Shown here in pieces: positions 1-64,000 of a stretch of DNA of 64,000 nt (within the stretch, counting starts at the first letter, position 1; each line of letters opens with the position of its first letter). The translations under genes and the position numbers were made by a program. The stretch is from a virus. The notes under the pieces were generated by a model. The model saw nothing but the letters and a program-made list of their open reading frames with translations. It was not told the DNA's origin and did no database searches. The stretch is taken from positions 1 through 64,000 of the IMG/VR virus record IMGVR_UViG_3300025785_001261, one strand, 5' to 3'.

Positions 1-177
1 GTAGATGCTTTCAGAGAAGGCGGATTCAAGGGTGTGGTATACTTGATGCCACAAGGCGGAATAGTTGAGCCATACGACAGCAACAAGTTAAATATTGCCA
101 ACATCTGTTGCGAACGTGGATTCAATTACAGTCCACGCTTACATGTGGACTTATGGGGCAACGGCTGGGGTAAATGA
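1..177 (+). CDS. queE: QueE-like 7-carboxy-7-deazaguanine synthase, C-terminal fragment
   Basis: Frame 1 is open from the window edge to TGA at 175-177 and gives 58 residues, the end of a protein whose N-terminus lies outside. It has a VYLMPQGG stretch, then an ANICCERGF helix and a SPRLHVDLWGNGWG ending. This matches what I know of the tail of QueE radical SAM enzymes, which convert carboxy-tetrahydropterin to 7-carboxy-7-deazaguanine on the way to preQ0. Phage copies may serve tRNA queuosine or 7-deazaguanine DNA modification. The SAM-cluster cysteines are not in view, so the call rests on the C-terminal signature. The next gene overlaps its stop as ATGA. Confidence 0.7.
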   Translation, partial: VDAFREGGFKGVVYLMPQGGIVEPYDSNKLNIANICCERGFNYSPRLHVDLWGNGWGK

Positions 178-362
178 CACCGATTCCTGGACTGATACCT
201 CGACTCAAAGGTGATTGGGAACGGCATTGGACTATATTTCCACGTAGAATAAACGGTCGGTGGTATTGTAGAGAATATGTTTATCGTAAGTTTGTCTCAA
301 GTCCGGGCGGCGGATTTTGGCAGTACGGTGATGAATTTGATGTGCTAAAGGAAATTGAATGA
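174..362 (+). CDS. Small Trp/Arg-rich hypothetical protein
   Basis: A 62-residue protein rich in Trp, Arg and Tyr (WERHWTIFPRRINGRWYCREY). Its ATG overlaps the stop of the QueE-like gene and its stop overlaps the ATG of the sugar dehydrogenase, both as ATGA, so translation is probably coupled. The aromatic pattern suggests a small beta-rich protein. I recognise no family. The tight spacing on both sides is the main support for it being real. Confidence 0.65.
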   Translation: MTPIPGLIPRLKGDWERHWTIFPRRINGRWYCREYVYRKFVSSPGGGFWQYGDEFDVLKEIE

Positions 363-1591
363 ACGTAGGATTTATTGGTCTGGGCAAATTAGGACTTGAT
401 TGTGCTGAGGTCATGGCCGAACACTATACTGTACGTGGTTACGACCTTGAACCGCGAGTCAGCGAGTCAGTGCGTGTTTGTGATATCGATGAGGTAGTAC
501 AACAGAGTGATTGGATCTTTATTGCTGTGCCAACTCCTCATGCTGAAGGATATGATGGATCAGTTCCCAGTAGTCATATGCCTCCTCGAGACTTCGGACG
601 CGATGCTGTCATGGATGCTATCGAGCAGATCAATCGTCATGCCACAGCGCCTAAGAAAGTTGTGTTGATCTCAACTGTGTTGCCTGGAACCACACGCCGT
701 TATTTTGTACCGGCTCTCGAGGCTCGACACGAATTCCTTTACAATCCTTACCTGATTGCCATGGGTTCGGTCAAGTGGGATATGGTTAATCCTGAAATGA
801 TCATGATCGGCACAGAAGATGGTAGTTGGACTGGAATAGCTCTCGAACTGGTCGAAGTTTATCGTCCGCTCATGCAGAATGATCCACGCATAGAAATTGG
901 TACCTGGGACGAATGCGAAGCCATAAAAATCTTTTACAACACCTTCATCAGTGCCAAGATCGGTCTGGCCAACATGATACAGGATTTTGCCATGAAGATT
1001 GGACATATCAATGTGGACGTGGTTACCGATGCCTTGGCACAAAGCACCATGCGTATCATGGGACCTAAGTACATGACAGCCGGCATGGGCGATGCCGGTG
1101 CTTGCCACCCTAGAGATAACATTGCCTTGCGTTGGTTGGCCGAAGAATACGAAGTAGGGTACGATCTGTTTGATACCATCATGTTGGCCCGCGAACGTCA
1201 GGCCAAAAATCTGGCCGACTTTCTAGTCATACAGGCACAAAAGTACAATCTACCTATAGTGATACATGGCAAGGCCTACAAGCCCGATGTGCCTTACTGT
1301 ATTGGATCCTATTCGACTCTGGTGGGACACTATGTACAGCAGGCGGGACACCGCCTCAACTATGTGGATCCGTTGGCCGATGATACTACCGATGTATCTG
1401 TTGACTGGAACAAACCTGCGGTGATCCTGTTGGCCCATAATAAACATGTGACCTACGGATATACAGGGCAGACACAGACAGAAACTAACTACTTTGAATT
1501 CCTTGCAGGATCTGTTGTTGTTGATCCCTGGAGACAGTTCAACAAGTCCACACCAGACTTGACAGTAATACACTATGGAGATACAAGATAA
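359..1591 (+). CDS. UDP-glucose/GDP-mannose dehydrogenase family protein
   Basis: A 410-residue nucleotide-sugar dehydrogenase. The N-terminal Rossmann motif GLGKLG (residues 7-12) binds NAD. ISTVLPGTTR (about 104-113) and the central EAIKIFYNTF helix (about 187-196) follow the family plan. GDAGACHPRD at 244-253 matches the usual GFGGxCFPKD catalytic motif, with C249 as the likely nucleophile. These enzymes oxidise the sugar C6 alcohol to a uronic acid in two NAD-dependent steps. Length is normal. The exact substrate cannot be read from sequence. It probably feeds sugar nucleotides to the many glycosyltransferase-like genes further right. Confidence 0.85.
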   Translation: MNVGFIGLGKLGLDCAEVMAEHYTVRGYDLEPRVSESVRVCDIDEVVQQSDWIFIAVPTPHAEGYDGSVPSSHMPPRDFGRDAVMDAIEQINRHATAPKKVVLISTVLPGTTRRYFVPALEARHEFLYNPYLIAMGSVKWDMVNPEMIMIGTEDGSWTGIALELVEVYRPLMQNDPRIEIGTWDECEAIKIFYNTFISAKIGLANMIQDFAMKIGHINVDVVTDALAQSTMRIMGPKYMTAGMGDAGACHPRDNIALRWLAEEYEVGYDLFDTIMLARERQAKNLADFLVIQAQKYNLPIVIHGKAYKPDVPYCIGSYSTLVGHYVQQAGHRLNYVDPLADDTTDVSVDWNKPAVILLAHNKHVTYGYTGQTQTETNYFEFLAGSVVVDPWRQFNKSTPDLTVIHYGDTR

Positions 1592-1980
1592 TGGGCCTAC
1601 TAGATAGATTCAAAAAGAAAAAACCGGTAGAGGCCGTCAAGCCCAAAGAAAAAAAAGTGCCGGTTAAAACTGCCAAGGAATTGGCAAACGAACGAGGCGA
1701 ACCTTACATCAACATCATCAGCATGGATGTTGATCCGGCTGACATCAGCAACGGTGCCTTTGAACTGGACTGGAACGAAAAATTCATAGCAGATCTGGTA
1801 CGACATGGTTACATGATGGACAAGAATGACACTGACGCTGACATTGTGGATCGTTGGTTTACTGCGGTATGTCGTAACGTGGTCTTGGAAACCTATGAGC
1901 AGTATGAAGCCATGAATCCTGAACGCGACCGAGTTATCAAAAGCCGTAATCTTGGTGACGGATTGAGTGAAGTATCATGA
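1591..1980 (+). CDS. Hypothetical protein with basic N-terminus
   Basis: A 129-residue protein starting with a lysine-rich segment (GLLDRFKKKKP) followed by an acidic, probably folded domain (NIISMDVDPADISNGAFELDWNE). Its ATG shares one base with the TAA of the dehydrogenase and its stop overlaps the next ATG, so it belongs to the same transcription unit. I recall similar proteins from T4-like phages of aquatic bacteria but no function. The basic head could contact nucleic acid or membrane; that is a guess. Confidence 0.7.
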   Translation: MGLLDRFKKKKPVEAVKPKEKKVPVKTAKELANERGEPYINIISMDVDPADISNGAFELDWNEKFIADLVRHGYMMDKNDTDADIVDRWFTAVCRNVVLETYEQYEAMNPERDRVIKSRNLGDGLSEVS

Positions 1981-2456
1981 TTTTTAATCATGTTCGCAAG
2001 CTCAAGGACGAAGGTAAACGCATTGGCATTACCTTCAGTACCTTTGACATGTTGCACGCAGGGCATATTGCCATGTTGGCAGAAGCCAAAAACCATTGTG
2101 ACTACTTGATAGCCGGCCTGCAAACTGATCCTACCATTGATCGCCCTGGCACCAAAAATAAACCCATACAAAGTATAGTGGAACGTCAGATACAACTGGC
2201 GGCCTGTCGTTATGTGGACGAAGTTGTTGTCTATCAAACCGAACAGGATCTGGTGGACTTGTTGTTGATCTTGCCTCTGGATGTGCGTGTCCTGGGTGTA
2301 GAGTACGCTGACAAGGACTTTACTGGCAAACGCGAATGTGATATACGTGATGTCGAATGCATCTTTAATAGACGCGATCATTCATTCAGTAGCTCAGGCC
2401 TGCGTAGTCGTGTGGCACAGGCTGAAACAGTCAAACAGCTAAAGAAAAAATCATGA
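1977..2456 (+). CDS. Cytidylyltransferase-like nucleotidyltransferase
   Basis: A 159-residue protein of the HxGH nucleotidyltransferase superfamily. HAGH is at residues 27-30 and the second conserved element SSSGLR is near 138-143 (ISSTxxR in the family). Order and length fit TagD/glycerol-3-phosphate cytidylyltransferase-like enzymes, which transfer CMP from CTP to a phosphorylated alcohol or sugar. The place between a UDP-sugar dehydrogenase and other accessory enzymes suggests making an activated sugar or polyol. Substrate is unknown. ATGA overlaps on both sides. Confidence 0.8.
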   Translation: MIFNHVRKLKDEGKRIGITFSTFDMLHAGHIAMLAEAKNHCDYLIAGLQTDPTIDRPGTKNKPIQSIVERQIQLAACRYVDEVVVYQTEQDLVDLLLILPLDVRVLGVEYADKDFTGKRECDIRDVECIFNRRDHSFSSSGLRSRVAQAETVKQLKKKS

Positions 2457-3163
2457 TACTTTATGTCAACGGTGACAGTCATGCTGCTGCAGCCGAAGCA
2501 GTAAACAATCATGCATTCGCCATGGACGACGGCGCCTATTTTTATCTAGGACGTAGGCCACATCCAGATAATCAAGCAGTGGCCTGGGCCACACAGCTGG
2601 CTCGTGCATTCAAAGCTAGCCTGCACTTGGAAGCTGAAAGCGCCAGCTCAAACACCAGAATCCTACGCACCACTAGAGCCTGGTTAGACGAAAGAAAAAA
2701 CAGTGTAGAAGACAAATTGGTAGTGATCCAATGGTCAACTTGGGAACGTGAAGAATGGTTGTATGGGGACACGTACTATCAAGTAGGATCTAGTGGCATA
2801 GACGATATTCCGCCCGAAGCGCAGGAACGCTATAGAAACTTTGTGATTGGTACCAATTGGGAAGCCAAGACCAAAGAAGCACATGATAAAATTTGGGCAT
2901 TTCATCTGGAGTTGGCGACACAAGGTATTCCACATGTTTTCTTCAATGGCAACAACGATTTTAGCACTATTCCAGTAGAATCTAAAAAGGATTGGGGCGA
3001 CAACTACATTGGTCCATATGATCCGACGGCCACCTACGATGCCGTCCTACGGGCCAAAGGTATCCAAACCGTTTCACCAAAAAGTTGGCATTTTGGACAG
3101 GACGGGCACACGGCCTGGTTTCGTTACCTGCTAAACTACTTGATCAACAACAAATTCATTTGA
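2453..3163 (+). CDS. GDSH-motif protein, possible SGNH hydrolase
   Basis: A 236-residue protein beginning MILYVNGDSHAAA, with GDSH at residues 7-10 after a first beta strand, as in block I of SGNH/GDSL esterases. Near the end SWHFGQDGHTAW (about 219-230) could supply a C-terminal His. If active it would hydrolyse or transfer an acyl group, for example sugar O-acetyl. A second phage protein with the same layout starts at 5739. Confidence in an SGNH-like fold is moderate and in catalysis low. Confidence 0.55.
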   Translation: MILYVNGDSHAAAAEAVNNHAFAMDDGAYFYLGRRPHPDNQAVAWATQLARAFKASLHLEAESASSNTRILRTTRAWLDERKNSVEDKLVVIQWSTWEREEWLYGDTYYQVGSSGIDDIPPEAQERYRNFVIGTNWEAKTKEAHDKIWAFHLELATQGIPHVFFNGNNDFSTIPVESKKDWGDNYIGPYDPTATYDAVLRAKGIQTVSPKSWHFGQDGHTAWFRYLLNYLINNKFI

Positions 3164-3188
3164 CATTTGATAGAATTTCTGCTATACT
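3160..3188 (+). promoter_or_regulatory. Sigma70-type promoter for the exonuclease gene
   Basis: TTGACA at 3160-3165, 17 bases, then TATACT at 3183-3188 with an extended TG two bases before the box. The -35 box starts inside the stop region of the preceding gene. Predicted transcription starts near 3195, which is the A of the exonuclease ATG. Confidence 0.75.
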
Positions 3189-3194
3189 TGTAGT

Positions 3195-4193
3195 ATGAAA
3201 TATGTTCTCATTGACACAGCTAATATGTTCTTTCGTGCTAGACACGGTGCTTTTCGTGCCGCTGACACGTGGGAGAAAATTGGATTTGCCCTCCATGTGA
3301 CCCTGATGAGTGCCAACAAGGTAGCCAGACGTTTTGAAGCTGACCATGTGATGTTTGCCCTAGAAGGGCGTAGCTGGCGCAAGGACATGTATAAACCCTA
3401 CAAAAATAACAGAACTGTGGCTCGTGCGGCTTTAACCGAAGAGCAGGCCGAAGAAGACAAGATGTTCTGGGAAACCTATGATAACTTGACTAAATACTTG
3501 AGTGAAAGGACCAACTGTAGCGTGATACGGTGTCCGACCGCAGAAGGCGACGATATCATAGCTCGCTGGATAGCACTGCACCCCCAAGATGAACATGTAG
3601 TAATTTCAAGCGATACTGACTTCGTTCAATTGCTTGCTCCCAATGTAACACAGTACAACGGTATTACCGATGAATTGCACACTTTAGAAGGAATCTTTGA
3701 TGCTAAAGGTAAACCTGTCATTGATAAGAAAACTAAAGAACCTAAAACAATCCCTGATCCTAAATGGCTACTATTTGAAAAATGCATGCGCGGTGATAGT
3801 AGCGATAATGTGTTCTCAGCTTATCCGGGCGTACGAACCAAGGGCACTAAGAATAAGGTGGGCCTACAGGAAGCCTACGAAGACAAGGACCGCAAGGGCT
3901 ACAACTGGAACAACATGATGCTACAACGCTGGACCGATCCTGACGGTGTAGAACATCGTGTGTTGGATGATTATGAACGCAACAGGACCTTGATTGATCT
4001 CACAGCACAACCCGATGACATCAAGGCCGTAGTAGATGCGGCCATACGTGAACAGATTTCGCACAAGGACATTGGTCAAGTTGGTGTGCGCTTCATGCAG
4101 TTCTGTGGCAAGTATGAGCTCAACAAGTGTAGCGAATCAGCTGATTCATTTGGTCGATGGATGAACGAGACCTATAAAGGAGTACTAGCATGA
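3195..4193 (+). CDS. 5'-3' exonuclease / flap endonuclease (T4 RNase H-like)
   Basis: A 332-residue FEN-family nuclease. It starts with the metal-binding strand LIDTANM (D7) and carries EGDD at 117-120, SSDTD at 138-142 and GDSSDN at 200-205, the acidic residues that hold two metals, followed by a PGVRTKGT region like the helix-hairpin-helix/H3TH DNA-binding part. The role is removal of RNA primers and 5' flaps at the phage fork, as T4 RNase H does. A sigma70-like promoter sits directly upstream with its predicted +1 at the ATG, and no Shine-Dalgarno is visible. The downstream gene overlaps by ATGA. Confidence 0.88.
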   Translation: MKYVLIDTANMFFRARHGAFRAADTWEKIGFALHVTLMSANKVARRFEADHVMFALEGRSWRKDMYKPYKNNRTVARAALTEEQAEEDKMFWETYDNLTKYLSERTNCSVIRCPTAEGDDIIARWIALHPQDEHVVISSDTDFVQLLAPNVTQYNGITDELHTLEGIFDAKGKPVIDKKTKEPKTIPDPKWLLFEKCMRGDSSDNVFSAYPGVRTKGTKNKVGLQEAYEDKDRKGYNWNNMMLQRWTDPDGVEHRVLDDYERNRTLIDLTAQPDDIKAVVDAAIREQISHKDIGQVGVRFMQFCGKYELNKCSESADSFGRWMNETYKGVLA

Positions 4194-4390
4194 ACGATCG
4201 TAGAACGCACATGATCATGATATCTGCCTTGATATTTTTGGCAGTATCCTTGGGCGGCTTGATCTGGGGTATAAACGCAACGCTGAGCGAGTCACCAATC
4301 ATGTACGATTGTCGTATCGCTGAAATCAGTCCAGATTTTACGCCGGCTATGAAAACAGCGTGTAGAGAAAAACTAAAGGAGGCACGATGA
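4190..4390 (+). CDS. Small single-pass membrane protein
   Basis: 66 residues. After a short polar head (MNDRRTH) comes one hydrophobic helix of about 22 residues (MIMISALIFLAVSLGGLIWGI), then a polar tail with two cysteines (C41 and C58) that could form a disulphide outside the cytoplasm. ATGA overlap with the exonuclease before it and the next gene after it. No family recognised. Function unknown. Confidence 0.65.
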   Translation: MNDRRTHMIMISALIFLAVSLGGLIWGINATLSESPIMYDCRIAEISPDFTPAMKTACREKLKEAR

Positions 4391-4842
4391 GCCTAATAGC
4401 AAAACCAGTGATCAACAAACAGTATTGGATCCTACAGGAAAACGATCGTAAGGTCGGCAACGTGGAAGCCTGTGCTGGTGGTTATCAGATCAAGATCAAC
4501 AATCAGGTGATTGCACAGTTCAAGACAATCAAGATGGTTGAACAGCGTGCCAACATCCGCTTCGAACCACCCATGATTGTCACAGCGCCGCGCAAGAAGT
4601 CCAGTACCCAACTGGTACATGGCTATACCACTGCGGGACGTGCTTATAATCCTGTATGGGATATCAAGATGAAGTTGCCAATTTATACCAAGACCAGCAA
4701 GAGCAAGAGCTGGTTTGCCGCCGGCTGGTATCAGGTCAAGAAAGGACGTTCCTGGGCAGTGATGCAGGATCCTAAATTGATCGTTTTACAACGCTATGCC
4801 TATCACGGCCCATATCACACCAAAGAGGAAATTACGCAATGA
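4387..4842 (+). CDS. Conserved hypothetical protein
   Basis: 151 residues, basic, probably mostly beta strand: repeated short strands such as GNVEACAGGYQIKINNQVIA and YTTAGRAYNPVWDIKMKLP. No catalytic motif is seen. RBS GGAGG lies just before the ATG, inside the end of the preceding gene. I believe related proteins occur in other T4-like phages of aquatic bacteria but cannot name a function. Confidence 0.65.
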   Translation: MSLIAKPVINKQYWILQENDRKVGNVEACAGGYQIKINNQVIAQFKTIKMVEQRANIRFEPPMIVTAPRKKSSTQLVHGYTTAGRAYNPVWDIKMKLPIYTKTSKSKSWFAAGWYQVKKGRSWAVMQDPKLIVLQRYAYHGPYHTKEEITQ

Positions 4843-5207
4843 CAAATCCATTCCAAGACCAACGAACATTCATGGAAGCCTGTGGACAAACCACAGATCA
4901 AGAAAATATAGATCAATATCAATTGTATCTTAATCTTATCGACGAAGAAGTACAAGAACTCAAGGACTCAACCACACCTGAGTCGGATCTTGACGCTTTG
5001 ATCGACATCTTGGTAGTGACCATAGGTGCCATCTATTCATTTGGTGCCGATCCTGAAGGTGCCTGGCAAGAAGTTATCCGCACCAACATGGCCAAGATCA
5101 ATGTCAATACCGGACGTGTAGACAAAGACAACACTGGCAAGGTACTCAAACCCGAAGGGTGGACTCCTCCTGTACTGAAACCATTTCTGCATGCCAATCA
5201 TCAATGA
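4839..5207 (+). CDS. MazG-like nucleotide pyrophosphohydrolase
   Basis: 122 residues with the all-alpha NTP-PPase pattern: EEVQEL (residues 36-41) gives the first metal-binding acidic set and DLDALIDILVVTIG (about 49-63) the second, followed by NMAKIN (about 83-88). Such proteins hydrolyse NTPs or dNTPs to monophosphate and pyrophosphate; phage versions are thought to clean or rebalance nucleotide pools. It is a single-domain form rather than full-length MazG. Overlaps its neighbours by ATGA. Confidence 0.75.
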   Translation: MTNPFQDQRTFMEACGQTTDQENIDQYQLYLNLIDEEVQELKDSTTPESDLDALIDILVVTIGAIYSFGADPEGAWQEVIRTNMAKINVNTGRVDKDNTGKVLKPEGWTPPVLKPFLHANHQ

Positions 5208-5407
5208 GTCTGCACATACAACGATTCGTTGATCGCTTGCGTGGGCAAGAAGCCAGAGGAGTCAAGGACTTTGTTATGAGCATGACTGATGCCAAGGATC
5301 TACATGCTGATATCACCAGATTGCTGGCAGAATTGCAGAGTCTCAAGGAAACTCCTACAGATCAGCAGGAAGTAATCACCATCAAAATGGATGGGGGTCG
5401 GTTCTAA
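5204..5407 (+). CDS. Small helical hypothetical protein
   Basis: Starting at the ATG overlapping the MazG stop (5204), this gives 67 residues: a likely two-helix protein (IQRFVDRLRGQEARGVKDFV; ADITRLLAELQSLKETP) with a short C-terminal strand ending GGRF. The overlap start is preferred to an upstream in-frame codon at 5159 that lies within MazG. No family recognised. Confidence 0.6.
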   Translation: MSLHIQRFVDRLRGQEARGVKDFVMSMTDAKDLHADITRLLAELQSLKETPTDQQEVITIKMDGGRF

Positions 5408-5424
5408 AACTGCATACATTTTGG

Positions 5425-5433
5425 CATAAATAA
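5425..5433 (+). promoter_or_regulatory. T4-type late promoter
   Basis: CATAAATAA, close to the T4 late consensus TATAAATA, 14 bases before the ATG at 5447. A good ribosome binding site (TAGGAG, 5437-5442) follows. This is the first intergenic gap since 3195. Confidence 0.55.
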
Positions 5434-5446
5434 ATGTAGGAGTATA

Positions 5447-5737
5447 ATGATGAGCCGACCAAAACCTAACATTCTGGTAGAACTGACCAACAAGAGCAAC
5501 TACAAGACCGAACAGGTCTTGGCATCGGAAGGAGTATGGGCGGTGTTCTATGATGCCAAACCCATCAATCTCAAGACAGCCAATCTCTTGGTACAGTATC
5601 CTGGACCCAAATACAAGAAGGTTTCGTTCTCTAATCCAGGACATGCCATCAACCTGGCACGCAAGCTGAACACCCAGTTCAAGACCGACAAGTTCTCTGT
5701 TGTGGTACTCAAGCAGGGCGATCGAATCTACCCTTGA
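5447..5737 (+). CDS. Hypothetical protein under a late promoter
   Basis: 96 residues, basic, alpha/beta, with alternating strands (NILVELTNKSNYK; GVWAVFYDAKPINL; KKVSFSN) and a helix (AINLARKLNTQF). It has its own late promoter and TAGGAG ribosome binding site. The strong late signal suggests a product made in quantity late in infection. No family recognised. Confidence 0.65.
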   Translation: MMSRPKPNILVELTNKSNYKTEQVLASEGVWAVFYDAKPINLKTANLLVQYPGPKYKKVSFSNPGHAINLARKLNTQFKTDKFSVVVLKQGDRIYP

Positions 5738-5738
5738 T

Positions 5739-6410
5739 ATGAATCACTTGGTGGTGTTTGGCGACAGCTGGCCACATGGTGATGAACTGGCACCAGGAGA
5801 AAAAACATTTGGTGAATTGATTTCCGATGCTTTAGGATTAACATTTCAACGCTACACACAACCGGCTTCCAGCGTTGACCATATGGTCTGGAGCCTGCGT
5901 AATTTTTTAGAAACCAATCCCGGTGTAGACTTTTCCAAATACTGTGCTTTATTCTGCATAACCAGTATAGAACGTAGCATGACCTGGAATCAGAACTACT
6001 GGATGTTCCAGACCATCCGTGGTGGATTCGGTCATCCTCAAGACAATGCCTTATCTACAGAACTCAATCGACTGTATTGGAAATATTTTTATAGTCCAGA
6101 GCAAGCCCTGTTTCGTGCAAACAACAGCATTGTGTGTCTACAGGCCTTGTGTCGTCGGTACGGCATCAAAGACTATTATGTGGCTGGTTGGCAAACTCTG
6201 GATCTATGGTCCGAGATCGATCTAGATAGATTTTATCTAGCCGGACAAGTCAGTATGGCCGACATGATAGATTTAAAAATGGCCAACGGTGTGGTCATTA
6301 GAGAAAATCCCTACATATGGCCAAATCAAAGCAAACCAAATCAGGCCGGACACAAAATTATAGCCGATACTCTGTGTAAATGGATATGTGATCATGCGCA
6401 ACAAACGTGA
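5739..6410 (+). CDS. SGNH/GDSL hydrolase-like protein
   Basis: 223 residues from the ATG at 5739, one base after the preceding stop; an earlier in-frame codon at 5700 lies inside the previous gene and is rejected. It begins MNHLVVFGDSWPHGDEL, so GDSW with the nucleophile Ser at residue 10. ASSVDHMVWSLRNFL fits the block III region and PNQAGHKIIADTL near the C-terminus fits block V with His. This makes an SGNH esterase or acyltransferase plausible. It resembles the 2453-3163 protein in layout. Possible targets are acylated glycans. Confidence 0.6.
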   Translation: MNHLVVFGDSWPHGDELAPGEKTFGELISDALGLTFQRYTQPASSVDHMVWSLRNFLETNPGVDFSKYCALFCITSIERSMTWNQNYWMFQTIRGGFGHPQDNALSTELNRLYWKYFYSPEQALFRANNSIVCLQALCRRYGIKDYYVAGWQTLDLWSEIDLDRFYLAGQVSMADMIDLKMANGVVIRENPYIWPNQSKPNQAGHKIIADTLCKWICDHAQQT

Positions 6411-6762
6411 GCTGACCGAGACCCTGGTGGCACAGCTGGACCCTGCCCTGGGCATCACAGTTGATACAGCATATACCACCTGGTGGCACAACATCAGAGC
6501 CGGTGGTGGTATGCGACTTACCGGCGCAGGTGCTAAGGTATTCCTTGAGTATTTAAAATTGGAACACTACACATTTACCGTAGATCCCTTGGCCGTGACT
6601 TCAAGATTGATCATTGACATGGACCGTAGATTGCAACAGCCTTACTATATCCGAATGGTAAAACACTATCCAAGAGAAGTTGTATTTTTTGGCTCCAAAG
6701 AAGCCATGATGGCCAATCTGTATGGTGATCTGAAGAAATTTATTGACAATTATGGTTCATGA
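6394..6762 (+). CDS. Conserved hypothetical protein
   Basis: 122 residues from ATG at 6394 (a GTG two codons upstream is possible). It overlaps the end of the GDSW gene by 17 bases. Helical, with a MRLTGAGAKVFLEYLKLEHYTF segment in the middle and a C-terminal GSKEAMMANLYGDLKKFI helix. I recall similar small proteins in T4-like phages, without function. The sigma70-type promoter for the tRNA begins within its last codons. Confidence 0.65.
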   Translation: MRNKRELTETLVAQLDPALGITVDTAYTTWWHNIRAGGGMRLTGAGAKVFLEYLKLEHYTFTVDPLAVTSRLIIDMDRRLQQPYYIRMVKHYPREVVFFGSKEAMMANLYGDLKKFIDNYGS

Positions 6763-6771
6763 TGCTATAAT
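6743..6771 (+). promoter_or_regulatory. Sigma70-type promoter for tRNA-Met
   Basis: TTGACA 6743-6748, 17-base spacer, TATAAT 6766-6771 with extended TG. The predicted +1 is at about 6778, one base before the mature tRNA. Confidence 0.8.
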
Positions 6772-6778
6772 AGCTTAT

Positions 6779-6855
6779 GGGCCTATAGCTCAGTTGGTTA
6801 GAGCAGAGGACTCATAATCCTTTGGTCCCTGGTTCGAGTCCAGGTGGGCCCACCA
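6779..6855 (+). tRNA. tRNA-Met(CAT) or tRNA-Ile2
   Basis: Full cloverleaf of 77 nt with encoded CCA. The acceptor stem GGGCCTA pairs with TGGGCCC (6845-6851), discriminator A. The anticodon loop CTCATAA gives CAT on a GAGGA/TCCTT stem. G1 pairs with C72, so it is not an initiator tRNA. CAT could also be lysidine-modified to read the isoleucine codon ATA. Confidence 0.93.
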
Positions 6856-6856
6856 A

Positions 6857-6864
6857 TATAAATA
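6857..6864 (+). promoter_or_regulatory. T4-type late promoter for tmRNA
   Basis: Perfect TATAAATA two bases after the tRNA-Met CCA end and about 20 bases before the acceptor piece of the permuted tmRNA, so the tmRNA could be made late, apart from read-through of the tRNA promoter. Confidence 0.6.
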
Positions 6865-6880
6865 GATTTGATTGTTGTAA

Positions 6881-7165
6881 TTCCTTCGTAGTGAAGGCAC
6901 TGTGGACCCGGGTTCGATCCCCGGCATCTCCACCATAAGGGTATAGTATGTTTGAAACATGGCACTGGCAGTACGTATGGGGCATAGCCTGCACTGTAAA
7001 CTATATCTTTATGATGGGGATGACATGGCTTCGACATGGTGAGATAGCGAAAGAGGCAACAGGACAGAGCAGTCCCAAAAACTAAAAAACGTAAACGCAA
7101 ACGACGAACAGTTCGCATTGGCAGCCTAGGCTGTCTAGGGTAGGAAATACCTCGTAACAGAAACA
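6881..7165 (+). ncRNA. ssrA: Circularly permuted (two-piece) tmRNA
   Basis: The 3' acceptor piece lies upstream: T-arm CCGGG-TTCGATC-CCCGG (6908-6924), acceptor strand CATCTCC (6925-6931), A, and encoded CCA (6933-6935). After an intervening stretch of 80 nt comes the 5' piece, beginning GGGGATG (7016-7022), which pairs with CATCTCC, then GACATGGCTTCGAC typical of tmRNA. A second cross-piece helix, CATGGTG (7035-7041) with CACTGTG (6898-6904), fits P2. The tag frame starts GCA after CGTAAAC and reads ANDEQFALAA then TAG. This rescues stalled ribosomes with SmpB. Outer ends are approximate. The order acceptor-spacer-coding is that of permuted tmRNAs known in alphaproteobacteria, cyanobacteria and some betaproteobacteria. 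Confidence 0.9.
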
Positions 7166-7170
7166 ACCAA

Positions 7171-7192
7171 GAAAGGGCTTCGGCCCTTTTCT
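7171..7192 (+). terminator. Rho-independent terminator after tmRNA
   Basis: GAAAGGGC-TTCG-GCCCTTTTCTT: a 7-bp stem with a UUCG-type tetraloop and a T-rich tail. It ends the tRNA-Met/tmRNA unit. Confidence 0.85.
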
Positions 7193-7211
7193 TACAAATA
7201 AGTACAGTTCT

Positions 7212-8672
7212 ATGTGCGGTATACTTCTAGTTCGCAGTCGCGATAAAATTCCTTTACAAAAGCACTTTGATGCTTTGAAACAGATCCAAAGTCGCGGACC
7301 CGATTTCATGCGCTATCGACATGAGAACGGTATCTTTATTGGACACACGGTCCTACATATAACCGGCGATCGAGAATACTACGACAATAGCCATAGAAAC
7401 TTCCTGGCCTACAACGGTGAAATCTACAACTACAGAGATCTAGGTGCCTACCGTACCGACACCGAATTCGTACATGAATGTGTGGAGAACGATCTAGGAC
7501 GTCTTACGGCCGGGTGGGGTCCTTGGGCCTGGGCCTGGACTGACAGTGAAACTGTGCTGTATGCGTCAGATCCACAGGGCGAACGTGCTCTCTATCAGTA
7601 CCAGGACGATTCAATTTTGATAGTGTGTTCAGAAGTGGCGCCTATCCTAAGTTATATTGACGGGATAAAACAAGCACAATCTTATGAGACCCGCAACTGG
7701 ACCATGCTGGACACCACACCTTGGCAGGGCATTGTCAAGTGCGTGCCGGGCATGCTGTACCGTGATGGACACCCATCGGGCATCATTGACAGCATATGGT
7801 CATGGGTAAAAGAACCGCAACATGTGACCGAAGATGAGGCCTACGAAGATTTTAGTTCGATATGGCGCGATGTCATGCGGCAAATGACTCCAGCCTGTCC
7901 TGCGGGCTTGACCTATTCGGGTGGTCTAGACAGCTCCATAATCCTAAGCCACTTGCCAGGAGCATATCTATACACCACCAACATGCAGGGCAAAGATCCT
8001 ATAGCAGAACGTGTGGAAGGTTTTCTTAACGCCGGAGAACAACGACGCTTGGCACGCTTTGATGTAAACGAACAGGATTTTGCTCAGGCCTTTGGTGCCT
8101 GCCAGACTCGCATACGCATGCCCATACAGAGTCCCAGTTTTGTGGGGCAGTGGCTCATAGCAGCCTTGTGTGGACAACGGGTGCTGTTCACAGGCATTGG
8201 TGCTGACGAGCTGTTTGGGGGTTACCCTGTGTACGATCGCATGGACTTTGTCAGTTCAGAATCAGCTAGCCCTTATAGTCTAGGCACTCCACTATGGCGC
8301 CAATGTCTGGATACCTGTTCAGGCGATGCAGAAGCTGCCACATTGTTGGCTGACTACTGGCATCAGATAGTGGGTTGTGATGCCAGAGGAGTCGACATGA
8401 TCTGTGGTTCACACGGCATAGAAGCCAGAAGTCCATTCTTGGCTACACCTGTCATTAGATTCGCATTGAATCTGCCCATGTACTTACGACGCGGTAAACC
8501 CTTGATCCGACGGATGTTTCTTGAACGCTGGAATGAGTCACAGATACATGCCAAAAAAGGCTTCACCGGACACTGTAATGATGCACTGCCTTGGATGGGC
8601 ATTGAGATCGTGCCCACCGGAGATAGACAGTCAGACTGGCGACAAATTATACAAACCTGCTTTTATTCGTAA
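7212..8672 (+). CDS. Asparagine synthetase-like glutamine amidotransferase
   Basis: 486 residues. C2 after the initiator Met (MCGILLV) is the N-terminal nucleophile of class II glutamine amidotransferases, with SRGPD, YNGEIYN and TDTEF motifs of the glutaminase domain. SGGLDSS at about 236-242 is the ATP-binding PP-loop of the synthetase domain. The enzyme probably moves ammonia from glutamine to an adenylated carboxylate. It is shorter than the usual 550 or so residues of AsnB. True asparagine synthesis is possible, but AsnB homologues in sugar gene sets also amidate uronic acids, and a UDP-sugar dehydrogenase is nearby. No clear RBS after the terminator. Confidence 0.82.
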   Translation: MCGILLVRSRDKIPLQKHFDALKQIQSRGPDFMRYRHENGIFIGHTVLHITGDREYYDNSHRNFLAYNGEIYNYRDLGAYRTDTEFVHECVENDLGRLTAGWGPWAWAWTDSETVLYASDPQGERALYQYQDDSILIVCSEVAPILSYIDGIKQAQSYETRNWTMLDTTPWQGIVKCVPGMLYRDGHPSGIIDSIWSWVKEPQHVTEDEAYEDFSSIWRDVMRQMTPACPAGLTYSGGLDSSIILSHLPGAYLYTTNMQGKDPIAERVEGFLNAGEQRRLARFDVNEQDFAQAFGACQTRIRMPIQSPSFVGQWLIAALCGQRVLFTGIGADELFGGYPVYDRMDFVSSESASPYSLGTPLWRQCLDTCSGDAEAATLLADYWHQIVGCDARGVDMICGSHGIEARSPFLATPVIRFALNLPMYLRRGKPLIRRMFLERWNESQIHAKKGFTGHCNDALPWMGIEIVPTGDRQSDWRQIIQTCFYS

Positions 8673-9361
8673 CTGCTCCAGTTGATCTCGAGATCAAACC
8701 ACTCAGGAGAAAACTTTATGGCAGGATTTTGCAATAGATATCTATGCAATACATCAACACAATAGGATTCCCCGGGTGTCACTGACCGGGTAAGATCACT
8801 GTTGTATTCGTACCAATATAGTCCATGGTCAGCACTGGCATCGGTCAAGGTAAAGATAAACTGCTGACCCGGAACCGCGCCACACAGGGCAGCAAACTTT
8901 TCAAATGTTGCAACAGATTCCAAGTGCGCATACTGTTGGATTGCATCAGCCCGGCAGGTTACGAATGCTGCCACTGTATCAATTTGGGGTATGCGTTCCA
9001 ATACACGACAACGACTTTCCCCGGTATTGGCCCGATAATGGCCCGGAACTAGATCGGGTCTCAACAGCATGGGTTTCACTATACCCTGTGCCTGTATGTC
9101 GTGCAACCAAAGATTCAATTTGACCAGATTCGCTATGTCATAATGATTGCGCGGGTTGGCTACGAACCCGGCCACACCCAGATCCTGTATGTTGCGATTG
9201 GCCCAGTTGCTCAACACTGACAAGGTCTGTTCATAGCGTATGCTCTTGACTGGCACAGCCGGGTCATAAAACAAGGCGTGGCGACCTGAATGCAGACTAT
9301 CTGCTATGGGGTCCAGATCAGAAGGATAGGTTATTTCTATTTTGGGATTGTTCCAGTACAT
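8663..9361 (-). CDS. Hypothetical protein, weak ParB/Srx-like motif
   Basis: 232 residues on the minus strand, convergent with the amidotransferase gene (10-base overlap). The segment MLLRPDLVPGHYRANTGESRCRVLERIP (about 98-125) resembles the ParB/sulfiredoxin-fold nuclease motif, where a GxxR stretch binds nucleotide or phosphate; this is weak. The C-terminal half has a Trp/Tyr-rich segment (DHGLYWYEYNSDLTR). The stand-alone minus orientation among plus genes suggests a separate insertion. Confidence 0.6.
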   Translation of the reverse strand: MYWNNPKIEITYPSDLDPIADSLHSGRHALFYDPAVPVKSIRYEQTLSVLSNWANRNIQDLGVAGFVANPRNHYDIANLVKLNLWLHDIQAQGIVKPMLLRPDLVPGHYRANTGESRCRVLERIPQIDTVAAFVTCRADAIQQYAHLESVATFEKFAALCGAVPGQQFIFTLTDASADHGLYWYEYNSDLTRSVTPGESYCVDVLHRYLLQNPAIKFSPEWFDLEINWSSYE

Positions 9362-9377
9362 ATAAGTAATTATTCAC

Positions 9378-10340
9378 ATGACTACCCCCAAAGTAAAAAC
9401 GCACACCGACGGCATCTGGATTTCTGAAGCACGCGAAAAAGCCATGCTGGCTACATTGCACAGTTCAGCACAAGGTTTTAGGCCGGTCAAGCAGACACAG
9501 GAAAATTTTGGTTATGCAACTGTGTATGAACACCTGGGTCGACGCCTGCACTATCGATTGGTCGACAGTGTATTTCTACCCAATCCCGACGCTTGGTATG
9601 ATTCCACTGCGGTCATTGTTACCGATAATCATGTCATGAAACCTGTGGCCGGACGTATCATTTCTACTCTTCCAGAGTTCTGGAGCATCTGGCGTTTTGA
9701 ACCCAGCTATGTAGATCGTAGACCTGTCAAAAGATTCAACTGTTTTATGAACCGTCCACGTGGTGATCGCAACATGGTCTATTATGAATTGATACGTAGG
9801 AATCTATTAGATTCGGGGTTCGTCAGCTACAACTGTACCGCGGCCGAACTAGATCAGGAATACACGGCTGCGGATCTATCACGCTACAGTGCAGAGCATG
9901 CGGTTGCACAGGTACCTTACAACACGGTAGAAGCACATGGCACGCTAGAACAGTGCATCATTGATTCAAGTGTGAGCCTGGTGTTGGAAACCTATACCGC
10001 CGACGATCACATTGTGTTGAGTGAAAAAATCTTTAGAGTGATGCAATTACCACGCCCATGGTTGGTATATACCAGTCCTGGTGCTGTGTCTTTGTTGCGT
10101 GGTTATGGATTTGATGTGCTGGACGAGTATGTGGACACTGCCTATGATGATATACAGATGCACAGCCAACGATTAACGGCTGTGTTGGATCAACTGCAAC
10201 AGATCAATACTGCCTGGACCGGCGCAGATTTTGCACGTTTTGATCAGGCTGCGCAACACAACAGAAATCTACTGAACACCTGGGCCGATGCTTGGCCTCA
10301 GCGTTTAGAAAATATCGTACAAGAATTAAAAAATATATGA
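9378..10340 (+). CDS. Glycosyltransferase-like protein, family A member 1
   Basis: 320 residues. The C-terminal third has the signature shared by six proteins here: SLVLETY..., LSEKIFRVM, PWLVYTSPGAVSLLRGYGFDVLDEYVD. The order (Glu-rich strand, S/T-E-K helix, glycine turn, then a G-F/Y-x-T/V-F/L-D stretch) recalls the nucleotide-sugar binding part of GT10 fucosyltransferase-like enzymes (VTEKxxxAL...G). No published member is identified, so function is inferred. It is the first of three adjacent copies; the next ATG overlaps its TGA. Confidence 0.5.
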   Translation: MTTPKVKTHTDGIWISEAREKAMLATLHSSAQGFRPVKQTQENFGYATVYEHLGRRLHYRLVDSVFLPNPDAWYDSTAVIVTDNHVMKPVAGRIISTLPEFWSIWRFEPSYVDRRPVKRFNCFMNRPRGDRNMVYYELIRRNLLDSGFVSYNCTAAELDQEYTAADLSRYSAEHAVAQVPYNTVEAHGTLEQCIIDSSVSLVLETYTADDHIVLSEKIFRVMQLPRPWLVYTSPGAVSLLRGYGFDVLDEYVDTAYDDIQMHSQRLTAVLDQLQQINTAWTGADFARFDQAAQHNRNLLNTWADAWPQRLENIVQELKNI

Positions 10341-11326
10341 TCCGGTTTGTAGGCTCAGAATTCTTACAGCAACCCCGTGATGTCACTGGGCCCGAGCTGA
10401 TCATGATCGAAGATCATCACTACAATGAAGAGCTTGGTTGTTATCCGATACAACAACTGTTGGATGACAGTCCATATCAGCACACTGTGGTGTTTGATCA
10501 TGTGTTGCGACACGAAGGTCCCTTGTCCAGATATGACTTGATTTTCGTACCGGCTTTCTTGGCCAGGACCTGTAGAGATTTCGTACAACAGAATATCGTC
10601 CCTGATTGGGGGCAACGGCCTTACACTTTCAATTTTATGATCAACAAGCCTAGACTACATAGAGAATTTCTACTGGTATTGATTGATCATTTTAAATTAA
10701 CCAATTATACACATACCTTGTGCTGGAAGAAAGCCTGGATCAATCCTGACCTTGTTGATGCACGCTATCGGCCGCTGGTACGTCAGCCGGTCAGTATCGA
10801 ACCAAGACAATTCCTACTGGGGCAAGAAAATCTCCTGGATCGCGGTCTACAATATCGACAGGTACGCAATAGCCAAAACTATCAGAGTTTTCTGCAACAC
10901 GAACTATTTGAAAATTCCTGCGTCAGTATCATAACCGAACCGGCCTTTTATGAACAGGAAACCATCATTACCGAAAAGACCATCATGGCCTTATGGGGTG
11001 GTACTATTCCCATCTGGATGGGTGGCTGGCGCATAGCCGACTATCTCGGAGATCTAGGATTTGATACCTTTGATGATGTGGTAGATCATTCCTATCAAGC
11101 TCTGGCAGATCCATGGGACCGTGCTTACTACGCCATCGAACGCAATCTGGCCCTGTTACAGGATCATGCCAGTCTGGAACGATTCTGCAGCCAGAATCGC
11201 GAACGTTTTGAACACAATTTGGATCTGGTCAAATCCAATATATTCCAACGACAGTGTACTGAGATGATGGCACAGCGATCGGAACTGTCAGGATTGTTTA
11301 CAGATTTGTCAGGCCCTGCATGCTAA
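10337..11326 (+). CDS. GT10-like glycosyltransferase, family A member 2
   Basis: 329 residues from the ATG at 10337 that overlaps the upstream stop; an earlier codon at 10292 lies inside that gene. It contains ETIITEKTIMALWGGTIPIW (about 214-233), the best match in this set to the GT10 motif (TEKxxxAxxxGxxPI), then GFDTFDDVVDHSY. The N-terminal EDHHYNEELGCYPIQQLL and FNFMINKPRLHREFLL are shared closely with the next gene, so the two arose by tandem duplication. Likely a sugar transferase for phage or host glycans. Confidence 0.6.
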   Translation: MIRFVGSEFLQQPRDVTGPELIMIEDHHYNEELGCYPIQQLLDDSPYQHTVVFDHVLRHEGPLSRYDLIFVPAFLARTCRDFVQQNIVPDWGQRPYTFNFMINKPRLHREFLLVLIDHFKLTNYTHTLCWKKAWINPDLVDARYRPLVRQPVSIEPRQFLLGQENLLDRGLQYRQVRNSQNYQSFLQHELFENSCVSIITEPAFYEQETIITEKTIMALWGGTIPIWMGGWRIADYLGDLGFDTFDDVVDHSYQALADPWDRAYYAIERNLALLQDHASLERFCSQNRERFEHNLDLVKSNIFQRQCTEMMAQRSELSGLFTDLSGPAC

Positions 11327-12420
11327 GGATCTTTGGACCCACTTATCGCTACGCAGGCGAACGTCTTACTCAGGCCGAAACCATCTTCATAGAGGATCAT
11401 CACTATGATGAACAGGCCCGTGGTTATCCAGTACAACAACTGCTGTACAACAGCACGTGTGATCCACATGCACATCTAGTGGTCATAAGCGGCCTGGCTC
11501 ATGACGATGTTCTAGCAGAATATCCGCATGTGTGCCTGCCCTGGTATGCTGCCAATCAAGTGGATCAGTTTGAACAGGAACATATACAGCCTGACTGGAC
11601 CCACAAGACTGCCACATTTAACTTTATGATCAACAAGCCCAGACTGCACAGGAAATTTCTCCTACAGTTGATCGACCATTTTGCGCTGACCGATTACACA
11701 CACAGTCTGCCTTGGCAACGCACTCAAATAGTCACAGAGGATCTGCTGGGTCTGACACAGAATGCTTTGTATCGACATATCATACAGAAACATGGGCAGG
11801 TACCTTGTACCACCACTGACTATAGATTTGGTCCCGAACAGATGATGGATCAAGGAATCCGCAATGGCGCATTCCGCAACAGCCAGACCTACAATGGACT
11901 TTTGCGTGCTCGTGTGTTTGAACCTGCCTGTATCAGCCTCATAACCGATGTGATGTTTTTTGAACGCGAAACAAGAATCTCAGAAAAGACCATCATGGCC
12001 ATATACGGTGGTACTGTTCCTATCTGGGTAGGCGGGTGGCGCATTGCGTCGGGCATGCGAAACTTGGGATTTGATACCTTTGATGACATAGTGGATCATT
12101 CATACGAAGATTTACCCGATCCCTTGGATCGTTGTTATCATGCGGTCAAATTAAACCTGCATCTACTTCAGGAGCCCGATTGGATACGCAACTTCCTGGA
12201 AAAAAATCACGCTAGATTACAACACAATCTGGATCTGTGCCGCGCCAATGTTTTCCGTACACGTTGCCTACAACAGATACAAGAGTTTGATCCCAAGACC
12301 CAACAGGACCTACTAGGTATCCTAGACCGTACTGCTAAATTTTCTTCTACCCTGGGTGATGTCACGGCTCGTTTGAGTCCTGCTCAAATATCTAATTCCA
12401 AACCGGTTGACAAGTCATAA
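11320..12420 (+). CDS. GT10-like glycosyltransferase, family A member 3
   Basis: 366 residues, overlapping the previous gene by 7 bases and clearly its paralogue: EDHHYDEQARGYPVQQLL, FNFMINKPRLHRKFLLQLIDHF, FERETRISEKTIMAIYGGTVPIW and GFDTFDDIVDHSYEDLPDP are all conserved. It differs by a longer loop near residues 145-165 and a C-terminal extension of about 35 residues. The pair may transfer different sugars or use different acceptors. The sigma70-type promoter of the next unit starts within its last codons. Confidence 0.6.
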   Translation: MLRIFGPTYRYAGERLTQAETIFIEDHHYDEQARGYPVQQLLYNSTCDPHAHLVVISGLAHDDVLAEYPHVCLPWYAANQVDQFEQEHIQPDWTHKTATFNFMINKPRLHRKFLLQLIDHFALTDYTHSLPWQRTQIVTEDLLGLTQNALYRHIIQKHGQVPCTTTDYRFGPEQMMDQGIRNGAFRNSQTYNGLLRARVFEPACISLITDVMFFERETRISEKTIMAIYGGTVPIWVGGWRIASGMRNLGFDTFDDIVDHSYEDLPDPLDRCYHAVKLNLHLLQEPDWIRNFLEKNHARLQHNLDLCRANVFRTRCLQQIQEFDPKTQQDLLGILDRTAKFSSTLGDVTARLSPAQISNSKPVDKS

Positions 12421-12435
12421 ATATCTGTGTATAAT
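12407..12435 (+). promoter_or_regulatory. Sigma70-type promoter with embedded late-like box
   Basis: TTGACA 12407-12412, 17 bases, TATAAT 12430-12435. The spacer contains CATAAATAT (12416-12424), close to the late consensus, so the same spot may serve early and late transcription. The predicted start is at about 12442. Confidence 0.8.
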
Positions 12436-12442
12436 ACTTACT

Positions 12443-12597
12443 ATGAAGAACACAACTTTACACAGCTCCTTGTTAAAAGACCAAATGATTGGACTGTCCA
12501 ATCTATGGGTGCTGGAGTGTGGCCGAAAGGGTTCTGAATAAGCTGAGAATTAACTGGATTATTCAAGAGCCCTGGAATTCAAACTCCGGGGTTTTTT
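12443..12597 (+). promoter_or_regulatory. Structured leader with terminator/antiterminator-like hairpins
   Basis: A gene-free leader of about 155 nt. It holds a palindromic hairpin GATTGGAC-T-GTCCAATC (12487-12503), a long hairpin GGGTTCTGAATAA (12529-12541) with TTATTCA-a-GAGCCC (12559-12572), and a terminator CCCTGGA (12570-12576) with TCCGGGG (12585-12591) followed by six T. The last two compete for CCC at 12570-12572, as in attenuators. A 32-codon ORF starts with ATG at 12443, at the predicted +1, and stops at 12541 inside the long hairpin; it might be a leader peptide. Ligand or signal unknown. A tRNA was considered and rejected. Confidence 0.5.
12570..12597 (+). terminator. Rho-independent terminator or attenuator
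   Basis: CCCTGGA pairs with TCCGGGG around an 8-base loop and is followed by TTTTTT. It lies 15 bases before the ATG of the next gene, so it ends the leader RNA unless bypassed. Confidence 0.7.
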
Positions 12598-12611
12598 ATT
12601 GAGGAAAAGAA

Positions 12612-12857
12612 ATGACAGTTTTTACAACCACCTCTGTGGCACAAGATCGATATGCCACTTGCCAACAGTGTGAGCACTGGATCAATGCCACCCGGATGTG
12701 CGGACAGTGTGGATGTTTTATGCCGTTCAAGGTGCGTTTTTACAATGCCAATTGTCCGGTTGGTCGTTGGAGTCAGGAACGCGGATCTCGATCTGCTGTA
12801 GAGCCCGACTTGTCGACCTTTGCAGTATCAGGAGAAAATAATGAAACCAACAACTAA
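12612..12857 (+). CDS. Small zinc-ribbon-like protein
   Basis: 81 residues with CQQC at 18-21, CGQC-GC at 31-36 and NCPVGRW at 48-54: enough cysteines for one treble-clef or zinc-ribbon site. Similar short proteins with a C-terminal CPxxxW are common in phages; their function is unknown. GAGG of TTGAGGAAAAGAA is the RBS. Its production depends on the attenuator-like leader directly upstream. Confidence 0.65.
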   Translation: MTVFTTTSVAQDRYATCQQCEHWINATRMCGQCGCFMPFKVRFYNANCPVGRWSQERGSRSAVEPDLSTFAVSGENNETNN

Positions 12858-13011
12858 CAGAAAAGAAACAAAATTTGTACTAGCACCCGAAGAGCGGGCG
12901 GCCTTGATTGAAGCCAAGTATGCACGAGCACAGGCACAGGTCGAAGCCATGATAGCACAGGTCGAAGCAGTACGCAACTTGAAAACTGTGTATCATCAAA
13001 TTGAAGATTAA
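12841..13011 (+). CDS. Small charged helical protein
   Basis: 56 residues from the ATG at 12841, which has RBS AGGAG seven bases upstream and overlaps the preceding gene by 17 bases. Almost wholly one long amphipathic helix (ERAALIEAKYARAQAQVEAMIAQVEAVRNLK), likely a coiled coil. No family recognised. Confidence 0.6.
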   Translation: MKPTTNRKETKFVLAPEERAALIEAKYARAQAQVEAMIAQVEAVRNLKTVYHQIED

Positions 13012-13023
13012 AAGGAGGCGATT

Positions 13024-13608
13024 ATGCCAGCAGTATTTTTAACCAGTGACACGCACTTTGGTCATGCGGGTGTATGTCGCTTCACACGAGCAGATGGTGT
13101 TACCAAGTTAAGGCCCTGGACTGATCCAGAAGAAATGGACGAAGCCATGGTCCGGGCCTGGAATGAACGTGTGCGACCCAACGACAAGGTATATCACCTG
13201 GGTGATGTTGTGATCAACCGTCGGGCCTTGAAAACCATGTCCAGATTAAATGGCGACAAGGTCTTGATTCGTGGTAACCATGACATCTTTCCAGACGCAG
13301 AATATCGCGAGTATTTTAGAGAACTGCGTGCCTACCATGTGATGAATGGCATGATCCTAAGTCACATACCTATCCACAGCGAAAGCCTGGGTAGATTTGG
13401 TGTCAACATACACGGGCATACCCACGCCAATCGTGTAATGCGACCGTTGGCCACAAGCGGACGGTCTGATGTTGTTGATGTCAGATACCACTGTGTCTGC
13501 GTTGAGCAGACCGATTTTGCTCCAATCCTGTTTGAGGATGTTGTTAAACGGATTGAAGCAGAAGGTGGTGTGATTGGTTTTAGGAACGGCAACGGTCCTT
13601 CAATGTAA
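13024..13608 (+). CDS. Calcineurin-like metallophosphoesterase
   Basis: 194 residues with all metal-binding blocks: SDTHFGH (8-14), HLGDVV (59-64), RGNHD (about 83-87), LSHIPIH (about 115-121) and HGHTHAN (about 132-138). AAAGGAGG is a strong RBS. Length and motif spacing fit small single-domain phosphoesterases seen in phages and bacteria. Substrates may be cyclic nucleotides, nucleotide ends or small phosphoesters; sequence alone does not decide. Confidence 0.85.
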   Translation: MPAVFLTSDTHFGHAGVCRFTRADGVTKLRPWTDPEEMDEAMVRAWNERVRPNDKVYHLGDVVINRRALKTMSRLNGDKVLIRGNHDIFPDAEYREYFRELRAYHVMNGMILSHIPIHSESLGRFGVNIHGHTHANRVMRPLATSGRSDVVDVRYHCVCVEQTDFAPILFEDVVKRIEAEGGVIGFRNGNGPSM

Positions 13609-13612
13609 TAAA

Positions 13613-13686
13613 GCGGGATTAGTTTAGGGGCAAAACTAGAGATTTCCAATCTTTCGTCATCGGTTCGATTCCGATATCCCGCTCCA
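13613..13686 (+). tRNA. tRNA-Gly(TCC)
   Basis: Acceptor GCGGGAT pairs with ATCCCGC (13676-13682), discriminator T as expected for glycine, CCA encoded. Anticodon loop TTTCCAA on stem AGAGA/TCTTT. Confidence 0.92.
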
Positions 13687-13691
13687 AGTAT

Positions 13692-13765
13692 TCCGGGCAA
13701 GTGTTACGGTAGCACAGCAGACTCCAAACCTGCTGGACGGGGTTCGATTCCCTGGCTCGGAGCCA
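13692..13765 (+). tRNA. tRNA-Trp(CCA)
   Basis: Acceptor TCCGGGC pairs with GCTCGGA (13755-13761), discriminator G typical for tryptophan, CCA encoded. The loop CTCCAAA gives anticodon CCA; the base pair closing the loop is A-C. Confidence 0.9.
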
Positions 13766-13768
13766 TGT

Positions 13769-13797
13769 TTGACAAGCAGTAGAAACAAGTGTATAAT
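13769..13797 (+). promoter_or_regulatory. Sigma70-type promoter for the inverted-repeat RNA
   Basis: TTGACA 13769-13774, 17-base spacer, TATAAT 13792-13797. The predicted start at about 13804 falls inside the left arm of the 18-bp inverted repeat. Confidence 0.8.
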
Positions 13798-13799
13798 AG

Positions 13800-14000
13800 T
13801 ATTACTCATTGTGAAGATTGTGTGCGAAAGATTAAGCAATCCTAACTGTTGAGGAAGATAACCACCCTGTGCGAGTTACTCCACGAGAGAACGCCGTATG
13901 CTGAGACGGCTTAACGACCACAGGGGAACGGCTGACGCATGGTAACCAATCCATCCATAAGTTCTTAAACATGTGACAGTGGTCTTCACAATGAGTAATA
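13800..14000 (+). ncRNA. Candidate structured RNA closed by an 18-bp inverted repeat
   Basis: TATTACTCATTGTGAAGA (13800-13817) is the exact reverse complement of 13983-14000, so the transcript could close on itself with a long perfect helix. Inside are CCCTGTG (13865-13871) with CACAGGG (13919-13925), enclosing GCCGT/ACGGC (13893-13910), plus possible short stems GATT/AATC (13830-13841) and ACTGT/ACAGT. It has its own promoter and lies between tRNA-Trp and tRNA-Cys, whose first base is 14002. No ORF of note. It is not recognised as 6S, RNase P or a known riboswitch from its motifs. Function unknown; RNase processing next to tRNA-Cys is likely. Confidence 0.6.
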
Positions 14001-14001
14001 T

Positions 14002-14079
14002 GCAACGGTGGCAGAGTGGCCCAATGCGCAGGACTGCAAATCCTGAAAGCCGCTGGTTCAAATCCAGCCCGTTGCTCCA
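14002..14079 (+). tRNA. tRNA-Cys(GCA)
   Basis: Acceptor GCAACGG pairs with CCGTTGC (14069-14075), discriminator T as in cysteine tRNAs, CCA encoded. Anticodon loop CTGCAAA on stem CAGGA/TCCTG. Confidence 0.92.
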
Positions 14080-14082
14080 GAT

Positions 14083-14157
14083 GCTCCGTTCGTCTATCGG
14101 TTAGGACACCCGCCTTTCACGCAGGTAAGAGCAGTTCGATTCTGCTACGGAGCGCCA
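14083..14157 (+). tRNA. tRNA-Glu(TTC)
   Basis: Acceptor GCTCCGT pairs with ACGGAGC (14147-14153), discriminator G, CCA encoded. The anticodon loop CTTTCAC gives TTC; the stem CCCGC/GCAGG has one C-A mismatch. The D-arm (CGTCTATCGGTTAGGAC) is typical of glutamate tRNA. Confidence 0.9.
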
Positions 14158-14181
14158 GATATATACAATAAAGGAACCGGT

Positions 14182-14325
14182 ATGCCAGTAAAAGAAACCA
14201 TTAATCGAGCCTACGGCAATACTCCACGAGACCTGCCGGATCCATTCAGCTGGACCGACGATTTCCTGCCCAGAACGTTCAAGTATTTTTGGTTGCGCTG
14301 GATCGTTCGGCGATATTTCCGATAA
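14182..14325 (+). CDS. Small basic C-terminal protein
   Basis: 47 residues, MPVKETINRAYGNTPRDLPD followed by WTDDFLPRTF and a Trp/Arg-rich tail ending RWIVRRYFR. RBS AAAGGAA sits eight bases upstream. Proline-rich front and basic aromatic tail suggest a membrane- or nucleic-acid-binding peptide. No family recognised. Confidence 0.55.
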   Translation: MPVKETINRAYGNTPRDLPDPFSWTDDFLPRTFKYFWLRWIVRRYFR

Positions 14326-14368
14326 GATCTGTCAACTCTAGTGCGTGTCAAGGCGTTATTATAGTACA

Positions 14369-14500
14369 ATGACACCTTTGATACTACAGGTTAAAGAAAT
14401 GCTAAGTCGAAACTTGGAGGCCTGGGATATTGCTCGCCGACTACATGTCAACATAGATCTGGTGCGTGAAGCCATACGCATACTGGACCAATTTAATTGA
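14369..14500 (+). CDS. Small helix-turn-helix-like protein
   Basis: 43 residues; LEAWDIARRLHVNIDLVREAIRIL (residues 16-39) has the spacing of a helix-turn-helix. The ATG is six bases after a TATTAT box (14357-14362) with no RBS, so initiation may be leaderless. The frame stays open after its TGA for 31 more codons to 14599. The next 131 bases up to 14631 hold no other gene I can support. Confidence 0.5.
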   Translation: MTPLILQVKEMLSRNLEAWDIARRLHVNIDLVREAIRILDQFN

Positions 14501-14631
14501 TCTGCTGACCTCGACTCGCAAGAGTATTCAGCATCCGCCGGAGCGAAAAGAGGATGGGCTGCTGCCGCGGGGTTTGATAGTTTCCTGACACAAAAATAAC
14601 TATCACTACTTTTCCTAGTAAATATTCCAGA

Positions 14632-15222
14632 ATGATACAAGACTTCAAATATTTCCATTGGGGCATTTATCCAGAAGACACGCCGGTGTACGGTCTGTAT
14701 GAGCCGGTACTAGACAAATTTTTATTGGTTTTGAATTCGCTTGAACATGCCGAGATGTTAAAATACCTCAATTGCTCGCGATATGGATTGCATATCTGTA
14801 GATTGGATCAGGCCAGCAATTTCCAAGAAATCCTGATCGATAATGAATGCTGTGAAAACTGGTCATTTACCAACAAAGCAACAGATTTGTTTGTGGAGCA
14901 GGCACTGAATGATCTTGATCCAATCATGGTCAAAGAATTTTGTACATCATCGGACGAAAAAGTCTGGAACGTCATTGAAGAAAAACGCTGGCTGATGTTT
15001 TGTCAACATGTGCTAGAACTACTGGATACATCCTACATATACAATAAATTATTCAAATCATTAGGAAGTTTTCTACGCATAGAAGAATTTCAAAATATTG
15101 AAAGCATCAGCACAGTGCGCAGTGAAATTTTATCTGCGCTTTTTTTAGGATCCAACATAGCCGACGCACAAGAACAAGTAAAGAAAATATTAAGTAGAAT
15201 TTCACAAGAACACCTGATATGA
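14632..15222 (+). CDS. Hypothetical protein paired with a PP-loop gene
   Basis: 196 residues, AT-rich in composition compared with neighbours. Helical in the second half (RSEILSALFLGSNIADAQEQVKKILSRI). Its stop overlaps the ATG of the PP-loop gene, suggesting they act together. No RBS is seen; GTAAATATT upstream is late-promoter-like but weak. No family recognised. Confidence 0.6.
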   Translation: MIQDFKYFHWGIYPEDTPVYGLYEPVLDKFLLVLNSLEHAEMLKYLNCSRYGLHICRLDQASNFQEILIDNECCENWSFTNKATDLFVEQALNDLDPIMVKEFCTSSDEKVWNVIEEKRWLMFCQHVLELLDTSYIYNKLFKSLGSFLRIEEFQNIESISTVRSEILSALFLGSNIADAQEQVKKILSRISQEHLI

Positions 15223-16355
15223 GCAAAATTTTATATGTAAATCAAGCACAGTTGAACGATCCTAATATTGCACCGGTGTTGCCAACTTTGAATTCTTGCT
15301 TTGATTGGAAAAGGTATCAGGATTTAATATCTTTAAACCTGCATGCCGGAGCATTTTACTGGCGGACCGGAACCAATAATTTTCCTTTTAAAAATGACTT
15401 GATTGATTCCTACGGGTTTAGCGTTCCCACGTATGACCCCAGCTTCGACCTGAGTTTTACCGACATCACCGATCAACTGGCATGTGATTTGCTGAAAACA
15501 AAAAAGGACAAACCGTGGCTAGTGCTGTACAGTGGCGGTATAGATTCTACCGTGATGGTGGTAGCCTTGTTGAAAAATTTAAGCAAAGACGAGCTATCAA
15601 ATGTTGTCATAGCATGCAGCCAACACAGCGTGATAGAAAATCCTAGATTTTTTTATAATCATATCAGACCAAATTTCCAAATCGTTGACAGCACCAACAT
15701 AATGTTTGGTCAAGAACTTTTACAAAAGTATCATGCATTTGAGGGCGAACCAGCCGACATGCTGTACGGTCCTGGGGCCAAATTGTTGCTGGCCAACGGC
15801 AATCAATCCTTGCTTAAAGATTGGCGCCGAGATCCAGACGAATTGTTGCAGGGTCTTAACAGGCTGTGTGGTATAGGAAACAGCCATTGGTATTATGAAT
15901 TGGCCCGAGAAAATATTGATTCAACAGACATTCCAGTCAACAACTACTATGATTTTTTTTGGTGGAAAGCATTTAATCTTTGGTGGTCTGGTGTGATAAT
16001 TCAAGGATTCAGCAAATTCCAAAAAAACGATGGATACACTACCTTAGAAACTTTTAGAAACAATTACAACTGCTGGTACAACACTACCGATTATCAACTC
16101 TGGGCCATGAACAACCACCTGGATGTACGATACTCAACCAATGTAGCACATAGGAAATTAGGATCCAAGCAGTACATATATGATTTTGATCGAAACGAAT
16201 ATTATTATCATTTTAAAACCAAATCAGCATCGGTAGGCAGACGCCAAAATCTCAAATCTTGGTTTTGCTTGACTGACGATAATCAATCTCTATATCTAGA
16301 ACGTGACCTTGATCAAATTTTGAGCTTGTTGCCGGACCATATCAATCGGTCATAG
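15219..16355 (+). CDS. PP-loop ATP pyrophosphatase-like protein 1
   Basis: 378 residues with LYSGGIDST at about 103-111, the PP-loop of the adenine nucleotide alpha-hydrolase superfamily (QueC, ThiI, AsnB synthetase). A downstream VVIACSQHS strand fits the fold. There is no N-terminal glutaminase Cys, so the nitrogen or sulphur donor must be another protein, perhaps the gene upstream. The C-terminal half is rich in Trp and Tyr. Related in plan to the protein at 19078-20220. Substrate unknown; it probably adenylates a carbonyl or carboxyl group. Converges with the next minus gene, 6-base overlap. Confidence 0.65.
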   Translation: MSKILYVNQAQLNDPNIAPVLPTLNSCFDWKRYQDLISLNLHAGAFYWRTGTNNFPFKNDLIDSYGFSVPTYDPSFDLSFTDITDQLACDLLKTKKDKPWLVLYSGGIDSTVMVVALLKNLSKDELSNVVIACSQHSVIENPRFFYNHIRPNFQIVDSTNIMFGQELLQKYHAFEGEPADMLYGPGAKLLLANGNQSLLKDWRRDPDELLQGLNRLCGIGNSHWYYELARENIDSTDIPVNNYYDFFWWKAFNLWWSGVIIQGFSKFQKNDGYTTLETFRNNYNCWYNTTDYQLWAMNNHLDVRYSTNVAHRKLGSKQYIYDFDRNEYYYHFKTKSASVGRRQNLKSWFCLTDDNQSLYLERDLDQILSLLPDHINRS

Positions 16356-16940
16356 ATTCAGTCTGATTCCAAATACCATGCTGTAGCGGTCCCGTTCACT
16401 GGCATTTTGTCCCACATGCCAGCTGTCATTGGTATTGGCAGCAAAATAACCCAGACCCGAGCCGGTGGGTATCCTTAGAGGATTGTCTCCTTCTTTGGTG
16501 GTGTAGACCGTGGTACTCTGTGCTGGATCATCTCCGTCGATAAAATATATCATGCCTTGTAGTACATGCATGCGATCGTCGGTGTGTGGTCGTATGAAAT
16601 AGCCCGGCGTGTCCTTGGTAAAGATTCCATACATGAAAGTCATGGAATCCATGCGATCAGCTGACACACCCCACAGAGCCGGAAAATGAGTGTCCCACAA
16701 CTGATCAATCATGCGGCGCTTGAATTCACCGTGTTCCACATACTGTTCGATCTGCAAAAGGGTTGGTTGTGTTACTGTGCGTACACGATAACGAGTGGGG
16801 AAACTATTTTGCCCATAACCGGCTTCATCGGGTCGCCAATCTTCCTGTGCCAATTCGGCGACAATTTGGTCATGTGTGGCCGGCAGATCCAATTTGAGCG
16901 TGTAGATCCAATCGCGCTGATGTGTAAAGATAGCATTCAT
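16350..16940 (-). CDS. 2-oxoglutarate/Fe(II) oxygenase-like protein
   Basis: 196 residues with HTD at 119-121, a distal His at 175 (SWHVG) and RDRYSMVFGIRLNL at the end, which supplies the Arg that binds 2-oxoglutarate. This is the double-stranded beta-helix iron triad. Such enzymes hydroxylate proteins, nucleobases or metabolites; phages carry many. A TATAAATA box ends seven bases before the ATG on the minus strand, so transcription would start at about the first codon. Confidence 0.7.
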   Translation of the reverse strand: MNAIFTHQRDWIYTLKLDLPATHDQIVAELAQEDWRPDEAGYGQNSFPTRYRVRTVTQPTLLQIEQYVEHGEFKRRMIDQLWDTHFPALWGVSADRMDSMTFMYGIFTKDTPGYFIRPHTDDRMHVLQGMIYFIDGDDPAQSTTVYTTKEGDNPLRIPTGSGLGYFAANTNDSWHVGQNASERDRYSMVFGIRLNL

Positions 16941-16946
16941 GTGCCA

Positions 16947-16954
16947 TATTTATA
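16947..16954 (-). promoter_or_regulatory. T4-type late promoter for the oxygenase gene
   Basis: TATAAATA on the minus strand, directly upstream of the ATG at 16940, leaving no room for a ribosome binding site. Confidence 0.6.
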
Positions 16955-16958
16955 GACC

Positions 16959-16987
16959 TTGACAAGTCAGCGCAAATCATGTATAAT
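16959..16987 (+). promoter_or_regulatory. Sigma70-type promoter for the rpoZ-like gene
   Basis: TTGACA 16959-16964, 17 bases, TATAAT 16982-16987. A ribosome binding site (CAGGAG) follows before the ATG at 17008. It is back to back with the minus-strand late promoter. Confidence 0.82.
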
Positions 16988-17007
16988 AGCTTTTTACAGG
17001 AGAAATC

Positions 17008-17235
17008 ATGAAATCAAGAATTGACAGTCGCGGTCCCAAAATTGACATGGAACAGTGTGTGAGACAGGCCGGAGGCGGGCGCTACGACATGGTCTTGATT
17101 GGTGCGCAACGATTGCGTGAACTCAAACGAGTACACAGGGAAGATGCCACTCGTTATGTCACCTGCGTGGATGCCCTGACTGACATCCAAAACGGCATCG
17201 TGGATCTCGAAGATTATCTAGCCAAAGTACAATAA
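17008..17235 (+). CDS. rpoZ: RNA polymerase omega-subunit-like protein
   Basis: 75 residues. MEQCVRQAGGGRYDMVLIGAQRLRELKR (14-41) aligns with the omega core (DCVDKVxNRFELVLVAAxRARQL), and VDALTDIQNGIVDLEDYL (about 54-71) fits the following ALxEIxxGxI segment. Bacterial omega (about 90 residues) clamps and folds the beta-prime subunit and carries part of a ppGpp site. A phage copy could swap into host RNA polymerase during infection. It has a strong sigma70-type promoter and CAGGAG RBS and leads a unit of small genes and tRNAs. Family assignment is from motif memory, so moderately sure. Confidence 0.7.
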   Translation: MKSRIDSRGPKIDMEQCVRQAGGGRYDMVLIGAQRLRELKRVHREDATRYVTCVDALTDIQNGIVDLEDYLAKVQ

Positions 17236-17244
17236 GGAGACATC

Positions 17245-17406
17245 ATGGCACGACCACAACAAACAGCAAGTGAACTGAGTCGCACACTAGCAGGACAATG
17301 GAGCAAAAGCGAAAAACGAGCCAAAATGAGTCGCAGTATCATGGAAGCCAATCAACGCACCAAGGCCATCAACAAGGCCATCAAGCAACAGCAGTTCATG
17401 AAGTAA
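17245..17406 (+). CDS. Small basic protein
   Basis: 53 residues, highly charged and helical (SELSRTLAGQWSKSEKRAKM; ANQRTKAINKAIKQQQFMK). RBS AAGGAG, nine bases after the rpoZ-like gene. Likely nucleic-acid or protein binding by charge; no family recognised. It ends seven bases before tRNA-Ser. Confidence 0.6.
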   Translation: MARPQQTASELSRTLAGQWSKSEKRAKMSRSIMEANQRTKAINKAIKQQQFMK

Positions 17407-17413
17407 CAGCCAC

Positions 17414-17501
17414 GGAGGGTTGGCCGAGCGGTTAAGGCAACAGTTTGCTAAACTGTCACTCAGTAATGGGTGGATAGGTTCGATTCCTATACCCTCCGCC
17501 A
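17414..17501 (+). tRNA. tRNA-Ser(GCT)
   Basis: 88 nt with a long variable arm, as class II tRNAs have. Acceptor GGAGGGT pairs with ACCCTCC (17491-17497), discriminator G, CCA encoded. Anticodon loop TTGCTAA on stem ACAGT/ACTGT. Confidence 0.93.
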
Positions 17502-17557
17502 AGATTTTTATCACAGATTTGGCTACAAATAAGTAAAGCACAACATAAGGAAACAAC

Positions 17558-17794
17558 ATGGCAGCCAAAGGTGGAAATCAAAAAAGTCGTCGAGCAGATC
17601 CAATGCGTACCAAGAATGGTCGAGAGCGCCTGGGTCCTCTTAATGTAGCACAATTAGAAAAACTGCTGGCTAACGCTCGCAAAAAGAATCAGGCCAAAAT
17701 TGCCCGTAGGATCGCTGTGCTAAAGAGTCGTTCTGGTTACCGAGCTCCCTTGTTGGCAGTAGATGGCATCATGGCCGACACACCGGCCCAGTAA
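17558..17794 (+). CDS. Small strongly basic protein
   Basis: 78 residues, very rich in Lys and Arg (SRRADPMRTKNGRERLGPL; ARKKNQAKIARRIAVLKSR). The helix NVAQLEKLLANARKKNQAKIA may form a coiled coil. RBS AAGGAAAC. Possibly nucleic-acid binding. No family recognised. Upstream ACAAATAAG could be a weak late promoter. Confidence 0.6.
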   Translation: MAAKGGNQKSRRADPMRTKNGRERLGPLNVAQLEKLLANARKKNQAKIARRIAVLKSRSGYRAPLLAVDGIMADTPAQ

Positions 17795-17799
17795 ACAAG

Positions 17800-17874
17800 G
17801 CCCCTGTAGCTCAGCGGCAGAGCAACTGCTTTGTAAGCAGAAGGTCCGCGGTTCAATCCCGTGCGGGGGCACCA
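17800..17874 (+). tRNA. tRNA-Thr(TGT)
   Basis: Acceptor GCCCCTG pairs with CGGGGGC (17864-17870), discriminator A, CCA encoded. The anticodon loop TTTGTAA gives TGT; the outermost pair of the ACTGC/GCAGA stem is A-A. Confidence 0.9.
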
Positions 17875-17889
17875 CATAAAGGAAAACAC

Positions 17890-18105
17890 ATGCTAATAAA
17901 ACTAACATCAGCTAGCGATAATCTACTGGGACAGACCATTGGTCTCAATCCTGAATTTGTAGTTTCTGTGCTGGACGGCGAAGTACTGAACGAGAAAAGC
18001 GAAAAGGTCACCAGGACCTTTGTATTTTGTCCGCCGCACGGTACCTGGGAAGTGCAGGAAACAGTGGACGAAGTCATAGACATGATCAACAAAGGAACAG
18101 TATGA
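17890..18105 (+). CDS. Small beta-rich hypothetical protein
   Basis: 71 residues beginning MLIKLTSASDNLLGQTIGLN, with strands EFVVSVLDGEVL and TRTFVFCPPHGTWEVQETV and a C-terminal helix. RBS AAAGGAA. Its TGA overlaps the next ATG. No family recognised. Confidence 0.6.
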   Translation: MLIKLTSASDNLLGQTIGLNPEFVVSVLDGEVLNEKSEKVTRTFVFCPPHGTWEVQETVDEVIDMINKGTV

Positions 18106-18266
18106 GCAAACTAAGCGACACACTAAAACGAGCACTAGAAAAGAAACAGGGGATCCATCATCCAGAATCTAGTGATACTCCTGCACCTGAAAAGACTGTC
18201 AAAAAGGCCGCCACTCCAGTGATTGGCAAAAAGCCACCTACTCGCAGCGCCGGGCGCGGACGATAA
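18102..18266 (+). CDS. Small basic low-complexity protein
   Basis: 54 residues from the ATG overlapping the previous stop. One helix (LSDTLKRALEKKQG) and a Pro/Lys-rich disordered tail ending RSAGRGR. Probably binds nucleic acid or a partner through charge; unknown family. Confidence 0.55.
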   Translation: MSKLSDTLKRALEKKQGIHHPESSDTPAPEKTVKKAATPVIGKKPPTRSAGRGR

Positions 18267-18267
18267 C

Positions 18268-18504
18268 ATGTTTCGATTCCACGAAAAAATATCGCGCACA
18301 GGTTTAAAAATGTTGACCTGGCGAGTGATCATGATCATACAGTATTTCTTTATTGGATACTACACCACCGGCAGTGCCAAATTTGGTGCCGGTCTAGCTG
18401 GATTCACCACTGTGGTCAACAGCACCGCATACTTCCTACACGAGCGGGCATGGAATCGAAGCAATTGGGGGAAATTAGGAACTAAATTGTCTACTTTGAA
18501 ATAA
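18268..18504 (+). CDS. DUF2061-like membrane protein
   Basis: 78 residues from ATG at 18268, one base after the preceding stop. LKMLTWRVIMIIQYFFIGYY and the later YFLHERAWNRSNWG match the DUF2061 signature as I remember it (KxxTWRxxAxxxT ... YxHERxWNxxxWG). Two membrane helices are expected. The family's role is unknown. The gene overlaps the end of the minus-strand methyltransferase by 14 bases. Confidence 0.75.
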   Translation: MFRFHEKISRTGLKMLTWRVIMIIQYFFIGYYTTGSAKFGAGLAGFTTVVNSTAYFLHERAWNRSNWGKLGTKLSTLK

Positions 18505-19033
18505 GGTATCCAGCATTGGCAATATAATGATCGACCCCATCAGAACCTGGACGTAAAACTGGTGTGCTAAGTCCTTTATCCACTATTATGTATTTAGATA
18601 AAAAGTCATCATATAATTTATAGGGAATATTGTCAATATCGTAAAGTAGTATTTCAATCAGTAAATATTTTAATGTGTAGTTATACATATCTTCAAACAC
18701 TAACTGTTTGAATTTGGGTTCAACCGAACGCATTACACGATGTGATATTACTAAATCAAATTGAGTAGACGGTCTGGAAGCATGCTCCGAAACAAATGGA
18801 TCAAATTTAGTAAATTGAATGTTTGGAAATAATTTTTCTAATTTATCAATTGCTAGCCCGTTACCACTTCCATAGTCTAATACAGTTTTTGGGTTTAAAG
18901 TTAATAATAGATGTTCTACCGGAGTCTGCTTACTCAATTGAAAAAAATATTGATCGCGCTTGCCATACCAAGAGGTTGTTTCATACAACTGTTGAATTTT
19001 TTTCTTGTGTGCTTCTGTGTATAAGGTCAGCAT
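18491..19033 (-). CDS. SAM-dependent methyltransferase-like protein
   Basis: 180 residues with VLDYGSGNGLAIDKL (about 51-65) as motif I, and FTKFDPFV and FDLVISHRVMRSVEP at the motif II and IV places. A class I methyltransferase that is somewhat short. Markedly AT-rich compared with flanking phage genes, like the plus-strand gene next to it, hinting that the two came together from another source. A late promoter lies on the minus strand just before the ATG. Confidence 0.65.
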   Translation of the reverse strand: MLTLYTEAHKKKIQQLYETTSWYGKRDQYFFQLSKQTPVEHLLLTLNPKTVLDYGSGNGLAIDKLEKLFPNIQFTKFDPFVSEHASRPSTQFDLVISHRVMRSVEPKFKQLVFEDMYNYTLKYLLIEILLYDIDNIPYKLYDDFLSKYIIVDKGLSTPVLRPGSDGVDHYIANAGYLISK

Positions 19034-19042
19034 GGTGATTAC

Positions 19043-19050
19043 TATTTATA
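19043..19050 (-). promoter_or_regulatory. T4-type late promoter for the methyltransferase gene
   Basis: TATAAATA on the minus strand, nine bases before the ATG at 19033. No Shine-Dalgarno fits between. Confidence 0.6.
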
Positions 19051-19077
19051 GACTGTAAATTTATTGGATACTAAACT

Positions 19078-20220
19078 ATGAACCAAGATAAACTTGGATG
19101 TTACCGTGTTGGTGAATTGAAATTTTATAGCAAACTAGAAGCCATAGAGATGCATATCAAAACAGGTATTCATCCTCATTGGGATTTTAACGAAGCTGTG
19201 TATGGATCATATGATTGGACTGTTGAACCAGATATTTCCATCACCGAACTTTATAAACAACGAGCACAACAAATTCGCGATACCTATGATTATGTTGTCT
19301 TGATGTATAGCGGTGGCGCCGATAGTTTTAACGTGCTTAACAGTTTTTTATCTAACGATATTAAAATAGACGAAATCGCATCTTTCACTAATTACAAAGC
19401 CACTGGCGACCGTGAAAGTTACCTTAACGCAGAAATTTTTCGTGTTTCTATTCCCTTGGTAGAAGAATTAAAAAATAAATTTACGTGGCTAAAACACAGG
19501 GTATTAGATTTAACTCAAATGACCATTGATTTTTTTGGCCAAGAACAAAATAAATTTAACTGGATTTATGAATTAAATTTTATGTTTAATCCTAATGCTG
19601 CAAGTCGAGAAAGTCTTCCGTTAAAGGTTAAAGAATGGGCAGATATTATTAATTCTGGAAAAAAGTTTTGTATCGTGTGGGGTCACGACAAGCCCAGATT
19701 GAGTTATCAAAACGGAAAGTTTATATTTAGATTTATTGATACCATAGACAATGCCTGCACTGTTAAAAGTATTTCTGGACAACAACCATACACCGATGAA
19801 CTGTTTTACTGGTCTCCTAGTTGCCCCAAAATTGTTATCAAGCAGGCGCATCTTATTAAAAACTATCTTAATTCTGGCAATGTATCCAAGTTACCATTTG
19901 TTAGTACGGAAAAAAGCGACCTAGCATTTAAAACAGTCAATGGTGTGAAGTACTGGCTTAGCAACCACGGAGTCCATAGTTTGATTTACCCAGGGTGGGA
20001 TATTAACACTTTTAGTCTCGGTAAACCATCAAGTGGGATCATTACTCCTCGAGACTCCTGGTTTTTTAGTATAGACAATCATCATACTATCAAATACAAT
20101 TACCAAGTTGGAATAGAAAAACTATGGCAACTTGTTCCTGACTACTGGAAAAACAACCCTTCTGATCTAAGTAAAGGTTTTAAAGGCTGTTGGAGTCGAG
20201 ATTACTATTTAGATCACTAG
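19078..20220 (+). CDS. PP-loop ATP pyrophosphatase-like protein 2
   Basis: 380 residues with YSGGADSFNVL at about 77-87, an ATP PP-loop. Divergent from the methyltransferase gene. It shares layout with the 15219-16355 protein: N-terminal about 75 residues, PP-loop domain, then an aromatic-rich C-terminal domain, but little direct identity. The DNA is clearly AT-rich. Such enzymes activate substrates by adenylation before adding N or S. The pairing with a methyltransferase suggests small-molecule or tRNA/nucleobase tailoring; unproven. Confidence 0.62.
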   Translation: MNQDKLGCYRVGELKFYSKLEAIEMHIKTGIHPHWDFNEAVYGSYDWTVEPDISITELYKQRAQQIRDTYDYVVLMYSGGADSFNVLNSFLSNDIKIDEIASFTNYKATGDRESYLNAEIFRVSIPLVEELKNKFTWLKHRVLDLTQMTIDFFGQEQNKFNWIYELNFMFNPNAASRESLPLKVKEWADIINSGKKFCIVWGHDKPRLSYQNGKFIFRFIDTIDNACTVKSISGQQPYTDELFYWSPSCPKIVIKQAHLIKNYLNSGNVSKLPFVSTEKSDLAFKTVNGVKYWLSNHGVHSLIYPGWDINTFSLGKPSSGIITPRDSWFFSIDNHHTIKYNYQVGIEKLWQLVPDYWKNNPSDLSKGFKGCWSRDYYLDH

Positions 20221-20221
20221 G

Positions 20222-20250
20222 TTGACCAAAAACTCCTAATCTACTATAAT
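20222..20250 (+). promoter_or_regulatory. Sigma70-type promoter, first of two before moxR-like
   Basis: TTGACC 20222-20227, 17 bases, TATAAT 20245-20250, directly after the stop at 20220. The stretch 20221-20372 is otherwise gene-free. Confidence 0.72.
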
Positions 20251-20297
20251 ACTTGTAAAGCATCAAAAACTGTTAATACATACCACAAAGATAGTAG

Positions 20298-20326
20298 TTG
20301 ACTAATAATTCTATTTTAAGTATAAT
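20298..20326 (+). promoter_or_regulatory. Sigma70-type promoter, second before moxR-like
   Basis: TTGACT 20298-20303, 17 bases, TATAAT 20321-20326. A ribosome binding site (AAGGACA) precedes the ATG at 20373. Confidence 0.78.
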
Positions 20327-20372
20327 GTAGTTTAGAAGTTAATTTTAATCGTTATTTTAAGGACACAGCCCT

Positions 20373-21458
20373 ATGTCAGAAACTCGTACAGTCACTAGTG
20401 TGCAGGCCCGCAAGAGCCTACTAAAAGCATTTAAACGTCAACGCCCGGTATTCCTCTGGGGTCCTCCGGGTATTGGTAAAAGTGAATTGGTAGCTGACAT
20501 CACTGAGGAACTTGGTGGTGCCATGATTGACCTTCGCCTGGGCCAAATGGAGCCCACAGATATTCGCGGCATTCCGTTTTATAACAAGGACAATGGCAAG
20601 ATGGATTGGGCCGCTCCGATCGATCTGCCCACAGAAGAATTTGCCGCCGACTATCCTGTGGTTGTCTTGTTCCTGGATGAGATGAACAGTTCGGCACCAT
20701 CTGTACAAGCAGCGGCCTATCAGCTGATCTTGAATCGCCGTGTGGGCAAATATCACCTGCCCAAAAACGTGGTCTTGGTAGCCGCAGGCAATCGTGAAAG
20801 CGATAAAGGTGTTACATATCGTATGCCTACTCCGCTTGCCAATCGTTTCATCCACCAAGAAATGAAGTGTGATTTTTCATCCTGGCAGGAGTGGGCTGTA
20901 AACAAGAACATCCACAAGGACGTGGTGGGTTACTTGAGTTTTGCCAAGCAGGATCTATATGACTTTGATGCCAAAAGTGCCAGCCGTGCCTTTGCTACAC
21001 CACGTTCATGGACCTTCGTAAGCGAGCTGTTGGAAGATGAAGATGGTGACGATGACACCATCATGAACTTGATCGCAGGTACTGTAGGCGAAGGACTTGC
21101 TGTGAAATTCATGGCACACCGCAAGGTAGCAGGTCGTATGCCCAGGCCCGAAGATATTTTGAGTGGCAAGGAAAAAGAGCTAGAAGTCAAGGAAGTTTCG
21201 GCCATGTACAGCTTGGTAATCAGCATGTGCTACGAGCTCAAGGCTGCCATCGAGAAGAAGGTAGCAGACAAAGAGTTCCATGTCATGGCCGATAACTTCT
21301 TTGCCTACATGATGAAGAACTTTGAAACTGAGCTGGTTGTGATGGGTGCCCGTATTGCACTGACCACCTACAACTTACCGTTCCAGCCGACCAAGCTGAA
21401 GAACTTTGACGAGTTCCACAATCGTTACGGCAAGTATATCTTGCAAGCGTCAAACTAA
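20373..21458 (+). CDS. MoxR-type AAA+ ATPase
   Basis: 361 residues. Walker A GPPGIGKS at 30-37, Walker B VVLFLDEMN at 97-105, sensor VLVAAGNRESDKG (about 133-145) and arginine region PLANRF. The RGIPFY insert after the PTDIRG element is typical of MoxR ATPases, which remodel proteins with a VWA-domain partner. That partner is at 23548-24837, past eight small genes. Two tandem sigma70-type promoters drive it. The phage role is unknown; assembly or host-target remodelling are possible. Confidence 0.85.
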   Translation: MSETRTVTSVQARKSLLKAFKRQRPVFLWGPPGIGKSELVADITEELGGAMIDLRLGQMEPTDIRGIPFYNKDNGKMDWAAPIDLPTEEFAADYPVVVLFLDEMNSSAPSVQAAAYQLILNRRVGKYHLPKNVVLVAAGNRESDKGVTYRMPTPLANRFIHQEMKCDFSSWQEWAVNKNIHKDVVGYLSFAKQDLYDFDAKSASRAFATPRSWTFVSELLEDEDGDDDTIMNLIAGTVGEGLAVKFMAHRKVAGRMPRPEDILSGKEKELEVKEVSAMYSLVISMCYELKAAIEKKVADKEFHVMADNFFAYMMKNFETELVVMGARIALTTYNLPFQPTKLKNFDEFHNRYGKYILQASN

Positions 21459-21465
21459 GGTCATC

Positions 21466-21520
21466 AGGAGGGCAGTGTGGATTTTACACAGGGCTGTGCT
21501 TGCACCGCCCTCCTACCTTT
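21466..21520 (+). terminator. Long GC-rich hairpin after moxR-like gene
   Basis: AGGAGGGC (21466-21473) pairs with GCCCTCCT (21507-21514) and a GTG/CAC extension, with an inner TGTG...CACA hairpin, followed by ACCTTTTAT. A partial terminator is likely, setting the ratio between the ATPase and the small-gene array. No clear RBS exists for the next ATG at 21524, which sits right after it. Confidence 0.65.
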
Positions 21521-21523
21521 TAT

Positions 21524-21781
21524 ATGAATTATAGCATACACGACGCTCAACCAAACAAATATTTTAAGTATATTGTGAGTGTGCAATACATGTTGGATTT
21601 CCATCGAGCAAGACAATGGATGAGTGAGACTTATGGATTCAGCGAAGACATTGACCTGGACCAGCCAGCCACTAACCCGCACTGGGCATTCTTTTTGAAG
21701 TTCAGCACACACAAGATTTATCTACGTGGTGATGAGGAATTAAACTGGTTCCAGTTACGTTATGGAGCATCCATTGATTAG
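21524..21781 (+). CDS. Tandem small protein array, member 1
   Basis: 85 residues from ATG at 21524. N-terminal helix with DFHRARQWMSETYG, an aromatic strand PHWAFFLKF, and a C-terminal DEELNWFQLRYG. All array members end with a strand of the form (acidic)-x-x-hydrophobic-F-x-L-(K/R)-aromatic. Most like member 7. Function unknown. Confidence 0.6.
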   Translation: MNYSIHDAQPNKYFKYIVSVQYMLDFHRARQWMSETYGFSEDIDLDQPATNPHWAFFLKFSTHKIYLRGDEELNWFQLRYGASID

Positions 21782-21980
21782 TAATAGATTTGTACCCAGC
21801 ACCATGAATTTTAGTCCCAGTTTGATGATCAATGACTGGACCTGGTGGGAAGCCAACGAACGTGAAATCTACAACTGGATGGCCGAACGCTTGCCCAGGG
21901 GTATTGAACACCAGCAGGGCATAGTCTTATCATTTGACAACGAGCAACAACGCATGATGTTTCTGTTGAAGTGGGCATGA
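21762..21980 (+). CDS. Tandem small protein array, member 2
   Basis: 72 residues from ATG at 21762, overlapping member 1 by 20 bases; ATG at 21804 would give a 58-residue form starting MNFSPSL. It has NDWTWWEANEREIYNWMAERLPRG and ends NEQQRMMFLLKWA, the array signature. Its stop overlaps the next ATG. Confidence 0.6.
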   Translation: MEHPLISNRFVPSTMNFSPSLMINDWTWWEANEREIYNWMAERLPRGIEHQQGIVLSFDNEQQRMMFLLKWA

Positions 21981-22198
21981 TCAGAGTCAGCACCGCAGAC
22001 GAAGCATTTAACGAAGCATGGTGTCGTGCCTACCGTGCCTTGCCAGTTGAACCGTTAGAACGGCCTAGACAATATGGTCAGCGTTGGCGCAAAGCCTATC
22101 GTTGCAGGGTCGAGCCCGATGCCAGTGCCTGGCCTCATAACTATTACATTTTTGACCGTGATGAAGACTACACCTGGTTCATGTTGAAGTGGGGTTAA
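21977..22198 (+). CDS. Tandem small protein array, member 3
   Basis: 73 residues from the ATG overlapping the previous TGA. Helix DEAFNEAWCRAYRALP, then aromatic strands, ending DEDYTWFMLKWG. The TAA is followed at once by the next ATG. Confidence 0.6.
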   Translation: MIRVSTADEAFNEAWCRAYRALPVEPLERPRQYGQRWRKAYRCRVEPDASAWPHNYYIFDRDEDYTWFMLKWG

Positions 22199-22426
22199 AT
22201 GTCCATAGATCGTAATCCCGAGTTGACTGTTCCAGTCCGAACCTACAGTCACTATGCCGAGTGTGAGCCTTGGTGCATGTGCAATATAGGCGACTGGAAC
22301 AGGGCCTGGTGGCGTGACTTTCCAGATCTGGCCATGAGTGTGGCCCTGGGCCAGGTGCCACAGCCCGAAACCTATTGGTTTGCTACCGAACAGGATGCGC
22401 TCATGTTTCGTTTGAGGTTTGCATGA
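22199..22426 (+). CDS. Tandem small protein array, member 4
   Basis: 75 residues, starting directly after the TAA of member 3. WNRAWWRDFPDLAMSVA helix; ends EQDALMFRLRFA. Has CEPWCMCN near residue 20, three cysteines, which the other members lack. Confidence 0.6.
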   Translation: MSIDRNPELTVPVRTYSHYAECEPWCMCNIGDWNRAWWRDFPDLAMSVALGQVPQPETYWFATEQDALMFRLRFA

Positions 22427-22656
22427 TACAGTTCAAGGCCTGGCCGCCACCTACCTGGACTGAATGCGTAGTGCCTTGGGACTGGATCCTGGGAAATAAA
22501 CACTTGCATCCAGATGCTCTATATGAATGGTGTGATAAGTACACAAGTTCAGCACGTTATCATGTACATGGATGGCGTAGCACTGAAGGATTTGCATTCC
22601 GTTTTGAAGATCCTCGAGACGCTACTGTTTTCAAATTGACCTGGGCCTGTTTATGA
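22423..22656 (+). CDS. Tandem small protein array, member 5
   Basis: 77 residues from the ATG at 22423 that overlaps the previous stop; an upstream codon at 22375 lies inside member 4. Trp-rich (AWPPPTWTECVVPWDWIL), ends PRDATVFKLTWACL with the array signature two residues in from the usual end. Confidence 0.6.
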   Translation: MIQFKAWPPPTWTECVVPWDWILGNKHLHPDALYEWCDKYTSSARYHVHGWRSTEGFAFRFEDPRDATVFKLTWACL

Positions 22657-22925
22657 ACTACTACTACGAACTAGACGAACGAACCGAAAAGGCCTTTAAC
22701 GAGAACTGGCGCTACTGGTGCTTGTTTAACTGTAGCCCGGCTGACCAAGGTCACATGCCGTTCCATATACATGATGAATTCTTGGCCAATTCCAAGCGGG
22801 CCTGGTTGGAAAATGCCAATGGTGTGTACCAAGTACACCCGGCCTGGCATGGACATAGACCTGTAAATCCACATGAGTTTACCCTGATCAAATTGAAATC
22901 AAAGACCATCCGGTATGAAAAATGA
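22653..22925 (+). CDS. Tandem small protein array, member 6
   Basis: 90 residues with ATGA overlap. DERTEKAFNENWRYWCLFN resembles the helix of member 3. The signature is present as HEFTLIKLKS, followed by a short extra tail, so this is the most diverged member. Confidence 0.55.
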   Translation: MNYYYELDERTEKAFNENWRYWCLFNCSPADQGHMPFHIHDEFLANSKRAWLENANGVYQVHPAWHGHRPVNPHEFTLIKLKSKTIRYEK

Positions 22926-23187
22926 ATACTATAAAGACTCCGCGGCCCGCCTGGACACTATCATAGGCGGTGATACCCAGCACTTTTTACGCCTGCAACG
23001 GGTCAAGAATGAGTGGGACGACCTGGCACGTGAAGTGCCCATTGGACAAGGATTCCTGACCTTTGACGACTATGTGCGCGAATACTACGGAGTCAAGTTG
23101 CAGTATGATGGTGACAATGTTAGCCTGGCCTATTCGGTAGTGGATGAAAAAAAGCATCTCATGTTCTTGTTAAAATTCAACCTGTGA
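22915..23187 (+). CDS. Tandem small protein array, member 7
   Basis: 90 residues, overlapping member 6 by 11 bases. Helix HFLRLQRVKNEWDDLAREV, then FDDYVREYYGVKLQYDGDNV and the ending KKHLMFLLKFNL. Closest in plan to member 1. Confidence 0.6.
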   Translation: MKNEYYKDSAARLDTIIGGDTQHFLRLQRVKNEWDDLAREVPIGQGFLTFDDYVREYYGVKLQYDGDNVSLAYSVVDEKKHLMFLLKFNL

Positions 23188-23486
23188 AGGTCACGGTCAA
23201 ACACAACTTGATTGTATTTCACAACCCATATGAATGGTATCCGTTGGCCGAGCGTCTGAGGAACGAATATGGGCAGAGTATCATGTTGATTTCGGCCCGT
23301 TGCCGTCGAGAACTGGGATTTACTGTGCGTTATCATAAGGGCTTGGCCGAACATGACAAAGACACATGGGAAGTGATGAAAAGCGAAGGATTCCACAATC
23401 GTTACCATTATGAGGATCAAGTACACCTAGACTTCTATAATCAAGCTCAAATGAGCTGGTTCGTGCTTAAATACCTAAATAACTAA
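23184..23486 (+). CDS. Tandem small protein array, member 8
   Basis: 100 residues with ATGA overlap, the last before the VWA gene. Contains WYPLAERLRNEYGQSIMLIS and ends AQMSWFVLKYLNN. A further probable relative stands alone at 27630-27872. Confidence 0.6.
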   Translation: MKVTVKHNLIVFHNPYEWYPLAERLRNEYGQSIMLISARCRRELGFTVRYHKGLAEHDKDTWEVMKSEGFHNRYHYEDQVHLDFYNQAQMSWFVLKYLNN

Positions 23487-23490
23487 GCGG

Positions 23491-23519
23491 TTGACCAATA
23501 ATGCCATTTCATGTATAAT
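23491..23519 (+). promoter_or_regulatory. Sigma70-type promoter for the VWA gene
   Basis: TTGACC 23491-23496, 17 bases, TATAAT 23514-23519; AAGGACAGG RBS precedes the ATG at 23548. It lets the VWA gene be made apart from the small-gene array. Confidence 0.78.
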
Positions 23520-23547
23520 AGTAGTATAGTTAATAATAAGGACAGGT

Positions 23548-24837
23548 ATGAGCACAGCCACTACAGCTAATAAAAAAGAGTCGGACAAGTTCAAGAATCT
23601 GTTGGGTCCTACAGATGCCAAACTGGATCGCGAAGTACGTGAGCAGTTGATCACAGCACGTGTGGGCCTCTTGCTCCGTGCACCGTTTTTTGGTAATCTT
23701 TCAACTCGTTTGAAGTTGGTCAATGCGGACGAATGGTGTCCTACTGCCGCCACCGACGGGCGTAATTTTTACTACAATAGTCGCTTCGTGGACATGCTCA
23801 AACCCAAAGAAGTCGAATTCTTGTTTGGACATGAGGTACTTCACTGTGTGTATGATCACTTTGGACGTAGAGGTGATAGAGATCCTCAGCTGTTCAACAT
23901 TGCCAATGACTACTGTGTCAACGGTGACTTGAAAAAACACCGTGTGGGCGAATTTATCACCAGTGTTCCTTGTTTATACGATGCCAAGTACGAAGGCATG
24001 AGCTCAGAAGAGATCTACGACATCCTGTACGAAAATGCTGAAAAGATTGACATGAGTCAGTTGATCGATAAACTGTTGGATGAACACTTGGACGGCGAAG
24101 GCAACGGTGAAGGATCCGGTGAGGAAGGCGATGATGCCAAAAATGGCAAAGGTCGCCCCCGGTACAGCGCCGAAGAAAAACAAAAGATCCGTGACGAAAT
24201 CAAAGAAGCGGTACTGGCAGCAGCTGCCGCTAGTGACGGTGCAGGTAACTTGCCAGCAGGGGTCAAGCGCATCATTGAAGACATGACTGCACCCAAGATG
24301 AACTGGCGTGAGCTATTGCGCATGCAGTTGGAATCCACAATCAAAAGTGACTATACTTGGATGCGCAACAGTCGTAGAGGCTGGCACATGGACGCGGTCA
24401 TGCCGGGCATGAAGCTGGATCCCATGATTGATATTGCCATCAGCATTGATGCTTCTGGATCCATGCAGGATCGAATGCTCAAGGACTTCCTAGCCGAAGT
24501 GGCCGGTATCATGGAACAGTTTCCCAACTATCGTATCCATGTGCTGTCGTTTGATACCGAAGTATATAATCCACAGCAGTTTGACAGTGAGAATCTGGAT
24601 GACATCACTGGCTATGAGATCATGGGCGGCGGAGGTACCGACTTTGATTCGGTATTCAACTACTTCAAAGATAACGAAATTGAACCCAAACGTCATATCA
24701 TGTTTACCGACGGTTATCCCAATGGTTCATGGGGCGATGAGCAGTACTGCGATACTGTGTTTATCATGCATGGAACCACTTCGATCGTTCCACCATTTGG
24801 ACAGTATGCCTACTATGAAGAAGAGAGTCGGCACTGA
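23548..24837 (+). CDS. Metallopeptidase-like (DUF2201) and VWA-domain protein
   Basis: 429 residues. HEVLH at 95-99 within FLFGHEVLHCVYDHFGRR is an HExxH zinc motif as in DUF2201 putative peptidases. A Gly/Glu-rich linker (about 185-205) leads to the C-terminal VWA domain with MIDAS motif IDASGSM (about 300-306) and a later TDGYPNGSWG. This two-part protein usually pairs with a MoxR ATPase, here at 20373-21458. Together they resemble chaperone- or insertase-like pairs such as RavA-ViaA. Peptidase activity is not established for the family. Confidence 0.8.
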   Translation: MSTATTANKKESDKFKNLLGPTDAKLDREVREQLITARVGLLLRAPFFGNLSTRLKLVNADEWCPTAATDGRNFYYNSRFVDMLKPKEVEFLFGHEVLHCVYDHFGRRGDRDPQLFNIANDYCVNGDLKKHRVGEFITSVPCLYDAKYEGMSSEEIYDILYENAEKIDMSQLIDKLLDEHLDGEGNGEGSGEEGDDAKNGKGRPRYSAEEKQKIRDEIKEAVLAAAAASDGAGNLPAGVKRIIEDMTAPKMNWRELLRMQLESTIKSDYTWMRNSRRGWHMDAVMPGMKLDPMIDIAISIDASGSMQDRMLKDFLAEVAGIMEQFPNYRIHVLSFDTEVYNPQQFDSENLDDITGYEIMGGGGTDFDSVFNYFKDNEIEPKRHIMFTDGYPNGSWGDEQYCDTVFIMHGTTSIVPPFGQYAYYEEESRH

Positions 24838-24868
24838 TATTGATTCACTGTGCCGGAATAATCTGCCG

Positions 24869-24876
24869 TATAAATA
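24869..24876 (+). promoter_or_regulatory. T4-type late promoter
   Basis: Perfect TATAAATA, 27 bases before the ATG at 24904, with TTTCAGGAAAA as RBS between. Confidence 0.7.
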
Positions 24877-24903
24877 GCCTTGTATACTCTTTCAGGAAAA
24901 TTT

Positions 24904-25671
24904 ATGTCAATAATCGGTGAAAATAATAACGAACTTTTCAAAGATGAAACCATTGGGTTTCAAGATGAAGCAATAAAAACGGCCAAAGGTTATCATTTTG
25001 ATAACAACCAATGGGATCATAGATATGATACAGCAACAGTCTTGGGCCGATTTGAAGGCGATTGGAAAGATGAAGTGGCCGACTTGGTGGCCAAATCAAA
25101 ACCACTGACCTTTCATACAAGAGGCGACGAGGATTATGTAGAATATAATCCACCCAGACCGTTTACAACAAAAAAACAAGGACCATTCAAAGATGCAGAG
25201 TCTGAATGGTTCAAACGGGTAGGATTTGGCGAGGGTTACTACAACTACGATATAATCAATAAGACAAACCCACAAGCTAGTAGCACTGTTCAAAAAATGG
25301 TCGATCGTTTTTGTTTTGAAACTCCTATTGCGTCCACAGTGCATGTGCAACTGACCGGCCAGTGTTTTCCTTGGCACGTAGATATATTCCAACATCGATA
25401 TAATTTTAAAAAAGCTGATCACTCTCGACTCATACGCATACATGTCATGCTGACCGATTGGCAACCTGGTCACTGGTTTGGATACGGTAACTACACCTAT
25501 ACCGGATGGAAAGCCGGCGATTTTCACACGTTCAACGTGGACAATGTACCACACTACACAGCCAATGCATCCTATCATCCACGAGTGAGTCTCATGGTTA
25601 CCGGTGTACGTACAGAGGCCACTGATAAATTTTTGTGGGAAGCCATACAAAACAAAACAGTTAAATTATAA
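24904..25671 (+). CDS. 2-oxoglutarate/Fe(II) or Asp/Asn beta-hydroxylase-like oxygenase
   Basis: 255 residues from ATG at 24904 (RBS AGGAAA); a codon at 24880 upstream has none. HVD at 158-160 in CFPWHVDIFQ, distal His 217 in VPHYTANASYHPRVSLMVTG and Arg 227 complete an iron and cosubstrate site. LIRIHVMLTDWQPGHWFGYG and WKAGDFHTFN fit the beta-helix of aspartyl/asparaginyl hydroxylase-like cupins. The substrate could be a protein or small molecule. It is expressed late by its promoter. Confidence 0.7.
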   Translation: MSIIGENNNELFKDETIGFQDEAIKTAKGYHFDNNQWDHRYDTATVLGRFEGDWKDEVADLVAKSKPLTFHTRGDEDYVEYNPPRPFTTKKQGPFKDAESEWFKRVGFGEGYYNYDIINKTNPQASSTVQKMVDRFCFETPIASTVHVQLTGQCFPWHVDIFQHRYNFKKADHSRLIRIHVMLTDWQPGHWFGYGNYTYTGWKAGDFHTFNVDNVPHYTANASYHPRVSLMVTGVRTEATDKFLWEAIQNKTVKL

Positions 25672-25685
25672 AGAGAAATTATCAC

Positions 25686-25976
25686 ATGAATCATGTAACA
25701 ACCTTAGATCGAGTAGTGGTCATTAGAGACGACAAAGAAACAACAACTTCATCGGGTCTTATTATTCCGGATCTAGATCCCTTGGTACGTACTGATACCG
25801 GATTGGTAGTAGCAGTTGGTCCTGGCAGAACTACCAAGAACAACGTGGTCATAGAGGTGGCAGTGGCAGTGGGTGATCGAGTCATGTTTGATTCTGGTGC
25901 CGGCATCAATGTAAGAACCAATGGCGAAGATCTCGTTGTACTCAAAGAAGACGAAATCATTGGAGTGGTTGAATAA
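25686..25976 (+). CDS. GroES-like co-chaperonin
   Basis: 96 residues, the normal size. TLDRVVVIRDDKETTTSSGLIIPD gives strand 1 and the mobile loop, then GLVVAVGPGRT, VGDRVMFDSGAG and the ending VLKEDEIIGVVE, all classical GroES. T4 uses gp31 in place of host GroES to fold its capsid protein in GroEL; this protein is closer to bacterial GroES by motif. RBS AGAGA is weak. The next ATG overlaps its stop. Confidence 0.9.
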   Translation: MNHVTTLDRVVVIRDDKETTTSSGLIIPDLDPLVRTDTGLVVAVGPGRTTKNNVVIEVAVAVGDRVMFDSGAGINVRTNGEDLVVLKEDEIIGVVE

Positions 25977-26101
25977 TGTTGACCTTTGTTACCATTATGG
26001 TGGGGATCTTAAAGATAGCCTGTGCAGTGGCCTTGGTGGCCACAGTGGCTGCCATAGTTGGCATAGCAGTTAGAGAAAATGAAAGGAACAATCATGAATA
26101 A
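25976..26101 (+). CDS. Small single-pass membrane peptide
   Basis: 41 residues, nearly all hydrophobic from residue 3 to 32 (KIACAVALVATVAAIVGIAV), then a charged tail RENERNNHE. The ATG shares one base with the GroES stop. Possibly a lysis or membrane helper; no evidence beyond the helix. Confidence 0.5.
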   Translation: MLTFVTIMVGILKIACAVALVATVAAIVGIAVRENERNNHE

Positions 26102-26261
26102 ATTTAGACAGTGGTACTGGCAAAACGCCACAGAAATCACCTGGTTCTTGACCGGTTGGTTGAGCCTGTGCCTGCTAGAGGATCTTGGTCGCAACAATTG
26201 GCTAGGCGTGGTATGGGACACAGCCTTGATAGCTTTGAATTTGGCAGTAAACCGTCGCTGA
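26094..26261 (+). CDS. Small membrane-associated protein
   Basis: 55 residues from ATG at 26094 with RBS AAAGGAA. Two moderately hydrophobic Trp-rich segments (ITWFLTGWLSLCLLEDLG; WLGVVWDTALIALNLAV). It overlaps the preceding peptide gene, so the two may be co-translated. A terminator follows. Confidence 0.55.
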   Translation: MNKFRQWYWQNATEITWFLTGWLSLCLLEDLGRNNWLGVVWDTALIALNLAVNRR

Positions 26262-26283
26262 TACCAGATCAATTTAGCCAAAA

Positions 26284-26310
26284 TACCCCTAAATGGGGTG
26301 TTTTTATTTT
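26284..26310 (+). terminator. Rho-independent terminator
   Basis: TACCCC-TAAAT-GGGGTG stem followed by TTTTTATTTT. It ends the oxygenase-GroES unit. Confidence 0.82.
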
Positions 26311-26329
26311 GACCGCTCTATAATCACAG

Positions 26330-26336
26330 TTAAATA
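26330..26336 (+). promoter_or_regulatory. Possible late promoter
   Basis: TTAAATA, one mismatch to the core TATAAATA, five bases before the ATG at 26342, after a terminator. Weak but well placed. Confidence 0.4.
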
Positions 26337-26341
26337 TCTGC

Positions 26342-26572
26342 ATGGATAATACAACTCAACCCCAATCAATCACAATAGCCGATCTTGATGTCGTCAAGAA
26401 AATTATCGAACTCGCTGCTGCACGTGGAGCATTCCGTGCTGAAGAGATGACCGACGTGGGTGCCATGTACGACAAACTGTCTGCGTTTTTACAAGCAGTG
26501 GTAACACAGGCACAACAAGCAGAAACAACAACTGATACAACAGCGCCAGCTGATCAATCTCAAGGAGAATAA
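26342..26572 (+). CDS. Small acidic conserved phage protein
   Basis: 76 residues. ADLDVVKKIIELAAARGAFRAEEMTDVGAMYDKLSAFLQAV is a two-helix unit that I recall from many T4-like phages of cyanobacteria and marine bacteria; then a disordered Gln/Thr tail. No function known. No RBS is visible, and the ATG is close to the late-like box. Confidence 0.65.
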   Translation: MDNTTQPQSITIADLDVVKKIIELAAARGAFRAEEMTDVGAMYDKLSAFLQAVVTQAQQAETTTDTTAPADQSQGE

Positions 26573-26573
26573 C

Positions 26574-27305
26574 ATGGCATTTATCAAACACGTAGGCAAG
26601 CAAGGAGATCGCAAGGTCAACATCCTGTTTAGAGAAGTTCCAGGAGAAGAGCACATGTGTTTGTGTATCTACCCTGAGACTTTACACGCACACTGGCAGG
26701 ATGCTGTGCAAAAGGTCCTGGAAAGCGATGTAGGCCAAAGCGCAGAACAGTTTGCAGATGCATTGCATCGCAACTTCTTGCCCGACGGCCGCGCTATCCT
26801 ACAGACCTTGCACGAAGAGCGCATGATCAAAAAACTGCGCACCAGTGATGTGATCGTTACGCCCAATGGTGCTGCTTCAATCCGCCTGGATGAACTCAAC
26901 AAGATGTTGAATGAAATGAAGTTAGGCGATGCCGCTGTCAAGAAGTTGGCCGAAAATGATGCCAGCCGTGGTCTAGTAGATCCACAGGTCAAGCGCAAGG
27001 CCGAAGCAGAATTCAAAGCCAGCCAAGCAGCCAAATCACAACCTGTACAGACACTACAAGCACCTGCCGAAGGTGCCTTGAGTGATCGTGACATCGCGGC
27101 CAACATGGTATTCCAGGCCAAGAAGATGGAACAAGAAGCCAAGGCCATGATTGCCGAAGCTGCACGCATGAAGAAAGATGCACAACGCATGGACCCCAAA
27201 GTAGTGGCTCGCGAAGCCACGATTGAGCAACCAGCAGACACAGCCGCACCAAAACGCGGTCGTCCTGCACGAGCCAAGACTGCGGTGGCCAATGCAGATC
27301 ATTGA
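26574..27305 (+). CDS. Conserved phage protein with coiled-coil C-terminus
   Basis: 243 residues. The N-terminal domain (1-130) is alpha/beta: KVNILFREVPGEEHMCLCIYPETL, then helices with LPDGRAILQTLHEERMIKKL. Residues about 135-215 are an Ala/Lys/Glu-rich coiled coil and the tail is basic (APKRGRPARAKTA), an AT-hook-like GRP motif that could touch DNA. RBS AAGGAG. Related proteins occur in other T4-like phages of aquatic bacteria as far as I remember; no function named. Confidence 0.65.
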   Translation: MAFIKHVGKQGDRKVNILFREVPGEEHMCLCIYPETLHAHWQDAVQKVLESDVGQSAEQFADALHRNFLPDGRAILQTLHEERMIKKLRTSDVIVTPNGAASIRLDELNKMLNEMKLGDAAVKKLAENDASRGLVDPQVKRKAEAEFKASQAAKSQPVQTLQAPAEGALSDRDIAANMVFQAKKMEQEAKAMIAEAARMKKDAQRMDPKVVAREATIEQPADTAAPKRGRPARAKTAVANADH

Positions 27306-27594
27306 TACTTTTTTGGATCAGTGGGAAAACATAATTGATGGTGTAAACAAAACAGACGTTCCCCTGGAATGTATCAAAAAGGTTGTAGTCAAACTGGCTG
27401 GCGGACGTCAAAAGACCATCAATGTGCATGCGCTGTTGAAGCAGGGACTGGAGCTGGAAGAAATAGAAACCATGCTCACTAGATTTTTTACCGAGCGTGA
27501 CAGCGAAATCAGAGATGTTGACTTCGTAGTAGATATTTCAGCAGTGGCTGACCTGGTCCAACCCGAAACTGACAAGTTATTAGGCAAACTCTAG
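27292..27594 (+). CDS. Conserved phage protein
   Basis: 100 residues from ATG at 27292, overlapping the previous gene by 14 bases. VPLECIKKVVVKLAGGRQKTINVHALLKQGLELEEIETML is a conserved stretch I recall from T4-like cyanophage proteins of unknown function; RDVDFVVDISAVADLVQPETDKLL ends it. A regular terminator follows. Confidence 0.7.
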   Translation: MQIIDTFLDQWENIIDGVNKTDVPLECIKKVVVKLAGGRQKTINVHALLKQGLELEEIETMLTRFFTERDSEIRDVDFVVDISAVADLVQPETDKLLGKL

Positions 27595-27616
27595 ATCGCA
27601 AGGTCCGGAGTTTTTT
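27586..27616 (+). terminator. Rho-independent terminator
   Basis: AAACTC-TA-GATC with a GCAA tetraloop and GGTC-CG-GAGTTT, then TTTT. The stem begins inside the last codons of the preceding gene. Confidence 0.8.
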
Positions 27617-27629
27617 GCTATAATTAGCT

Positions 27630-27872
27630 ATGCCAAAGACTGTCTTGCACACATTTACCATGTCGGATGTTGACGATCCATACTTATACGCGGCTTTTCC
27701 CTTGTCAGAGTGGCAAAAGACCGAACACGGCCGGTGGGTAATGGAGCATGCCATTGGTGAACCAACCTTTTATTGTAATGCAGATGCCAACACTTACGGA
27801 TTCCGGGTGGAAGTGATAGGTGATTTGACCGAACAGGATTTGACCTATTTCAAACTAAGGTGGAGCCGATGA
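27630..27872 (+). CDS. Small protein related to the tandem array
   Basis: 80 residues ending LTEQDLTYFKLRWSR, the same C-terminal signature as the eight array proteins at 21524-23486, and with a middle strand NTYGFRVEVIG like theirs (GFAFRFED in member 5). An extended -10 box TGCTATAAT (27619-27624 for the hexamer) ends five bases before the ATG, with no RBS. Its stop overlaps the epimerase ATG. Confidence 0.6.
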   Translation: MPKTVLHTFTMSDVDDPYLYAAFPLSEWQKTEHGRWVMEHAIGEPTFYCNADANTYGFRVEVIGDLTEQDLTYFKLRWSR

Positions 27873-28840
27873 AGGCATTGGTAACAGGTGGATTAGGTTT
27901 TATTGGACACTATGTAGTGGCCATGTTAGAAGCAGTAGGCTACGAAGTGGCCATCATTGATTCAATGACCACTTACGGTATCATACCCATTGGGGAACTT
28001 ACACCCTTGTTGTCGGAACGCATGGCACAGTTTAGTACTAGAGATATTACCATAGCTGACATCAGTGAACCGTTTGATCACAGCATACTTGACGGTGTAG
28101 ATGTAGTCATACACTTGGCCAGCTTTCCGCGGCAAAAAGTAGTGAATCACAATCCACAGGCCGGTTCCAGAGTCATGAGTGAAGGCCTGCTGAATCTCTT
28201 AGAGCTCAGTGTCAAGCATCAGGTTAAAAAGTTTGTGTATGTGAGCTCCAGTATGGTTTATGGCGATTTCAACAAGACCTATTTTGATGGTATAAACGAA
28301 AGTGACGACTGTAGACCCATGGGTCAGTACGGCATCATGAAGCTGGCCGGCGAGTGGTTAGTGCAGGATTATACACGCCGTACTGGCATGAGCCATGTGA
28401 TTGTAAGACCCAGTGCTGTGTATGGTCCTAGAGATGTGGAAGATCGTGTGGTTAGTCGTTTCCTGATAACAGCCATGCAGGGTGGTGAAATACAGGTCAA
28501 CGGTGGCAATGAGAGCCTGGACTTTACCTATGTAACTGACTGTGCCGCCGGCATAGTAGTGGCCGCAGTCAAAACAACCATTGAAAATCGCACTTACAAT
28601 CTCAGCAGAGGACATGCCAGAACCTTGAGCGAAGCGGCCCAGGTAGCTGTGACCACAGCCGGCGCTGGAACTATTCGCCTGAATGATCCTGATGGTGCTT
28701 ATCCCAGTCGCGGACAATTAAATACACTTAATGCTCAACAGGATCTTGGGTTTGCTCCCGAAGTCGACATTGAACAAGGTTTCAAGGACTATTATGAATG
28801 GCTTAAGAATTCCATTTACGGGATTAAAAAAGCAGTATAA
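27869..28840 (+). CDS. NAD-dependent epimerase/dehydratase (extended SDR)
   Basis: 323 residues from the ATGA overlap. GGLGFIG (7-13) binds NAD; SSS at 126-128 and YGIMK (Y154, K158) form the catalytic triad. Length and the RPSAVYGPRD motif fit UDP-glucose 4-epimerase-like SDRs, which epimerise or dehydrate nucleotide sugars. It heads the sugar-tailoring region and likely acts before the aminotransferase next to it. Confidence 0.85.
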   Translation: MKALVTGGLGFIGHYVVAMLEAVGYEVAIIDSMTTYGIIPIGELTPLLSERMAQFSTRDITIADISEPFDHSILDGVDVVIHLASFPRQKVVNHNPQAGSRVMSEGLLNLLELSVKHQVKKFVYVSSSMVYGDFNKTYFDGINESDDCRPMGQYGIMKLAGEWLVQDYTRRTGMSHVIVRPSAVYGPRDVEDRVVSRFLITAMQGGEIQVNGGNESLDFTYVTDCAAGIVVAAVKTTIENRTYNLSRGHARTLSEAAQVAVTTAGAGTIRLNDPDGAYPSRGQLNTLNAQQDLGFAPEVDIEQGFKDYYEWLKNSIYGIKKAV

Positions 28841-29879
28841 CAATCTACGTAGCGAAATCTTGGATGTCACAGATGAAGTGCTACGTTCGGGTCAACTCAT
28901 GGGCGGTAACTACACCGCTGAGTTTGAAAACTGGTTGGCCCGTAAGAATCATTCAAAGTATGCTGTGACCTGTCACTCGGGTAGTCAGGCCTTGGAAATC
29001 ATTGCCGAATACTATCGCTTACAAAGCAGTGTACGTCCGCCTAGAGTAGTCTTACCCAGTATGACCTATGTGGCCACAGCCAATGCATTCATGCGTGCTG
29101 GTTGGGACCTATGGATTTGCGACACCGATGCCAATGGCATACTAAACAAAGACAAGGTACCACAGGATCTTAGCATACAGGCCACTGTGTTGGTTGGCCT
29201 ATACGGTGCTGCGGTCAATGCCGATCGCTTCTGGGGCACTGACCTTGTGATTGAAGATGGTGCACAGCACTGGCTCAGTAACAAGTGCAACAGAGTAGGC
29301 AATGCCACAGCTATCAGCTTTGATCCCATGAAGAATCTCAATGCCTACGGCAATGGCGGTGCTGTAGTAACCGATGACATAGATCTGTTGGAATATGCTA
29401 GAGAATGGATCAACAATGGCAAACCTCGTCATACCAATATAGGCACCAACAGTCGAATGAGTGAAGTAGACTGCGCACAGATGATGATCAAGACCCAACA
29501 CATTGATGCCTGGCAAGAACGGCGCAGAAACATCTGCCTGTACTGGTTAGGACGCTTGAAAAATACCGGCATCCGTAGCTTGATCACCGCACAGAATTTT
29601 GAAACACACGCTTACCACAAGTTTGTGATTGACGTGGATTCGCGTGATATCCTAGCAAGAAATTTAGAAATCAAAGGCATTGAAACTCGTGTACACTACC
29701 GCGAGCCCTTGCATGAGCTGACTGCTTATGCAGACTATCACGGACCTGATATTCTCAGTGTGGCAAGCAGTCTAAGCCGACGTGTACTGAGCCTTCCACT
29801 GTATCCTGAACTAAGTGACTTGGAAGTAGAATATATTATTGATTCGGTACTAGATTGCGCTTTATCAGTGCGTAGCTAG
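28794..29879 (+). CDS. DegT/DnrJ/EryC1 PLP-dependent aminotransferase
   Basis: 361 residues from ATG at 28794, overlapping the epimerase by 47 bases. IPFTGLKKQYNNL start, SGSQAL (62-67) phosphate cup, EDGAQH (154-159) with D155, and SFDPMKNLNAYGNGG with K180 as the PLP lysine. These enzymes aminate keto-sugars bound to nucleotides. With an epimerase/dehydratase upstream, an amino-sugar product is likely. It ends inside the start-distal part of the next convergent gene. Confidence 0.85.
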   Translation: MNGLRIPFTGLKKQYNNLRSEILDVTDEVLRSGQLMGGNYTAEFENWLARKNHSKYAVTCHSGSQALEIIAEYYRLQSSVRPPRVVLPSMTYVATANAFMRAGWDLWICDTDANGILNKDKVPQDLSIQATVLVGLYGAAVNADRFWGTDLVIEDGAQHWLSNKCNRVGNATAISFDPMKNLNAYGNGGAVVTDDIDLLEYAREWINNGKPRHTNIGTNSRMSEVDCAQMMIKTQHIDAWQERRRNICLYWLGRLKNTGIRSLITAQNFETHAYHKFVIDVDSRDILARNLEIKGIETRVHYREPLHELTAYADYHGPDILSVASSLSRRVLSLPLYPELSDLEVEYIIDSVLDCALSVRS

Positions 29880-31437
29880 ACAACCAAGCCCAGTCATAAC
29901 TTTTTTTCAAGGCATCAAAATCACCGCCAACAGCATCGTAGTATTCCACAGCATCTTCTGCACCGCACACACTCCATTCACTGTTTTTTACCGCTCCAGA
30001 ATCAGTAAGCCACTCACGTAACCGCGATTCATTTTCTATATCGGGCAGACTAGCTTTTAATTTCAACACTTCACGGAATGCTGTACGCCAGGTCATCCAG
30101 GGTGTGTCATTGTAGTAGGCTGTTCCGCTCAGGATCGGCACCACTTCGTGTGCATCATCTAGAGTAAAGTCTAGTCCCACACCGGGGTTGGCCAAGACCA
30201 AACGACGATTGTAAGCAATCATGGCCTGATGACCATAGGTTAGACCGTTGATGGGATTGCGTGCATGGAAGATATAGTGCTTGGGTTCCTGCAATCTATC
30301 AGGTTGCCAGGTCCAGTCAAATGTACCTTCTACACGCAACTTGGCAAATACAGCAAAAAACCAAGGTGTGGTGCTGAGCCTGGCAGCTGCTTGATAGGCT
30401 GCCACACGTCCTGTGACTCCTGAGCTACGATGTATACGATTGTTGCTGTTTTGAGTAGTTACATTTAGAAATGCCCAGTTCTGATCAGCACCTGGTTCAC
30501 CGTTGTCAATAAACACAATGTCTAGTGGTGGTTCCTGTCCACGTGCATAGCTCTTGTCAATGTAAGGATAATCGTAAATCTGCCGACGTAGATGCGTTTT
30601 GGCTTCTCTAGGTACTACTGTAACTCCAGCACCACGTGTGAGTGGCACCACAGTTTTAGTACGTTCTTGCCACAAGCTCACTGTGGGTTCAAACACAGTA
30701 CTACCACCGGTGCTGAACATGACCAATGGTGTGACAAACTCGTGCTCCTGTATAGCGGCCACATGAGTATCGTGTGCATGTTCAACCACTGGCATGGGCT
30801 TACGTGGTACCATGATATTCTCTACGAAGTTAAGTCCATCATACCATTCCAGTAACTTGATGTCTTGGCTACGTTCTAAGAATGTGGGTACATGTACATA
30901 AAAGGTGTCACCAAACCTTTGTCGATCAGATGCAAACACATGTAGCATGCTCTGTTGCCATTCGCTGGGATGCCAAGTAAAGTTGAAATAGGTATAGTCG
31001 CATACACTACTAACTACCCAGGCATACTCTGACGAAGTCTTGCTCAACAGGCGACGTAGAGTTCCTAAATAGTCGCTTACATAGCGTACTGTGTGCTCAC
31101 AGGCCACATCAACACCTTCGCCGTGGTCTATGCCTAGTACTGCGACAGATTCCTTGCGTTTCAGTATTGGATGGTTGTAATTGGTATCGGTATAACCAGC
31201 TGTGGGAACCAGTTCGGTGCCACCATTCTGCTGGTGTTGGCTGGGCCATACATGTCGTTGATGACTCTCCCAGGGCACAGGTTCCCATAAAAAATCAAAG
31301 CCCCGATAGTCAGTTAAATAGTTGACCCACCAAAAGTATCTAGTACGACTCAATTCCTTAGCCTGATCCAGATCACGAGCCCATCGCTCGTGAGCAAACA
31401 AGTTGGGTTTGGGTCCGGAATAAAATATATCAAACAT
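29836..31437 (-). CDS. Large glycosyltransferase-related protein with three internal repeats
   Basis: 533 residues. A segment with the pattern aromatic-WV...DY...F-F-x-W-x-P...HV(W/F)xS occurs at about 34-63 and 137-168, with a third form at 358-391. The C-terminal part (about 304-460) matches the GT2-like protein at 46230-47165: DIVFIDNGEPG, GRVAAYQAAARLSTTPWF, HARNPINGLTYG, TWRTAFREVLKL. The DGD metal motif of that protein is absent here. Catalysis is therefore doubtful; it could be a recognition or scaffold subunit. Its start codon overlaps that of the next plus gene at CATG. Confidence 0.55.
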   Translation of the reverse strand: MFDIFYSGPKPNLFAHERWARDLDQAKELSRTRYFWWVNYLTDYRGFDFLWEPVPWESHQRHVWPSQHQQNGGTELVPTAGYTDTNYNHPILKRKESVAVLGIDHGEGVDVACEHTVRYVSDYLGTLRRLLSKTSSEYAWVVSSVCDYTYFNFTWHPSEWQQSMLHVFASDRQRFGDTFYVHVPTFLERSQDIKLLEWYDGLNFVENIMVPRKPMPVVEHAHDTHVAAIQEHEFVTPLVMFSTGGSTVFEPTVSLWQERTKTVVPLTRGAGVTVVPREAKTHLRRQIYDYPYIDKSYARGQEPPLDIVFIDNGEPGADQNWAFLNVTTQNSNNRIHRSSGVTGRVAAYQAAARLSTTPWFFAVFAKLRVEGTFDWTWQPDRLQEPKHYIFHARNPINGLTYGHQAMIAYNRRLVLANPGVGLDFTLDDAHEVVPILSGTAYYNDTPWMTWRTAFREVLKLKASLPDIENESRLREWLTDSGAVKNSEWSVCGAEDAVEYYDAVGGDFDALKKSYDWAWLSSYALIKRNLVPNQ

Positions 31438-32512
31438 GATCAGAATCGACGAAATTTATTATAACACATTCTTGCCTCAAATACAAGCAAATCCTCGTGG
31501 AGCCATGCACTGGTTTGATCCATTTGGCTCAGTGAGTTTTGAAGATTTGTGTGCGGAACCGGCAGTGGATCATGGGCATGATACTGTCAGGTATCTGTTT
31601 TGGGATCAGGAACCGCTACATAAAAATACCACAGATCCAACACTATCTCAGTTTGTTATCAACTTCCCCAAGGGACAACGTCACCTAATAACCAGCGAAC
31701 AGAACAGTGAATTTGTTGAGCAGGCCTGTGATACTTATGGATTTACTGCCCACTACTACTTCTTTCATGGCTGGGCAGCTTTAGACTGGTTCAGAGGATA
31801 TGATCGTAGCTTTCTGATTCCTCGTGCCAAACGCCGTTCCCCTGGCAAGACTTTTATGAGTCCAAATCGTATTGTATCTGGCATGCGAGATCATCGTGTG
31901 CTGTTTCTTTACAATGTATTTAAACAGCAACTACAACACAATTATATCAGCGCACCCAGGATTTGCCCATACTCAGGCGAAAACATTCTCGAAATCGCCG
32001 CAGGTCATGCCAACACATACCCGGACATAAAGGATGTGTTTTCTCAGGTTGAGTTGCCAAGATATTTTGCGGGAGAAGCTCAGCAGGAGATGAGTTCATA
32101 TCAACTCGGCAACTGGCAGGAGGCCAGTGATAGTCTAGTGTATGTAGCTACAGAAACAGTATACTATGGCCGTAGGCAACATCTGACAGAAAAAACATTC
32201 AAGGCCATGGCATTAGAAATGCCATTTATTCTGGTGGCTGCAGCCGGTAGTCTGGAATATTTAAAGAGTTATGGATTCCAAACCTTTGGTGGAATCTGGG
32301 ATGAAAGCTACGACAACGAAACAGATCCTGTACGCCGTGTAGAAAAGGTCACACAACTACTAAAAGAGTTGGATTCATTGAATCAACACGACCGCCAACA
32401 CATACACGATCTTTGTGTACCCATAGTCGAACACAATTACGTACATTTTTATTCTGGCTCTTTTGAACGTGTATTATGGAAAGAACTCACAGGAATGTTG
32501 CATGACTTTTAA
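31436..32512 (+). CDS. GT10-like glycosyltransferase, family A member 4
   Basis: 358 residues. YVATETVYYGRRQHLTEKTFKAMALEMPFI, AAAGSLEYLKSYGFQTFGGIWDESYD carries the family C-terminal signature. The N-terminal part (VRYLFWDQEPLHK; HYYFFHGWAALDWF) differs from members 1-3, suggesting another acceptor. Divergent from the repeat protein with start codons sharing CATG. Confidence 0.55.
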   Translation: MIRIDEIYYNTFLPQIQANPRGAMHWFDPFGSVSFEDLCAEPAVDHGHDTVRYLFWDQEPLHKNTTDPTLSQFVINFPKGQRHLITSEQNSEFVEQACDTYGFTAHYYFFHGWAALDWFRGYDRSFLIPRAKRRSPGKTFMSPNRIVSGMRDHRVLFLYNVFKQQLQHNYISAPRICPYSGENILEIAAGHANTYPDIKDVFSQVELPRYFAGEAQQEMSSYQLGNWQEASDSLVYVATETVYYGRRQHLTEKTFKAMALEMPFILVAAAGSLEYLKSYGFQTFGGIWDESYDNETDPVRRVEKVTQLLKELDSLNQHDRQHIHDLCVPIVEHNYVHFYSGSFERVLWKELTGMLHDF

Positions 32513-33578
32513 ATTCGCTATTCATCCAGGATCGATGCCAAGACGTATGTTGATGAATGCCATGGATGCTCACTCTATACCTTACGAAATACAGTCCATA
32601 CAGAATAGCATGCCCGGTACTCCATATTTTGTTACCTTTGATACGTTTGACCACAAATATGATTACATCGCTGCCATACCAGATGCGGTATTCGACCGCG
32701 ATCTTAGAATTATATTCTACTATCACGAGGGTGATCATCCAGGTTTCATCCGACAGCGTCTAGACGATCGTTGTAGGCAACATTCACGAAATATAGATTG
32801 TTACAGACTGGTCAGTGCCAATACCTTGGCCGATCAATTGGATCGTTGTTGCTATTTTAATGATCACGAAATGCGGTACTGGTTAGGCAATAGATCCACC
32901 CAACCATTGGAAATCCATAATCGTCCCAGACCATTTGAGTTTACAGCACTGAGTCGTACACACAAATGGTGGAGAGCCACAGTCATGACTGATTTAAAAT
33001 TGCGCGGGCTGTTAGATCATAGTCAATGGAGCTACAATACACTGTTGGATCTAGGTCAGGACAAGGAAGTTGATAATCCCATTGAGCTAGGCAAAATTTT
33101 TAACTATCACCTGGATCAATTCATATCGGCCGGGCCTTACACTTGCGATGACATGGACAGCGATAGTCATAACAACCATTCGATTCTGGTTCCAAAACAT
33201 TTTACTGAGTCCTATTGTAGCATAGTGTTGGAGACTTTTATTGATATTGAAAATTCAAATGGCACTTTCCTGACCGAAAAAACTTTCAAGTGTATCAAGC
33301 ACGGACATCCATTTGTATTGATAGCACCGCCGGGCAGCTTACAACTTCTGCGCGACATGGGGTATCGTACCTTTGATCATGCTATAGATAATTCTTACGA
33401 CTTGATAAAGGATCCTACCGAGCGCTGGCTCAGTATTGCCAAAACTATTGAAAAATTACAGGCCCAAGATATGCAGGTCTGGTTTGAATCGTGCAGAGAA
33501 GATCTAGAACATAACCAACAGTTATTCTGTGACAGCAAGGCTGACAGATTAAATACCCTTATTGAAAGACTACAATGA
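32502..33578 (+). CDS. GT10-like glycosyltransferase, family A member 5
   Basis: 358 residues from ATG at 32502, overlapping the previous gene by 11 bases; the codon at 32463 lies inside it. TFLTEKTFKCIKHGHPFVLI, PPGSLQLLRDMGYRTFDHAIDNSYD is the signature. The N-terminal domain shows an IIFYYHEGDHPGF element. Next gene overlaps by ATGA. Confidence 0.55.
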   Translation: MTFKFAIHPGSMPRRMLMNAMDAHSIPYEIQSIQNSMPGTPYFVTFDTFDHKYDYIAAIPDAVFDRDLRIIFYYHEGDHPGFIRQRLDDRCRQHSRNIDCYRLVSANTLADQLDRCCYFNDHEMRYWLGNRSTQPLEIHNRPRPFEFTALSRTHKWWRATVMTDLKLRGLLDHSQWSYNTLLDLGQDKEVDNPIELGKIFNYHLDQFISAGPYTCDDMDSDSHNNHSILVPKHFTESYCSIVLETFIDIENSNGTFLTEKTFKCIKHGHPFVLIAPPGSLQLLRDMGYRTFDHAIDNSYDLIKDPTERWLSIAKTIEKLQAQDMQVWFESCREDLEHNQQLFCDSKADRLNTLIERLQ

Positions 33579-34594
33579 TCAACAGCTATACATCCTGGCA
33601 ACCACTTGAAGAAGTCATAGTGGGGCGTGCCTACACACCGGACTACTTTGACTTTATTGACAATGCGCAGGTACGCAATCAACTGCAACAGATCCTAAAT
33701 GAAACTGCCGAAGATCTAGATAATCTACAGCGTACTATTGAAATCTATGGTGCTCGGGTGCGTAGACCTAATCTGATGGATCGACATCAATTTCAACAGA
33801 GTCAGTTAGCAGGACAAGGTGCTCCATTACCTCCTCTTACTCCTCGAGATTGGCAAATCAGTTTAGGACAAAAACTCCTACGGGTACTTCCCATGAAAGA
33901 ACTGGACGATATTTGCAAGGACTATGCCGATCAAGTGGTCAATCCACACGGTGCTGATTGGGATCCTGGCTGCATATTAAATGGTGCAAGTGCATCGTGC
34001 ATCGTGCGTGTAGGACGCGATGTGTTTTTTGACAACAGTGATTTTTTGCGTCCTGATCAAACACGCTGGATCGTAGACAACTGCTTGGGTCCAGAGTACA
34101 GAATACATGAAGCTGTGACCGACGGTCATGGGGATGCTGTGTTTGCCATACTCAAACCCGGAGTAATTCTTTCAAGCAAACACGACATGCATCTGCATCT
34201 AGCAGAAGACTTTCCTGGTTGGGAAGTGTTGAAGATCTGGGATAGCAGTATCTGGGCTGCTATGGAAGTGGGCAAGTTCAAGTATGAAGAAAGTCCCGGT
34301 GCCTGGTATGTGCAGGGGCAAACACCTACTCCTGAGTTTACCACCTTTGTGGATACCTATCTGAACAAATGGACCGGCTTTGTGGCCGAAACAGTATTTG
34401 ATGTCAACTGCCTGGTGTTGGACGAAGAAAATGTGATTTTTAGCGCCTACAATAAAAATGTATTTGATTTTTGCAAACGACATAGAATCAATCCCATCAT
34501 CAGCGAACTGCGTCATAGCTATTTCTGGGACGGTGGCATTTCGTGTTGTACACAGGATCTGCGCCGCAGCGGCGGATTAGAAACTTATCTTTGA
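33575..34594 (+). CDS. Amidinotransferase-family protein
   Basis: 339 residues. W-PLEEVIVG start, DPGCILNG (about 130-137), DGHGDAVF with H185 and a C-terminal GGISCCTQDLRR with the expected catalytic Cys at 324 match glycine/inosamine amidinotransferases of the guanidino-group-modifying superfamily. They move an amidino group from arginine to an amine, as in creatine or streptomycin-type pathways. After an aminotransferase, the target could be an amino sugar, giving a guanidino sugar. Length is close to the family norm. Confidence 0.8.
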   Translation: MINSYTSWQPLEEVIVGRAYTPDYFDFIDNAQVRNQLQQILNETAEDLDNLQRTIEIYGARVRRPNLMDRHQFQQSQLAGQGAPLPPLTPRDWQISLGQKLLRVLPMKELDDICKDYADQVVNPHGADWDPGCILNGASASCIVRVGRDVFFDNSDFLRPDQTRWIVDNCLGPEYRIHEAVTDGHGDAVFAILKPGVILSSKHDMHLHLAEDFPGWEVLKIWDSSIWAAMEVGKFKYEESPGAWYVQGQTPTPEFTTFVDTYLNKWTGFVAETVFDVNCLVLDEENVIFSAYNKNVFDFCKRHRINPIISELRHSYFWDGGISCCTQDLRRSGGLETYL

Positions 34595-34604
34595 TCTCAA
34601 AACA

Positions 34605-34886
34605 GTGCGGGCCATAGTAAGATTTTTCAAAGAAAGTCATCAGCGTAGTCCGCATGTGTTCTGGCTGGATCTAGCCAGTACCATACTGACCATGATAGCC
34701 AGTCTCAGCTTGGCTATCACAGCCCGAGCACCACACATGGAATATATCTATCCCGGCTACTTCCTGGGCAGTTTGATCAGCATCTATACCGGTTATCGTC
34801 GACACAGCCCCTGGACTGTAGTCTTGTGCAGTTATTTCTGCGTGATGAACATTGCTGGATTTAGTAGGGCCGCTGGTTGGATCTAG
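34605..34886 (+). CDS. Small membrane protein
   Basis: 93 residues from a GTG start. Three hydrophobic segments: FWLDLASTILTMIASLSLAI, YPGYFLGSLISIYTG and PWTVVLCSYFCVMNIAGF. No RBS is clear. Converges with the carbamoyltransferase gene. Unknown family; may anchor or aid the surrounding enzymes. Confidence 0.55.
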   Translation: MRAIVRFFKESHQRSPHVFWLDLASTILTMIASLSLAITARAPHMEYIYPGYFLGSLISIYTGYRRHSPWTVVLCSYFCVMNIAGFSRAAGWI

Positions 34887-34887
34887 C

Positions 34888-36339
34888 TCAACTGCATACA
34901 GTTATACCGTAAAGATCCTGGAATCTATCAGCGTCGCTGCGATCGTTAACCATAGGCTCACCTCGAATATTAAGGCTAGTATTAAGCAGGATAGCACAAC
35001 CGGTTTTCGCATGCCAGGCCTCTAAGAGTTGTCTAATTCCGCTATCATCCGGCGGTACAGTTTGTATCCTACTGGTACCATCAACATGGGTAATAGCAGG
35101 AAATAGATCAGGACGCCTGCAACGACCGACGACCTGCATATACCTAGTGTCACAGAAACCACTAGGGATATCAAAATACTCATTAGCATACTCCTCCAAA
35201 ACAACGGGAGCGAACGGTCTAAATTGTTGTCTACGTTTGATGGCATTTACACGATCCTTTATATCTGATCCTCGGGGGTCTGCGAGCAGACTTCTATTTC
35301 CCAGGGCTCTGGGTCCAAACTCGGCCCGACCGCTAGCGACACCGACGATTCTATCACTGAGTAAACGATCAAGGCAGGCGCTGACAGGATACGTTCCTGG
35401 GATGTTTGTGCCAAGGTACGCATTTTGCCAGTTGATCCTGCCTCCGTAGGCCAATGCGGCAGCGCCAAGACTGCTGCCACCGTCACCAGGGCAAGGCATG
35501 ATCCAGATATTTTCAAAATATTCATTTAAGTTTCGATTGGCCAAACAGTTGAGTGCAACACCGCCCTGATATACAAGATTACGACTCCAGCCAAAGGCTC
35601 GGGCACGTTGCATAACCTTATATATCTCTTCTTCAAGAATAACCTGCGCACTAGCAGCTATATCCACATCTCTAGCTGTGGGCAGGAACATGTGATCGAT
35701 TCCTACATGTAGATTTTCCTGCAACAGGATCTGCATGGTATCTGTGTGCCTAGCTTCGCCATAGGCACTCATGCCCATCAGTATGTATTCATCTTCCATG
35801 GGTCTCAATCCCACACGTTCTGTGATGGCGGTATAGAATAATCCTAGGCTATAAGGATATCGCTGGCGCCATAGGATATCATACTGAGCTTGGCCATCTA
35901 CATAGTGTGCGCCCCAAATGGTTATGGTATCCCATTCGCCAATGGCATCAATCACGACCACCGTGGCTCGATCAAAACTACTGGTTTGGAAACCAGCAGC
36001 CGCGTGGCTCAAATGATGACTGTGTGTTGACACAGGAACATTATCAAAAAAGCCATCCAGCTGTTGATCTAGCACTTGATGGGTAGTTAGCTTGTTCCAC
36101 TCAATGCCTTGTCCTGAGTACAGTTGACGCAACTGTTTTTTCCAAGGTGTTTCATAATAAGCAATGTGATCAATATGGCGCCCTTGTGCTAGATCAAACA
36201 ACATGTCTACATTAAGATTGGCATCATTTTTGATTTTACTATAGCGTTCGGCATGACCAGCATACACTATGTTGCCGCCAGCATCAATTACTGTAGCAGC
36301 AGCGTCATGAAAACCGGCACTGATCCCTAGGATATTCAT
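34888..36339 (-). CDS. NodU/CmcH-type carbamoyltransferase
   Basis: 483 residues. MNILGISAGFHDAAATVI and SHHLSHAAAGF form the N-terminal ATP-grasp-like Kae1 fold; VYQGGVALN, GDGGSSLGAA, EFGPRALGNRSLLADPR, RQQFRPFAPVV and LLNTSLNIRGEPMV are the family's conserved string. These enzymes use carbamoyl phosphate and ATP to add a carbamoyl group to a sugar hydroxyl or antibiotic (nodulation factor, tobramycin, cephamycin). It ends slightly earlier than usual but keeps all motifs. A carbamoylated sugar product is likely. Confidence 0.88.
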   Translation of the reverse strand: MNILGISAGFHDAAATVIDAGGNIVYAGHAERYSKIKNDANLNVDMLFDLAQGRHIDHIAYYETPWKKQLRQLYSGQGIEWNKLTTHQVLDQQLDGFFDNVPVSTHSHHLSHAAAGFQTSSFDRATVVVIDAIGEWDTITIWGAHYVDGQAQYDILWRQRYPYSLGLFYTAITERVGLRPMEDEYILMGMSAYGEARHTDTMQILLQENLHVGIDHMFLPTARDVDIAASAQVILEEEIYKVMQRARAFGWSRNLVYQGGVALNCLANRNLNEYFENIWIMPCPGDGGSSLGAAALAYGGRINWQNAYLGTNIPGTYPVSACLDRLLSDRIVGVASGRAEFGPRALGNRSLLADPRGSDIKDRVNAIKRRQQFRPFAPVVLEEYANEYFDIPSGFCDTRYMQVVGRCRRPDLFPAITHVDGTSRIQTVPPDDSGIRQLLEAWHAKTGCAILLNTSLNIRGEPMVNDRSDADRFQDLYGITVCS

Positions 36340-36437
36340 TTGTAGATAAAGGGATCTCTTTTACGTAGTTCTTTTAACTTGCGACGATAACGTATTTCTA
36401 GCATCACACGGTTATAGATATTTTTAAACCATTGCAC
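36336..36437 (-). CDS. Very small basic peptide gene
   Basis: 33 codons from GTG at 36437, RBS GAGGAG seven bases upstream, stop overlapping the carbamoyltransferase ATG. Sequence is basic and helical (YNRVMLEIRYRRKLKELRKR). It overlaps the end of the upstream gene by 14 bases, so it bridges two genes and may couple their translation. Confidence 0.5.
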   Translation of the reverse strand: MQWFKNIYNRVMLEIRYRRKLKELRKRDPFIYK

Positions 36438-37107
36438 GTTGCTTCTCCTCTAGTATAGGATCAAACAAAGGCAAAGCACAAAAGGTCACTGTGTCTTTGG
36501 GTATGACTGTGGCCCGACGAAAAGCCACAACTGTTTCCAAGTTATAGTAGTTGTACCTTGTATCAATTGCTTGTGTCCATTTGAGTCCAGTTCCAATACC
36601 GGTGCCATTTACTATGTCATAATTGGGTTCAACGGTACCAGCAAATTCATTCCAATCAACAGGCCAATCCATGAGATACGGCAAAATCAATAATCGCCAA
36701 CCTGGTGCCATGCGGGCACGCCAGGGCCAATGTAGAAGTCTGACACCATACTCGTATGGACTGAAATCACCTGGTGCCCACTGTCCACGTTCACCACGGT
36801 TGGCAAAGCGTGTGCCGTACAGCATGTCAGGGTGCAAGCGACCACGATTGAAATATGTATCGTAGGTATTGACTTCTTCTGGTAAGGGGATGGTGAATCC
36901 CAAGTTAGCCAGGCCTCTGAATCCCAGACAGTTGCGTATGGTTTGCTGATCAGCTATGTCAATTTCGGCCTTGCGTGCTTTTTGTGCTTTGAACCAGTCT
37001 GGCATGTGATTTTGCATGGCTGTGGGTGCCGGACAGTTCAAGTACTGTATGGCAGGATCTGTACTGTACTCCCAGGTCAAGTAGTCGTTTACATATATAT
37101 CATTCAT
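36424..37107 (-). CDS. Conserved hypothetical phage protein
   Basis: 227 residues. AIQYLNCPAPTAMQNHMPDWFK at the N-terminus and a Pro/Trp-rich core (LLHWPWRARMAPGWRLLILPYLMDWPVDW). Resembles hypothetical proteins I recall from large aquatic phages, which occur near oxygenases and glycosyltransferases. No catalytic motif seen. ATGA overlap with the gene upstream. Confidence 0.6.
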   Translation of the reverse strand: MNDIYVNDYLTWEYSTDPAIQYLNCPAPTAMQNHMPDWFKAQKARKAEIDIADQQTIRNCLGFRGLANLGFTIPLPEEVNTYDTYFNRGRLHPDMLYGTRFANRGERGQWAPGDFSPYEYGVRLLHWPWRARMAPGWRLLILPYLMDWPVDWNEFAGTVEPNYDIVNGTGIGTGLKWTQAIDTRYNYYNLETVVAFRRATVIPKDTVTFCALPLFDPILEEKQRAMV

Positions 37108-38147
37108 AACAGATCCATTTGTTGTTGAGCATATCTGGGATCATTCCAGTGATATGTGTATTCTGCTCGGGCACTACTAGTGCGTATCTCGGTTACATCC
37201 AATCTGGAAGCCAGCATGTTCCATATTTGCACATAATCTTCTGTTCCAAAACTGCGTATCAAATTTACCTGGCCTATCTGCGGATGACCAATGGTAAGGG
37301 TTTTGTCTTCAGGATCAAATCCATTGGTTACTAACCATTCACGAAATTCAGCCAGTTGGCGGATTTGCCAATCATGTGCTCCAGGATCTCTGGCCCATTC
37401 AATGTCAAAATCGCCAGCAGCTTCGGTTTGATTTTTCAAGGTAGTTGTTGTCAACTCGTTGATCCTACTGTCGCGGCCTTCGTCCTGGAACACTTCCCAG
37501 TGATGCTTGCCTACGGCCTTGTTGACTCCTACATATACTCCACCCATTTTCCGATTGATTGTTTCAATTCCAAACAGTTCATAATCGGCTTCGTCCAATA
37601 CAAAACGTGGAGCATTTAGCCAACACATGAGTTGACTGGGTCTCATCCATTCGGGTGCGGTGTGTTTCTTGCGCCAACTCAAGGCCCAGCTTTCAAATTC
37701 ATGACACAGGAGATTCAGTTGTCGTATGTGCCAGCGCACCGATGCATCTGCATCACGATAAAAATGACTTATACGTCCGCTGACACCTTGAAGATCTTCA
37801 AAATATCTGTGAAGATGATTGAACCGTTCGCGTACAATGTTCATGTCATGGTCCATCACAGTATCCAACGTAAACACATCATCAATGGTATAACCTATAT
37901 TGGCTGAATTTATTTCGGCAATTGAATTGTTGATTTGACCACAAAGATAATCACCGTTTCTTTCAGAATCAGGAAATCCCATGAAACAGTAGTTTTTTTC
38001 TAAATGATATTGGTCACGTATCAAATCATTCAAGGCTGCCAACCATTTACGACTGAGACTGCTATCCCATACATTGATGTAGATGGTGAGATCTTCCAGA
38101 TCTATTTCTACAACATCAAGTAACGATTGATTCATACCATGCACCAA
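37104..38147 (-). CDS. Hypothetical protein, 347 residues
   Basis: The start at 38147 overlaps the radical SAM gene by 32 bases; M5 (38135) is an alternative. Features: DLTIYINVWDSSLSRKWLAAL, a helical middle with RFNHLHRYFEDLQG and HIRQLNLLCHEFESWALSW, and LTIGHPQIGQVNLIRSFG at the end. I recognise no family. The tight overlap with radical SAM genes suggests a substrate or partner. Confidence 0.6.
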   Translation of the reverse strand: MVHGMNQSLLDVVEIDLEDLTIYINVWDSSLSRKWLAALNDLIRDQYHLEKNYCFMGFPDSERNGDYLCGQINNSIAEINSANIGYTIDDVFTLDTVMDHDMNIVRERFNHLHRYFEDLQGVSGRISHFYRDADASVRWHIRQLNLLCHEFESWALSWRKKHTAPEWMRPSQLMCWLNAPRFVLDEADYELFGIETINRKMGGVYVGVNKAVGKHHWEVFQDEGRDSRINELTTTTLKNQTEAAGDFDIEWARDPGAHDWQIRQLAEFREWLVTNGFDPEDKTLTIGHPQIGQVNLIRSFGTEDYVQIWNMLASRLDVTEIRTSSARAEYTYHWNDPRYAQQQMDLL

Positions 38148-39417
38148 TTTCTGGGTCTTGCCCTAGGATGTCCGCAAGAGTAAATGAATCTCCACGGATA
38201 GATTCTAATTGTAACACACGACGCTTGCCTCGTGCAAGAGATTCGGCAAAGGTATCAGGCCATTGCTCCTCAAATGTCGGACGACATTTGAGCTGTAGCA
38301 ATATATCTTGCATAGCTCCTGAAGTTTCGGTTATTAGACTGTCTACAGTTTTGTCTAATAACTCACGTGGCAAGGCCAATGGACTTAGGATTATGTCTGG
38401 AGTAAAACTGAATACTACCTTGGCCAGGATGTCTACGCCGAAGTCGGCGGCAAGAGACGTAATGTTGGCGACTTCAAAGAGTCCTGGTAGCGTAAGAGTA
38501 AAATCGATTCGCCATTGGCGGCGGTTCTTGGCCATGGCAACGCCTCGGGCGAAATTATCTCGCCATGCACTGTAATCAAGTCCGGTTCTGATGTATTCTC
38601 CTGTGGCTCCGGTTCCGTCGAGACTGGCACAGATTTGATAATCCCGTAGATGAGCCAAAATGTCACTATAAAGGTCACAACCCCTGTAATTAACCCGGCT
38701 AAGATTTGTGTTGTATCTAGCATAAACGCGATCTCCGTCGCCTAATTCAATAATTCTTTTCATGTATCGCCAGTGCTGTTCATACATGAGCGGCTCTCCA
38801 CCTACCCAGTACACTTCTTCTACACGATGTTCTTCTACTGCTTGAGCGAATTCACGTTCAATCTGACCGTCTTGAAAAGTACTTATCTCAGATCTGATCT
38901 CGGGGCGCATCCAGTTGTTTTTTGAATCGTCCCAGTTGATCATGTCATGCTGTCGCTGTTCGGTTTCCCACGCAGAACTCAGCATGTCACCACACATGCG
39001 GCATTTGAAATTGCACAGGTTACTGAATCTATAGTCCCAGGAAATTGGCTTGACTGTGGTAAAACCTGTAGCATCTGTGGCCTGCATGGCGGACTCATAA
39101 CGGTCGCCAAACATTCTGTTAAAATAACTACGATAAACATCAGTATTCAACAGTTGATTGTTGCATACATCACACTCGGGTAGAGTTTCACCGGCCATCA
39201 TTCTACGACGAACACTGCGCATATGATCGCTGTTCCAATGCTCGTCTAATGTGATAGGAATATACTGCCCGGTACCTGCGGCTGTATCTATGTACTGAGC
39301 AAAATTCTGCGCAGGTTCACGCGATGCACAGCACATTCTGCGTTCGGTTTGTGGACTTAGATACGTGTGAGTCCAAGGTGCCATACACAAGGTATCAGGT
39401 TTCACTTGTTGGTCCAA
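38116..39417 (-). CDS. Twitch-type radical SAM protein 1
   Basis: 433 residues. SAM-cluster motif C135xxxC139xxC142 in FSNLCNFKCRMCG and GGEPL for SAM binding. Ahead of it, CMAPWTHTYLSPQTERRMCC and CDVCNN give extra cysteine pairs, as in twitch/SPASM-like radical SAM proteins that may hold an auxiliary cluster at the N-terminus. Such enzymes modify peptides, sugars or nucleosides by radical chemistry. One of five here. Confidence 0.8.
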   Translation of the reverse strand: MDQQVKPDTLCMAPWTHTYLSPQTERRMCCASREPAQNFAQYIDTAAGTGQYIPITLDEHWNSDHMRSVRRRMMAGETLPECDVCNNQLLNTDVYRSYFNRMFGDRYESAMQATDATGFTTVKPISWDYRFSNLCNFKCRMCGDMLSSAWETEQRQHDMINWDDSKNNWMRPEIRSEISTFQDGQIEREFAQAVEEHRVEEVYWVGGEPLMYEQHWRYMKRIIELGDGDRVYARYNTNLSRVNYRGCDLYSDILAHLRDYQICASLDGTGATGEYIRTGLDYSAWRDNFARGVAMAKNRRQWRIDFTLTLPGLFEVANITSLAADFGVDILAKVVFSFTPDIILSPLALPRELLDKTVDSLITETSGAMQDILLQLKCRPTFEEQWPDTFAESLARGKRRVLQLESIRGDSFTLADILGQDPEIGAWYESIVT

Positions 39418-39914
39418 TTGATATATAGGGTTTTTCTGTAGGACACATGGGCCACTTCGCCAATCATATGATGCAAGATCTTGTTGCTGTTGTGTAACAT
39501 TATTCCATGATTTTTGCGATATTCAACAAAATATTCTGCGTCATCTTCGTAGTATTTGGTGCCCATTTCACCATGGCCCCAGGTGTCAAGATATACGATG
39601 ATCACATTATGTACATTTTCAAAATCCACATGGATAGTATTTCTGTAACCAGGGTAATCTCTCCATAGTTCTATCGAAGAAGATTTTGGCACATCAAAAC
39701 AGGCCAGTATGCGTTGACGCAGTTCGGTGTTGGCCAATAACAACACATGTCGATCAGATCCAGATAACGGTGTCAGCAGTTCCGGAGCATCATCAGCTGT
39801 CTGTATACGGGTAGGTGTAAATGTATCTACTAGATCGATTATTTCCTGCAGGAGATCATCTGGAAATACATCACACAGTCTCGCCCCATTGGGGGACAAA
39901 GGTTTGATGTGCAT
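39402..39914 (-). CDS. 2-oxoglutarate/Fe(II) oxygenase-like protein
   Basis: 170 residues. HVD at 95-97 (TIHVDFENVHNVIIVYLDTW), H148/H149 in ILHHMIG and R160 in SYRKTLYINW fit the iron and cosubstrate triad of P4H-like oxygenases. It lies between two radical SAM genes, overlapping the first by 16 bases. Probably hydroxylates the product or substrate of the same pathway. Confidence 0.65.
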   Translation of the reverse strand: MHIKPLSPNGARLCDVFPDDLLQEIIDLVDTFTPTRIQTADDAPELLTPLSGSDRHVLLLANTELRQRILACFDVPKSSSIELWRDYPGYRNTIHVDFENVHNVIIVYLDTWGHGEMGTKYYEDDAEYFVEYRKNHGIMLHNSNKILHHMIGEVAHVSYRKTLYINWTNK

Positions 39915-39915
39915 G

Positions 39916-41133
39916 TTAATCTGGTCCCATATAATTGATCATGTGAGCGAATTCTGGTTCCACCTTACAGAGATTTTGACCACGTCGGCGATCCAGATTG
40001 GCCATTTCTCTACGCATGTTGAAACCGTCTAGACTGACACCGCCCAGCATGAAATCAATGATGCGATCAAATTCCTTACGGTCCTGCGGATTGACCCGAG
40101 CCAGGCGCAGACGTTGTGCGATTGTATACTTGGCCGATTCTGGCAAGGTGCTGATACTAAAGTAATAGGCTTCATGCATCATGTTCCAGTAGACAAAATC
40201 AAACTGTTGTTGCTCAATCCAGTGACTTAATTCTTCAAGATAGCATACATTAAATACATTCACCGTGGCACATACCTGTAGTTGTATGTTGTCACAACGT
40301 CTGCGCATGTCTTGGAAACGTTCAATGTTGGCACACACTTCGGTCCATTGAGCATTGCTACGTTGGTATTCAAATCTAGCACCCACATCGTCGATGCTGA
40401 AAGCTATTTCCACTGTTTTAAAATAGCGCCAAATTTCTTCAGCTTGCTCAGGCCATTGTGTGCCATTGGTGTTGTAATGTATTTCTATATTGTGAGCTAT
40501 GCCGCGATTGATCAAGCCCTGCAACATGTCAAAGTGTTCTTGGATCATAAATGGTTCGCCACCGGTGAATTCAATGTAGCGTATTTGATCTGACACTTGA
40601 TCTATTTCAGTCCAGAATGTTTCATTTTCTCTAGGCCATGCACCGTTGCGTAACATTTGATAATGAAAACTGGTTTTCTTATCTTCACCGGGTTCCAAAT
40701 TGGCCAGTTCTTCTATGGCAAATGTACTTGAGCTCCATGATCCACAGATACGACATTTTAAATTGCAGATGTTGCCCAGCTTGAGATCTAAGAACATGAG
40801 TGGTTTGGCATCTGCGGTCCATTCTGAATCGTCAATCATGTGCTTGAGTCGATCCAGGGTATGCATACGCTTCGATGTACGGCCACTACGTTCTTCACGC
40901 CAGCATTTTCTACAGGTCTGTGGCTGTTCACCGGCTAGGAACTGTTCACGTAGATGTCGCATACTGGCGCTGTCCTGTATGCTACTGAATTGTGCGGTGG
41001 CCAGATTGAATTTTTGTCCAGACTCATCTACCAGTTCATCTTCGGCCAGGCAACAAGGACGTACCGTGCCAACAGGACTGGTTTCCAAGCTGATCCATGG
41101 CAGTACGCAGAATCGATCGTGTGGTATTTTCAT
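39916..41133 (-). CDS. Twitch-type radical SAM protein 2
   Basis: 405 residues. C123xxxC127xxC130 (NICNLKCRICG) and FTGGEPFMIQEH. The N-terminal CVLPWISLETSPVGTVRPCC and CRKC carry the same extra cysteines as its relatives. ATGA overlap with protein 3 upstream. Confidence 0.82.
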   Translation of the reverse strand: MKIPHDRFCVLPWISLETSPVGTVRPCCLAEDELVDESGQKFNLATAQFSSIQDSASMRHLREQFLAGEQPQTCRKCWREERSGRTSKRMHTLDRLKHMIDDSEWTADAKPLMFLDLKLGNICNLKCRICGSWSSSTFAIEELANLEPGEDKKTSFHYQMLRNGAWPRENETFWTEIDQVSDQIRYIEFTGGEPFMIQEHFDMLQGLINRGIAHNIEIHYNTNGTQWPEQAEEIWRYFKTVEIAFSIDDVGARFEYQRSNAQWTEVCANIERFQDMRRRCDNIQLQVCATVNVFNVCYLEELSHWIEQQQFDFVYWNMMHEAYYFSISTLPESAKYTIAQRLRLARVNPQDRKEFDRIIDFMLGGVSLDGFNMRREMANLDRRRGQNLCKVEPEFAHMINYMGPD

Positions 41134-42470
41134 CGGAGCGGAACTCGTTTATCTTCAGGACGATATTGAACAATGGCCTCCAGCTCCGGAACCACACTCA
41201 ACAAACTTTCACTGCGGCTCCAATCCAAATCGTTGACTGCTTGCCAAAAATTCTTCAACAAGTGACTATTGTCTTGGGCCATCATGAATTCAATCGCGCC
41301 GCGGAATCCACCTACAGCACGCTGTATGGTGTCAAGGGGTTCAAGCCATGCTATGTGTGCTTCAAATTCGGCTTTGAATTTAAGTTTTAATTCCATGGGC
41401 AACATGTCTATACGATAACTGTCAGGACCTTGCAGTATGTTTAAATTGAAATCCTGCGCCCGGATATACCCGGATTCCACCATGTAGCGATGGAATCGGG
41501 TAAAATTCCAGATATTCATCATGCTGAGCGTAGGACTGATCATAAAATCAATATGTGGACATTCGCGTTTCAAGTCACGTATATTCTGTTCAACTTGTGC
41601 CCAGTCGGTGCCCGAACGTATGATGCCGGCTCGATCACCCATGTCGTCTAGGCTGGCTGCCACGCATACATTAGGAAACTGTTTCCACAGATCCAACACA
41701 CTTTCCTTTTTAAATTTCAATTCAGTTAGATTGGTATTATAGATCAATCCAAGATCGGTATTGCCTTTTTCAATCAGCAGTTTTAGGATACGATTGTGTT
41801 CTTCCATGATCAAGGGTTCGCCGCCGGCGAAATATATCTGTGTTAAGTGTGGGATATGCTCCTGCATCTGTTCCCAGATATCTTCATCGTGCCGTCCGGC
41901 AAATGATACACGTGGTCGTAGTTCTTTACCCCACAGCTTGACATCATCATCATACCAACGACTGCTGAATATAGAGCCACAGCTGCGACATTTTAAATTG
42001 CAGATGTTACTAAAACGCACATCCCAATAGTGCAGACGCATGTCAGGTAAACTGCCGTCGGCACGGGTTTCGTCTACTTCAGCAATATAGTGTCCAAAGT
42101 TTTTGTTTGAATTGTTTCGCATGCTGGCAAAACCAGCGGCTTCCTGTTCATAACAGTCGCTGCATTCACGACAAGGTTTTTCTTCCAACATGTTTCTGCG
42201 CATTTCACGCATGCCTTCGGCATTCCATACTTCACGCATGGTCTGTTGTTTAAGATCACCCACTGGGTATTTGCCATTTGCCAAACAGCAAGGATAAGCG
42301 CGACCGTCGGGCCAGGCATGCAGATGTATCCAAGGTAGTATACAAAAATGCTCTGACTCCATCAAGCGATGCTTCTGCTTGTCGTCTAGCTCATCCAGTG
42401 CTATGTAATTAGGCACTCGATCCATCCAGTTGTATTTTCCTATAATCTTGCTCACAGTGTATGGTACCAA
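41130..42470 (-). CDS. Twitch-type radical SAM protein 3
   Basis: 446 residues. C157xxxC161xxC164 (NICNLKCRSCG), FAGGEPLIMEEH, and N-terminal CILPWIHLHAWPDGRAYPCC plus CRECSDC. The start at 42470 overlaps the next gene by 19 bases; M16 is an alternative. Close to proteins 1 and 2, so this run arose by duplication. Confidence 0.82.
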   Translation of the reverse strand: MVPYTVSKIIGKYNWMDRVPNYIALDELDDKQKHRLMESEHFCILPWIHLHAWPDGRAYPCCLANGKYPVGDLKQQTMREVWNAEGMREMRRNMLEEKPCRECSDCYEQEAAGFASMRNNSNKNFGHYIAEVDETRADGSLPDMRLHYWDVRFSNICNLKCRSCGSIFSSRWYDDDVKLWGKELRPRVSFAGRHDEDIWEQMQEHIPHLTQIYFAGGEPLIMEEHNRILKLLIEKGNTDLGLIYNTNLTELKFKKESVLDLWKQFPNVCVAASLDDMGDRAGIIRSGTDWAQVEQNIRDLKRECPHIDFMISPTLSMMNIWNFTRFHRYMVESGYIRAQDFNLNILQGPDSYRIDMLPMELKLKFKAEFEAHIAWLEPLDTIQRAVGGFRGAIEFMMAQDNSHLLKNFWQAVNDLDWSRSESLLSVVPELEAIVQYRPEDKRVPLR

Positions 42471-43783
42471 TCTTGTAGTTGTGCGAATGTTTTGCTAAAG
42501 TTTTTTCCTCGACGCTGATCATATTGCTTATAAAACTGCTTGAAGTCGTTGTGCAGTTTGGGCATTTCAAACGCTTCAGAATGTGGCGTCTTGACCACAT
42601 CAAGATAATCAATAAGTCGTTGTACATGATTGCGTTCATGTTCGTGGATCATGTCATCGGATCCCCACTGATCCAGCCAGGCCTCTAGCTGTTGCTTGTG
42701 CCGGGTGCGTATTACATCGGGCAAGACCAAGGCGCTTTGAAAGCTAGGGAATCTGAGTATGTTTAGAGTGAAGCTGGGAAAGTCTCGACCATATTGATGT
42801 TTCCAACGCATGAATACTGTCAGTAGGTCGGGCAAGGTGTCCAAGCACAAGGCATTGATGGTGCACATGACGTGCAGGCCACGCAGACGATCACTGTCCA
42901 TCAATTTGATCATGTTCATGACCCAAGCACTGTAATCAAGCCCGTCTCTGATGTATTCAGCCTGGACTCCAACACTTTCCTGGCTGGTGTATAGATCCAG
43001 TTCTATCCCTTGGGTGGCAGTCAACAAGCGATCTAGATCCACGCCAGGACCTAAATTTGAGTTGATGGCTAGTCGTGTAGAACTACGCCCAGGGTTATTT
43101 TGAAACCAGTCAATCAGCTTCCAGGTATCACCACTCATGAGTGGCTCGCCACCAGTGATCCTTAGTTCTTGGAGTGTTTGATGGAGGTCTGTTTCCCACC
43201 ACTTGAAAAACGCTTCAACATAGGGATTTGTTTCGCCAAAGCGGTATAGTTGACTAGTATCGTGAGCATGAGTAAAGTGGCCACGCCCATCAGACACCAG
43301 GCCGTCATAGGCGCCGTTGGATCGTATGTCACGAACCCATGTGCTACTGAAAGCAGGGTTACAATAGCTACAAGCGAATTGGCAAGTGCGATCGAACGCG
43401 ATTTCAAGCGTGCGAAGATTGACATCTTCTTGGTGTGGTTTTTGATATGCTTCATTTAAGGCCTCCAGAGGGTAAATTCGACTTTTGTACACACGGTCAC
43501 TCACAGCATCGCGACCCATGTCTTCGATTTTCCAACAGTATTCGCAACCTTTGGGACGGTTACCCAACTGCATGTTCAATCGATCTATTTTCTTCTCTAC
43601 TGTGTTGTGTATGGCACTGGGACGGGTTTTGATTTCCTCTACGTCAATGGCATGTGCCGGTGGATGATGACAACTTGTGGTCTGACCAGATCCCAACCAG
43701 ATAGTGGCATTGTACCATTTGGCCGCGCAGAAGCTGGCACTTTTTGGGTCTAAGACCTGTTGTTTAAACTCTAAATCGTTCAC
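42452..43783 (-). CDS. Twitch-type radical SAM protein 4
   Basis: 443 residues from GTG at 43783; the frame stays open to an ATG at 43870 but that would overlap the glycosyltransferase gene by 107 bases. C134xxxC138xxC141 (RTCQFACSYCN) and RITGGEPLM. N-terminal CAAKW, SCHHPP and CEYCWKIEDMG differ from proteins 1-3 but match protein 5, making a second subfamily. Confidence 0.78.
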   Translation of the reverse strand: MNDLEFKQQVLDPKSASFCAAKWYNATIWLGSGQTTSCHHPPAHAIDVEEIKTRPSAIHNTVEKKIDRLNMQLGNRPKGCEYCWKIEDMGRDAVSDRVYKSRIYPLEALNEAYQKPHQEDVNLRTLEIAFDRTCQFACSYCNPAFSSTWVRDIRSNGAYDGLVSDGRGHFTHAHDTSQLYRFGETNPYVEAFFKWWETDLHQTLQELRITGGEPLMSGDTWKLIDWFQNNPGRSSTRLAINSNLGPGVDLDRLLTATQGIELDLYTSQESVGVQAEYIRDGLDYSAWVMNMIKLMDSDRLRGLHVMCTINALCLDTLPDLLTVFMRWKHQYGRDFPSFTLNILRFPSFQSALVLPDVIRTRHKQQLEAWLDQWGSDDMIHEHERNHVQRLIDYLDVVKTPHSEAFEMPKLHNDFKQFYKQYDQRRGKNFSKTFAQLQDWYHTL

Positions 43784-44837
43784 GTATAAATTTTTCAAAG
43801 CGTTGAGGAAATTCGGCACGGACCTGTAGCCGCATGTCTGCGAGATGTTGCTTGTTGTATTTACACACATCCTCGCAGGCTGTAAGGAAACTGGCCAGAT
43901 CTTGCTGACACAGATCTCGTATCACTTCGGCACATCGCACTACACGAACATGATTGTCGGCTATGTTATCAAAAGATTCATCTATCACATGTCCAAACGT
44001 GCGGAAACCCAGTTTGTGTAGATCTCTATAAAATCCACAATTGGCCACAGCAATAAATGGATGACCAATGGCTATGGGTTTCCATATTTTTTCTGTCCGG
44101 AAACTGTAAGGATATCTATGCACTGTTTCGGTGACCACGCTGAAATATGTGTCCTGATAAGGACGAGCCTTGAGATATATTTCTCCCCAGATTCCGCGGA
44201 ACAGTTGATTTTTGATCAGTCCCACCGAGACTGTGGTATCGACAGTCGAATCAAACATGTCAGGTTCATAACCGGCCGGTAAAAGCTGTATTGGGCCGTT
44301 GCCACTATCCAAATTGGTCCACAAGGCCTGATCCAGTACCGGTCTCAACAGGTCTATCATGTAGCGTCTATGATCGCGTTGTCGTCCATTCAGGAACAGG
44401 AACTTATAAGGACGATCTGTAGAATATTGATCCTGATACTGTTGCACTGCTTCCATGTTTTCCACATAGTCATACAGCTTGGGCAAAAAACTTTCATACA
44501 ACAGATGCGGATACTGTGCAGGGATATCACCGCCGGTGATAACTGGAATCTGCCCTTGCTCAAGCAGATCCATCACTTTCAATCCAAATTCACAGTGAGT
44601 AATCACAGTTTCGGACCCTTCGGCTGGATTGCTAAAAACTACATCTATAGTTTTATTTCGCACAAGATCTACGATGAGATCGCGATTGGCATTGAACTGC
44701 TGTCGACCAATCACATATACTGCGCCTGGCAAAATTTCGTGTTGCGATAAATCCCAAAATTCTGCATCAATCCAAGGTTGTATTAGATCAGATATTTCAC
44801 TAAAGGTGTCTACTACCAGCTTACGATTGCCTAGCAT
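43764..44837 (-). CDS. GT10-like glycosyltransferase, family A member 6
   Basis: 357 residues. SFRTEKIWKPIAIGHPFIAV and GFYRDLHKLGFRTFGHVIDESFD show the family signature. The N-terminal part (YVIGRQQFNANRDLIVDLV; FLFLNGRQRDHRRYMIDLL) fits a GT-B-like Rossmann domain. It separates the two radical SAM proteins of the second subfamily, overlapping both. Confidence 0.55.
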   Translation of the reverse strand: MLGNRKLVVDTFSEISDLIQPWIDAEFWDLSQHEILPGAVYVIGRQQFNANRDLIVDLVRNKTIDVVFSNPAEGSETVITHCEFGLKVMDLLEQGQIPVITGGDIPAQYPHLLYESFLPKLYDYVENMEAVQQYQDQYSTDRPYKFLFLNGRQRDHRRYMIDLLRPVLDQALWTNLDSGNGPIQLLPAGYEPDMFDSTVDTTVSVGLIKNQLFRGIWGEIYLKARPYQDTYFSVVTETVHRYPYSFRTEKIWKPIAIGHPFIAVANCGFYRDLHKLGFRTFGHVIDESFDNIADNHVRVVRCAEVIRDLCQQDLASFLTACEDVCKYNKQHLADMRLQVRAEFPQRFEKFIRERFRV

Positions 44838-46236
44838 AGTATTCGCACTCCTTCCACCAGGCAGTCATTTCTGGAAAGGTCTTTAAAAAATCTGTGCCAT
44901 GTCTGCGATCGGCTTCGCTAAAGAATCTAAAAAAGTCGGCCTTGTTGCGTTGTAAGTATGCAGGCTCTAACTTTTGTCCATCACGCATCCAGGCTATGTC
45001 GCGATCCAGTCTGGCTATCTCGTAGTCTTTGAATCCATGAAAAGGATCGTCCTCGCGTTCAATTTGACGTATCATCCAGGCCCAGAGATATTCCAACTGT
45101 TCTGCATAACTTTCAGGCAGTAGCTGTAAACTTTGCCAGGCAGGCTGACGAAGTACAGGAGTGTCAAACCAAACACGTTGATAAGTCTTGCTGTACAGTT
45201 TGCGCAGGCCTAAAATACCAGCAAACAGGCTACTGAGATTGGTCACACTCAGATTGTTCATGGTCACAATAAAAGTAATGCTGTTGCGACCAGGAATCTC
45301 TGTTAGAAATTGATTAACGCGATCCCATAAGAGATTAAAATCTAAACCGTGACGAATATATTCAGCCTGCGACCCCCACGAATCCAAACTTACATACTGC
45401 ATAAAATGTTCGATCTTTTCACCCTCACACAGTTCTTTCACATGGCCTTTGTATTTTTGCCACGACTTTTCATCCACACTAAAATTACTAGTCACATCCA
45501 AGTGTAAGTTGGGTTTAGGGTTGGCCAACACATAGTCAAACACACGATAGGTATTCTTATCCAGCATGGGTTCGCCGCCAGTCATGCGGAAATGTTCTAG
45601 TTCTGGATACAGTTCAGGCCACCAAGACCAAAATGCATCAACGTAGGGATTGGCGTCACGACTAGGTATAGGGCGATTGCGACCAGTAAAGTGACTGGGA
45701 TCATTGTGTATAGTGCCAGTAGGATATCCTCCCCACTTATCAACTTCTGCTTGCCAAGTTGAGCTAAACTGCGGACTACAGTAACTACAAGCCAAATTAC
45801 AGGCGTGATTAAAATTAACTTCAACATAACTAGGAACAACATTTTCATCTCCTGAGGAATTCATTATTGATTCAAAATTTACGGCCGCCCATGGCTCGCC
45901 CGATCTGTAGTGTCGATCACTTAGTTTGCCATTGTCCTCCATGCTCCAGCAGTAGCTACATTCTGCAGGACGTTCTTGTTGCAACATGATCTTGCGTTGT
46001 ATTTTTTTGTAGGGTGTATTGTGCAGAATACTAGGATCGTTGGCCAGCGACTCAGTGGGTATTTCATGCAAGGGAGGATGGTAGCAACTGTTGTTGAGTC
46101 CGGTAGTTAAATGAAGGCTTACCTGTTTCCATTTGGCCAGGCACATGGCCGGACCCAACAGAGCCTGCATGTCCTCGGCACTGCTCAGAAATTTAGATTT
46201 GAAATCTGAAGTGATTTCATCACCCTTGTTTACCAT
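44821..46236 (-). CDS. Twitch-type radical SAM protein 5
   Basis: 471 residues. C146xxxC150xxC153 (HACNLACSYCS), RMTGGEPML, N-terminal CLAKW, SCYHPP and CSYCWSMEDNG, shared with protein 4. Overlaps the glycosyltransferase behind it by 17 bases and the GT2-like gene ahead by 7. Confidence 0.82.
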   Translation of the reverse strand: MVNKGDEITSDFKSKFLSSAEDMQALLGPAMCLAKWKQVSLHLTTGLNNSCYHPPLHEIPTESLANDPSILHNTPYKKIQRKIMLQQERPAECSYCWSMEDNGKLSDRHYRSGEPWAAVNFESIMNSSGDENVVPSYVEVNFNHACNLACSYCSPQFSSTWQAEVDKWGGYPTGTIHNDPSHFTGRNRPIPSRDANPYVDAFWSWWPELYPELEHFRMTGGEPMLDKNTYRVFDYVLANPKPNLHLDVTSNFSVDEKSWQKYKGHVKELCEGEKIEHFMQYVSLDSWGSQAEYIRHGLDFNLLWDRVNQFLTEIPGRNSITFIVTMNNLSVTNLSSLFAGILGLRKLYSKTYQRVWFDTPVLRQPAWQSLQLLPESYAEQLEYLWAWMIRQIEREDDPFHGFKDYEIARLDRDIAWMRDGQKLEPAYLQRNKADFFRFFSEADRRHGTDFLKTFPEMTAWWKECEYYARQS

Positions 46237-47165
46237 CCTTCTTGACTCCTGATCACATCAATTTCTTTGTCCATAAAATGACGGTTTTGCCAGTTACTGC
46301 GATAATGATGTTTGAAGAAGGCGCTTTCTTTCTCCAACATCATGTTGATGGGCAGACTCAGTTGTGTGGTAAGATCCTCGGCCACACGGCCAGCAAGTAG
46401 TTCTGGATTAGAATTTTCCACCGTTGTCCATAATTGAGCCAGAGTATCAAAGTCCTGCACCTGTTTGTAGTCCCAATCGGTCAGCATGGTCATGTAGGTG
46501 CCCATACGTGATCCTGCGATAGCCCAGATGCCATTGTCTACATCGCGTCCTACATTGTGCCATATGGTCAAGTGATCAAGATTGCGATGATGTACACGAT
46601 CTTGGAATTCTGTTACTGTGGGGCGTGCGCCTTGATTCAAGCACATCTTCACTCCTTCACGGAAGCCAGCACGCCAGGCCTGGAAAGCAGATCCGTTAGG
46701 GTAAGTGGTACTATAACAGTTGTACATGGCATGATAATCTGGATAGAAACAGAACTCCACATCATTGGCCGCAGAACCGTCTGTGTTTTCATGGGTACGC
46801 ATGGTGGCCACGAACTCTCGGGTCCAGCATGACAGTCCGCCATTGCCGTACATGAGTCCATTGATGATGTTTCTAGCACGCCAACGAAATACAGCACGGT
46901 GCTCATGGGCACCTTTGAGTACGATACGTTGATTGAAAAAATCTTCGTCAGGAATGTTGTCACCGTCGATCAAGATGAATCGCTCAGTTGTACTCATTTC
47001 AGCTGCGGCCTTATGTGCGGCGTCTGATCCTTTGATGCCATCTACACGTCGTGCCCAGGGCACCATATTTTTGATACGCACCCAAGTTTCTTCCTTGTTG
47101 GGTTCATCATAGCTGAGGTATATGCAATCCAAATCGGCTACGTCTATTCCTGTTACTTCAATCAT
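46230..47165 (-). CDS. GT2-like glycosyltransferase
   Basis: 311 residues from ATG at 47165, which overlaps the upstream stop as ATGA; the frame continues upstream but inside that gene. STTERFILIDGDNIPDEDFF carries the DxD-type metal/nucleotide-sugar motif (DGD). RARNIINGLMYGNGG and FQAWRAGFREGVKM are shared with the 533-residue repeat protein at 29836-31437. An inverting GT-A enzyme is likely; donor unknown. Confidence 0.65.
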   Translation of the reverse strand: MIEVTGIDVADLDCIYLSYDEPNKEETWVRIKNMVPWARRVDGIKGSDAAHKAAAEMSTTERFILIDGDNIPDEDFFNQRIVLKGAHEHRAVFRWRARNIINGLMYGNGGLSCWTREFVATMRTHENTDGSAANDVEFCFYPDYHAMYNCYSTTYPNGSAFQAWRAGFREGVKMCLNQGARPTVTEFQDRVHHRNLDHLTIWHNVGRDVDNGIWAIAGSRMGTYMTMLTDWDYKQVQDFDTLAQLWTTVENSNPELLAGRVAEDLTTQLSLPINMMLEKESAFFKHHYRSNWQNRHFMDKEIDVIRSQEGW

Positions 47166-47497
47166 TGTAAACTCCATTTGATATGCGGTTCTGACTCGTT
47201 GACCATGACACAGATGTCTTGTGGGTGACAAGCTGTGCCTTTCCCATTGGGACGAAGTTTGTGTATTGTACTGGTTTTGATAAAGACCAATTTTCCTTCA
47301 ACCACGCGACAGTTGGTTGGACCAGCTCTAAATATTTCTGGATCAACGTCTATGTAATTACCGGGTAAATCTTCCATACTGTAAAATAACACATCGCCCA
47401 GTTCGTTGTAGTATAATCTATAGATAGGATCATGCACATCTGGCGGTACATATTGTGACAAGGCCAGCCAAAAATTATCATTGGTACTATTGCTCAT
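47162..47497 (-). CDS. Small hypothetical protein
   Basis: 111 residues from ATG at 47497, overlapping the upstream stop by 11 bases. Beta-rich (YRLYYNELGDVLFYSMEDLPG; CRVVEGKLVFIKTSTIHKL) with a PHIKWSLQ ending. Similar short proteins accompany glycosyltransferases in large aquatic phages as far as I remember. Function unknown. Confidence 0.6.
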   Translation of the reverse strand: MSNSTNDNFWLALSQYVPPDVHDPIYRLYYNELGDVLFYSMEDLPGNYIDVDPEIFRAGPTNCRVVEGKLVFIKTSTIHKLRPNGKGTACHPQDICVMVNESEPHIKWSLQ

Positions 47498-48218
47498 TGT
47501 TCCAGTCCTTGACATGATAGTGCACCAGACCCCATTGGGCGATAGTGTTGATCCTGAAAGGATCGTTTTCCCAGACCAGTTCGTCAGTCCAATTTTCAGA
47601 GACAGTTCCTATCATATTTTTCTTCATGTGTACTATGGTTGGACCCAATCCTGGCGGCAAGGTCACTTGATCTTCGCCAATGATAACTGCAGCCATGGCA
47701 TAGACCACATCGGTGGTGGCTTCTAAATCTGGAAATTTCAACAACACACGGTACTGTTGCCAATTGGTAAAAATTGTACGCACCAGATCAAAAAAATCCT
47801 GTGCTGTTTTACTACGGCGCCAATAGGTAATGGCATTGTAAACGTCTGGCAAACTGTTATGATCAAATATCTTGCGATATAAACGAGACTGGCCTGGCGT
47901 GTCATGATAAGTCCGGCAACCGGTACTGATCACTAGATCTCTGCGTTCAAACAAGGTCCACCAATGATCAATTGGGCTGGCGCAGAGCATGTCCGCTTCT
48001 AACTTGATAGTCTGTCTGTAGGGACTAATCTCAAACATTTGCCAATCGTTAGCGAATCCGCCCAGATCTCCATGTGGTAATTGATCAACAGTCACTATGG
48101 ATATGTCAGCCAGCGGATGATGCTGTAGTATCGAGTCAGCCAGGCGCCTGGCGCAGGTCACATATTGATCGCCAATGGCCGGTATCAAGTATCCACGTTC
48201 AGCTAGCAAGGTCAACAA
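47487..48218 (-). CDS. GT8-like glycosyltransferase 1
   Basis: 243 residues. Plan of GT8/glycogenin-like GT-A enzymes: Y-x-x-x-A-xx-L-xx-S start (YVTCARRLADSIL), IKLEADMLC as the acidic nucleotide-sugar site, then PGLGPTIVHMKKNMIG with the late His-x-K metal motif. Likely a retaining transferase. Paired with the next gene. Confidence 0.65.
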   Translation of the reverse strand: MLTLLAERGYLIPAIGDQYVTCARRLADSILQHHPLADISIVTVDQLPHGDLGGFANDWQMFEISPYRQTIKLEADMLCASPIDHWWTLFERRDLVISTGCRTYHDTPGQSRLYRKIFDHNSLPDVYNAITYWRRSKTAQDFFDLVRTIFTNWQQYRVLLKFPDLEATTDVVYAMAAVIIGEDQVTLPPGLGPTIVHMKKNMIGTVSENWTDELVWENDPFRINTIAQWGLVHYHVKDWNNEQ

Positions 48219-48963
48219 TGGCTCCTAAGTGTCCTTTGCCCATGGCATGAAAATCATGTGTCAGTTTCATCCAGCGTGGACGAGATTCTTGATCAGTCCA
48301 GTCCACACGATATTCATCTGGACCTGTCTTGGTCAGTTTGTGTTCGTGTGTGACTGTGGCCAATTTCCAAGGAATATCAGCATGATTCAACACATGCCCG
48401 TTGACCATGCCTAGTGCTATACTCAGGGCAAAGTCGTTACGATACGTGGTACGAGATATGCCGTACAAGCTACGATAATGATCCCAGTGTTGGCGTACCA
48501 TCTGCATGCTTTCAAATATCAATTGGGCCTGTTCACTGCGGCGGAACATCATGACTGTGGCCCACCACATGGGCATGCGATGATCACCAAAAGTATCCAA
48601 GTCTTTAAAAGTTTCTTTGGCTGTGACATCATAAGCGGTACGATGGGCAATAAAATCTATATCTGCTTCTAGCAAGGCCTGTAGCTGGTTGCTGGCCACC
48701 ACATAGTCGGCATCCAGCACCAAGGTACAATCCCATGGTGACAGATTATAGGCATCTACACGATTGACATTGTACCAGGTGACCTGAGACGGTAGGTCCT
48801 GGAAGGTTCTAGTTGATCCAGCAATCGGTTCTACATCCTGATTGGTTATGATTCTGGTAGGTATGCCAAGATGCCGTTCAATGTTGCTGGCTGACCAGCG
48901 AGCCATGGCTTCGTAGTCAACATGTTCGTTATTAAAAGCAAAGATTAACGCACCTGTGGTCAT
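48199..48963 (-). CDS. GT8-like glycosyltransferase 2
   Basis: 254 residues. MARWSASNIERHLGIPTRI, LVLDADYVV as the DxD motif, and THDFHAMGKGHL with the late His. A paralogue of protein 1 in design, overlapping it by 20 bases. The pair may add successive sugars to one acceptor. Confidence 0.65.
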   Translation of the reverse strand: MTTGALIFAFNNEHVDYEAMARWSASNIERHLGIPTRIITNQDVEPIAGSTRTFQDLPSQVTWYNVNRVDAYNLSPWDCTLVLDADYVVASNQLQALLEADIDFIAHRTAYDVTAKETFKDLDTFGDHRMPMWWATVMMFRRSEQAQLIFESMQMVRQHWDHYRSLYGISRTTYRNDFALSIALGMVNGHVLNHADIPWKLATVTHEHKLTKTGPDEYRVDWTDQESRPRWMKLTHDFHAMGKGHLGAIVDLAS

Positions 48964-49262
48964 CGGTTACTGTTCAAAGTTTCATATTCAACCAACCAGG
49001 CATTGAGTTGTTCTTGCCAACGTTCAAGTACCTGCTCGTAAAATTCTTCAGCATTGACTCTTACCGGTGTTTCATACAGATCTAGGATCACAACATCACC
49101 ACTACAGCATTTTAATAGAGTCAACAGCTCTGGTCCGGCCTGCCACATGCCTCCGGCATGAGCAAATACAGATTTGCCTTGGTATTTTTCTTTGAGCATG
49201 CGACGAGAAGCAGCATGCTCAAAACGGGCACGGGCGTGTGCTACAAGTTTTTCAGTATCCAT
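48960..49262 (-). CDS. Small helical hypothetical protein
   Basis: 100 residues. Helices MDTEKLVAHARARFEHAASRR and EEFYEQVLERWQEQLNAWLVEYE flank a beta core (VVILDLYETPVRV). It leads the minus-strand operon; a -10 box TATAAT (49269-49274, minus strand) lies five bases upstream. Family not recognised. Confidence 0.6.
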   Translation of the reverse strand: MDTEKLVAHARARFEHAASRRMLKEKYQGKSVFAHAGGMWQAGPELLTLLKCCSGDVVILDLYETPVRVNAEEFYEQVLERWQEQLNAWLVEYETLNSNR

Positions 49263-49294
49263 AGGTTTATTATACTACAAAAACTACATAAGGT

Positions 49295-49315
49295 AAAGCC
49301 CCTTTCGGGGCTTTT
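49295..49315. terminator. Bidirectional-type terminator between fibre and glycan operons
   Basis: AAAGCCCC-TTTC-GGGGCTTT, a perfect 8-bp stem. On the minus strand it lies after the structural gene ending at 49341 and before the promoter of the 48960-49262 gene. Confidence 0.8.
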
Positions 49316-49340
49316 GGTGATATATCGTCGAGTATTACGG

Positions 49341-50369
49341 TCATACGAATGATGACGAAATGGTTGGGCTTCCCCATGTATTGGCAATATAGAGTTGCTC
49401 TGGAGGTGTAAGAGTAACCAATACTGTGGGAGCTGAACCAAAGCTAAGAGTACCTGTAGTTGCCGCTGTTCCGCCTGAAATTGCTGTGTTGGAACCTGCG
49501 TTGCCATCACCTGCGTCGTACCAGGTGGTATACAGAGTCAAGGTGGTTGGCGCTGTGGTGCTGTTGACCAAGGCATTGATACGCACATAGTTGCTGGTAT
49601 AAGCAGTACCCGTATCATTCTGTTGGAAAACAGTTGTGTTGGCTGTACCCAGGTTGAATACACCTGTGGCTGAAGCCAAGGTGCCCGGAGTTAATGTTCC
49701 ACCGTACTTGTTGGTTCCTACATAGGTAGTACCATTGATAGTTTTGCTAGTGCCACTGCCGGTCAGTACCACGTTGCCTGCGCACTTGCCGCCGGCCCCG
49801 CCAAATCCAATAAAAGCATTCCATTCAGCATCGCCCTGGGTAGATCCACCTGCACCGGTACTGTTTTTGCTGTTGTACCATTTGATTGTTCCACCTGCAT
49901 TAAAGAAAGAATAATAAGCAGCTGTGTTGGCAAACGTGATGGTGTGCGTCCAGTTGATACTCCAGGCGGCAGTACCACCACCTGTGGCAGTGGTCTTGCT
50001 GGGTGAGCCGGTCCAGCCGGTAAACAGGGTGCCAACTGAAGCCGCATTGGCACGATTGGCATAACAAGTGGCAATGTCGGTGGCCACGTTGGCATTGGCA
50101 TAGATTATGTTGCCAGTGACCGGATATGGTGTACGGCTGGTAATTGATGAGCCCTGATGTGAAGCCATGTTGGCTATAATACTGAACAAACTTGACCACT
50201 GAGTAGCCTGTACTGTACCACCGGTCGCAACTGTGGAAATATTTCCTTGACCGTAACCTGCACCGTTGCCAGCTGTACCCCAAGTGGCATTAACGTTGCC
50301 ACCAGATGTTGTACTTACGAAACCGTTGTAATCGGTGGCCTGTATGTTTCCAGTTGAGATGTATGTCAT
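49341..50369 (-). CDS. Virion fibre-like protein
   Basis: 342 residues, very rich in Gly, Thr, Ser, Asn and Ala with few charges. The N-terminal ISTGNIQATDYNGFVS... segment is a typical phage tail-fibre/virion start, and the rest (TLTLYTTWYDAGDG) is beta-rich. The final LYIANTWGSPTISSSFV is a jelly-roll-like end. Position after the giant structural gene supports a virion role. I cannot name the particle part. Confidence 0.65.
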   Translation of the reverse strand: MTYISTGNIQATDYNGFVSTTSGGNVNATWGTAGNGAGYGQGNISTVATGGTVQATQWSSLFSIIANMASHQGSSITSRTPYPVTGNIIYANANVATDIATCYANRANAASVGTLFTGWTGSPSKTTATGGGTAAWSINWTHTITFANTAAYYSFFNAGGTIKWYNSKNSTGAGGSTQGDAEWNAFIGFGGAGGKCAGNVVLTGSGTSKTINGTTYVGTNKYGGTLTPGTLASATGVFNLGTANTTVFQQNDTGTAYTSNYVRINALVNSTTAPTTLTLYTTWYDAGDGNAGSNTAISGGTAATTGTLSFGSAPTVLVTLTPPEQLYIANTWGSPTISSSFV

Positions 50370-50381
50370 TTTTTGTTCCGG

Positions 50382-51662
50382 TTATTTGATTGTGACAATG
50401 GCTTCTACGGTGCCCTCGTCTGCTGTTAATTTATCTTTCAACGCACGACCAATCACATTAAATGCTGTGGCTTCTCCGGCCTGTGCTGCACGGGCTAGGC
50501 CCTTGCCAGCAGATACCAAGCGATCTCCTTTGCGCACGATACCAATGCTTCGCACCGGAACTCGTCCTGTCATGGCCACTGCTGGGTGAGTCAAATCTGA
50601 TCCAGCTGAGCTGTTCATTAGGTAGGCTGCTTGGGTACTTATAACACCAAACACATTGTCGCTTAATTCTGTAGCACTTTGAGTGATTTCGGCAGAACCG
50701 CCCAACTCAACTACTGTACCTGGAGCCAAGTCGGCGTCGGCTTCAAAACGTTCAGCCACGTCAGCATACTGTGCCGTGATCTGTGTGCCTTGGATAGTGC
50801 CATTGGCACCAAAAATGGTCATGGCCGTGGTTGGAACTCCAGCCACGTTGACCACAAATGCTATGTTGCCACCGTTGTCTTGATTGGCCACGGTCACATT
50901 GGTATTGGCCACAGATACTCTGAAATCTTGGCTGGCGCCCACTGATAGGCCTGCATTGTTGTTGATAGCAATGGTACCAGTGGTTGTGGTATTGGAATCG
51001 GTACGCATGAAACTGTCGCTGGTAAATCCGTTCAGGTATGATGCGTTGTTGACTGTGCCCCAGAACTGTGGTGCCTGTCCATTGACTGTGGTGGCCAACT
51101 GTATGCCAGGATTCACATTGGCAAATCCAGGAATGGCCGACTGCGGAACGAATGTAGCGTCTTGACTCACAATGCCAACTATGTCGCTGTTGACTACCAG
51201 CTCAATCACAGGATGCACAGTTGAGTTGTTGTCGGTAATCACATTGGCAAATGCACCAGTGACACCTGTGGCTGAACTATAGTTTGGTCCAATCAATAGG
51301 AAGGCAGTGCCAGTCCAGACAAACAACTGTGCATTGGTAGTGTTGTACCAGAGGTCGCCAGTCACGTTACTGGTAGGTGCTGTTCCTTGCGCTGTGGCGC
51401 TGCTGATGGTTTTCCATGAAGAGCCGTTATAAACCTGTAGCAAGTTGCTACCAGAATTCCACCACAGTTGACCTGTTAGCGGAGCACCAGGAGGAGTAGT
51501 GTTGGATGAATTTTCTAGAAGGTGTATAAAGTTGGTGTCTAAGAATTGACCGTAACCGGCATAGTTTTTGCCCACCAGTGTCATGCTACTGCTGGTGTTT
51601 ATTGTACCGTCAGGAATGACAGCAAATATAGCGCCATCAGTTAGGTTAATTGTGTATGACAT
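50382..51662 (-). CDS. Virion protein, tail-fibre type
   Basis: 426 residues. N-terminal LTDGAIFAVIPDGTINTSSS with Asn/Gly-rich repeats (GQLWWNSGSNLLQVYNGSSW; GDLWYNTTNAQLFVWTGTAF), a pattern common in phage tail-fibre proteins. The C-terminal ADVAERFEADADLAPGTVVELGG resembles the chaperone or autocleaving tips of fibre proteins. Preceded on the minus strand by a late promoter and RBS AACGGAG-like (GACGGAG). Confidence 0.7.
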   Translation of the reverse strand: MSYTINLTDGAIFAVIPDGTINTSSSMTLVGKNYAGYGQFLDTNFIHLLENSSNTTPPGAPLTGQLWWNSGSNLLQVYNGSSWKTISSATAQGTAPTSNVTGDLWYNTTNAQLFVWTGTAFLLIGPNYSSATGVTGAFANVITDNNSTVHPVIELVVNSDIVGIVSQDATFVPQSAIPGFANVNPGIQLATTVNGQAPQFWGTVNNASYLNGFTSDSFMRTDSNTTTTGTIAINNNAGLSVGASQDFRVSVANTNVTVANQDNGGNIAFVVNVAGVPTTAMTIFGANGTIQGTQITAQYADVAERFEADADLAPGTVVELGGSAEITQSATELSDNVFGVISTQAAYLMNSSAGSDLTHPAVAMTGRVPVRSIGIVRKGDRLVSAGKGLARAAQAGEATAFNVIGRALKDKLTADEGTVEAIVTIK

Positions 51663-51709
51663 GTTTTATTACTCCGTCTTGTTGTATTTACCGCACATTA
51701 ATATACTCA

Positions 51710-51717
51710 TATTTATG
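51710..51717 (-). promoter_or_regulatory. T4-type late promoter
   Basis: CATAAATA on the minus strand, 48 bases before the ATG at 51662, in the start-distal end of the previous gene. Consistent with late expression of virion genes. Confidence 0.55.
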
Positions 51718-52333
51718 CGGCACTTAAATTTGTCAAAGTCTGGATACGCAGGGTATAATCAATCTGGATCTGGCGGTTCAGACTCTTTTGTACAGGGTGA
51801 AAAATAACATGGGTGATCAGCAACAGATCTGTGGCGCTGGTACCGTAGCACTGTAGCCCTAGCTCATCAAACACATATTCACCGTTAAAATTGGTACTGT
51901 TATCGTAGGCCTGTTGTCCAGCAGGTTCGCCGTAGTCCAAGGTACAGGTTACCACGATGTCTGTATAAGGTTGACCTGATGTATGCAGGACTGTCATGTA
52001 GTTGTTGGCTGGATCTAAATCGGCTACCGAATTATCATCTACCACCTTGACATAAGTTTCGTTGTACAAGGTAGCATTTGTGCCGGTAGTATTAGGTGGC
52101 AAATAAGTGATGACACCGGTTGGATCCACTGCACTACCGCCATTGCCAAAGGCCATGGCATAGATCCAGCCGCCGCCCTGAGCACTGGTTCTATTGCTCA
52201 GAGTGCGTGCCATAGCAATACTGATATTTTCATAGTGTATGGCATTTTTTTTATCAACTAACACTTCGCCGGTGTTAGGATCGGTAATTTTTACAAAGCC
52301 TTCAATTCTGGCCAGTCCGGGTTGGATCATCAT
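51713..52333 (-). CDS. Virion structural protein with GFVKITDPNT head
   Basis: 206 residues. ARIEGFVKITDPNTGEVLVDKKNAIHYEN then ISIAMARTLSN and an all-beta body. The opening motif reappears in the small gene upstream. I recall homologues among virion proteins of T4-like aquatic phages. It may be a fibre adaptor. ATG overlaps the upstream stop. Confidence 0.65.
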   Translation of the reverse strand: MMIQPGLARIEGFVKITDPNTGEVLVDKKNAIHYENISIAMARTLSNRTSAQGGGWIYAMAFGNGGSAVDPTGVITYLPPNTTGTNATLYNETYVKVVDDNSVADLDPANNYMTVLHTSGQPYTDIVVTCTLDYGEPAGQQAYDNSTNFNGEYVFDELGLQCYGTSATDLLLITHVIFHPVQKSLNRQIQIDYTLRIQTLTNLSAA

Positions 52334-52479
52334 GCTGGTTTCTCCACAAATTTTTCTTGTGTGTTTGGATCAAATATTTTTACAAATCCCCGTACTACCA
52401 CAGTCCCGGTTTCATTGGGACGTGCCTGAGGAGCTTTTGCTGATTTTGGCGCAGTTTCTTGCTGGTTATTCTGGGTCAT
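52330..52479 (-). CDS. Small protein sharing the GFVKIxDPNT motif
   Basis: 49 residues: a Gln/Pro/Ala-rich disordered head and VVVRGFVKIFDPNTQEKFVEKPA, matching the start of the next gene (GFVKITDPNTGEVLVDKKNA). It may be an extra docking element for the same virion site. Too short for many gene finders, but the ATGATG overlap supports it. Confidence 0.6.
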   Translation of the reverse strand: MTQNNQQETAPKSAKAPQARPNETGTVVVRGFVKIFDPNTQEKFVEKPA

Positions 52480-52495
52480 GAGTTATTTAGCTGGA

Positions 52496-55400
52496 TTATA
52501 AGCCCCGTAAAAACCTTGCAGGTGCTGTTTCGGTATCCTGTAAAGGTTGTCCGTTGCTGGCGGTGCCATCGCCGGGTGCATACCAGGTTGATCCGCGCTG
52601 TACCAAGATAGTAACATCAACCCCTGCTGGAGGAGCTGTATCAAATGTCACAGTGGCCGGGTCAGCGCTGGTCAAGGTATATCCAGTCTGGACATATAAT
52701 CCTCCTACATAGACCTGCACCGCTTCTGGTTGTTGTGTGGTTGTTAGGTCACTTACGTTGATATTTTCAGCTACAAATACAGTTTGAGTTCCATTGGACA
52801 GTATGGTGTTGCTGACCACGTGGTTCTGGTACTGTGCATACAGCAACTGACTTGGGCCCATGCTGTAAACTATGGCTCCAGCAACATGTGGAGCATTGGC
52901 TGTACCAGCTGTGCCACGTAAAAGACCACTGATGGTGTTGGCCGTAGTATCTCTGTAGCGATACATGATGCGTTCGGCATCTATGGTAACGACTCCCCAT
53001 ATGTCAGCCGCCAAATCTGGAGCCGACAAGGCCGCGGCATTGGCCACATGAATCACATCATCAGTTTTAGTCACAGCCTGAGTTGTTGTGCTGGTGGTAT
53101 CTGGTGTCATTCTGTAGGTTGCCTGCACTCCGCGCATGTCTTGGAATATACGGAACTCCATGGCTTCGGGCACAACAAAGTTTGTAAACTGTGTGACTAT
53201 CACTTGATCAGTTGGTCCCATGACTCCGGTGTTGAGATTCAGTTTGGTTCCGTCAAGAGTAAATCCGCTACCATTGAATAGGCGGCGACCATTGAAGTAG
53301 ACCCACAACCGGTCTGGGTCAGTGATTATGGTACCCAGATCTATGTCATTGACTTGCACTGTTTCGCCTGTGGTGAAGTCGTATGATCCAGAACTGTTGT
53401 TGTAGGCATCGGTATCATTGCTACGCACTAGATCAACTGCATAGGCCAGTCCAGTGCCAGATCCTGGACCAAGAGCTTGGAATATAGTTCCAGGATTGTT
53501 ATTGGCGGCGCCACACAAGGTCCAGTCAGTGTTGCCGGTGATGTAGATCTGATAGAGATAGTTGGCCTTCAGGGATCCTGCTTCAAACGGACCAGGGTCA
53601 GAAGAATACTGTACGGACTGTATGTAATTAGGATCAAATGGAGTTTCATCAAGGCCTTCTGATACAGTGATACCAGCTACCACTGGACCTGAAAACAACT
53701 GAGTAAGAAGTCCTTGTTGCCGTGTGTCATTCCAGGATGTCACAGCAATAGTAGATCCAGCAGGTGGAACTAGTCCAGCTCCGGCCACAAAGGTCAGGAC
53801 ACCATCGCTCACTATGGCCTGTGGATTGGCTGATGCGTAGATCTGTATGGCAGTGCCGGCGGCAGGAACAGTGTTAAAGGTTACGTATTTTGTGGCACCC
53901 ACAATGGATCCACCTGACACATAGGCCCCGGTACTGGTGTTGCCAAAAAACACACTGGTTACAGTACAAGATATAACTGTAAAGGTACCATTATAGCCAC
54001 TGCCAGTTCCGGTCAAGCCAGTAACAGTAATTTGTTCACCGGGTAGATAGGGAGGAACTGCCTGGGCCGCAAATGTCAATCTGGCTACACTACCATTTCC
54101 ATTGGCTCCGTTGACCGCTATAGGACCCAGTGGTGACAGGGACCATTGTGTGGTTGCTACAGGTAAATTGTTTACATAAACCGACACAGCAGAACTTGAA
54201 ATTGTACTAGGATCCACGCCCGAGCGTGTAGGCAACAGGAACGATGAAATGGCACCATCGCCCACATAATTGACACCACTGGCCATGCGAGCTCTAGCCC
54301 CGTTTACGGATACAATCAAATTACTGGGATTACTGTAGTCCAAATTGTTATCTAGCACATATGATGTAGCACCTGTGGCTGTGATAATTTGAGTCTGTGG
54401 AGTACTCCAGCTGTAGTTGGTTGTTACTCCGTTGATAGTGGTAGGTGCCAAAACATATAGGCAGACAAAATCAGCCGCTGTCAACTGTTCAAGGAACACC
54501 ACTTCGGTTTCATTGACTCCATAGGCTGAGTAGACATAATTGGTAGATAACACACCATTAATAAACACCACCAGTTCCTGTATGTTGGGATTCGTACTGC
54601 CCTGTTGGTAATATTCTACCGGTAATATGGCATAACTGTAAACAGTAGTGTCAACTGTGTGGGTGGGCAAATTGGCACCGTTGTAGTTGTTTCTGTAAAG
54701 CTGATTGCCTCCACCGACTTCAAACACAGAAATCACAATGGTATCACCAGCAGTGGCATTGCCTGTAATGGTTATCTGTTGATTGGGCCAGTCTACAGTA
54801 TATCCTGTGCCTAACACCAGATCAGTTTCCTGCGTTTGATTGGACACACGTACCTGTGCTGGGTAAGGTGCCATACCGGCAAAGCTCACAGTTGGAGTCA
54901 AGGGATCGTATACAAATTTTTCAAGAACTTCAAGGAACCCGTGTCCTCGTTGTTGCCAGTCAGCGCCAGGTGTGGTATATACCCGCATGTCCAAGGTATC
55001 AAATTCGCTGCCAGGTACCAGTTCTTCTGGAGCATAGCTGCTGAAGGTATCAATGTATCCACCGCCGTCCACATTGATATCAGTGGGTCTTGTTCCTAGA
55101 TATAGATCCAGATACGAACTAGAATATCTAGCATCTAGAATACTAGGATCATATGTGGGTTGTCCACTGGCATCGTAGCTGATGTTATCAAATGGATTGA
55201 TGTTGTAATTGCCCACATCAAAACCTGTGTTCTGGTTGTAAGTGGGTCCAGTGACCTGGACTCCAGGATAGCTGACTCCGTTGATCAACAAGGGCAGACT
55301 GAGTCCGGGCATGTTGACACCGGGTACATAGAAACCCATGGTGCGATCTACACCACTGAGCTGACTAGCTGGTACCAAAGACCAAAATGCCGGATCAAAA

Positions 55401-58400
55401 TAGCTTTCATTCAAGGTAGTGTTGGCTGACCAAACCGCATCAAGATAACGAACTCGATCCCCTGCGTTGTAGGTCACGCCTGCTTGCCATTCGTGTATGG
55501 TAGACGCATACTGGTAACGATCATACTTGATAGTAGTTTTGAAACTGCGTACTAGACTGTTGCTCATGACAGCAACCGCTTGCGCACCCGACCCGTTGCC
55601 ACCGGTGAGAGAAATAGTAGCTGTGGTAACGTAACCGGATCCGGGTGTGAGCACATTTATGGCCACAACCTGGCCAGCACTGTTGATCACAGCAGCCATG
55701 GTGGCCTGCTGGGTGCAGTTGCCTGTGACCACTACCACTGGTGGTACGGTATAGCCCGATCCGCCGTTGACTATTTCTACCGAATCAATATTGAGAGTAT
55801 AGTTGTTGAACCAGTCGGACCAGGGCCATTGGCTCCATACAGCGGCATTTGATGCTTCGTCGCTGATGGTTGATTCAACTAGGCTGCCGGATAGCGTGTA
55901 TGGAGTCAGCACAGGGCTAGTAAACTGCGGTATTACCAGATCTGTATTCCAGTAAGCCGGCAGATCAAAGTCACTTAGTTCTCCACCATAGGTATCAAGA
56001 CCGTCATATATCAAATTAAAGGCAGAAGTCTGCACATGATAAGGTTTGACTTCATTCAAATAATCTTGAACAAAAATCTGATTGTCCTTTTGATACAGCT
56101 GATAAGGTAACAAAGCACGCAAATTATGATCTACTTCGATGAAACTGCTCTTGACCAACCAGTCAGGAGCAGTAAATTCACTGTAGACAAAGTTGAACAA
56201 CAAGATCAAGCACTGATTACGGAATATCAATAGATCATCAATGAATAATTCTTGATTGATGGCCTGGATGATTTTTCTAGTCTCAATCACTGGTTCTTGA
56301 TCAAAGTACTGAGCATCAAATACCTGGGCGTCATATCCGTATTTTCCAAGCTGATAGTTCCACAAGGTCTCACTGAATGCAATGGTACCTTGTTGTAATC
56401 CTACTCGTGTCCAGTCTGATATGGCTCCGACAGCAGTGGTACGTAGATAAATTTCCCACATGCCACCATTGTAATTGGTGACTTGCACACTGCTGCCAAC
56501 AGGAGCCTGTGATAGGCTTAGGCTCAGCAGATCACCGGTATTTTGTACCTGTGCCACTGGTTGTGTGGCCTTGTTGTATCCGGGCAGATACCAGTCAATG
56601 TAGTTCCAATAAAGTGGAGTATCGTAATTTTGGATACGTATCAGATTTGTTTCACGCTTGAGCCCTGTAGCATCTAGTGCCACTTCATACACAGTCCAAC
56701 GACCATTTTGTGTTGAATCCGATGTAACTAAAAATAGATAGCCTAACGGAACAATATAAAGATTTTGATAAGTCAGTACTTCGTAGCTGTCTACCTGTTG
56801 GTTGTAACCATTGGTGCCTGTCACTGCCACATTGGTCAAATACAAACTGTCATTGAGAATATAAGTTCCAGAGTCACCATAGCCATTGATGGTGACAAAA
56901 GGTGGTATTCCGTCTCCGGTCAGGGTCATTCCCACCACGAACTCACCTGTCAAGTCACCACCCACAGTGAGAATATTGCCCGAGATTGAACAAACTGTAG
57001 CTGTGGCTGTGACCGATGATGGCAAGGCTTCAGAACTGTTGAGTAAATTGAAACTCCTAATTTCACTGATAGGGTACTGCGCCAGTATAGAGTTGGCTCT
57101 GGTAAGATAATTTTCCAGTGCTGCAAATCGATCACTGAACATGCTTTGTCTTGGCCGGAACTTTACTCCGTAACGCTGACCAGGACTTAGGAATGGATCA
57201 GGTACTGGATTTCCTACAGTATCCTCACCGCAGAGACTGTCTTGTAATTTTCTATACAGGGTGTCGTCCAAGAAACTGTGCGGACGTCCGTCGGCTACAA
57301 GTGCATACTCTTGATGAATATTATTTTGTGAGCCAGCGGCCTGTTGATCATATTCAACATGTAACACTGTGTTGTTGGCACTGACCAGATTTGGAACTGC
57401 ATTGTACAGTGCAATGGCACTGGAATTCAAAGCACCTATATAGGCAATTCCACTGTTGATAGGATATTGAATATAACTGGCAATGGCTGTTGTGCTCAGA
57501 GTCTTACCTGTGTATACAGTAGGTATATTCCTAACCCAATAGTAATAAGTGGTAGAGAACAGCCCATTGAGTCCCAGGGCAGATCCTACACTGTAACTAG
57601 TGGTGCTGAGCGGTGTTCCAGGTCCACTATAGTTGGCTGGTGGTACAGAGCTTTCTATCCACTGATAGATGTCTACTCTACTGCCCGGAAATGTTTGTCC
57701 CCATTGGCGACTAGCATAGGTTATATCATTCTGATTGGGATTGATAAATCTTACCAGGTTGGTGTCCCACCAGATTTGACCTACATGGCTGGCAGCCCAG
57801 GTAGTTCCATTGTTGTGTACAGTTCCGTGATTGTAACTGGCTGGGTCTACAGCTCCAATATAGTCAATATTTTGCTGGGCCACTCCAAGTATCTTGCCCT
57901 GCAATGGATCAATAAAATCGTAATAGGTCTGCGTGCTGCTCAACAGCTTGTCAAAAGAATAAACAGAATTAATCAATTCTACATTGACCACTGGTTCTTG
58001 TTGATGTATCACTTGCCAGGCTGGCAAGCCCAACAGATTGTCAAGCACAGTGGCAGTTCCATAGTTGGTTTGATTGGCTGATCCAAGATCGGCACCTGGA
58101 GCACCGGCTATCAGTTGTCCTTCAGTGAAAGATACCGAAGTTCCAAAGCCATCGCCCTGGGCCAAAGTGGTGTTATAAACCTGTTGACCAAATACCAGTT
58201 GTCCTGGGTTGGTAGCCGAAGGATTGGCACTTTCTAAAAGATCAAATGTGTAGACCACGCCAGAGTTGGTCACTAGATTGCTAAAGCTGGTGCTATTTTT
58301 GTCAAATATGGTCTTACCGCCGTCGAACGGCATGATTTCGTACACGTTGCCGTTGGGCGATCCTACCACTAGATTTGATGCCGGGGCATTGACACCCAGG

Positions 58401-61400
58401 CTATGTCCAAATCGTCCAGAATTTACCGGATTGGGACTGTAGATAGTTTGCGTATAGATCCAGCTGGTAAAGCCAAGGTTGGCGAATGCTGTTCCATTGC
58501 TGCCGGGCAACACTGTGAGTTGACTGTAGGCGGTTGCTGAAGGATTTATGACATTCAACACCAGGCGTCCCGAAACAACCAAGATGGTTTTGCCACCCAG
58601 TGGAGCTGTTACAAATAAGATCTGTTGTGCGGTATTGTCGTAGGTATAGTCGGTACTATAGGTTTGCAATACACCTGCAACATAGACCTTAGTAGTTGGG
58701 CCGCCCGGGCCAAACACTGTAGAAGAATAAATGGATCCCACATCATAGATCTTGGTTGTCCCGTCGGCCACAAATGTAAGATCGCTGGTTAGGCTAGCCG
58801 ACACATTGGGTATGCTGAAACTGAGTTTCCAGAACGACGGATTGTTCGAAGGCGTCTTGTTGGTGCTGGTGGTCAGAGCTGTGTAGCACAAGTTTTGGTA
58901 AATCACTCGATTACCGGTATGGTACTGCACAGTGCTGAGATATGGGCCTGGATTGATAGCACGGGCCAGTCCAGCAATAGTGTTGTCGGGACTAGCAGGC
59001 ACCGCTATCTCTATGTTGTTGATACGTATGGTATCACCGGCTGTAAGAGTTGGATTGGCTATGTTGCTCACAATCACTCCATACCTACGACTCTGGTCTA
59101 CGAGGCTTTGTACTTCACCACTGTTGGTGGTTGTGTCGCTAGCATTCGGTGCGCCAACATAAACCGTGGTGTTGTTGGAACTCATGGCTAGGCTGTAACC
59201 AAACTGGGAGTCACTGGCGGGATTATTTGCCGACAGTTTTTGCACCAGCTGGAACTGGTTGGTGCTGATTTCTAATTCGTCGCCTAGAACTAGATACACT
59301 GAACTGGACAGTATAATGTTGTTGCCTGAAACTGTATATTGACCATTTAAGAAATTAGCTGTATTGGTCAAGACAGTCTTGTTTAGTGTGACCTGAACTG
59401 GTGTGCTGACCATACCAGGTACAGTATATACCAGCTGAGTGGCATCGTTTACAATGTAGCGTATCACGCTACGATCGTACACATAGCTAGACCCTGCATG
59501 TGTAACTATGTTGCCGTTGCTATCTAGAGTCTGATCATTTTTAGCACCCACTATGAGTGTTTGTCCGTCGGTGCTGGTGACCAGACTGCTGCCAAATCCA
59601 GCATCATCAGCCAGACCCAGGCTGCCAGTTTCCAAGGTGTTGACCAAGGCCCAGTAGGTTGATGTTATGACATCAATGCTTGCACCTGCTCTAGGCGCTA
59701 CTGCAAATACCAACCCAGTGTCGGGAGTATTTACAACCACCTGCTCCATAGAGTCGGTGTTTATGTATTCACCATCCAGAGTGACCAAATCTTCAAGATT
59801 GCCAGTGTTATAAATGTAGTCAATAGATGGGCGTTGTAAAATTCCATCAACATATACTGTAAATGAATCTATGTCGGTAATGGTATACAGAAATCCTGTC
59901 AAATTAAAACCAACTCTTGTACCATTGCCGGTCAAATTAACAGCCACCCGACGAGTGATTCTCAGTTTTTGATTTGGTGGCAGTTGTGTTATCAGTTGTA
60001 TTGAGTTTGAATTTACCTGATAGTCAACCTGGTATGTCAAGGCCCGGTTGTTCAGCGTGACCAGCAGTTGTGCAGGTGCCTGATAATTGACCTGTATTGA
60101 GTCACTCCAGTTGTAAAATACCGTGACCCCATCAGTGACATATTCAACTGACTGTGCCTGTTGATCCACTCGCGTGTAGGCATATACTCTGTTGTGTCCA
60201 GGACCACCAATGTACAACCATCTTTCGTCATAGCTGAGTGCGATCGCAGTACCAAACTGCAAATTATTAAGGTAGTATTCAGGTGAAGTTATCAGCTGAT
60301 TTATTCTAAATTCGTTGGTTGCAGGATCTTGATACAGTACAGTTGCATAGCCCTTGTTACCGTTACTGGCCGGTGCACCAACGGCTGCCCAGGTATTGTT
60401 GCCATAGGTGACCTTTTGACCAAAACCAAGAGTGTTTGTGGCATTGATGGTCAAGCTGACGCCGGTTCTGTAGTTGCCGTCCGAGGTTCGGTAGAAGGTT
60501 TCTACTTGACCAGTGCCTATGCCAGGTGTTCCAATCATCAAGGTACCACTGTTGAATGACTGTGTCACGCTGGTGCCAAAGTTGGCCTGCTCAACTAGAC
60601 TGTTAGGTTGCAATATGCTATTCTGCGTGAAAGGAGCTGTTTTTTCAAGCACTTCCCATTGTCCATTGCCGTTGTTGTCAACCCAGGCCCTGGCACCTGA
60701 AAACAGCTCTTTGGAATATGGCAAGGAGGCCACATCACTGGCCTGCGCTACACGCTGAGTTTGCAAGCGCCAAACCAGTCCGTTACCACTGCTGTAAATG
60801 GTAGTTTGACTGGTGCTGGTAAAGCTGTATGCTATGACCACAGTGTTTAGCGAAGGCGTAGACAGGACACGATACACTCCATCAATTCCGGTGGCAAAGT
60901 AACGCATGATAATTAGATCACCCACAGCCAGACCTGTGGTCTGGCTCAGTGTTACCAGACTGGTGCCGTTGAGATTGTCTGTAATCTGCAGGATCTGACC
61001 TGCAACCTGTGTGCAACGATACACATTCCAGTTGTAACTGTTGTCTTTGGCCACCCAGATACTGGTACCAGTTCCAATCGTGTTGATTTGGCTGGCTATG
61101 TTGGACGGATCGTCCAGACTGAATACAGTGATATCTACATCATCAAGATTGACATAGCCAGCCGATGGCAAGGCTGTATTTGATACTGGAGAAGTGATGG
61201 TAGGTAGTATGTTTGTGCTATTGATATTGTAACTGGAACTCCACAAATTACCCAACTGTACTGTTTGATCTGCCTGGCTGGTTTCACCTGGATAGATGAT
61301 CTGCACTGTGCTGGGGTTGCTGGTCAAATCTGCTTCATTCAACAGGATTTCAAAATAGCTGCGATTGTAGTTGGCACCATAGGTTCCTACCAGTATGCCC

Positions 61401-64000
61401 CACTCTTCGTAGATGTTGTACTGTCCTGTTTCCTTGCCAAGATTCACGCGAGTTAATAGTTCGGCGGCACGCAGGCTACCCTTGGTCTTGATGAACTGCT
61501 GATACAGATTGATCTGGCTTACGTCATCCAGCTCAAGATCAACCATGTACTGGCGTGGCTGGAAGCCAATCAGGTTATAGGCCAGGAGGTCGTTGTCGCT
61601 GTTGAGATTGGCTGTTTGTGTGCTGTAGGTATTGGCCAACTGATCGGCCTTGTTGGCCAAGTTGGGCAATAGGCCTTGATCAATCATGGCGTAGTTGCTC
61701 TTGTACCAGTCATTGTAGTCAAACTGTGTCTTGGGCTGTACTAGGCCGGCAGCCTGCCAGTAGTTGTTTTTGTAACGTACAATTTCACCCTTGGTATAGC
61801 GTTGTGTGCTAGACCAAGGCTCAACGTTATTGTAGTTCAGTATGAACCCTTTGGCATTGAGAGTACCGTCCCATTGGGTGCTGTTAAATGCTTCCAGGTA
61901 CAGGCGATTTTGGCGGGCTGCAGTGATAGGATCATAGATAAGATCATTGAATATGTCCACATTATCAAATACGATCATGTTTTCATAATCAGTAAACTTT
62001 AAATCTAAGAAACTAATGGTTTGTGATGTGCTGGGTGCAGGTTGGATAGTAAATGTATCGCCCGAGCGTTGTATCACTAGATCTCGTGTGGCAAAGGTCT
62101 GACGATTTTGATCCAACAGCTGATTGGCCAAACTGTAACTTATGATGTCGTCTACTACCGATCCAACTTGATACACAGTCAGTCTAGTTGCGCTGGGATT
62201 TAGATTGATAATAGTGCCTTCGCTCCAGCCCTGTTCTGCATAATACAAGAATTCCTGAGCCATTTGGTTCCAGTTTATGATCAGTCCATTTTCAATCTGG
62301 GTGAATGTAAATCCTTGATTGGAAAGATACTGGCCGTAGCTGAGCAGGAAGTCGACTACCATGGTTGCATTAGAGAACACATAGCCATACGGTATGTAGG
62401 CTACTGAGTTTGAATACTGTGCCGGTACTGAAACAGTAGCACCGCCAGCTGATATAGTTTGTAGTATGCCATTGGGCAAACTGACCTGTATAGGGAAATA
62501 GGGATCATATCCACTATAGCCGTATACAGCATAGCCACCAGCAACTGTTTCAACTATTACTGAACTGTAGGTTATACGTCCATAAGGTTGATCTTTGTAG
62601 ACCAGGAGATTATAGCTTTCGGGCGGAATGTACAGACTTTGATTCTGACTCTCCGGACTGGATTTTTCCAAGGCGATCTTGAGATAGTTATCGGCTGTCC
62701 AAGCTGCCATTCTATAGCACAGGCGAACATCCAGGTTGGCCAGATCAGTGCTCAAAATATTAGTGCTGTTGAGTCCGCGCTGTTGATTGAAGTCTACGAT
62801 CCAGTTGATAAAACTGGCCTTGCTCACACCATTGCCGTAGATTTGTAGACCACTACCATCTAGTCTATAGCGTCCATTGTAAAGATACTGTTCTAGTTCA
62901 GTGTTATATCTGTAGAGATCTCTATCGGCAAACAGACTGAAGAATTCTGCCGGGCGTGTCAGGGCCAGCAGTCGCATGATAGCAAATGGATAGCTGGAGC
63001 TCATCCACCAAGAAGCTTCTACAGGGCCGCCGTCGCCAACTTTCCAGCTGCGTTTGAAATTGTTGGGATCATACACGCCGACCACGCTTTCCAAAGGCGG
63101 TAGCAGTTGTCCTTGCTCATCAACCGGAATAACATTGGTCAGGCCTGGCCGTACATAGCGTGGATCTACATAAGGAGCTACAGGATCCGCCACATACCCG
63201 ACTTCGAGGTCACCCCACAGCACCAGGTTGTCACTGGTATAAGGTACAGGACCATAGCGATCGGTCCACCAGACTGGTTGCTCACTGAATCCCAGCATTT
63301 CCCATGGTGTGAGATTGGGTGTAAATGTGTCGTAAAAATATCTATAAATTCCGCGCCAGGCACCTTGTGTCAGAGCTGTTTCATTGATGTTGCTGATTTG
63401 ACCGTTGACAAGTCTAATACCATCACCGGTATAGTTGTAGGTAAATGGATTGTTGGCCAAGTAATCCTGGGCAGTATAATCCAACTTGTTGTAGCCAACC
63501 CAGCTGAGGAAATCTTCGCCCAAGATCTGGGTGATGGTGGTGTTGCTGTAGTCAGTGGTCCTGAAGTAGCCAGGAATCACATCCTCAGCTGTAAGCGGCA
63601 CAGGATTGCCATCATTTTTCAAATTATCATAAATTCTGGTTTCAAATTCCAACAAGACCTGATCGCGAATGTCACCAAAGGCCACGGTGGTGCTGCCATC
63701 GTGTCCTTGGATAACAAAAGTTGGATTGATGTAGTCTGAATCTAGATAAAGCTCAGGACGGAACTTGGGATATAAACCCAACTTGGTCGGTGTGTTGGGG
63801 ACATAGTTGCCGGTTGTGTCGTTGTATTCATTGATCGTGACCGTATCGCCCACGTTGAGAGGAATTAACACAGTCAAGGTTGGTGTATCTGTACCAACCA
63901 CATAGTCATAGTTACGAGTCAACAAACGACCGTTTAGATAGACCAGGAGTCCTAGATAATTTGATTCAGTAAAATTATAAGTTTGTACTGTGTTGAATTG
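52496..64000 (-). CDS. Giant virion adhesin-like protein with seven FG-GAP repeats, partial
   Basis: More than 3,800 residues; the frame is still open at the right edge, so the N-terminus is missing. Numbered from 63925, seven FG-GAP-type repeats (GFGxS...VGAP) lie at roughly 1120-1945: GTSV...GTPG, GQKV...VGAPAS, GTAI...IGGPG, GSSL...VGAKND, GYSL...VGAPNA, GHSL...VGSPNG, GTSV...AGAPGA, the number of blades in an integrin-alpha beta-propeller. Between and around them at least ten modules follow VxxNGxxxxxxxDYxxxxxxIxFxxxPxxGDxIxI. About 2445-2600 is denser in charged residues with helices. A huge fibre or baseplate adhesin is likely. Confidence 0.8.
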   Translation of the reverse strand, partial: QFNTVQTYNFTESNYLGLLVYLNGRLLTRNYDYVVGTDTPTLTVLIPLNVGDTVTINEYNDTTGNYVPNTPTKLGLYPKFRPELYLDSDYINPTFVIQGHDGSTTVAFGDIRDQVLLEFETRIYDNLKNDGNPVPLTAEDVIPGYFRTTDYSNTTITQILGEDFLSWVGYNKLDYTAQDYLANNPFTYNYTGDGIRLVNGQISNINETALTQGAWRGIYRYFYDTFTPNLTPWEMLGFSEQPVWWTDRYGPVPYTSDNLVLWGDLEVGYVADPVAPYVDPRYVRPGLTNVIPVDEQGQLLPPLESVVGVYDPNNFKRSWKVGDGGPVEASWWMSSSYPFAIMRLLALTRPAEFFSLFADRDLYRYNTELEQYLYNGRYRLDGSGLQIYGNGVSKASFINWIVDFNQQRGLNSTNILSTDLANLDVRLCYRMAAWTADNYLKIALEKSSPESQNQSLYIPPESYNLLVYKDQPYGRITYSSVIVETVAGGYAVYGYSGYDPYFPIQVSLPNGILQTISAGGATVSVPAQYSNSVAYIPYGYVFSNATMVVDFLLSYGQYLSNQGFTFTQIENGLIINWNQMAQEFLYYAEQGWSEGTIINLNPSATRLTVYQVGSVVDDIISYSLANQLLDQNRQTFATRDLVIQRSGDTFTIQPAPSTSQTISFLDLKFTDYENMIVFDNVDIFNDLIYDPITAARQNRLYLEAFNSTQWDGTLNAKGFILNYNNVEPWSSTQRYTKGEIVRYKNNYWQAAGLVQPKTQFDYNDWYKSNYAMIDQGLLPNLANKADQLANTYSTQTANLNSDNDLLAYNLIGFQPRQYMVDLELDDVSQINLYQQFIKTKGSLRAAELLTRVNLGKETGQYNIYEEWGILVGTYGANYNRSYFEILLNEADLTSNPSTVQIIYPGETSQADQTVQLGNLWSSSYNINSTNILPTITSPVSNTALPSAGYVNLDDVDITVFSLDDPSNIASQINTIGTGTSIWVAKDNSYNWNVYRCTQVAGQILQITDNLNGTSLVTLSQTTGLAVGDLIIMRYFATGIDGVYRVLSTPSLNTVVIAYSFTSTSQTTIYSSGNGLVWRLQTQRVAQASDVASLPYSKELFSGARAWVDNNGNGQWEVLEKTAPFTQNSILQPNSLVEQANFGTSVTQSFNSGTLMIGTPGIGTGQVETFYRTSDGNYRTGVSLTINATNTLGFGQKVTYGNNTWAAVGAPASNGNKGYATVLYQDPATNEFRINQLITSPEYYLNNLQFGTAIALSYDERWLYIGGPGHNRVYAYTRVDQQAQSVEYVTDGVTVFYNWSDSIQVNYQAPAQLLVTLNNRALTYQVDYQVNSNSIQLITQLPPNQKLRITRRVAVNLTGNGTRVGFNLTGFLYTITDIDSFTVYVDGILQRPSIDYIYNTGNLEDLVTLDGEYINTDSMEQVVVNTPDTGLVFAVAPRAGASIDVITSTYWALVNTLETGSLGLADDAGFGSSLVTSTDGQTLIVGAKNDQTLDSNGNIVTHAGSSYVYDRSVIRYIVNDATQLVYTVPGMVSTPVQVTLNKTVLTNTANFLNGQYTVSGNNIILSSSVYLVLGDELEISTNQFQLVQKLSANNPASDSQFGYSLAMSSNNTTVYVGAPNASDTTTNSGEVQSLVDQSRRYGVIVSNIANPTLTAGDTIRINNIEIAVPASPDNTIAGLARAINPGPYLSTVQYHTGNRVIYQNLCYTALTTSTNKTPSNNPSFWKLSFSIPNVSASLTSDLTFVADGTTKIYDVGSIYSSTVFGPGGPTTKVYVAGVLQTYSTDYTYDNTAQQILFVTAPLGGKTILVVSGRLVLNVINPSATAYSQLTVLPGSNGTAFANLGFTSWIYTQTIYSPNPVNSGRFGHSLGVNAPASNLVVGSPNGNVYEIMPFDGGKTIFDKNSTSFSNLVTNSGVVYTFDLLESANPSATNPGQLVFGQQVYNTTLAQGDGFGTSVSFTEGQLIAGAPGADLGSANQTNYGTATVLDNLLGLPAWQVIHQQEPVVNVELINSVYSFDKLLSSTQTYYDFIDPLQGKILGVAQQNIDYIGAVDPASYNHGTVHNNGTTWAASHVGQIWWDTNLVRFINPNQNDITYASRQWGQTFPGSRVDIYQWIESSVPPANYSGPGTPLSTTSYSVGSALGLNGLFSTTYYYWVRNIPTVYTGKTLSTTAIASYIQYPINSGIAYIGALNSSAIALYNAVPNLVSANNTVLHVEYDQQAAGSQNNIHQEYALVADGRPHSFLDDTLYRKLQDSLCGEDTVGNPVPDPFLSPGQRYGVKFRPRQSMFSDRFAALENYLTRANSILAQYPISEIRSFNLLNSSEALPSSVTATATVCSISGNILTVGGDLTGEFVVGMTLTGDGIPPFVTINGYGDSGTYILNDSLYLTNVAVTGTNGYNQQVDSYEVLTYQNLYIVPLGYLFLVTSDSTQNGRWTVYEVALDATGLKRETNLIRIQNYDTPLYWNYIDWYLPGYNKATQPVAQVQNTGDLLSLSLSQAPVGSSVQVTNYNGGMWEIYLRTTAVGAISDWTRVGLQQGTIAFSETLWNYQLGKYGYDAQVFDAQYFDQEPVIETRKIIQAINQELFIDDLLIFRNQCLILLFNFVYSEFTAPDWLVKSSFIEVDHNLRALLPYQLYQKDNQIFVQDYLNEVKPYHVQTSAFNLIYDGLDTYGGELSDFDLPAYWNTDLVIPQFTSPVLTPYTLSGSLVESTISDEASNAAVWSQWPWSDWFNNYTLNIDSVEIVNGGSGYTVPPVVVVTGNCTQQATMAAVINSAGQVVAINVLTPGSGYVTTATISLTGGNGSGAQAVAVMSNSLVRSFKTTIKYDRYQYASTIHEWQAGVTYNAGDRVRYLDAVWSANTTLNESYFDPAFWSLVPASQLSGVDRTMGFYVPGVNMPGLSLPLLINGVSYPGVQVTGPTYNQNTGFDVGNYNINPFDNISYDASGQPTYDPSILDARYSSSYLDLYLGTRPTDINVDGGGYIDTFSSYAPEELVPGSEFDTLDMRVYTTPGADWQQRGHGFLEVLEKFVYDPLTPTVSFAGMAPYPAQVRVSNQTQETDLVLGTGYTVDWPNQQITITGNATAGDTIVISVFEVGGGNQLYRNNYNGANLPTHTVDTTVYSYAILPVEYYQQGSTNPNIQELVVFINGVLSTNYVYSAYGVNETEVVFLEQLTAADFVCLYVLAPTTINGVTTNYSWSTPQTQIITATGATSYVLDNNLDYSNPSNLIVSVNGARARMASGVNYVGDGAISSFLLPTRSGVDPSTISSSAVSVYVNNLPVATTQWSLSPLGPIAVNGANGNGSVARLTFAAQAVPPYLPGEQITVTGLTGTGSGYNGTFTVISCTVTSVFFGNTSTGAYVSGGSIVGATKYVTFNTVPAAGTAIQIYASANPQAIVSDGVLTFVAGAGLVPPAGSTIAVTSWNDTRQQGLLTQLFSGPVVAGITVSEGLDETPFDPNYIQSVQYSSDPGPFEAGSLKANYLYQIYITGNTDWTLCGAANNNPGTIFQALGPGSGTGLAYAVDLVRSNDTDAYNNSSGSYDFTTGETVQVNDIDLGTIITDPDRLWVYFNGRRLFNGSGFTLDGTKLNLNTGVMGPTDQVIVTQFTNFVVPEAMEFRIFQDMRGVQATYRMTPDTTSTTTQAVTKTDDVIHVANAAALSAPDLAADIWGVVTIDAERIMYRYRDTTANTISGLLRGTAGTANAPHVAGAIVYSMGPSQLLYAQYQNHVVSNTILSNGTQTVFVAENINVSDLTTTQQPEAVQVYVGGLYVQTGYTLTSADPATVTFDTAPPAGVDVTILVQRGSTWYAPGDGTASNGQPLQDTETAPARFLRGL

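What the first reader, a model, noticed from the sequence alone, without database searches (positions are those of the whole stretch)
27869..49262. Sugar- or metabolite-tailoring island: epimerase, aminotransferase, amidinotransferase, carbamoyltransferase, five radical SAM proteins
Twenty-one kb hold enzymes that together resemble an aminoglycoside-like or decorated-sugar pathway: keto-sugar formation and amination, guanidino transfer, carbamoylation, oxidation and multiple glycosyl transfers. The UDP-sugar dehydrogenase, cytidylyltransferase and amidotransferase at the left end may join in. In a phage this could coat the virion, alter host surface glycans, or modify DNA or proteins. The set as a whole is not one I know.
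Basis: partly seen in the sequence, partly recalled or inferred. Interest (0 to 1): 0.88.

Follow-up and report, generated by a model that had tools for sequence, protein, structure and literature searches.

The report
Jumbo-phage sugar-tailoring island beside tail fibres
A family of uncultured giant bacterial viruses carries, next to its tail-fibre genes, a strictly ordered block of about 20 genes, including five radical SAM enzymes and several sugar transferases, that probably builds and decorates an unusual sugar coat, most likely on the virus's own fibres, though this has not been tested in the laboratory.

Summary
Window 27860-49262 encodes an NDP-sugar epimerase/dehydratase, a DegT aminotransferase, an AGAT/StrB-type amidinotransferase (AMT), a NodU-like carbamoyltransferase (CARB), five N-terminal-twitch radical SAM proteins (NF033640, all above cut-off, CxxxCxxC intact in all 384 orthologue rows) and three related glycosyltransferases (one shown as GT-B by AlphaFold and fold search), plus GT-A-like and unknown proteins. 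The record is a fragment of a T4-superfamily jumbo phage, distantly related to CBB and Atu_ph07. Gene order is highly conserved in relatives (CARB within 5 kb of AMT 76 of 76; u347 next to rS1 92 of 92; u100 next to fib342 51 of 51). Eleven of 11 long relatives (316-364 kb) carry a five-rSAM block and 7-17 such rSAMs above cut-off. The block starts behind a Ser/Thr-rich tail-protein gene (fib342), separated by a terminator and, in most relatives, a sigma70-like promoter. No exporter or flippase was seen in the island, and no PF00303 hydroxymethylase in 11 of 11. Best reading: cytosolic assembly and radical tailoring of a guanidino/carbamoyl-bearing glycan, most likely on virion fibres; host-surface remodelling is the main rival. 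New variant of a known theme.

The parts
27860..28840 (+). SDR: NAD-dependent NDP-sugar epimerase/dehydratase
   Evidence: Pfam Epimerase 3.7e-41; phrog_540 nucleotide-sugar epimerase 1.1e-50
28731..29879 (+). DegT/StrS-family sugar aminotransferase
   Evidence: Pfam 2.3e-54; best NCBIfam PseC, below cut-off
29836..31437 (-). GTx533: glycosyltransferase-like, often longer or duplicated in relatives
   Evidence: hhalign to GTa333 prob 98.7; no Pfam; label inferred, weakest of the set
31436..32512 (+). GTb358: GT-B glycosyltransferase family
   Evidence: hhalign to GTb371 prob 99.6
32463..33578 (+). GTb371: GT-B glycosyltransferase (start probably downstream of 32463)
   Evidence: AF2 pLDDT 86.3; VIA Z 13.7 fucosyltransferase, 13.5 T4 BGT; Foldseek 22 hits E<=1e-3
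33575..34594 (+). AMT: amidinotransferase of the AGAT/StrB/HsvA type
   Evidence: PDB HsvA 8.4e-15; motifs 70/70; alignment A6
34605..34886 (+). u93: small hydrophobic ORF, matched only in three loci identical or nearly identical to the window
   Evidence: KD19 max 1.70; 3 loci
34888..36339 (-). CARB: NodU/Nol-like carbamoyltransferase
   Evidence: Pfam N+C domains; phrog_1601 4.2e-94
36424..37107 (-). u227: unknown, variable slot
   Evidence: phrog_7084 8.9e-6; 9 loci, copies of the window included
37104..38147 (-). u347: unknown core protein, tentative cyclophilin-like barrel with helical insert
   Evidence: AF2 pLDDT 83.6; VIA best Z 8.3, borderline; next to rS1 in 92 of 92
38116..39417 (-). 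rS1: N_Twi radical SAM
   Evidence: NF033640 282.0 bits
39402..39914 (-). u170: unknown; variable slot (a GT-like gene sits here in some relatives)
   Evidence: no library hit; slot variation
39916..41133 (-). rS2: N_Twi radical SAM
   Evidence: NF033640 337.9 bits
41130..42470 (-). rS3: N_Twi radical SAM
   Evidence: NF033640 406.1 bits
42452..43870 (-). rS4: N_Twi radical SAM (start probably inside the listed ORF, which overlaps GTb357)
   Evidence: NF033640 278.6 bits
43764..44837 (-). GTb357: GT-B glycosyltransferase family
   Evidence: hhalign to GTb371 prob 99.7
44821..46236 (-). rS5: N_Twi radical SAM
   Evidence: NF033640 297.6 bits; alignment A2
46230..47231 (-). GTa333: GT-A-like, DGDN motif
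   Evidence: DGDN in 62 of 62; no glycosyltransferase hit in Pfam
47162..47515 (-). u117: unknown small conserved protein
   Evidence: next to GTa333 in 48 of 50
47487..48218 (-). GTa243: GT-A-like
   Evidence: hhalign to GTa254 prob 99.1; phrog_1903, unknown function
48199..48963 (-). GTa254: GT-A-like, invariant D84/D86
   Evidence: alignment A9, 13 rows; co-occurs with N_Twi rSAM
48960..49262 (-). u100: first gene of the leftward operon, unknown
   Evidence: next to fib342 in 51 of 51
49263..49340 (-). terminator-like hairpin plus sigma70-like promoter (TTTACC-17-TATAAT) between fib342 and u100
   Evidence: read; exact TATAAT in 35 of 55 distinct relatives, a -35/-10 pattern in 26 of 55
49341..50369 (-). 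fib342: Ser/Thr-rich (28%) fibre-like protein; candidate acceptor
   Evidence: composition; alignment A8; adjacency; no PHROG hit
50382..51662 (-). fib426: virion protein (homologue of CBB gp231)
   Evidence: HMM match 9e-11; CBB_231 found in virions, 12 peptides
51713..52333 (-). fib206: virion protein (homologue of CBB gp230)
   Evidence: HMM match 6e-76; CBB_230 found in virions, 2 peptides
52496..64000 (-). giant virion structural protein, runs past the window to record position 67402 (4968 aa)
   Evidence: phrog_10938 2.5e-185; start traced

Best explanation
The island is a cytosolic glycan-building and tailoring module of a T4-superfamily jumbo phage whose most likely acceptor is a virion fibre protein. 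Inferred steps: the SDR and DegT enzymes make an aminated nucleotide sugar; soluble glycosyltransferases assemble a short glycan directly on the Ser/Thr-rich tail protein fib342 (or the neighbouring giant or fibre proteins); the amidinotransferase turns an amine into a guanidine; the carbamoyltransferase adds O-carbamoyl; the five radical SAM enzymes carry out C-H chemistry (epimerisation, oxidation, deoxygenation or bond formation) on the sugars or on the acceptor chain. Shown here: the enzyme families, intact catalytic motifs, the GT-B fold of one transferase, conserved gene order, linkage to fib342, and a terminator with a separate promoter. Inferred: the acceptor, the order of steps and the chemistry of each rSAM.
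For: Families and motifs. GT-B fold: (the 50 VIA rows shown are all glycosyltransferases, glycogen and trehalose synthases included; SdgB, which glycosylates a protein repeat, is among them). Synteny. fib342-u100-GTa stays together in a wider phage set: of 59 loci with >=8 kb beyond fib206, 36 have fib342, u100 and GTa genes, 4 have fib342 alone, 19 have none in reach, and none has u100 without fib342. GTa254 is found in 9 of 9 records with above-cut-off N_Twi rSAM and 0 of 5 without (related records, so not independent). Neighbouring virion proteins: CBB_230, CBB_231 and, by position, CBB_236 were detected in CBB virions (passage of PMC5259590). A hydropathy scan finds no membrane segment in the island products except u93, so no flippase or polymerase is evident. 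The same families occur in sugar loci elsewhere: cyanophage AMT beside KdsA/KdsB and a GT; Bacteroidetes rSAM-CARB with ABC-2 exporter, GT1 and epimerase.
Against: The leftward operon has its own terminator and, in most relatives, a sigma70-like promoter, so it is not simply co-transcribed with the fibre genes. In Bacteroidetes the rSAM-CARB pair sits beside a polysaccharide exporter, which fits a surface glycan equally well. Published work reads similar phage GT clusters as host O-antigen modification (passages of PMC7029224; PMC7824862). DegT is replaced by a distant paralogue in some relatives (26-28% in L006, L052, L061, L068) while AMT there stays 82-89% identical, so AMT may not act on the DegT product. 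In G012 and G015 the fib342 profile A8 found nothing in the whole-record search, although a differently built profile labelled a fib342 there. CBB, Atu_ph07 and Phosso have fib206 and fib426 without this island. AMT occurs in only 4 of the 9 rSAM-positive records. No fib342 modification site has been identified.
Confidence: 0.45

Rival explanations
1. Host-surface remodelling: the enzymes make or alter O-antigen or capsule of the infected cell, for example to exclude other phages, using the host's lipid carrier and exporter.
For: Own sigma70-like promoter fits early expression. Bacteroidetes rSAM-CARB loci sit with an ABC-2 exporter. Pelagimyophage hypervariable regions beside tail fibres hold glycosyltransferases and rSAM cassettes and are interpreted so (passages); Iyer et al. 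describe cyano-jumbo-phage polysaccharide clusters with carbamoyltransferases (passage).
Against: No initiating transferase, flippase, polymerase or multi-span membrane protein recognised in the island. Surface-variation loci are expected to be hypervariable, but this island's order is largely fixed and it is tied to one tail gene.
Confidence: 0.27
2. Protein or peptide modification: the rSAM enzymes act on the polypeptide of fibre proteins or on u100/u117 (RiPP-like), the GTs adding sugars afterwards.
For: SPASM/twitch-type auxiliary cysteines (Pfam SPASM in rS2 and rS3; invariant cysteines), common in peptide maturases (recalled). Five paralogues in a fixed order suggest sequential steps on one scaffold. 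Position-equivalent rSAM and cupin clusters follow the fibre genes in Atu_ph07 and Phosso.
Against: I saw no core-like repeated segment in the u100 alignment (by reading); no precursor search was run. Some bacterial N_Twi_rSAM genes sit in sugar loci.
Confidence: 0.13
3. Small-molecule pathway (aminoglycoside-like antibiotic or signal made during infection).
For: SDR, DegT, amidinotransferase, carbamoyltransferase and twitch rSAM together recall streptomycin-type chemistry (recalled); AMT is related to StrB, HsvA and SxtG. A Paenibacillus N_Twi_rSAM lies beside acyl-carrier-like and ketosynthase-like ORFs (by reading the sequences only).
Against: No cyclitol-forming enzyme, kinase or resistance gene among the 20 island ORFs scanned with Pfam; coupling to a virion gene would be unexplained.
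Confidence: 0.1
4. DNA hypermodification, GTs acting on modified bases as T4 beta-GT does.
For: T4 BGT and AGT are among the best folds for GTb371 (Z 13.5 and 12.2).
Against: 0 of 11 long relatives have a PF00303 thymidylate-synthase/dCMP-hydroxymethylase homologue, control positive in 9 of 14 genomes; the records may be incomplete and other base-modifying routes were not searched. BGT ties with fucosyltransferase within 1 Z unit.
Confidence: 0.05

Closest known systems
Hypervariable tail-fibre region of pelagimyophages (PMC7029224; passages read)
   Same: Glycosyltransferases and radical SAM cassettes beside tail-fibre genes of a T4-like phage.
   Different: Described as hypervariable and gradually diverging; ours keeps most of its order over dozens of distinct loci and has AMT, CARB and five N_Twi rSAMs. 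I did not compare sequences with pelagimyophage genomes beyond the INPHARED searches.
Cyanophage jumbo polysaccharide/secondary-metabolite clusters (Iyer et al. 2021, PMC7824862; passages read)
   Same: Glycosyltransferases, NDP-sugar enzymes, carbamoyltransferases and 2OG oxygenases in jumbo phages.
   Different: 'radical SAM' and 'amidinotransferase' do not occur in that paper's main text; those clusters are in cyanophages and polymorphic between relatives.
Fibre-linked rSAM clusters of Agrobacterium phage Atu_ph07 and Sinorhizobium phage Phosso
   Same: Same place: gp6, giant virion protein, fib206, fib426, then several rSAM and hypothetical genes.
   Different: Best match to the N_Twi model is 24.4 and 20.2 bits against a cut-off of 170; no AMT, fib342 or GTa254 match in either genome.
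Bacteroidetes polysaccharide-type loci with N_Twi_rSAM and carbamoyltransferase
   Same: rSAM directly before CARB, then GT and epimerase (L211, L202).
   Different: Bacterial contigs, with exporter and PhyH oxygenase; one rSAM, no fibre genes seen.
Streptomycin-type aminoglycoside pathways (recalled)
   Same: DegT/StrS aminotransferase and StrB-type amidinotransferase.
   Different: No cyclitol synthase or kinase seen in the island.

Membership tests
N_Twi_rSAM (NF033640) | Whole-protein score above curated cut-off 170 bits | tested here: met
   Five of five, 278.6-406.1 bits
N_Twi_rSAM (NF033640) | CxxxCxxC cluster motif and N-terminal twitch cysteines | tested here: met
   CxxxCxxC in all 384 orthologue rows of rS1-rS5; columns of C32, C51, C93, C96 invariant in the 27 rows of A2, which include all five window rSAMs. 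That these are the twitch ligands is inferred
AGAT/StrB-type amidinotransferase | Sequence homology to solved members with catalytic Asp/His/Cys | tested here: met
   7 PDB sequences at E<=1, best 8.4e-15; H-x-D and GG-x-x-C 70 of 70, G[RQ]DVF pattern 61 of 70. Which residues are catalytic is recalled
AGAT/StrB-type amidinotransferase | Arginine-dependent amidino transfer to an amine | not testable with these tools
   needs enzyme assay
NodU/Nol-like carbamoyltransferase | Both N- and C-terminal Pfam domains above cut-off | tested here: met
   phrog_1601 4.2e-94
GT-B glycosyltransferase | GT-B fold | tested here: met
   GTb371 only: Z 13.7, rmsd 4.6, 269 aligned; GTb358 and GTb357 by profile homology
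GT-A glycosyltransferases (GTa333, GTa243, GTa254, GTx533) | Profile or fold match to a known GT-A family | tested here: inconclusive
   No glycosyltransferase hit in window proteins; weak Glyco_tranf_2_3 0.083 in one relative of GTa333; no fold predicted
T4-type DNA glucosylation | Thymidylate-synthase-type hydroxymethylase making the acceptor base | tested here: not met
   0 of 11 long relatives; records may be incomplete
Hypervariable phage LPS/tail-fibre cluster | Position beside tail-fibre genes with glycosyltransferases | tested here: met
Hypervariable phage LPS/tail-fibre cluster | Hypervariable content and order between relatives | tested here: not met
   Within-5-kb order 79 of 84 or better for most pairs; variable ones: GTb358-GTb371 72 of 82, GTb371-AMT 65 of 75, rS4-GTb357 41 of 60, rS5-GTa333 59 of 70, and insertions at AMT-CARB and rS1-rS2
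Aminoglycoside pathway | Cyclitol-forming enzyme and kinase | tested here: inconclusive
   None in 20 island ORFs by Pfam; rest of genome not searched

The most novel reading that the evidence does not exclude
A virus-encoded, self-contained virion-decoration factory: five twitch radical SAM enzymes, an amidinotransferase, a carbamoyltransferase and soluble glycosyltransferases act in sequence on the Ser/Thr-rich tail protein fib342, giving jumbo phages a guanidinylated, carbamoylated and radically modified fibre glycan (or fibre polypeptide) unlike any virion modification I know of.
Probability: 0.3. Interest if true: 0.85.

Novelty: new variant of a known kind. Interest (0 to 1): 0.6.

Why it matters
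Radical SAM enzymes are, to my knowledge, rarely given a role in phage particles. Here a fixed five-enzyme series is locked behind a tail gene in a widespread aquatic jumbo-phage group, whose long members hold 7-17 enzymes of this one family above cut-off. If they decorate virions, they would define new chemistry for phage adsorption, defence evasion and virion stability, and give substrates for the N_Twi_rSAM family. The position-equivalent, though not homologous, rSAM clusters in cultured Atu_ph07 and Phosso make a related question testable now.

Tried and rejected
PDB sequence searches with profiles of u347 (0 hits), GTa333 (0 hits) and GTb371 (only major urinary proteins at E 0.04-0.24) led nowhere; the mixed rSAM profile A2 found only distant rSAMs (15 at E<=1, best viperin-type 3.7e-4). 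Foldseek of u347 gave nothing below E 0.88; VIA gave cyclophilins at Z up to 8.3, which the tool's own note makes borderline, so I assign no function. T4 late promoter TATAAATA in the window: 4 matches against 2.17 expected, 18 of 100 shuffles reach it, so no claim on late promoters. INPHARED tblastn found no match for GTa333, GTb371, u347 or fib342, and only distant AMT (3 records), rS5 (2 records) and rS3 (4 records) matches. Absence of fib342 in 19 of 59 loci may be due to locus ends behind fib426 arrays, so I do not use it as proof of loss.

Corrections to my own calls: the duplicate removal read the wrong strand for turned loci, so its counts include some repeats; one search redoes it and the report uses. 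An early note of mine says that the AG-345-D19 contig has the same gene order; it does not (see full report).

Rows dropped: I left out L004, L005, L084, L159, L250 and L251 (same sequence as the window), used only loci with >=6 kb (>=3 kb for the last four pairs) beyond the first gene, and collapsed identical copies of that gene. In one search orthologues with coverage under 0.7 were dropped; intergenic stretches over 600 bases and identical ones. Scans keep the best 80 loci of 134, 157, 341 and 558 confirmed candidates, so identities are biased upward, and the sets for AMT and rS5 were chosen by having those genes.

Papers: passages only of PMC5332604 (12 rSAM genes in one T4-like marine genome), PMC11360552 and PMC8226683, PMC5259590, PMC8066314, PMC9723584, PMC10914622 and PMC9123017, PMC7824862, PMC6102473 ('radical SAM' 0 times) and PMC7029224; PMC13037316 searched, no passage found; PMC12390700 listing only. 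That I found no published description of this island rests on the paper search over the open-access library only.

Full report
WHAT IS THERE. The window is part of an 86,317-base IMG/VR virus record. It is a T4-superfamily jumbo myovirus fragment: a gp6-like baseplate wedge protein is 31.7-34.5% identical to those of Phosso, XbC2, CBB, GAP32, Munch and Atu_ph07, with gp46/47-like nuclease subunits and a late sigma factor nearby. The order gp6 - giant virion protein - fib206 - fib426 is shared with Atu_ph07 and Phosso (small genes between in Atu_ph07); CBB has the giant next to gp6 and the fib206/fib426 homologues about 6-7 kb further on, on the other strand. The island lies directly behind these genes.

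THE ISLAND. Rightward genes: SDR, DegT, GTb358, GTb371, AMT, u93; leftward genes: GTx533, CARB, u227, u347, rS1, u170, rS2, rS3, rS4, GTb357, rS5, GTa333, u117, GTa243, GTa254, u100. Families come from Pfam, NCBIfam, PHROGs and PDB searches. All five radical SAM proteins exceed the N_Twi_rSAM cut-off; profile comparison gives rS4/rS5 100.0 and rS1/rS5 98.4. CxxxCxxC and GGEP are intact in all orthologue rows examined.

GLYCOSYLTRANSFERASES. Pfam finds none of them. AlphaFold2 on 24 aligned relatives gives GTb371 at pLDDT 86.3. Foldseek has 22 matches at E<=0.001: glycosyltransferases except two UDP-GlcNAc 2-epimerase rows. VIA ranks alpha-1,3-fucosyltransferase (Z 13.7), T4 beta-glucosyltransferase (Z 13.5), TarM and exostosins. 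GTb358 and GTb357 are profile homologues. The remaining 'GT-A' labels are inferences from DxD-like motifs: DGDN 62 of 62 in GTa333, and D84/D86 of GTa254 invariant in 13 rows. A stricter text pattern matched GTa254 in only 37 of 61 and GTx533 in 22 of 54, so GTx533 is the weakest label.

CONSERVATION. Scans of IMG/VR gave 134, 157 and 341 confirmed stretches for AMT, rS5 and u347 (80 kept each). Counted over distinct copies of the first gene, the second gene on the expected strand within 5 kb: SDR-DegT 65 of 68, DegT-GTx533 68 of 68, GTx533-GTb358 79 of 84, GTb358-GTb371 72 of 82, GTb371-AMT 65 of 75, AMT-CARB 76 of 76, CARB-u347 105 of 105, u347-rS1 92 of 92, rS1-rS2 81 of 82, rS2-rS3 76 of 78, rS3-rS4 63 of 64, rS4-GTb357 41 of 60, rS4-rS5 57 of 60, GTb357-rS5 45 of 46, rS5-GTa333 59 of 70, GTa333-u117 48 of 50, GTa333-GTa243 50 of 50, GTa243-GTa254 40 of 40, GTa254-u100 52 of 53, u100-fib342 51 of 51, fib342-fib426 47 of 47, fib426-fib206 31 of 31. 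As the very next labelled gene the figures are lower at the variable slots: AMT-CARB 52 of 76, rS1-rS2 55 of 82, rS5-GTa333 40 of 70. These are the places where extra rSAM or GT genes are inserted. AMT is among the most conserved genes (median 83.6% in the AMT-selected set, a biased set; 74.1% in seven loci of the rS5-selected set), against 45-61% for SDR, DegT, GTx533 and the rightward GTs.

GENOME-WIDE. Eleven long relatives (316-364 kb) have 8-21 N_Twi_rSAM matches at E<=0.001; counting rows above the cut-off by hand gives 7, 10, 16, 10, 9, 10, 9, 8, 17, 10 and 8, and in each of the 11 five lie within about 10 kb, spaced like rS1-rS5 (G009 has a sixth among them). These 11 were picked because they carry AMT or rS5. 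The 14 control genomes ring below, never above, the cut-off. PF00303 is absent in 11 of 11.

MODULARITY. A scan with the virion protein fib206, led by the Atu_ph07 copy, gave 80 of 558 loci. Of 59 new loci with >=8 kb beyond fib206, all 59 have fib426; 36 have fib342 with u100 and GTa genes, 4 have fib342 alone, 19 have none of these in reach; 8 have an N_Twi rSAM in reach. u100 never occurs there without fib342 in front of it. In 14 long records chosen by length or from the first set, GTa254 is found in 9 of 9 with above-cut-off N_Twi rSAM and in 0 of 5 without; fib342 by profile A8 in 7 of 9 and 0 of 5; AMT in 4 of 9 and 0 of 5. So the fib342-GTa-rSAM part is wider, and the AMT-containing part is restricted to nearer relatives of the window.

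TRANSCRIPTION. Between fib342 and u100 lies a hairpin followed by TTTACC-17-TATAAT. In 55 distinct relatives (the window's copy included) TATAAT is exact in 35, a -35/-10 pattern fits 26, and hairpin stems differ in sequence while staying paired in many rows (the last by reading). A subgroup (for example L139, L140, L143, L154) lacks both the promoter and the hairpin, and another (for example L135, L149-L152) has a hairpin without the promoter. So in most relatives the leftward operon looks like its own unit with a host-type promoter; this weakens an argument from co-transcription with fibres.

OTHER CONTEXTS. A marine single-cell virus (AG-345-D19) has AMT, CARB (50.6% identical) and an rSAM on one 8-kb contig, but in another arrangement: AMT and CARB are divergent there and convergent in the window, and the rSAM follows CARB. 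Cyanophage S-SCSM2R has AMT beside KdsA, KdsB, a glycosyltransferase and 2OG oxygenases. Among 76 loci of bacterial genome records, at least four (L174-L177) are evidently phage contigs with this island; 9 of 76 have CARB and 3 of 76 an AMT match (one a contig-end piece) near the rSAM. Bacteroidetes locus L211 has rSAM-CARB with ABC-2 exporter, GT1 and epimerase by Pfam; L202 has a similar layout, its exporter-like protein without Pfam support. Atu_ph07 and Phosso have other rSAMs and a cupin/JmjC protein at the equivalent place.

INTERPRETATION. Sugar chemistry is well supported. The acceptor is the open point. For the virion: linkage to a Ser/Thr-rich tail protein, no recognised membrane or export genes, order more rigid than expected of surface-antigen loci. 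For the host surface: separate promoter, exporter-linked bacterial relatives and published readings of similar clusters.

NOVELTY. Glycosyltransferases and rSAM cassettes beside phage tail fibres are in print, and so are phage carbamoyltransferases in sugar clusters. A fixed five-rSAM, amidinotransferase-containing island tied to one tail gene did not turn up in my searches. I therefore rate it a new variant of a known kind.

Noticed in passing
window 6820-7194: Phage-encoded tmRNA matching the betaproteobacterial model (E 7.4e-48) with tag ANDEQFALAA; hints at a betaproteobacterial host.
   Followed up: no
window 21500-23486 and 27630-27872: Run of small ORFs (about 70-100 aa) with similar xFxLKW-like tails, apparently tandem paralogues leading towards the island (seen by reading).
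   Followed up: no
window 9378-12420: Three more members of the GTb family outside the island (best E 5e-20, 5e-13 and 3e-10).
   Followed up: no
window 15219-16355 and 19078-20220: Two PP-loop-ATPase-like proteins: the first has Pfam ATP_bind_3 at only 0.034, the second an SGGADS motif by reading but no Pfam hit.
   Followed up: partly
window 52496-64000 and beyond: The giant virion protein runs to record position 67402, 4968 aa, not the 3809 aa visible in the window.
   Followed up: yes
L003:10077-11177 (record 85076-86176): Another radical SAM gene near the gp46-like gene (phrog_21308).
   Followed up: no
L168:25998-33647 and L169:19866-28015: Cultured rhizobial jumbo phages Atu_ph07 and Phosso have a different rSAM and cupin cluster at the same place behind the fibre genes.
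   Followed up: partly
L186, L190, L192, L194, L196, L198, L199, L201, L220: One Elusimicrobia bin (MJ-2014_bin-0981) has nine contigs with 2-6 N_Twi-like rSAM genes each, perhaps a large mobile element.
   Followed up: no
rS3 orthologues: rS3 identity to the window looks two-peaked, mostly about 45-52% or 70-83%, in otherwise similar loci, as if two alleles were swapped.
   Followed up: no
L033:3541-7728 and similar: GTx533 homologues are longer or duplicated in relatives, ORFs up to about 1395 aa.
   Followed up: no
G001, G005, G011, G017: Second, more distant amidinotransferase copies or fragments elsewhere in the same genomes.
   Followed up: no
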